Origin: an uncultured Eubacteriales bacterium
GTDB lineage: Bacteria > Bacillota > Clostridia > Lachnospirales > Lachnospiraceae
Assembly: GCA_900557175.1 (NCBI GenBank)
Contig: USSL01000017.1
Location: forward strand, 1-16,501
Length of the DNA stretch: 16,501 bases
Direction: 5' to 3'
The notes beneath the pieces were generated by a model. The model was not told the DNA's origin and made no database searches. It saw only the letters and a list, made by a program, of their open reading frames with translations. The stretch's first letter is position 1, and each line of letters starts with the position of its first letter. This document shows, piece by piece, positions 1 through 16,501 of this stretch. Made by a program: the position numbers and the translations under genes.

Positions 1-582
1 CCCCTCATCGTGCCCCGCCCCCTGGCGAGGGACGGTGTGAGGGCGCAGCGGGCTCTCTAAGGCACGCAGGGCGAGCAGGTACTCTACCCCTAAATTGTTG
101 TTGGGTCCCTGGAGACAGCGGGCAGCGTCCCCGAGAAGGGCCGTAGCAGCCTGCTGCCGGGCCACCGGGAAGGAGAGACCCTCTGCCAGCCCCTGGCGCA
201 GCACTTCCTGCCAGGCAGGGGAGGCCAGGCAGTCCGCTGCGGCCTGCAAGGGGGGCAGCGCCCCCGCTTCGCTGCCAAAGCTCAAGGTGTCCACCACCCC
301 GGTGGCGGTGAGCAGGCCCACCCCGCCCCGGGCAAAGGGTTCTGCCGAGGACACCGCCCAAGGGGTGGGCAGCTCCAGCACCAAGTCCACCCCCTGCCGG
401 AGGGCCAGGGCTGCTCGGGTCCACTTGTCTGCCAAGGCGGCCTCCCCCCGCTGGACCCAGTTGCCGCTCATGGCACAGACCACGGCGCAGTCCGCGCCAA
501 AGGCCTGGCGCACCGCCTGGATGTGGTGCCGGTGGCCGCTGTGGAAGGGGTTATATTCCGCGATGATGCCGATTGTACGCAT
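1..582 (-). CDS. tmcAL: tRNA(Met) cytidine acetate ligase (TmcAL/YlbM family), 3' end outside window
   Basis: The minus-strand frame is open from ATG at 582 to the window edge (194 codons), so the C-terminal half of a protein of roughly 400 residues is missing. The N-terminus MRTIGIIAEYNPFHSGHRHH is the nucleotidyltransferase signature of this family, with the HxGH-like motif at residues 14-17. MSGNWVQRGE (about 38-47), DLVLELP (about 66-72), a FGSE motif near residue 102 and a PNNNLGVEYL motif near residue 160 also match. The family uses acetate and ATP to acetylate the wobble cytidine of elongator tRNA-Met (ac4C34). A purine-rich GAGGGG lies upstream of the ATG. The divergent position next to ackA matches the ylbM/pta/ackA arrangement common in Clostridia. 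Codon use is much more GC-rich than in the rest of the window, and this gene belongs to the foreign left-hand segment. Confidence 0.93.
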   Translation of the reverse strand, partial: MRTIGIIAEYNPFHSGHRHHIQAVRQAFGADCAVVCAMSGNWVQRGEAALADKWTRAALALRQGVDLVLELPTPWAVSSAEPFARGGVGLLTATGVVDTLSFGSEAGALPPLQAAADCLASPAWQEVLRQGLAEGLSFPVARQQAATALLGDAARCLQGPNNNLGVEYLLALRALESPLRPHTVPRQGAGHDEG

Positions 583-629
583 GGCCCAACCACCCCTCGG
601 AAAAATTTTGAAATTTGGGGAAAAAACAG

Positions 630-658
630 TTGTCCTTTCCCGCAAAATGGGCTAATAT
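630..658 (+). promoter_or_regulatory. Probable sigma-A promoter of ackA
   Basis: TTGTCC at 630-635 and TAATAT at 653-658 are separated by exactly 17 bases, about 85 bp before the ackA ATG. This is the best promoter match between the divergent tmcAL and ackA genes. A ribosome-binding site TAAGGAG (726-732) follows before the ATG at 744. Confidence 0.6.
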
Positions 659-743
659 ATTCCTGTATGAACTATTTTACCCCCTAGGGGGCAAACAAGC
701 AAGAACCATCCCAAGGATTTACGAGTAAGGAGTGGAAAATACC

Positions 744-1151
744 ATGAAAATTTTGGTCATCAATGCAGGCAGCTCTTCCCTGAAGTATCAGCTGCTGGAC
801 CCCGATACCAAGGAAGTTCTGGCCAAGGGCCTGTGCGAGCGCATCGGCCTGGACGGCCACATCAAGCACACCCCCACCGGTAAGGACGTCTACGACGCCG
901 ACCGTTACATGCCCGACCACGAGGCCGCCATCAAGCTGGTCATGGAGGTCCTGACCCACAACTACTACGGCGTCATCAAGGACATGTCCGAGATCGACGC
1001 GGTGGGCCACCGTGTGGTCCACGGCGGTGAGGAGTTCACCCATTCCGTGATCATCGACAAGAACGTGATGAAGGGCATCCGGGAGTGCATCCCTCTGGCC
1101 CCCCTCCACAACCCCGCCAACATCACCGGCATCAACGCCTGCACCGCCGTG
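744..1151 (+). CDS. ackA: Acetate kinase, N-terminal 133-136 codons only (cut at the junction)
   Basis: Acetate kinase interconverts acetate plus ATP and acetyl phosphate. ATG at 744 is preferred to the in-frame GTG at 732 because TAAGGAG (726-732) lies at normal spacing from it and the protein then begins MKILVINAGSSSLKYQLLD, the canonical ASKHA-fold start (Asn7, Ser10 and Ser12, Lys14). GHRVVHGGEEF places the substrate-binding Arg at residue 90, and PLHNPAN places the conserved His at 122. Homology ends around GINAC/TAV (residues 129-136). The frame stays open to 1334, but those codons are the antisense of a NagA gene, so Asp148-, His180-, Arg241- and Glu384-equivalent residues are absent. 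A full-length protein is about 400 residues. The truncation is most likely an assembly effect and not a biological mutation. Confidence 0.93.
1131..1151. other. Chimeric junction between two genomes (ackA / nagA)
   Basis: These 21 bases are compatible with both genes. On the plus strand they read INACTAV, as acetate kinase expects after HNPANITG. On the minus strand they read HGGAGVD, as NagA expects after FIDIHT. The two reading frames are in register. To the left the DNA is GC-rich. To the right it becomes AT-richer within a few codons. Both genes lose their remaining two-thirds or more at this point. Confidence 0.85.
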
Positions 1152-1328
1152 TGTATGAATATCAATAAATCCGGGAACGGCTGTATTGCCCTTCATATCA
1201 TAAACAAGGCCGTCGTCATGATTTCTCGGATTAACGATGGCTGTAATAAGACCGTCTTCAATACAGACGTCCATCGCCTTTATTTCATCATGATGCAGCA
1301 CCTGTCCGTTGACAAGCCAAGTTTTCAT
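1131..1328 (-). CDS. nagA: N-acetylglucosamine-6-phosphate deacetylase (NagA-like), N-terminal 66 codons only
   Basis: The amidohydrolase N-terminus is clear: a short beta-sandwich segment (MKTWLVNGQV...), then PGFIDIHTHGGAGVD at residues 52-66 with the metal-binding HxH at His58 and His60. Members of this family remove acetate from N-acetyl-hexosamine 6-phosphates to give the free amino-sugar phosphate. The ATG at 1328 follows GGAGG (1336-1340), which overlaps the end of the NagB-like gene; its stop codon is 2 bases upstream of this ATG, so the two are probably translationally coupled. After residue 66 the frame continues to 684, but that part is the antisense of ackA and is not NagA. About 300 residues are missing at the junction. 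The assignment as a sugar-phosphate deacetylase is firm, but the exact sugar is not, given the unusual neighbours. Confidence 0.85.
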
Positions 1329-1330
1329 AC

Positions 1331-2152
1331 TTAATCCTCCAATGCTGCCACGTATTCCGTGATTTTAAGGTTAATGTCCTTATGGGATGTCAGAAGTGAT
1401 ACCGGAAAATCCGATGTCGCCTCACCGTAAGCTGTTCTTCTTACAACGGCTCTGTGCCAGTTTCTGAAACAGCCGAGACGTATTTTTCTTGCATGGGAAA
1501 TTTCATAAATACCAATCGTGACACAATATTTCGGCATATCTTCAAGAGCACCGTTAAAGTCACCGATGGCATTGGCCGTCCGTGTCTCTTTTGAAATTTC
1601 AAGCACTCTCGTCTTCTGCGCTAAAAATTCCTCATTTGTCTTTGCCGCGTCAGCTTCATTGAAAGCGACATGACCGTTAATGCCGATACCGCCAAAGCAA
1701 ATATCCACGCCGCCAAGCTTCTCAATAAGCTCTGGAATATAGTCAATATTGTTTGGATCAGGGAAAACACGCTGCTCTTTCGGCATCACAAGCTCCGGTT
1801 TTACTTTTGTATACACCGTTCTTTCCATAAAGCCCCTAAAGCTTAACGGATGATCCACCGGCACCCACTGCTTATCGTCTGTAAGATACTCGTCCATATT
1901 AATAAACCAGACATTTTTAAGGCTGATATTTTCCTCGTTAACCATATCAACAAAATACGGATACTGGCCGACAGGACCGACAGGACATATAAATACTGTC
2001 GTTTTATTTTCAGCATTATTTTGTTTAATTGTCTCGGCCATCTCAACTGCCATGGACTAAAAAACTTCTGCATTGTCCTTCATCACAATGACAGACAGCT
2101 TCGGATTTTTCAAAAGTTCTTCTTTTGTATACTGATAATATTCGTGACTCAT
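1331..2152 (-). CDS. NagB-like glucosamine-6-phosphate deaminase/isomerase family protein, interrupted by in-frame TAG
   Basis: The gene begins at ATG 2152 (MSHEYYQYTKEELLKNPKLS...), with TGGAG six bases upstream. Codon 32 (2057-2059) is TAG, between ...NAEVF and SMAVEMAETIKQ; a single C-to-T change from CAG would explain it. Reading resumes in frame from ATG 2053, which has no ribosome-binding site, and stays open to 1331. The body is a NagB/6-phosphogluconolactonase fold: NMDEYL holds the Asp72 equivalent (residue 87), and GGIGINGHVAFNE gives His161 and Glu166, the equivalents of His143 and Glu148. The catalytic Asp141 position is Asn159, and the usual phosphate loop PTGGTP is replaced by PVGPVGQYP. 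Related Lachnospiraceae proteins appear, from memory, to share these changes, so the family may act on a different amino-sugar phosphate. It may be a pseudogene, a strain variant, or expressed by reinitiation at 2053. Confidence 0.8.
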
Positions 2153-2167
2153 AGGAAACTCCATTCC

Positions 2168-2181
2168 GCCGCATCAGCGGC
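2168..2181 (-). other. Short stem-loop upstream of the NagB-like gene
   Basis: The inverted repeat GCCGC-N4-GCGGC lies between the SIS gene stop and the start of the NagB-like gene, about 15 bases before ATG 2152. It has no U-tract, so it is not a classical terminator. It may tune translation or mRNA stability. Confidence 0.35.
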
Positions 2182-2190
2182 ATAAATTTG

Positions 2191-3249
2191 TTATTTTAAA
2201 ACAATCGCCTGAGACAGGTTTCTCGGTGTGTCAGCGTCCAGATCTTTTGCAAGTGCTACATAATAGCCGACAAACTGTCCGATGTAACCGATAATCGGCG
2301 CATAGGCAGGCTCATCCCAGCCCTCTGAAAGGTTGTATGTATAATCGGCACAATCTTTAAAGTCATCGCCAAGCTCAGCACCCAAAACAACCGTAACTGC
2401 CCCGTAGCCTTTCATCTGTGTCATTAATGACACATCCTCCGCTCTCGATTTGCGGTGGCTTAAGCATATAATTAATGTTTTATCATCCACAAGGCTCATC
2501 GGTCCGTGGCGATATTCAAGGTCATAGTAGCCTTCGGAATTTGTAAGTCCCATTTCTTTCATCTTATTCATACATTCATTGGCAATACCATAGTAAATGC
2601 CCTGACCGAGTGTGATGAAAAGATTGACCTCCGGATGTTCTGTCATTATCTGTTTTGCAAGAGTATCCTGCTCTTTTAAAACGCGCTCTGAAACTTCCTT
2701 ATAATTTTTAAGCGCTTCAATTTTATCTTTTTTGCCGCCGACATAATAAGCCATAATGACTGCGAGATAAATCATACTTGTAAATGAACGTGTCATAACG
2801 ATACTGTCTTCTGCGGTATCCGGTGACCAGATCATATAATCATTGTACTTTTCACTGTCACGATCGCATGTAATTGCCAGTGTTGTCACATTTTTAAATT
2901 CATGAACTTTATCAATGGCCATGCGCACCTCTGTTGTATAGCTTTTTCTCGTAATCGGAAGAATAAGCACCTCACCGTCCTTAATATAGTTTTCCGGGAA
3001 GAAATAAAGCTCTGAGCACGGAACGCCCTTTGCCGGAATGTCCGTACATGCTGAAAATGCCGCTGCTGCTGCCTGTGCAAGATAAAGTGATGTACCGCAG
3101 CCTGTAAAAATTAATTCCCTGTATGTTTTGCCTGATTTAAAAACTTTATCAAGTTCTGCGTAAATATCCTCTAATGTGTCATTGATCGCCTGAAATGAAT
3201 CCGGCTGGCAGTAAATCTCTGCGTATGTAATTTCTCCGTTCTTTTTCAT
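2191..3249 (-). CDS. SIS-domain sugar-phosphate isomerase/deaminase (GlmS isomerase-domain / AgaS-like)
   Basis: This 352-residue protein has two SIS domains, as in the isomerase half of GlmS and in AgaS and FrlB-type deglycases. Motifs seen: GCGTS (50-54), TRSFT (153-157), EYRHGP (245-250) and the C-terminal PRNLSQAI (342-349). These enzymes bind ketose or aldose phosphates and often isomerise or deaminate amino-sugar phosphates. The usual SRSGxTTE phosphate loop is TRKSYTTE here (100-107), which suggests a changed substrate contact. ATG 3249 is chosen over the upstream in-frame TTG at 3261 because GGAGG sits five bases before it. It lies between the aldolase and the NagB-like gene, which suggests sequential handling of one substrate. 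There is no glutamine amidotransferase domain, so this is not a GlmS synthase. Confidence 0.85.
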   Translation of the reverse strand: MKKNGEITYAEIYCQPDSFQAINDTLEDIYAELDKVFKSGKTYRELIFTGCGTSLYLAQAAAAAFSACTDIPAKGVPCSELYFFPENYIKDGEVLILPITRKSYTTEVRMAIDKVHEFKNVTTLAITCDRDSEKYNDYMIWSPDTAEDSIVMTRSFTSMIYLAVIMAYYVGGKKDKIEALKNYKEVSERVLKEQDTLAKQIMTEHPEVNLFITLGQGIYYGIANECMNKMKEMGLTNSEGYYDLEYRHGPMSLVDDKTLIICLSHRKSRAEDVSLMTQMKGYGAVTVVLGAELGDDFKDCADYTYNLSEGWDEPAYAPIIGYIGQFVGYYVALAKDLDADTPRNLSQAIVLK

Positions 3250-3316
3250 GATAACCTCCAAAAATAATATAAACTTATTTTATGTGCAGACCGCACTTTT
3301 CAAAAATACCGTATTT

Positions 3317-4168
3317 CTATGCCCTTCCCTCAGAACCTGCAAGACGTATAATATTCTTCACATCTTCTGTGAGCGCTTCATTTGCCATCTGGGACAACTT
3401 CCATGAATGTCCCTGATGATCCGTCTTCAGCGCTTCCTCATAGTGCTGTACATATTTATATCTGATTTCCGTACCAAAATTAATTTTTGCCACACCAAGG
3501 CGAATCGCCTGTTTAATAATATCCTCTCTCATTCCCGTACATCCGTGAAGTACAAGCGGTATATCTGTAATTTCACCGGCCGCCTCAAGTACCTCCAGAT
3601 GAATATCCGGCTCACCCTTATAATAGCCGTGGGCATTGCCGATGCCGATAGCCAGTGAATCCGGCTGGCAAAGCTCTAAAAACTTCCGCACATCATCAAT
3701 ACTTGCCACATTTTTGTTTTCCATTTGTGCGCCGCAGTTATCCAGTCTTAAAAGCTCGCCGATTTCTGCCTCCACAGGCACGTCAAAGCAATGGGCTACT
3801 CTGAGCACTTCATTTGTCATAGCCGCGTTTTCCTCAATCGGCTTTGTAGAACCGTCGATCATCAATGACGTAAATCCATTCTTTAATGATTTCATGCAAA
3901 TATCAAAATCATTGCCGTGGTCTAAATGAATTGCAATCGGCACGTCAACCTTATTGGCACACCACTTACATACCTCGACGAACCAGTCGTCCCCTGAATA
4001 TGCTCCCGTTGCAACATAGTGGGCTAAAATCGCCGGTGAGCGCATCTGCTGCGCCGCATTACAAATCGCCCATATAATATCATAATTTCCACCCTGTGTA
4101 TTAATTGCCGGTACTGCATAATGCTCTTTTCTTGCCTTAATGAGCATATCCTTTGTTGTTACAAGCAT
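3317..4168 (-). CDS. Class II (zinc) ketose-bisphosphate aldolase, FBA/TagBP family
   Basis: This 283-residue TIM-barrel aldolase is normal in length for GatY/KbaY/FbaA-type enzymes, which split fructose- or tagatose-1,6-bisphosphate-like ketoses into dihydroxyacetone phosphate and an aldehyde. The catalytic Asp83 and zinc ligand His84 are in HLDHG, Glu135 in EAEIGE, and zinc ligands His180 (GNAHG) and His208 (LHGCTG) are present. KINFGTEIR (228-236) is the phosphate-binding strand. The family motif HGGSG reads HGCTG, and the residue before AHG is Asn where Thr or Ser is usual; both could change specificity. AGGAGG (4177-4182) sits eight bases upstream of the ATG. It is separated from the lipoprotein gene by a 126-bp spacer with a strong hairpin, and from the SIS gene by 67 bp counted from the SIS ATG. 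Which ketose it cleaves cannot be told from sequence. Confidence 0.9.
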   Translation of the reverse strand: MLVTTKDMLIKARKEHYAVPAINTQGGNYDIIWAICNAAQQMRSPAILAHYVATGAYSGDDWFVEVCKWCANKVDVPIAIHLDHGNDFDICMKSLKNGFTSLMIDGSTKPIEENAAMTNEVLRVAHCFDVPVEAEIGELLRLDNCGAQMENKNVASIDDVRKFLELCQPDSLAIGIGNAHGYYKGEPDIHLEVLEAAGEITDIPLVLHGCTGMREDIIKQAIRLGVAKINFGTEIRYKYVQHYEEALKTDHQGHSWKLSQMANEALTEDVKNIIRLAGSEGRA

Positions 4169-4260
4169 TTATTCTTCCTCCTTATTTGCACGCCTCTGCT
4201 ATCATATATCAAAAATCATTCTCTGACGGCTGCCCCCAGCCGCCCCTTTTCTGCAAAGGA

Positions 4261-4282
4261 GGCAGGTGACGAATCACCTGCC
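4261..4282 (-). terminator. Intercistronic stem-loop after the binding-protein gene
   Basis: A perfect nine-base inverted repeat, GGCAGGTGA-CGAA-TCACCTGCC, starts about 12 bases after the lipoprotein stop codon. In the direction of transcription it is followed by TCCTTTGC and not by a run of T, so it is more likely a 3'-end stabilising or partial-termination hairpin. Such hairpins often allow higher expression of a binding protein than of downstream enzymes. A smaller GGCTG-N4-CAGCC hairpin follows at 4228-4241. Confidence 0.55.
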
Positions 4283-4294
4283 CCTGTCATTTCT

Positions 4295-5356
4295 TTATTG
4301 AACTGCTGCCTCTAAAACATCGAATAAGATGTAATCTTCAAGTGGTGTCTTTTCGCAGTCACCGTTGGCAACAAAAGCATCCTGCTGAAGCTGATAGTAA
4401 GCTTTTACATCGTCCATGTTATTTTTAATAAAATCTGATGTTGTCCAGTCTGCTACATCTCTCTGCTCAAGAAGTGTATCTTTCTCAAGCTTTACTTCAT
4501 CTGCAATCCAGCCGGCAACTTCTTCTGCGTGGCTGTCATCTGCACGGTAATCGAAACCTTTGTATAATGCTCTTGCAAATTTCTCAAGTGTTTCTTTGTT
4601 TTCCTCACCATATTTTGGCATACAAATCCAGCTTGAAAGGGATACTGTATCTTCGATAAATGTCTTGTTATCACAAAGCTTCACACCGTTGTCGCCTAAC
4701 TCAGACATAATCTTTGTTGTATTCGGAACCCATGCCGCACATGCGTCAACGCCGCCTGAAAGCATTGCTGTGACAAGGTTTGTTGCTTTCATATCAACCG
4801 GTGTGATATCGTCCATTGTAAGACCTGCTTTTTCAAGACCTTTCTTTAAAATATCTTCACTGGATGTACCTGATGAATATGCAACCTGTTTGCCCTTTAA
4901 ATCTTCGAGTGTCTCAACACCTTTTTCCTTGTTTCCGATAATTGCATCGCCGTTTGAAACGTGTGCCAGTGCAAAGATGCTTGCCTTGCCGTTGATACAG
5001 AGCTTATGTGCACCCTGTCCGATATAGCCGACATCAACCGCACCGGATTCCATCGCATTGATGATTGTTGGGCCGTCTGAGAACTGAATGAGATTAACCT
5101 CAAGTCCTTCATCCTCAAAATAGCCGAGCTGCTGTGCTGAAATAACACCGTTTAAGCTTGCATAGTCAGGCATATAAGCAACATTCACTGTTGTCAATTC
5201 GCCTGTCGGTGCCTCTGCACTTTCCGTACCTTCTGTCCCCTGTGTACTCTCTGCTGCCGGTTTTGTCTCAGTTTCCTTTGTTTCGCCACCATTACCGCAT
5301 GCTGCTAATGACATTGCCATCACTGTTGCTAAAAGCGCTGCTGTTATCTTTTTCAT
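4295..5356 (-). CDS. ABC transporter substrate-binding lipoprotein, SsuA/TauA/NMT1-THI5-like
   Basis: The 353-residue protein starts with a lipoprotein signal peptide, MKKITAALLATVMAMSLAAC, with lipobox Cys20. A Glu/Thr-rich linker (about 21-55) and a periplasmic-binding fold follow. The fold segment YMPDYASLNGVISAQQLGYF, then a GLEVNLIQFSDG stretch and AMESGAVDVGY are typical of the SsuA/TauA/NrtA group, which captures sulfonates, taurine, nitrate or thiamine precursors. ATG 5356 has AGGAGG upstream. It is the third gene after the permease and ATPase of the same importer. This family is not the usual sugar-binding type, which is notable beside sugar-phosphate enzymes. It hints at an anionic or sulfonated ligand, but the ligand pocket cannot be read from sequence. 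Confidence 0.9.
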   Translation of the reverse strand: MKKITAALLATVMAMSLAACGNGGETKETETKPAAESTQGTEGTESAEAPTGELTTVNVAYMPDYASLNGVISAQQLGYFEDEGLEVNLIQFSDGPTIINAMESGAVDVGYIGQGAHKLCINGKASIFALAHVSNGDAIIGNKEKGVETLEDLKGKQVAYSSGTSSEDILKKGLEKAGLTMDDITPVDMKATNLVTAMLSGGVDACAAWVPNTTKIMSELGDNGVKLCDNKTFIEDTVSLSSWICMPKYGEENKETLEKFARALYKGFDYRADDSHAEEVAGWIADEVKLEKDTLLEQRDVADWTTSDFIKNNMDDVKAYYQLQQDAFVANGDCEKTPLEDYILFDVLEAAVQ

Positions 5357-5394
5357 ACCTTTTTCCTCCTTAAATATGTGGGTATAAATTTTAA

Positions 5395-5427
5395 TTGATA
5401 CACGGATTTTTCCGTACTTCGTATCAA
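5395..5427 (-). other. Nested stem-loop between the ATPase and lipoprotein genes
   Basis: TTGATAC (5395-5401) pairs with GTATCAA (5421-5427), and inside it ACGGA (5402-5406) pairs with TCCGT (5411-5415). It begins two bases after the ATPase stop codon. No clear U-tract follows. It probably marks the transition to a more highly expressed binding-protein cistron. Confidence 0.5.
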
Positions 5428-5428
5428 A

Positions 5429-6220
5429 TTACTTTCTAACCTCCAAATACTCCTGATAAACCTGTCCCCAAATTTCATTCTTAAGCTCTAAGAATCGCTG
5501 GCTCATCTTCGTTTCCTGGTTTCTTGGATATGGGATATCAATATCAACAATATCCTTAATACGTCCCGGTCTTGCGCTCATGATAATAACCTTCTGTGCA
5601 AGAATAATTGCTTCCTCAACGTCATGTGTAATAAAGAAACATGTCTTCTGCTCTTTTTCCCATGTTTCAAGAAGCTCTGACTGAAGCTGTGTTCTTGTCT
5701 GGGCATCCAGCGCACCGAAAGGCTCATCCATAAGAAGCACTTCCGGATTGACTGCATAAGCTCTTGCAATCGCAACTCTCTGTTTCATACCGCCGGATAA
5801 TTCCTTCGGATAGTGATTCACAAAATCTTCAAGCTGAACCATCTTTATGTACTTCATTGCAATTGCTTCTGCTTCTTCTTTGCTCTTGCCCTGAAGTCTC
5901 GGTCCGAACATAACGTTCTTTAAAACAGTCATCCACGGGAAAAGCGCATACTGCTGGAAAACAACACCACGCTCGACGCCGGTTCCCTCAATCTTCTTAT
6001 TATCAATATAAACTGCACCCTCTGTCGGCATCTCAAGTCCTGCGATAATATTTAATAAGGTTGATTTACCGCAGCCTGACGGTCCGACAACACAAATAAA
6101 TTCATTTTCCTTGATTTCCAAATCAACACCGTTTAAGGCAACGACATCACCGTTTCTTGTATTATAAACTTTTTTGACGCCGTCAATCTTAAGCTTTGTC
6201 AATCTCTCTTTTCCTGCCAT
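5429..6220 (-). CDS. ABC transporter ATP-binding protein, SsuB/TauB/NrtD type
   Basis: This is a complete 263-residue nucleotide-binding subunit. Walker A GPSGCGKST is at 46-54, the Q-loop at Gln89-Gln90, the signature LSGGMKQR at 141-148, Walker B VLLMDEP at 161-167 followed by the D-loop GALD, and the switch histidine in ITHDVEEA at His199. The YALFPWMTV stretch after the Q-loop is characteristic of the sulfonate/nitrate/taurine subgroup. It energises import through the adjacent permease. The ATG at 6220 lies inside the permease gene (22-base overlap) with GAGG upstream, so translation is coupled. The C-terminus has no extra regulatory domain. Confidence 0.93.
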   Translation of the reverse strand: MAGKERLTKLKIDGVKKVYNTRNGDVVALNGVDLEIKENEFICVVGPSGCGKSTLLNIIAGLEMPTEGAVYIDNKKIEGTGVERGVVFQQYALFPWMTVLKNVMFGPRLQGKSKEEAEAIAMKYIKMVQLEDFVNHYPKELSGGMKQRVAIARAYAVNPEVLLMDEPFGALDAQTRTQLQSELLETWEKEQKTCFFITHDVEEAIILAQKVIIMSARPGRIKDIVDIDIPYPRNQETKMSQRFLELKNEIWGQVYQEYLEVRK

Positions 6221-7002
6221 CCCGTCAACCTCTTTTCCATAAATTTAATAAACTTCTCCATCACAAGGCCAATGACACCGATAATGATGATATAAAACAG
6301 CATGGCCGCCGTATCGTAGTTGTTTGATAATGCACTGATTCTCATACCGAGTCCGGCGATCGCACCTGTCGATTCGGCAGCAATCAATGTTGTCAGTGCA
6401 ACAGAAACACCAAGACGGATTGCCGTTAAAATAAATGGTGTCGTTGCCGGGAAAATAACCTTTACGAAAATATCCTTATCCTTTGCACCGAGAACCTTCG
6501 CCGCTTTGACAAGTGTATTGTCAATATTTCTGACACCCTGATAAATTGTTACAGTCATAATAAGGAAAGTCGCGATCCAGATAACGATAATCTGTGGCTT
6601 TCTTCCGACACCGGCTGTAATAACAACTAACGGAACATAAGCGAGCGGTGGGATGTTACGGATAAACTGAATCCACGGCTCTAAAATACCTCTCACAGGC
6701 TGATACCATGCCATCAAAAAGGCAATTGGCACAGCAGTTACAAAACCAAGCGCAAATCCGGCAAGTACCGAAATCATTGAACTTACAAAGTCTTCAACAA
6801 GCGCCCCGTTTTCAATCATCTTCTGCATTGACTCAATCATTGCCGGAATAAACGGAAAGCTTCGCGCTGTTTTTGGATTAATGGAAAGAATGTACCATAA
6901 AAGGATAGCTACTGCCAGAGAAATAAGCACCCATGCCCAGCCTGGAATACTTGCGATAACGCCTTTCTTCTTTGCAGCCTTTTTTGTACCATTTGATTCC
7001 AT
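6199..7002 (-). CDS. ABC transporter permease, SsuC/TauC type
   Basis: This 267-residue membrane protein has about six hydrophobic segments (roughly 22-40, 73-98, 117-132, 136-155, 189-210 and 231-252) and a Lys-rich cytoplasmic N-terminus. The EAA-like coupling loop AAKVLGAKDKDIFVKVIFP (167-185) contacts the ATPase. AESTGAIAGLGMRI near 209-222 is typical of the BPD_transp_1 members that serve sulfonate, taurine or nitrate importers. It presumably works as a homodimer, since only one permease gene is present. It is the first gene of the operon, about 60 bases downstream of the inferred transcription start. The upstream region carries a promoter and a perfect LacI-type palindrome. Confidence 0.92.
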   Translation of the reverse strand: MESNGTKKAAKKKGVIASIPGWAWVLISLAVAILLWYILSINPKTARSFPFIPAMIESMQKMIENGALVEDFVSSMISVLAGFALGFVTAVPIAFLMAWYQPVRGILEPWIQFIRNIPPLAYVPLVVITAGVGRKPQIIVIWIATFLIMTVTIYQGVRNIDNTLVKAAKVLGAKDKDIFVKVIFPATTPFILTAIRLGVSVALTTLIAAESTGAIAGLGMRISALSNNYDTAAMLFYIIIIGVIGLVMEKFIKFMEKRLTGWQEKRD

Positions 7003-7067
7003 TTCTCAAACCCCCTTCTTTTTCGCATTGTGCGTTGCGTATATTTTGTTTTTAACTCATTGTATTA

Positions 7068-7097
7068 AGTATAACATATTGCACACACAAAAGGCAA
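7068..7097 (-). promoter_or_regulatory. Promoter of the ABC-aldolase-SIS-nagBA operon
   Basis: On the minus strand TTGCCT (7097-7092) and TATACT (7073-7068) are 18 bases apart. The -35 is imperfect. The palindrome at 7106-7119 ends eight bases upstream of it, a geometry that suits activation. Confidence 0.55.
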
Positions 7098-7105
7098 ACT
7101 TTCTG

Positions 7106-7119
7106 TGCAAACGTTTGCA
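7106..7119. promoter_or_regulatory. LacI-family operator (perfect 14-bp palindrome)
   Basis: TGCAAACGTTTGCA is a perfect palindrome with a central CG, the form bound by LacI/PurR/CcpA proteins. Its centre is 39.5 bp from the near edge of the -10. An overlapping eight-base inverted repeat (TGTGCAAA 7104-7111, TTTGCACA 7123-7130) may form a second weaker half-site. Copies of the ten-base core occur at 10800 and 13157. Confidence 0.75.
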
Positions 7120-7133
7120 TGTTTTGCACAATC

Positions 7134-8621
7134 TTATAAATCGTGATGTACCATATGTGTATAATCTTCCTCGCTGCCGTATTTATCATCGGCCATCATT
7201 AAATGAACGGCGCTTAATTTGAATGTCTGCGGCAGTGCAAGAATATTCGGATTCGGTCCGACATATTTCTTCTTTGCATCTTCAAGTGCTTCCTCAATCG
7301 TTGCTCTTGTCTTAAGTCCCATACCTCTTGCATAGCCCGGCTGTTCTGCACCACAGATATAAATTGCAGATGTATTCATCTCTGCAATATGGCCGCAGCT
7401 CATCATCGAGAAGCCGTGGAACGGATGGAAAGCATTGCAGTAACGGTATTTGCGGATATATTCCTCATTTGTCGCAAAATATTCGCCGTAGCGGTTCATA
7501 TCTCTTAATGTGTTCATGCCGTCATGCTGGAACATTTCATAACATTCTCTTAAATACGGCCACAATTCGTCATGGAAATAACCGTTGCATGTGGATGCAC
7601 ATATAATAACGCAGTTATCACTCATAATTCTCTTATGACGGATCACCTGAGCTGAGAGCGCCTGCATCAGCATAATCGGATTTGTACCCATGCCGTCGCC
7701 GTAATGGAAAAACTGAGGCATACCAAAAACCATCACATCGTATTTCTTCGTTGCCCACGGCACATAAGTTCTCTTGTCCGCTGTCCGCCATGACTTCGGC
7801 TGCATCATTGCCGCATAACCGCTGTTAATCTCAATCTGTCTGGATTTTGTATCAAGCACTGCATCACAGCAGAAAAACTTCTTGCCCATACATTTTTCCA
7901 TATGCATACCGATCTCATCAAATTTTGTACGCATTAAAGACTTGCCGCTGACAGGCACAAAGTCTTTTCTGTGCATAACTTCAGGAACGTGATGAGAAGC
8001 AATTGAACGCCAGTGTGTGATACCTGTCGCACAATGCTTATAGCCGCCTGAATAACCGCCGTAAGGATTGCCCTGTGTATGTCCGATCAAAATAGCCACA
8101 TCACTGTCATACACATATTTGTTCATTAATACAGGATCGCCTCTGTCTGTCGTTCCGAGATCTACAAGATGGTCATAGTCCTCGCTGTCGTGATTGATAA
8201 TCTGATGGCTGTACCAAAATTCATTAAATAATTCCTCGCCTAATACGTTGCGGATTTCCTGCTCTGTATTCTTTCTGTGAAGACCGTTGGAACAAATGAG
8301 CAAAATATCCTTTTTCTCAACGCCTGCCGCATATAACTCTTTTAAAATAAGCTTAATCGAAATCTTTCTGTGAGATGTCGGCTGCTCGCCGCCCTTGACT
8401 CTGTCCGGGAATACAATTGTCACTTTTGAGCCTTTGTGTGCCAATTCTGACAACGGCTCCATGCCGATCGGATTTCTGATAGACTCCAGTGTTTTCGCTT
8501 CCAGCTCCTCCTCAGGAATACATGGCGGATCCGGCACTGTCACTCCCGGAATAAACACATCTGTTGTATCCGGTAAATTTGCGCTGACGGTTCCCTGTCC
8601 ATATTCAAAATCCAGTTTCAT
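7134..8621 (-). CDS. LarA-family (lactate racemase-like) nickel-pincer racemase/epimerase
   Basis: This 495-residue protein belongs to the LarA superfamily (DUF2088), whose members racemise or epimerise 2-hydroxy acids by hydride transfer on a nickel-pincer nucleotide cofactor. The expected residues can be seen: His115 in NGLHRKN, His181 in LIGHTQG, the cofactor-tethering lysine as Lys195 in YSGGYKHCATG, and a nickel-ligand histidine as His210 or His211 in IASHHVPE. It is about 70 residues longer than lactate racemase (about 425), so lactate is not assured; sugar acids or other hydroxy acids are possible. GGAGG sits upstream of the ATG at 8621. It is the third gene of the pfk-tpi-larA unit. 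The cofactor-making genes larB, larC and larE are not in the window and would have to be elsewhere. Confidence 0.88.
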   Translation of the reverse strand: MKLDFEYGQGTVSANLPDTTDVFIPGVTVPDPPCIPEEELEAKTLESIRNPIGMEPLSELAHKGSKVTIVFPDRVKGGEQPTSHRKISIKLILKELYAAGVEKKDILLICSNGLHRKNTEQEIRNVLGEELFNEFWYSHQIINHDSEDYDHLVDLGTTDRGDPVLMNKYVYDSDVAILIGHTQGNPYGGYSGGYKHCATGITHWRSIASHHVPEVMHRKDFVPVSGKSLMRTKFDEIGMHMEKCMGKKFFCCDAVLDTKSRQIEINSGYAAMMQPKSWRTADKRTYVPWATKKYDVMVFGMPQFFHYGDGMGTNPIMLMQALSAQVIRHKRIMSDNCVIICASTCNGYFHDELWPYLRECYEMFQHDGMNTLRDMNRYGEYFATNEEYIRKYRYCNAFHPFHGFSMMSCGHIAEMNTSAIYICGAEQPGYARGMGLKTRATIEEALEDAKKKYVGPNPNILALPQTFKLSAVHLMMADDKYGSEEDYTHMVHHDL

Positions 8622-8664
8622 AACTTTTACCTCCGATTCTTTTTTGTTTCATGTATGATGAGAT

Positions 8665-8691
8665 GTGCCGCACTTTATGTTCTGCGGTCAC
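8665..8691 (-). other. Intercistronic stem-loop after the TPI-like gene
   Basis: GTGCCGCA and TGCGGTCAC form an eight-base stem with one bulged T and a ten-base loop. It directly abuts the stop codon of the TPI-like gene at 8692 and precedes the larA-like ribosome-binding site. No U-tract follows, so partial termination or transcript protection is more likely than full termination. Confidence 0.4.
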
Positions 8692-9537
8692 TTATGCTCT
8701 GCAGTTATCCATATAAATTTTTATAATTTCCAAATATTCTTCCGGATAAAAACCAATGTCACCCGAAAATCTTGTCAGTGCAATGAGTCCGCCGTCAATT
8801 TCAGGAATAGATGCCAGCATTTTTGCATTATCCGACTTAAGGCCGCCGCCATAGACAACACTCATGCCGCCGGTCACTTCTTTGACAAACTTTGCAATCT
8901 TTTCAATGTAATCTCTGTCCGGCGGTGTCTTTCCCGGCCCGATGGCCCATACCGGCTCATATGCAATGATGACCTGTGACTTATCAACACCATCAAGTCC
9001 CGTCAGCAGCTGTTCGCGAAGAACATCCTGCCATCTGTCCTGTTCTTCGGCTGTCTCGCCGATGCAGTAAAGCACGGACATTCCCTGCCCGACAGCTTCT
9101 TTAATTTCCTTATTCAGAAGGCGGTTGACTGCTGATGTGTCTGCACAGCCTGCCTCTGCCATAATGCCGAGCTTATCACGTCTTTCCTCACAGTGTCCGA
9201 TAATTGTCGTCTCACAGCCTAAAGCCTTTGCGGCACTTGCCGGACGATTTGTCGTAAAAGCGCCGAAGTTTCCGCCGACTGCCGTATTTTCTCTGAAAAC
9301 ACTCTGGCAGCCAACCTTTACAGGGCTGTCCTCACATTTGGCATCTGCGGCACCAATCAGGTGTGCCTCCGGAAAATACATAAGAAAATCAACTTCATTT
9401 TTATCATAGCTTTTAAGCGCTTCCTGTGTCTGCGACACAATATAGCCGCCCCACTGGCTTATATCTGCAATACTGTTGACGCCGCCGTAAACTTTCGGCA
9501 CATCAAATCTTTTCAAATTCAGGCATATGTGCTTCAT
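8692..9537 (-). CDS. Triose-phosphate isomerase paralogue, divergent
   Basis: This is a 281-residue TIM barrel of the TPI family, about 30 residues longer than housekeeping TPI. The catalytic apparatus is recognisable: Asn7 and Lys9 in LNLKRFD (canonical NWKMN), His115 in GHCEERR and the general base Glu194 in AYEPVWAIGPGKTPP, with loop 6 intact. The phosphate-gripping end differs: the usual YGGSV reads YGGGLKSDN (229-237), and the usual DGALVGGASL reads DGGLIALTRFSGDIGFYPEE. This suggests a related but altered substrate, as with the TPI paralogues of tetrose and erythritol pathways. The ATG overlaps the PFK stop by four bases (ATGA), so the two are translationally coupled. A housekeeping tpiA is presumably elsewhere in the genome. 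Confidence 0.85.
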   Translation of the reverse strand: MKHICLNLKRFDVPKVYGGVNSIADISQWGGYIVSQTQEALKSYDKNEVDFLMYFPEAHLIGAADAKCEDSPVKVGCQSVFRENTAVGGNFGAFTTNRPASAAKALGCETTIIGHCEERRDKLGIMAEAGCADTSAVNRLLNKEIKEAVGQGMSVLYCIGETAEEQDRWQDVLREQLLTGLDGVDKSQVIIAYEPVWAIGPGKTPPDRDYIEKIAKFVKEVTGGMSVVYGGGLKSDNAKMLASIPEIDGGLIALTRFSGDIGFYPEEYLEIIKIYMDNCRA

Positions 9538-10721
9538 AACTTTTTCTCCCTTTCATACTTTTCCAGTCTTGTAAACTCCGGCAGATCACCGCCGATCAGC
9601 GGTTTTGCCCACTGAACAAATTCATCAGTCACATCATTGCCGCGGGCATTAATATAGCTTTCCGGAATTTCTTTTTCATACATCATCACTTCTTCAATCG
9701 GTACTCTGAAAGGTTCGATATGATAACTGCCATCCTCGCTGTCTGTCCGCTTAAAACCAATCATAATACCGCTGTCCCCGTCAAGCGCCGCCTTCAGTGC
9801 TTCCCGTCCGGCCATCACCGCCTCATCCCTGTCTGTTGGTGACTGCCATGCAATAGAAGCCCTGCCGCAAATACCCGGCTTTTCATTTCTCGCCTTAATG
9901 CCAAGCTTCTGAATAACAAGATTGGCAAGATGAGCGCCGACATCGCCGTAATAAATAGCTCTCTCTGTTTTAAAAACAGGCGCCACGATCGGCTTTCCGT
10001 CTTTATCTTTAAGACCTTCGCTTGCCACAACGACAACACCGCCAAGCTCATCGTAAAGCTTCTTGACATCTTCAAGAAATTCTTCTTCATTGAAAGGACG
10101 CTCCGGCAAATAAATCAGATGCGGTGCATCGCCCTTTTCCTTTCTCGCAAGCGCCGATGCCGCTGTAATCCAGCCTGCATTCCTGCCCATCGCCTCAATA
10201 ACACAAACATGAATCGGCATCGCCTTCACATCCTCGCCGACTTCATGGGTTGTCGCTGCAATATAGCGTGCCGCACTTCCGTACCCCGGCGTATGGTCTG
10301 TCACTGCAATATCGTTGTCAATTGTCTTTGGAATACCGACAACGCAAATTCCAGCATCCCTGCACGCCTCATGAATCTTTCCGCATGTGTCCATCGTTCC
10401 GTTGCCGCCGTTTAAAAGTACATAGCGGATATTGTACTTTTTAAATATATCCGGCATCTTCTTATAATCATCTTCCCACAAAGCATAGCGTGAAGAACCG
10501 ATGGCTGTTGCCGGCGTCTGTAAAAGAAGCTCTAACTCCTCATCAGGCACAGTGAGTAAATCCAGAAAATCTTCTTTGAAAATCGCTCCCGTACCGCCCA
10601 TCGCACCATAAACCTTATGGACTTTTTTACTTTCTTTAGCTTCCTTAATGACACCGTAAAGTGACGCATTAATGACCGGCGTCGGGCCGCCGCCGTGGAC
10701 AACTAAAACATTTCCTTCCAC
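9534..10721 (-). CDS. Phosphofructokinase family (PfkA-type) sugar-phosphate kinase
   Basis: This 395-residue protein is the first gene of the pfk-tpi-larA unit. The N-terminal LVVHGGGPTPVINASL is the nucleotide-binding GGxxP motif. GGNGTMDT (105-112) corresponds to GGDGS, with Asn in place of the magnesium-binding Asp103; Gly in the next position points to ATP, where PPi-enzymes have Asp. GIPKTIDND (129-137) holds the catalytic Asp135 with the Lys seen in the PPi-type and mixed clades. MGRNAGW and the TDHTPGYGSAARYIA segment place it in the long (about 400-residue) clade. GTG 10721 is chosen over ATG 10736 because AGGAGG lies six bases before it. It may phosphorylate a ketose 6-phosphate other than fructose, to feed the aldolase. 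Confidence 0.87.
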   Translation of the reverse strand: MEGNVLVVHGGGPTPVINASLYGVIKEAKESKKVHKVYGAMGGTGAIFKEDFLDLLTVPDEELELLLQTPATAIGSSRYALWEDDYKKMPDIFKKYNIRYVLLNGGNGTMDTCGKIHEACRDAGICVVGIPKTIDNDIAVTDHTPGYGSAARYIAATTHEVGEDVKAMPIHVCVIEAMGRNAGWITAASALARKEKGDAPHLIYLPERPFNEEEFLEDVKKLYDELGGVVVVASEGLKDKDGKPIVAPVFKTERAIYYGDVGAHLANLVIQKLGIKARNEKPGICGRASIAWQSPTDRDEAVMAGREALKAALDGDSGIMIGFKRTDSEDGSYHIEPFRVPIEEVMMYEKEIPESYINARGNDVTDEFVQWAKPLIGGDLPEFTRLEKYEREKKL

Positions 10722-10759
10722 AATACCCCTCCTCATTTATATATTTTGTTCTTTTTTCC

Positions 10760-10788
10760 ATCATAACACACTTTATCTTTGTGCGGTT
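10760..10788 (-). promoter_or_regulatory. Candidate promoter of pfk-tpi-larA unit
   Basis: TATGAT (10765-10760) is a good -10, but the 17-base-spaced -35 (AACCGC) is poor. The CAAACGTTTG palindrome is centred 39.5 bp from the -10, the same distance as at the ABC promoter. A weak -35 with an upstream site fits an activated promoter. Confidence 0.4.
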
Positions 10789-10797
10789 TGTTTTTTA

Positions 10798-10811
10798 CAC
10801 AAACGTTTGCA
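10798..10811. promoter_or_regulatory. LacI-family operator between pfk and the regulator gene
   Basis: CACAAACGTTTGCA matches 12 of 14 positions of the perfect copy at 7106. The core CAAACGTTTG is at 10800-10809. Its centre lies 39.5 bp from the -10 of the pfk promoter and 41.5 bp from the -10 of the divergent regulator promoter, so one site could serve both. Confidence 0.7.
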
Positions 10812-10821
10812 TGAAATAAAA

Positions 10822-10851
10822 CTAGTTTTTTTGCGTAACATAATTTATACT
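10822..10851 (+). promoter_or_regulatory. Candidate promoter of the LacI-family regulator
   Basis: TATACT at 10846-10851 is a good -10, with no convincing -35 at 17-18 bases upstream (TAGTTT/CTAGTT). The palindrome at 10800 lies upstream, so autoregulation is likely. Confidence 0.4.
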
Positions 10852-10908
10852 GGAAGAAGATAAAAGAACGGATCACATGACAGATTGCATAAAACAGGAG
10901 GAAATTGT

Positions 10909-11943
10909 ATGACTTTAAAAGAGATTGCCGCTGAAGCCGGCGTTTCGGTTTCAACGGTTTCAAGAGTAATTAATAAAAAAGGAACCTCTGCGGCAAGCAA
11001 AGAGGTTCAGGATAAAATATGGGAAATTGTAAGAAGGACAGGTTATTCGCCAAACACCGCCGCACGGAATCTGAAAACCGGCCGCGCCGACGAGCTGGAA
11101 AGCAAACGTTCCCATTCTATTGCTTGTATTTTTGCAAGAACGGACGAACCAATGAAAGATACCTTCTTTTCAACACTTGCCAGAGGTATTGAACAGGAGG
11201 CCTTTAAGCATAATTATATTGTCAAATATATTATTTCATCACTGGATATCAGTAATCCGGCAACCTTCCGTCTGATTACAGAAAATCAGGTTGACGGCGC
11301 AGCCGTCCTCGGACGCTGTGACAAACAGATGCTGAGTTTTCTGAAAAAATATTTCAACTATGTCGTCTACAGCGGTCTCAACAATATCAACGCCAAGTAT
11401 GACCAGATTATATGCGACGGCCATATGGCAGCTGTCAGCGCTATGGAAGAACTGTTTAAGCTTGGACATTCCAAAATCGCTTATATCGGCGAAACACATT
11501 TTGAAAACCGTTATGAAGGCTACTGCAGCGCCCTGACTTCAAAACACCTCCCCATTAAGCGTGACTATATTATAAACACACCGTTAAATACCGAAGGCGG
11601 CTACAACGGCGCCATCAAGCTTTTGAAAAATGCACCCCATGATTTTACGGCAATTTTCTGTCCAAATGACACAACGGCAATCGGCGCCATCAAAGCTTTA
11701 CAGGAAAACAATATGCGTATTCCAAAAGATGTTTCACTCATCAGCATTGATGATATCGAGCTTGCCCAGTACATCAGCCCGATGCTGACAACGATTCACA
11801 TTCCGATTGAAGAAATGGGACAAATGGCAGCAAAGATTTTAATTGACCGCATTGAAGGCGGACATACACTGCCATTAAAGCTTTCTCTGCCGTTTCATTT
11901 GGCAACACGGGAAAGCTGTGCCCAGCCGCGGCGGAATTATTAA
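10909..11943 (+). CDS. LacI/GalR-family transcriptional regulator
   Basis: The protein is 344 residues from ATG 10909, which follows AGGAGG; the in-frame TTG at 10885 would include the ribosome-binding site in the coding region and is rejected. The N-terminal helix-turn-helix MTLKEIAAEAGVSVSTVSRV and the hinge helix NTAARNLKTG are classic. The hinge leucine is the residue that intercalates at a central CG step, in line with the CAAACGTTTG operators nearby. A periplasmic-binding-like effector domain follows (IACIFARTDEP..., a GHSKIAYIGE motif, a CPNDTTAIGAIKAL motif, a SIDDIELAQYISPMLTTI motif). It is divergent from pfk and shares its operator. The likely effector is the imported substrate or a phosphorylated intermediate. 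Operator positions upstream of the -35 suggest it can activate. Confidence 0.93.
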   Translation: MTLKEIAAEAGVSVSTVSRVINKKGTSAASKEVQDKIWEIVRRTGYSPNTAARNLKTGRADELESKRSHSIACIFARTDEPMKDTFFSTLARGIEQEAFKHNYIVKYIISSLDISNPATFRLITENQVDGAAVLGRCDKQMLSFLKKYFNYVVYSGLNNINAKYDQIICDGHMAAVSAMEELFKLGHSKIAYIGETHFENRYEGYCSALTSKHLPIKRDYIINTPLNTEGGYNGAIKLLKNAPHDFTAIFCPNDTTAIGAIKALQENNMRIPKDVSLISIDDIELAQYISPMLTTIHIPIEEMGQMAAKILIDRIEGGHTLPLKLSLPFHLATRESCAQPRRNY

Positions 11944-11973
11944 GGCATAAAGCAGACAAGTCCCTATGGCATA

Positions 11974-12014
11974 AAAATTGCCAGTCTGCGCTTAAAGCAC
12001 AAGCTGGCAATTTT
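11974..12014. terminator. Bidirectional terminator between the regulator and the P-loop gene
   Basis: AAAATTGCCAG (11974-11984) and CTGGCAATTTT (12004-12014) form an 11-base stem with a 19-base loop. On the plus strand the stem ends in TTTTCTTT, on the minus strand in TTTTTATG, so it can stop transcription of both converging genes. The stop codon of the minus-strand gene lies inside the loop, and the distal stem arm encodes its last residues. Confidence 0.7.
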
Positions 12015-13056
12015 CTTTCACATTAAATTTTTCAAAATAAGCATTTTCTTTCGGAATCCACTCACCGATAAACCGTGACAGCATATAAGCGCCGTTGCGT
12101 TCCAAAATTCTTTCTTTTTGCGTCTCTGCATCCAAATCAAGAAATATTCTCAAGTCATAACTATCCCTGAAATACGGATGACAGCTGTAAGAGCCTTCAA
12201 TAATAATCAATTTTCTGCTGCATACACGCACGCTGTCCGTCAGCCGCTGCTGTCCGCAGTCATAGCGCTGATACTCAAACACTTCCCGCGCCTGTGTAAT
12301 CGGTGCAAGCACCTCCTCCTTAAATCGCTCATAATCAATATTTCCGCCGACCTCTAAAAGACGTTCCTCCGTCTTTTGCTCAGGACGCAGAAAAAAATCA
12401 TCCATATGAATCACGCTGCACTGATAGACGTTTGCAAGCAGTCTTGACAAATAGCTTTTTCCGCTGCCGCATCTGCCGTCGATCGCCGCAATGACTGTTT
12501 TTTTATCTGAATATCTTATCTTCCGGTCAATCATTTCAAATACCGGCATATAACGGATATAATCTTCGCTGATCACTCTGTAGGCCGGATGATAGTATTT
12601 TTTATAGACAGCCGAATGATGCACCGCCGGATATCCCTGCTGACGGTATGGGCCAAGATACGCATCAAGCGCCTCTTTGGAAAACGGCACTGCCCCCTGA
12701 GCACAAAGCTCACGCAGCTTCTCAAGCTTTTCTTCAAAACAGGCTGTATCACGATTGACCTGAGCTGCTGTATTCACAAAAAATCGGTTGACTGTTTCCA
12801 GACTCACATGGGCATCAATTCCCGGAAGATGAAGCCGGACAAGTCCATTGCCTATTTTATCGTATAATACGGGAAGCTTTGTTTCCGGCAGCCCTTCATA
12901 CTCTTTATATAACCGGCTTAAGCTGTCCGATGGATTTGCAATCATATGCCCGCCGCCGAACTCGCTTTGAAAAACAAGCTTTACGAGATCACTGATCTGC
13001 ATCTGTGGATATTTTTTTGTATGTTCTATAATAATGTCTTTGAATTTTTCTTTCAT
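11992..13056 (-). CDS. Uridine-kinase-like P-loop kinase with N-terminal extension
   Basis: The protein is 354 residues long. The C-terminal half is a phosphoribulokinase/uridine kinase P-loop domain: Walker A DGRCGSGKS (193-201), HMDDFF with Asp219/Asp220, the GNIDYERF segment (238-245), IIEGSYSCHP (285-293) and an arginine-containing lid region (RILERNG). The first 185 residues match no domain I can name; they contain an FGGGHMI motif (33-39) and a His/Tyr-rich segment (AVHHSAVYKKYYHPAY, 144-159). ABC import does not phosphorylate its cargo, so a kinase is needed, and this gene has its own strong promoter with the regulon palindrome beside it. A role as the substrate kinase is inference; a nucleoside kinase role unrelated to the locus remains possible. 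Confidence 0.8.
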   Translation of the reverse strand: MKEKFKDIIIEHTKKYPQMQISDLVKLVFQSEFGGGHMIANPSDSLSRLYKEYEGLPETKLPVLYDKIGNGLVRLHLPGIDAHVSLETVNRFFVNTAAQVNRDTACFEEKLEKLRELCAQGAVPFSKEALDAYLGPYRQQGYPAVHHSAVYKKYYHPAYRVISEDYIRYMPVFEMIDRKIRYSDKKTVIAAIDGRCGSGKSYLSRLLANVYQCSVIHMDDFFLRPEQKTEERLLEVGGNIDYERFKEEVLAPITQAREVFEYQRYDCGQQRLTDSVRVCSRKLIIIEGSYSCHPYFRDSYDLRIFLDLDAETQKERILERNGAYMLSRFIGEWIPKENAYFEKFNVKENCQLVL

Positions 13057-13087
13057 TTCTTATTCCGCCTGTCTGTCATCCTGATCA

Positions 13088-13103
13088 CACGGATGATTCC
13101 GTG
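13088..13103 (-). other. Leader stem-loop of the P-loop kinase mRNA
   Basis: CACGGA-TGAT-TCCGTG is a perfect six-base stem with a four-base loop, starting about five bases after the inferred transcription start near 13108. It may stabilise the 5' end. A related CACGGAT...TTCCGT hairpin is seen at 5401-5415. Confidence 0.4.
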
Positions 13104-13114
13104 CCCGTAATCAA

Positions 13115-13143
13115 ATTATAGGCAATCCACAGGGAAAAGTCAA
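13115..13143 (-). promoter_or_regulatory. Strong sigma-A promoter of the P-loop kinase
   Basis: On the minus strand TTGACT (13143-13138), a 17-base spacer and TATAAT (13120-13115) form a near-consensus promoter. It overlaps the last codon of the 96-residue gene and leaves a leader of about 50 bases. Confidence 0.8.
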
Positions 13144-13430
13144 CGCAAATTGTCCGCAAACGTTTGAGACAAGTTTTGTACTGCGCGGTCGGCGGCACAG
13201 CAGACCATCGCTTCCCATGATGGGAAGCGGGTGCTTTCGCCGACAAAACGATCAAAAACTTCTTTATCATAAACCATAATATCCGATTTCCAATTAACAA
13301 ACACTGCGCTTGAAAACTGAAAAGCATCAAATGTTTTAAAGTTTGTTTCTGCCTGCATAAATTCATCTGTGAATATGTCTTTGAGGTACTGCTTAAATTG
13401 TGCAGGCGCATCAACGTATTCAAATGCCAT
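13140..13430 (-). CDS. Hypothetical protein, 96 residues
   Basis: I do not recognise this protein. It starts at ATG 13430, one base after the DUF362 stop codon, and its ribosome-binding site CAGGAG lies inside the last codons of that gene, so it is translationally coupled and belongs to the CoA-transferase operon. It is acidic and aromatic-rich, with no signal peptide, membrane segment or clear metal motif; two adjacent cysteines occur in MVCCAADRAV (about 75-84). The 3' end overlaps the downstream promoter and a LacI-type palindrome, so the last 20 codons are under a double constraint. It may be a small partner of the DUF362 protein; that is a guess from position only. Confidence 0.6.
   Translation of the reverse strand: MAFEYVDAPAQFKQYLKDIFTDEFMQAETNFKTFDAFQFSSAVFVNWKSDIMVYDKEVFDRFVGESTRFPSWEAMVCCAADRAVQNLSQTFADNLR
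13155..13168. promoter_or_regulatory. LacI-family operator-like site upstream of the P-loop kinase
   Basis: CGCAAACGTTTGAG contains the ten-base core CAAACGTTTG (13157-13166). It matches 11 of 14 positions of the perfect copy and is centred 41.5 bp from the -10 of the kinase promoter. It lies inside the coding end of the 96-residue gene, so chance is possible, but the distance matches the other sites. Confidence 0.55.
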
Positions 13431-13431
13431 T

Positions 13432-14712
13432 TTATTTATTCTCCTGTGCTGCGTAAAATTCTTTTGCCTTTTCTGTCACATAAGATTTCCACTGCGGCTG
13501 ATCTTTTGCCATACGCGGACGGATATAATTTTCAACCATACCGTCAACACCGCCGTCAATGACTTTATGTTCTGTCAGCGACATGTAAAGCGCCGGTTCT
13601 CCCGGAGGGCAGCCCGGAATCCATAAACCTTTATCTGCCCATTTCTTTGTACAGTTGCCATGAAGAATAATCTTATCCTTTGGCTTATCCGGCAATGTGT
13701 TTCGAGGACCTACAACGACTGTCGTATCTGAATTTTTCTCATATTCTCCGATGGCCTTTAATGTTTCCATATTCAGTGCCAAAAGTGCCTGACAGCTTGA
13801 ACATGCGCCCTCACAACGGATGTCATATTCAGGCCAGCGGGAAGCCATATCGCCAAGATACGGAATCCACATTTTCTTATAAACATCCTCAACTTTTTCA
13901 CCGACAATCTCAATATTTTCACGGTGTGTTGTGCCAAGTCCGGCTTCTTGCGCCGCACGGAAATAATCGACCTTTTCAGTATCAATACCGACAACATCGC
14001 AGGCAATCAAATCAAGGGCGACCGGATCATAGCTTCCCATAATCACGCCGACTTCAAGCGGTGTCGGGGTGTGCGGGCTGTAGCCGCTGGCAACATTAAT
14101 TGCATCGACAATGTTAATGTCCGGACGGACTGCCCACCACACATCCATCATCGCCATTGTCAGGTTCTGCTGATGCATGGTGTGATGCACGCCGTCCTGA
14201 ACTGTTCCTTTAATATTTTTAAGGGCACAGCTAAATACCATCGAGGCGTGGGCTTTCATAATTGGCAGGTTGATAATATGATCCGCCTCAAGTAAAAGCT
14301 TCGGAAGCTTACATTTTTTAATATTGGAGCGATAGCCTCTGACAGCCACATTGACAAGATCTTTTTCAGCCTTAATATCGTAAAGCTCAACGCCCTCCTC
14401 CTCTGCAACTTTTGCCATGCCGGATACTTCAAAGCACTCCATTGTATCACAGCCGATGGCTGCACTTTCCGCAACAACGATACGGTACGGCTGCGCCTTT
14501 TTAACTTCGCGGATGACCGCTCTTAATGTTTCCGGATTTGTGCACACAGCACTCTCCGGCGGCGCTGCATGGCCTGCGTTCGGTTTTAAAACAACCGTTT
14601 CTCCTTTTTTAATCATATTTGTGACGCCGCCTAAAAGGTCAAACACCTTTGTCACACTTGCCTGAATATCGCCCTCTTTGGCGATTGCTACTAAAGATTT
14701 CTTATCTGCCAT
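13432..14712 (-). CDS. DUF362-family protein with cysteine cluster
   Basis: This 426-residue protein of the DUF362 family starts at ATG 14712, seven bases after GGAGGG; the in-frame ATG at 14727 would place the ribosome-binding site in the coding region. The family core is visible in GETVVLKPNAGHAAPPES (37-54), HIINLPIMKAH (145-155) and the CALKNIKGTVQDGVHHTMH stretch (162-180). The C-terminal third has CX3CX2C at Cys300, Cys304 and Cys307 plus Cys354 and Cys368, which could hold an iron-sulfur cluster. DUF362 proteins are often linked to ferredoxin-like domains, but the exact function is unknown. It lies 18 bases after the CoA-transferase B gene, which suggests a shared role in an acyl-CoA or hydroxy-acid step. 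Confidence 0.8.
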   Translation of the reverse strand: MADKKSLVAIAKEGDIQASVTKVFDLLGGVTNMIKKGETVVLKPNAGHAAPPESAVCTNPETLRAVIREVKKAQPYRIVVAESAAIGCDTMECFEVSGMAKVAEEEGVELYDIKAEKDLVNVAVRGYRSNIKKCKLPKLLLEADHIINLPIMKAHASMVFSCALKNIKGTVQDGVHHTMHQQNLTMAMMDVWWAVRPDINIVDAINVASGYSPHTPTPLEVGVIMGSYDPVALDLIACDVVGIDTEKVDYFRAAQEAGLGTTHRENIEIVGEKVEDVYKKMWIPYLGDMASRWPEYDIRCEGACSSCQALLALNMETLKAIGEYEKNSDTTVVVGPRNTLPDKPKDKIILHGNCTKKWADKGLWIPGCPPGEPALYMSLTEHKVIDGGVDGMVENYIRPRMAKDQPQWKSYVTEKAKEFYAAQENK

Positions 14713-14730
14713 TTTGTTTCCCTCCATTAA

Positions 14731-15378
14731 TTATTCTTCATACATTAAAGTAAGATTTTCATCCACATGAAGCATCGGTTCAATACGCGCCTGTATTTCC
14801 TCCGGCGTATGTCCCGGTGCAATTTCTGTCAGCCACAGTCCGTCCTCACGGATTTCCATTACACCGTACTCTGTCACAATATAATCAACACATTGAAGAC
14901 CTGTCAGCGGAAATGTACAATGTTTTAAAATTTTCGGTTTGCCGTCTTTTGTGCAAAGCTCCATCGCAACAATAACCTTTTTGGCGCCAATTGCCAGATC
15001 CATGGCACCGCCCATGCCAAAGGCACGTCCCGGCGAAGCCCAGTTAGCCAGATCACCGTTTTCGGCAACCTGTAAGCCGCCAAGCACTGTCGCATCAACT
15101 CTCCCGCCCCGGATCATTCCAAAAGAAATGTCATGTCCGAAAGCTGCGCCGCCCCTGACCGGCACAAATTCCATCGCACTTGCATTGCAGTAGCTTTCTG
15201 TCTTTTCAATTCCCGAAGCCGTCTCTCCTGTACCGAGATATCCGTTTTCTGTCTGGAAAAGAACACCCGGCTCGGAAAACGCGGTACAAAGCCCCGGAAT
15301 ACCGATACCTAAATTCACAACATCACCTGAATGAAAATAGGCGGCGGCCCGTTTTGCAATAATTTCTCTCACTGTCAT
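14731..15378 (-). CDS. CoA-transferase family I, subunit B
   Basis: This 215-residue small-subunit protein is normal in length for the AtoA/ScoB family. GIGIPG (24-29) is the family start motif. The catalytic glutamate that forms the glutamyl-CoA thioester is Glu44 in FQTENGYLGTG. GHDISFGMIRGGRVDATVLG and the GGAMDLAIGAKKVIVAME segment are typical of the fold. With subunit A it moves CoA between carboxylic acids, for example acetyl-CoA and a ketoacid or short-chain acid. The ATG overlaps the stop of subunit A by four bases (ATGA). The acid used cannot be read from the sequence. The gene symbol is left blank because AtoA, ScoB and related types cannot be told apart here. Confidence 0.92.
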   Translation of the reverse strand: MTVREIIAKRAAAYFHSGDVVNLGIGIPGLCTAFSEPGVLFQTENGYLGTGETASGIEKTESYCNASAMEFVPVRGGAAFGHDISFGMIRGGRVDATVLGGLQVAENGDLANWASPGRAFGMGGAMDLAIGAKKVIVAMELCTKDGKPKILKHCTFPLTGLQCVDYIVTEYGVMEIREDGLWLTEIAPGHTPEEIQARIEPMLHVDENLTLMYEE

Positions 15379-16040
15379 TTAAAACGCACCTCCTGACCTA
15401 AAATCATGTCCACAAACGGTGACGGCGTTACAATATTATCATCGGATATTTCGCCTAAGTCAACTAAAAAATCTGCCTCCACAATCGAAAGCTTTCCTGC
15501 CATCGCCCACACCGGGTTTGAATTACAGCCCGTGCCATGATAAGCAATATTTCCGATTGGATCCACAAAACGTCCCCGCGTCAGTGAAATATCCGGGCGA
15601 AGCGCCGGTTCAAGCAGATAATCTTCACCGTCAACTGTTATTGTTTGTCTGCGCTCTGCCACAACCGTGCCGAGGCCCGTTTTCGTAAGTACGCCGCCAA
15701 GCCCTACGCCGCCGCAGCGCATGCGCTCTGTCAGTGTCCCCATCGGATTTAATTCAATTTCAATTTTTCCTGCCTCATAAAGTCCGACAGTCTCCGTATT
15801 TTTACCAATATGCGATGTAATCATTTTATCGACAACGCCGGCATGAACAAGACGTCCAATCGTCACATCCACATCACCGGAATCAATCGAAATAATTGTC
15901 AGATGCTTTGCACCGCTGTCAAGCAGGCACTGAATCAGCTTATTCGGACTGCCGTGATTGGCCTGACCGCCGATAGCGATTGTCTGTCCGTCTTTAAAGC
16001 ATTTTACAATTGCCTCATAATCTGTAATTTTACTTTTCAT
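15375..16040 (-). CDS. CoA-transferase family I, subunit A
   Basis: This 221-residue large-subunit partner of the AtoD/ScoA family is the first gene of the operon. The glycine-rich region IAIGGQANHGSPNKLI (22-37) replaces the common IGGFGLCGIPENLI; the change at QANH is unusual and may affect acyl choice. ELNPMGTLTERMRCGGVGLGG (96-116) and the RPDISLTRGRFVDPIGNIAYHG segment are family hallmarks. AAGAGG lies upstream of the ATG at 16040. A LysR-type gene is divergent from it, with an AT-rich intergenic region that holds a palindrome. LTTR-controlled CoA-transferases usually serve catabolism of an organic acid or ketone. Confidence 0.9.
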   Translation of the reverse strand: MKSKITDYEAIVKCFKDGQTIAIGGQANHGSPNKLIQCLLDSGAKHLTIISIDSGDVDVTIGRLVHAGVVDKMITSHIGKNTETVGLYEAGKIEIELNPMGTLTERMRCGGVGLGGVLTKTGLGTVVAERRQTITVDGEDYLLEPALRPDISLTRGRFVDPIGNIAYHGTGCNSNPVWAMAGKLSIVEADFLVDLGEISDDNIVTPSPFVDMILGQEVRFK

Positions 16041-16061
16041 GAAAACCTCTTATCTATCTTA

Positions 16062-16089
16062 TTGACTTTTTATACAAATGTGCTATATT
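16062..16089 (+). promoter_or_regulatory. Candidate promoter of the LysR-type gene
   Basis: TTGACT (16062-16067) and TATATT (16084-16089) are 16 bases apart on the plus strand. The palindrome at 16091-16104 lies over the expected transcription start, which fits self-repression. Confidence 0.55.
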
Positions 16090-16090
16090 A

Positions 16091-16104
16091 CTAATCATTA
16101 TTAG
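16091..16104. promoter_or_regulatory. Inverted repeat, candidate LysR-type binding site
   Basis: CTAAT-CATT-ATTAG is a perfect inverted repeat in the divergent region between the CoA-transferase operon and the LysR-type gene. The half-site spacing is one base shorter than the T-N11-A consensus, so the assignment is tentative. Confidence 0.45.
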
Positions 16105-16163
16105 ACTTTATTTTTTATAAAATCACAATTTCACTCAATATACCGCAGAAAGGACTTGATTGC

Positions 16164-16501
16164 TTGGACATTAACCGACTCAACGAATTTATTACTCTGG
16201 CCACACTGCTTAACTACAGCAAAGCAGCCAATCAGCTTTATCTGACTCAGCCGGCTTTAAGCCGCCATATCCATGATCTTGAGCAGACACTCGGCACCCA
16301 GCTTTTTATAAGAGATACGCACAACGTTCATCTGACTTCTATCGGAGAAATCTTTTTATCCGAGGCTCAGGAAATTGTTGCCCGCTATAATCATGCCTTA
16401 AAGCTTGTCCATGAAGTATCCTCATCCTTTAAGGGTGAGCTTAAAATCGGCTGTCTCGGCACTGCCTCACAGCCATTTTTATCGGATTTTGTCATCGGTT
16501 T
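16164..16501 (+). CDS. LysR-type transcriptional regulator, 3' end outside window
   Basis: The frame is open from TTG 16164 to the window edge (112 codons of about 290-300). No in-frame ATG lies near the start; AAAGGA (16149-16154) at nine bases supports the TTG. The winged-helix domain reads DINRLNEFITLATLLNYSKA followed by ANQLYLTQPALSRHIHDLEQ and LGTQLFIRDTHNVHLTSIGE, the full LTTR signature with the recognition helix around TQPALSRHI. The linker helix and the start of the effector domain (SSSFKGELKIGCLGT) follow. The gene is divergent from the CoA-transferase operon, its probable target. The effector is unknown because the rest of the sensor domain is missing. Confidence 0.93.
   Translation, partial: MDINRLNEFITLATLLNYSKAANQLYLTQPALSRHIHDLEQTLGTQLFIRDTHNVHLTSIGEIFLSEAQEIVARYNHALKLVHEVSSSFKGELKIGCLGTASQPFLSDFVIG

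Follow-up and report, generated by a model that had tools for sequence, protein, structure and literature searches.

The gene row, its regulator and its damaged end

The window, by which we mean the whole 16,501-nucleotide stretch of DNA analysed here, carries a single minus-strand gene row running from 10736 to 1131, with intergenic gaps of −22 to 131 bp, a divergent gene for a LacI-family regulator and three predicted operators (Table 1). This arrangement bears out the description, in an earlier note on this DNA, of a LacI-linked catabolic gene set, and the motifs listed there were all found in the proteins to which they had been assigned (GGGLK in the TPI-like, TRKSYTTE in the SIS, HGCTG in the aldolase and GGNGT in the PFK-like protein). 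The enzyme families proposed there hold by profile for the PFK, TIM, Lar_N, SsuABC-like, aldolase and SIS proteins, whereas the NagB and NagA matches lie below the NCBIfam cut-offs. The closest structures to PFK', which by profile (NF010675) belongs to the PPi-dependent phosphofructokinase family, are PDB 3k2q/3hno, and the PDB matches of the SsuA-like protein are nitrate/sulfonate/taurine binders. Neither a tRNA nor an RNA family at Rfam gathering scores was found in the window.

Table 1. Genes and predicted operators of the window.
Feature	Position	Strand	Basis
Acetate kinase (ackA), N-terminal part, outside the pathway	732..1164	+	PF00871, residues 6-144
NagA', N-terminal ~66 residues only	1131..1328	-	TIGR00221 match over residues 11-69 only
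NagB', glucosamine-6-P-deaminase-like, in-frame TAG	1331..2152	-	TIGR00502 99.8 bits, below cut-off
SIS isomerase/deaminase-like, GlmD/AgaS relative	2191..3261	-	PF01380; GlmD NF041128 141 bits, below cut-off
Class II ketose-bisphosphate aldolase-like, adjoins SIS gene	3317..4168	-	PF01116
Lipoprotein substrate-binding protein, SsuA-like	4295..5356	-	PF09084 NMT1; TIGR01728 118.9 bits, below cut-off
ABC ATPase, SsuB/TauB-like	5429..6220	-	PF00005; NCBIfam matches below cut-off
ABC permease, SsuC/TauC-like	6199..7002	-	PF00528; NCBIfam matches below cut-off
Predicted operator CAAACGTTTG, upstream of importer genes	7108..7117		Sequence match
LarA', LarA-like, single-histidine subfamily, 495 aa	7134..8621	-	Lar_N profile, PDB matches
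TPI', triose-phosphate-isomerase-like, 281 aa	8692..9537	-	TIM profile
PFK', PPi-type phosphofructokinase-like, 400 aa	9534..10736	-	NF010675 417.6 bits vs cut-off 273
Predicted operator CAAACGTTTG, between LacI gene and PFK'	10800..10809		Sequence match
LacI-family regulator, divergent from row	10885..11943	+	PF00356, PF13377
P-loop kinase-like protein, 354 aa	11992..13056	-	PRK06547/uridine-kinase-like matches below cut-off
Predicted operator CAAACGTTTG, ~100 bp upstream of P-loop kinase	13157..13166		Sequence match

The distal end of the row is damaged. NagB' is interrupted by an in-frame TAG at 2059-2057, and its listed ORF begins late, at 2053. The NagA' frame meets the plus-strand N-terminal part of ackA head-on at about 1121-1164, leaving ~66 residues, compared with a median of 385 aa in relatives, so that of the NagA announced earlier only the N-terminal match stands. 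The window copy may be a remnant, left either by decay through pseudogenisation or as an artefact of a chimeric contig; we rate this as a real possibility, slightly short of even, and as compatible with the explanation that we prefer for the relatives. The stop codon and the truncation of two opposite-strand genes at a single point fit such a remnant; the remaining eight genes, however, are open and match those of relatives, and a short stretch at the join, compatible with both genes when read by eye, points to a chimera formed during assembly or library preparation and away from a loss that took place in the cell. The NagA'/ackA join is probably such a chimera, lying outside the pathway, and a remnant in the window would leave the pathway in relatives untouched.

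Co-occurrence and regulation in relatives

The gene set was compared across the best 80 of 491 loci found with the TPI-like protein, which are related to each other. Counts were taken from tblastn because ORF calls in high-GC loci are often shadowed by the opposite strand. Among these 80 loci, LarA-like matches occur in 72, PFK-like in 64, aldolase in 60, NagA in 46 and NagB in 43; all three importer genes (>38% identity) are present in 36, and LarA' directly follows TPI' among the called genes in 71. The window-type aldolase has relatives at 59-72% in L022, L050, L051, L062 and L071 and at 79% in L107, and the SIS protein at 67% in L050, 52% in L062 and 65% in L107. PGI-like and MFS_2 genes are seen in some loci. 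The neighbourhood comparison suggested by the earlier note thus turned out in its favour: the genes travel together and are not scattered, which supports a conserved, LacI-linked set of predicted catabolic function. Isolates with the set include Catenibacillus scindens DSM 106146 and Roseburia inulinivorans DSM 16841.

In 16 relative loci the LacI gene is transcribed away from a PFK', ManA-like, permease or NagB' gene, and in 12 of these a CAAACGTTTG-type site lies inside the divergent gap. The predicted operator also precedes a permease gene in L003, L010, L040, L045 and L052, TauE in L051, TauE-NagA and PGI in genome G011, and aldolase in G003 and G022. In G003, G011 and G022, it stands ahead of a peptide/nickel-type ABC importer and LarB/C/E, an arrangement limited to these three among the 14 genomes searched; two of the three are Hungatella. 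The pattern AAACGTTTGNNTAA gave 32 matches in these 14 genomes (29 places, three palindromic and matched twice) and the reversed pattern 15, so that up to half of the matches may be due to chance. Among 12 stretches examined around AAACGTTTGNNTAA sites, L103, L104 and L105 contain no pathway gene. One stretch (L106) repeats the main locus L035, and another (L096) has a FecCD importer nearby.

The P-loop kinase, counted in the set by the earlier note, is tied to it by operator and synteny and by no other link, which makes it a probable regulon member. In L003 and L036 the predicted operator precedes an ECF-type gene and, after it, the kinase gene; in L098 it lies between the SIS and kinase genes. 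The only PDB match of the protein is a weak one to phosphoribulokinase (E 0.004), and its relative in L036 matched no Pfam family.

Loss of phosphate-binding residues in the pathway enzymes

In NagB', the catalytic D72, H143 and E148 are kept in 41/41 orthologs, whereas the residues that we take to bind phosphate (T41-G-G-T44, Arg172 and Lys208) are not: G43/T44 are deleted and K208 is replaced by His in all 41, and R172 is absent, the aligned residue being Gly or Asp depending on the alignment. Arg227 of NagA, presumably also phosphate-binding, is His in 44 of 45 NagA' orthologs; the window NagA' stops short of this site. TPI' has the catalytic His95 and Glu167 and the TIM fold, with NLK at residues 7-9 (the Asn9-x-Lys11 region is out of register in the alignment) and invariant Lys234 and Arg256, but its phosphate clamp, which we assume to be formed by YGGS and the GG of GGASL, carries S212->G and G234->L in every one of the best 80 of 491 loci. 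PFK' orthologs keep D127 and Lys124 (65/65 each), with D103->N in 65/65 and R162->H in 62/65, and have Leu, Ile or Val at position 249 in 65/65; positions 162 and 249, Lys and Tyr in 3k2q, are presumably fructose-6-P ligands. R243 and R252, two PFK residues that hold the 6-phosphate, are kept in 65/65.

Housekeeping and pathway copies were compared in six genomes as a control. T41, G42, R172 and K208 are kept in 5/5 above-cut-off NagB (T44 in four, Ser in one), R227 in 8/8 other full-length NagA, and the phosphate clamp in 6/6 canonical TPI, a count that leaves out a third TPI-like variant, L128. The pathway copies (4 NagB', 6 TPI' and 4 NagA') lack these residues. Judged by their sequences, the pathway enzymes have thus lost phosphate-binding residues retained by housekeeping copies in the same genomes. 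The previously claimed alteration of substrate-facing residues therefore holds for the phosphate sites of NagB, NagA, TPI and PFK. The change that had been singled out in NagB, Asn for Asp141, was rejected as a marker because the canonical NagB of the same genomes (5/5 above cut-off) also carry Asn, as does the NagB of PDB 2bkv, which we take to be that of B. subtilis.

The order NagA-NagB-PFK-aldolase-TPI and the retained catalytic residues match GlcNAc-6-phosphate catabolism by NagA and NagB, in which deacetylase likewise precedes deaminase, and could reflect an ordinary GlcNAc/GalNAc route in which drifted paralogues act on 6-phosphates. We regard this as very improbable, and reject a plain GlcNAc pathway, given that the phosphate-site changes are nearly invariant across dozens of orthologs and that canonical enzymes coexist with the pathway set (NagB and R227-type NagA in 5/6 genomes each, TPI in 6/6). 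Moreover, the window importer is of the ABC rather than the PTS type, PTS or MFS_2 matches occur in just 10 of the best 80 of 491 loci, no sugar kinase was recognised in an unsystematic inspection of the loci, and LarA' and TauE would be left unexplained. In view of the scarcity of PTS/MFS_2 matches and the lack of a recognised sugar kinase, one phosphorylation, by the PFK-like enzyme, appears more likely than the two envisaged in the earlier note.

Nickel enzyme, sulfur context and the proposed route

LarA' matches PDB 9q2u (E 8e-270) and 9q3j (E 3e-264), placing it by sequence as a close member of the single-histidine LarA subfamily, which includes LarA of Blautia wexlerae and Streptococcus plurextorum (PDB 9q2u/9q3k, 9q3j; PMC12611868) and has the same catalytic His, His-to-Asn change and NPN residues. 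In the window numbering, which equals the LarA Sp numbering of PMC12611868, D73, K76, H115, N185, K195, H211, H306 and Y307 are the same in all 71 aligned sequences, of which the window's is one: the catalytic His115 is kept, the second His is replaced by Asn185, and the NPN-binding Lys195, His211, Asp73 and Lys76 and active-site His306 and Tyr307 are present. According to the available part of that source, the subfamily structures were published in 2025 without substrate or pathway, its glycolysis-type neighbours are PFK, TPI, aldolase and GlcN6P-isomerase, and those LarA homologs that have been characterised use 2-hydroxy acids as substrates (PMC12611868). Compared with the same part, the LacI operator, TauE, the SsuABC importer, the altered phosphate sites and the placement of NPN genes inside the regulon of some relatives are new here.

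The strongest clues are the exporter and nickel-cofactor genes, which in some relatives lie behind the same predicted operator; TauE/SafE and LarB/C/E are absent from the window itself. TauE/TSUP-type exporter genes occur in 18/32 loci against 0.48 expected, although such chance figures overstate independence, the best 80 of 491 loci including kin. In that sample all 33 TauE/TSUP matches are on the TPI strand, and TSUP or chromate-transporter-type genes are found in 36 loci, with none in the DNA examined at the other 44; L006, L047 and L092 exceed the PF01925 cut-off of 32.6 with 99.2, 93.9 and 99.6 bits. Sulfatase-type matches occur in six of the same 80 loci and in none of the other 74, Pfam confirming those in L005, L007 and L062. 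In L062 and L107 the aldolase and SIS genes of the window type are preceded by a sulfatase gene, anaerobic sulfatase maturases exceed the cut-off in L091 (by TauE-NagA) and L101 (~7 kb from the aldolase), and in L086-L089 TauE is at most ~5 kb from a sulfatase.

Taken together, we estimate a probability of about 0.5 that the row is an operon, or most of one, of a LacI regulon for an EMP-like route that breaks down N-acetylhexosamines bearing a sulfur oxyanion at C6, the most likely substrates being two 6-O-sulfates found in mucin and glycosaminoglycans, GlcNAc-6S and GalNAc-6S. The presence of the sulfur group at C6 is quite probable. The SsuABC-like importer would take up the charged sugar without phosphorylation, NagA' would remove the acetyl group, and NagB' (gluco) or the SIS protein (perhaps galacto) would deaminate and isomerise the product to a 6-sulfo-ketose, a stage to which PGI-like, ManA-like and FucI-like isomerases of relatives may bring non-amino hexoses. 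PFK' would then phosphorylate C1 with pyrophosphate as donor, and the class II aldolase would yield DHAP and 3-sulfo-glyceraldehyde; the odds on this order of reactions are about even. Finally, TPI' might form an enediolate from which beta-elimination of the sulfur group gives methylglyoxal, LarA' with the nickel-pincer cofactor might convert methylglyoxal to lactate by hydride transfer from C1 to C2; the sulfur anion would leave via TauE/SafE. The elimination and methylglyoxal steps are speculative, and we hold them to be doubtful.

Several observations sit uneasily with this sulfated-sugar route: the rarity of sulfatase-type matches, the loci (and window) without a TSUP/chromate-transporter-type gene, the retention of R243 and R252 in PFK', and a fused PTS IIC-IID gene in four loci, hard to square with a C6 that is blocked. 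Neither LarB nor LarC is present in 17/79 genomes, which weakens the case for an essential role of NPN, and LarB/C/E behind the predicted operator is limited to three of 14 genomes. In addition, sulfonates are the best-known cargo of SsuABC-type importers. The earlier suggestion of a sulfonated or otherwise anionic N-acetyl sugar survives in its anionic, sulfur-bearing part; because sulfatases or maturases lie near some loci, a sulfate ester is somewhat favoured and a sulfonate appears less probable.

With a sulfonate at C6 (sulfoquinovose or a 6-sulfo amino sugar), the same architecture would produce sulfolactaldehyde on aldol cleavage, TPI' and LarA' would desulfonate or rearrange it, and TauE would export sulfite or a C3 sulfonate. 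The kinship of the importer to nitrate/sulfonate/taurine binders, the PGI-like and MFS_2 genes at some loci and the description of TauE/SafE as exporting sulfite, sulfoacetate and sulfolactate (PMC10413263) agree with this alternative, which we nevertheless consider rather unlikely: the sulfatase and maturase neighbours indicate esters, and YihQ, YihS and YihT of sulfo-EMP gave no tblastn match over half length in the best 80 of 491 loci. NagA and NagB are frequent, yet we know of no abundant natural 6-sulfonated N-acetylhexosamine. Transporter matches to YihO/YihP in five loci (25-30%) were discarded as too generic to count as evidence of sulfo-EMP. Less likely still is another C6 anion, such as the carboxylate of aminouronic acids, or a differently built acidic sugar. 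LarA' would then have a genuine 2-hydroxy acid as its substrate, which on chemical grounds is what a 6-carboxy ketose would release when cleaved by the aldolase. This would be in keeping with the activity of characterised LarA homologs (PMC12611868), but the TauE/SafE enrichment, its operator position in two genomes and the sulfatase and maturase neighbours would remain without explanation.

The sulfated-sugar route recalls sulfoglycolysis, known as sulfo-EMP, -ED, -TAL and -TK types (PMC12890257), in that the place of phosphate is taken by a sulfur anion at C6, the carbon chain is split and a sulfur product leaves the cell; it differs in its PPi-PFK, TPI and LarA relatives, its proposed amino-sugar substrates and, probably, the sulfate ester. 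L-Erythrulose-1-phosphate isomerase, a TPI paralogue, was compared with TPI' by fold only. GlcNAc-6S is also the substrate of a route in Bifidobacterium breve, where a sulfatase reportedly removes the sulfate first, whereas the 74 of the best 80 of 491 loci without a sulfatase match would carry sulfate to the triose. Among the matches listed in literature searches on the pathway chemistry, the proposed intermediates, LarA and B. breve, no title or abstract opening described the pathway, in agreement with the earlier note, which had called it a candidate undescribed pathway; as coverage was limited to published articles, with few subscription papers, this absence is weak evidence.

In its boldest form, which we rate as improbable, the reading is that gut Clostridia possess a complete analogue of glycolysis that runs on host amino sugars, with their 6-sulfate in place of phosphate, and that this sulfate is kept to the triose and shed without a sulfatase, through TPI-like beta-elimination to methylglyoxal, which single-histidine LarA turns into lactate by a 1,2-hydride shift on one face; such a one-face shift would explain why a single histidine suffices in LarA'. 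If true, this would assign a role to a LarA subfamily published without a substrate, show that carbohydrate breakdown employs the nickel-pincer cofactor in a second way and account for the use of sulfated host amino sugars by Lachnospiraceae and Oscillospiraceae, which bears on how mucus is turned over and how sulfur moves through the gut.

Gene complement of the window and its relatives

Pfam and NCBIfam returned the same family names as those given in the earlier note for the genes of the window, which form a single minus-strand row with intergenic gaps of -22 to 131 bp; the scores of the NagB, SIS, LarA, TPI and importer proteins lie under the NCBIfam cut-offs, as expected of side branches. 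Only ~66 residues of NagA are present, in a head-on junction with an N-terminal acetate kinase fragment, and a short stretch at the join is, judged by eye, compatible with both genes, which suggests that the contig is probably chimeric at this point. The NagB-like gene contains an in-frame TAG, through which the aligned relatives read. No pathway link was found for the genes adjoining the set at 13140-16499.

Features of the window
Feature	Position	Strand	Remark
N-terminal parts of acetate kinase and NagA	732-1330	+ and -	both cut, head-on
Gene row	10736..1131	-	PFK-like, TPI-like, LarA-like, three ABC importer genes, class II aldolase, SIS, NagB-like, NagA start
In-frame TAG	2059-2057		in NagB-like gene
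Operator CAAACGTTTG	7108		ahead of importer unit
Operator CAAACGTTTG	10800		ahead of PFK unit
LacI-family gene	10885-11943	+	divergent from row
Operator CAAACGTTTG	13157		ahead of P-loop kinase unit
Adjoining genes	13140-16499		DUF362 protein, acetate/3-oxoacid CoA-transferase A and B subunits, LysR gene

A scan of genome contigs with an alignment of 16 TPI-like proteins located relatives in at least 491 stretches, of which the best 80 loci, from Clostridia mainly of guts and anaerobic digesters, were kept and searched by tblastn with the window proteins and recurring neighbour proteins. Besides TPI-like (the query, 80/80), matches were obtained for LarA-like (72/80), PFK-like (64/80), NagA (46/80), NagB (43/80) and the importer ATPase (47/80), permease (40/80) and binding protein (39/80), with the complete importer trio, each above 38% identity, in 36 loci and at least one of two aldolase types in 60; these counts are lower bounds, since many loci end at contig ends. 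The LarA-like gene is the next called gene after TPI-like in 71 of the 80 loci. The gene set thus travels together, and the scattering that the earlier note had named as evidence against a common pathway was not observed in these loci.

Altered phosphate sites

In E. coli numbering, we take G43/T44, R172 and K208 of NagB, R227 of NagA, S212 and G234 of TPI, and D103 and R162 of PFK to be phosphate holders. The NagB orthologs retain D72, H143 and E148 (41/41), but G43/T44 is deleted and K208 replaced by His in all 41, and R172 is gone. Likewise, the NagA orthologs keep the metal and catalytic residues (45/45) but carry His for R227 (44/45); the TPI-like proteins keep H95 and E167 but show Gly for S212 and Leu for G234 (80/80); and the PFK-like proteins keep D127, R171, E222, R243 and R252 (65/65) but have Asn for D103 (65/65) and His for R162 (62/65). 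Across the pathway enzymes, the aligned sequences indicate that catalytic residues are retained and phosphate holders lost. The PFK-like orthologs are of two types, GGNG (40/65) and GGND (25/65), which may differ in phosphoryl donor.

Six of the relative genomes provided a housekeeping control. NagB proteins above the family cut-off retain T41, G42, R172 and K208 (5/5), with T44 in four and Ser in one; canonical TPIs have an intact clamp (6/6, a count excluding L128, a third TPI variant), and other full-length NagAs have R227 (8/8). In the pathway copies of the control genomes (four NagB, six TPI and four NagA), the phosphate residues are not retained. Weaker NagB homologs are mixed, L114 and L115 being mostly canonical and L116-L118 missing parts of the loop and R172 and retaining K208. 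The Asn at NagB position 141, singled out in the earlier note, proved uninformative because it is present in all five canonical NagBs of the same genomes and in all the weaker ones. The pattern of lost residues says that the group recognised at the usual phosphate position would not be phosphate.

Operator sites, nickel-pincer cofactor genes and sulfur-related neighbours

For the 8-base core of the operator, 0.52 occurrences are expected per shuffled window, and three were reached in 5 of 200 shuffles. The divergent LacI gap holds an operator site in 12 of 16 relative loci, the remaining four having one ahead of PFK or the importer, and the pattern gave 32 matches at 29 places in 14 LacI-bearing genomes versus 15 for a reversed control. 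Off-locus sites precede a peptide/nickel-type ABC importer together with LarB, LarC and LarE in G003, G011 and G022, TauE-NagA and PGI in G011, and an aldolase in G003 and G022; at L051, a site lies ahead of TauE. No pathway genes were seen near the sites of L103-L105. The predicted pathway operator accordingly fronts nickel-pincer cofactor genes in three genomes (two Hungatella and one Clostridium) and the exporter in two. From the family and neighbouring genes of the importer, we infer that its cargo is nickel. At L096, in G011, a LacI operator site precedes a FecCD-type ABC importer, which may serve as a second importer of metals or metallophores.

The nearest solved relatives of the LarA-like protein, whose eight checked active-site residues are invariant in 71/71 sequences, are the LarA proteins of Blautia wexlerae and Streptococcus plurextorum. 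The paper that describes them, PMC12611868, presents a LarA subfamily with a single catalytic histidine, a substrate that is not known and glycolysis-type neighbours, and states that the S. plurextorum protein does not racemise lactate. LarC is absent from 7/32 and 10/47 genomes; LarB is under the cut-off in all 17 of these and in four others of the 47, and LarE in the first seven, those tested. A LarA-like match is nevertheless present at all 17 loci (17/79 genomes), which cuts against the nickel-cofactor reading. Joint loss through incomplete assembly is possible, since LarB, LarC and LarE often adjoin and most of these genomes are metagenome assemblies; against it, the record of L068 is that of a named strain, and the genes are missing from each of the three Mediterraneibacter loci (L003, L010 and L036). 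Cofactor salvage, another cofactor and incomplete assemblies are the options for these genomes.

A TauE/SafE family protein (TSUP, PF01925), a family treated in part of PMC10413263, recurs next to the gene set in relatives. TSUP genes occur in 31 of the 80 loci, and all 33 matches lie on the TPI strand. Among 32 genomes picked from those of the 80 loci, chiefly because their flanks are long, with 1-7 TauE matches each, the excess at pathway loci is large (18/32 observed versus 0.48/32 expected by chance), although the computed probability of ~1e-25 overstates it, the loci being related. Chromate-transporter-type pairs (PF02417) lie near the set in five further loci (L014, L016, L017, L060 and L065), immediately before PFK in the first two, and no TauE was found in these five.

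In eight genomes with no TSUP at the main locus, one selected TauE gene each was inspected. A sulfatase lies within ~5 kb in four (L086-L089), and TauE is followed by NagA (66% identity) in two (L091 and L092); neither was seen next to TauE in L090 and L093. An anaerobic sulfatase maturase above the NCBIfam cut-off immediately precedes TauE-NagA in L091, and L088 carries, besides a maturase fragment, genes for PTS EIIC and a GH1 protein. In L062 and L107 (the latter from the L029 genome), window-type aldolase and SIS are preceded by a sulfatase of the same strand, at a distance of ~1.8 kb in L107. DUF4838-type proteins of ~620 aa (L008, L026, L028, L037, L054, L070 and L074; Pfam-confirmed in L037) lie near NagB or the importer and are candidate glycosidases for the charged sugar.

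A putative route for 6-charged amino sugars

Literature searches found no paper describing this pathway, and a search of the main text of the sulfoglycolysis review PMC12890257 for nickel, phosphofructokinase, triose, racemase, N-acetyl and amino sugar gave no hits. The earlier note was right about an apparently undescribed pathway; the exporter and nickel-cofactor links, which lie in relatives, had escaped it.

In the route judged most likely, a 6-charged N-acetylhexosamine would be taken up, deacetylated and converted by deamination/isomerisation to a 6-sulfo-ketose, which would be phosphorylated at C1 and cleaved by the aldolase to DHAP and 3-sulfo-glyceraldehyde. A fused mannose-type PTS IIC-IID gene, odd for a C6-blocked sugar, lies near the set in L001, L011, L029 and L041, followed in L001 and L041 by a fucose-isomerase-like gene. 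The last steps are conjecture. An enediolate made by a TPI from 3-sulfo-glyceraldehyde would be primed to expel its C3 group, and true TPI slowly eliminates phosphate in this way; we therefore propose that the TPI-like enzyme might eliminate the group from this enediolate to give methylglyoxal, which the LarA-like protein might turn into lactate by a hydride shift, the freed anion leaving via TauE. Such a redox-neutral end fits the unsystematic look at the loci, in which no triose dehydrogenase or reductase was recognised apart from the zinc dehydrogenase of L022 and L071.

The substrate suggested in the earlier note, a sulfonated or otherwise anionic N-acetyl sugar, comes close; we prefer a sulfate ester to a sulfonate, because sulfatase and maturase genes occur nearby in relatives and because GlcNAc and GalNAc with a 6-sulfate are frequent among the sugars of the host.
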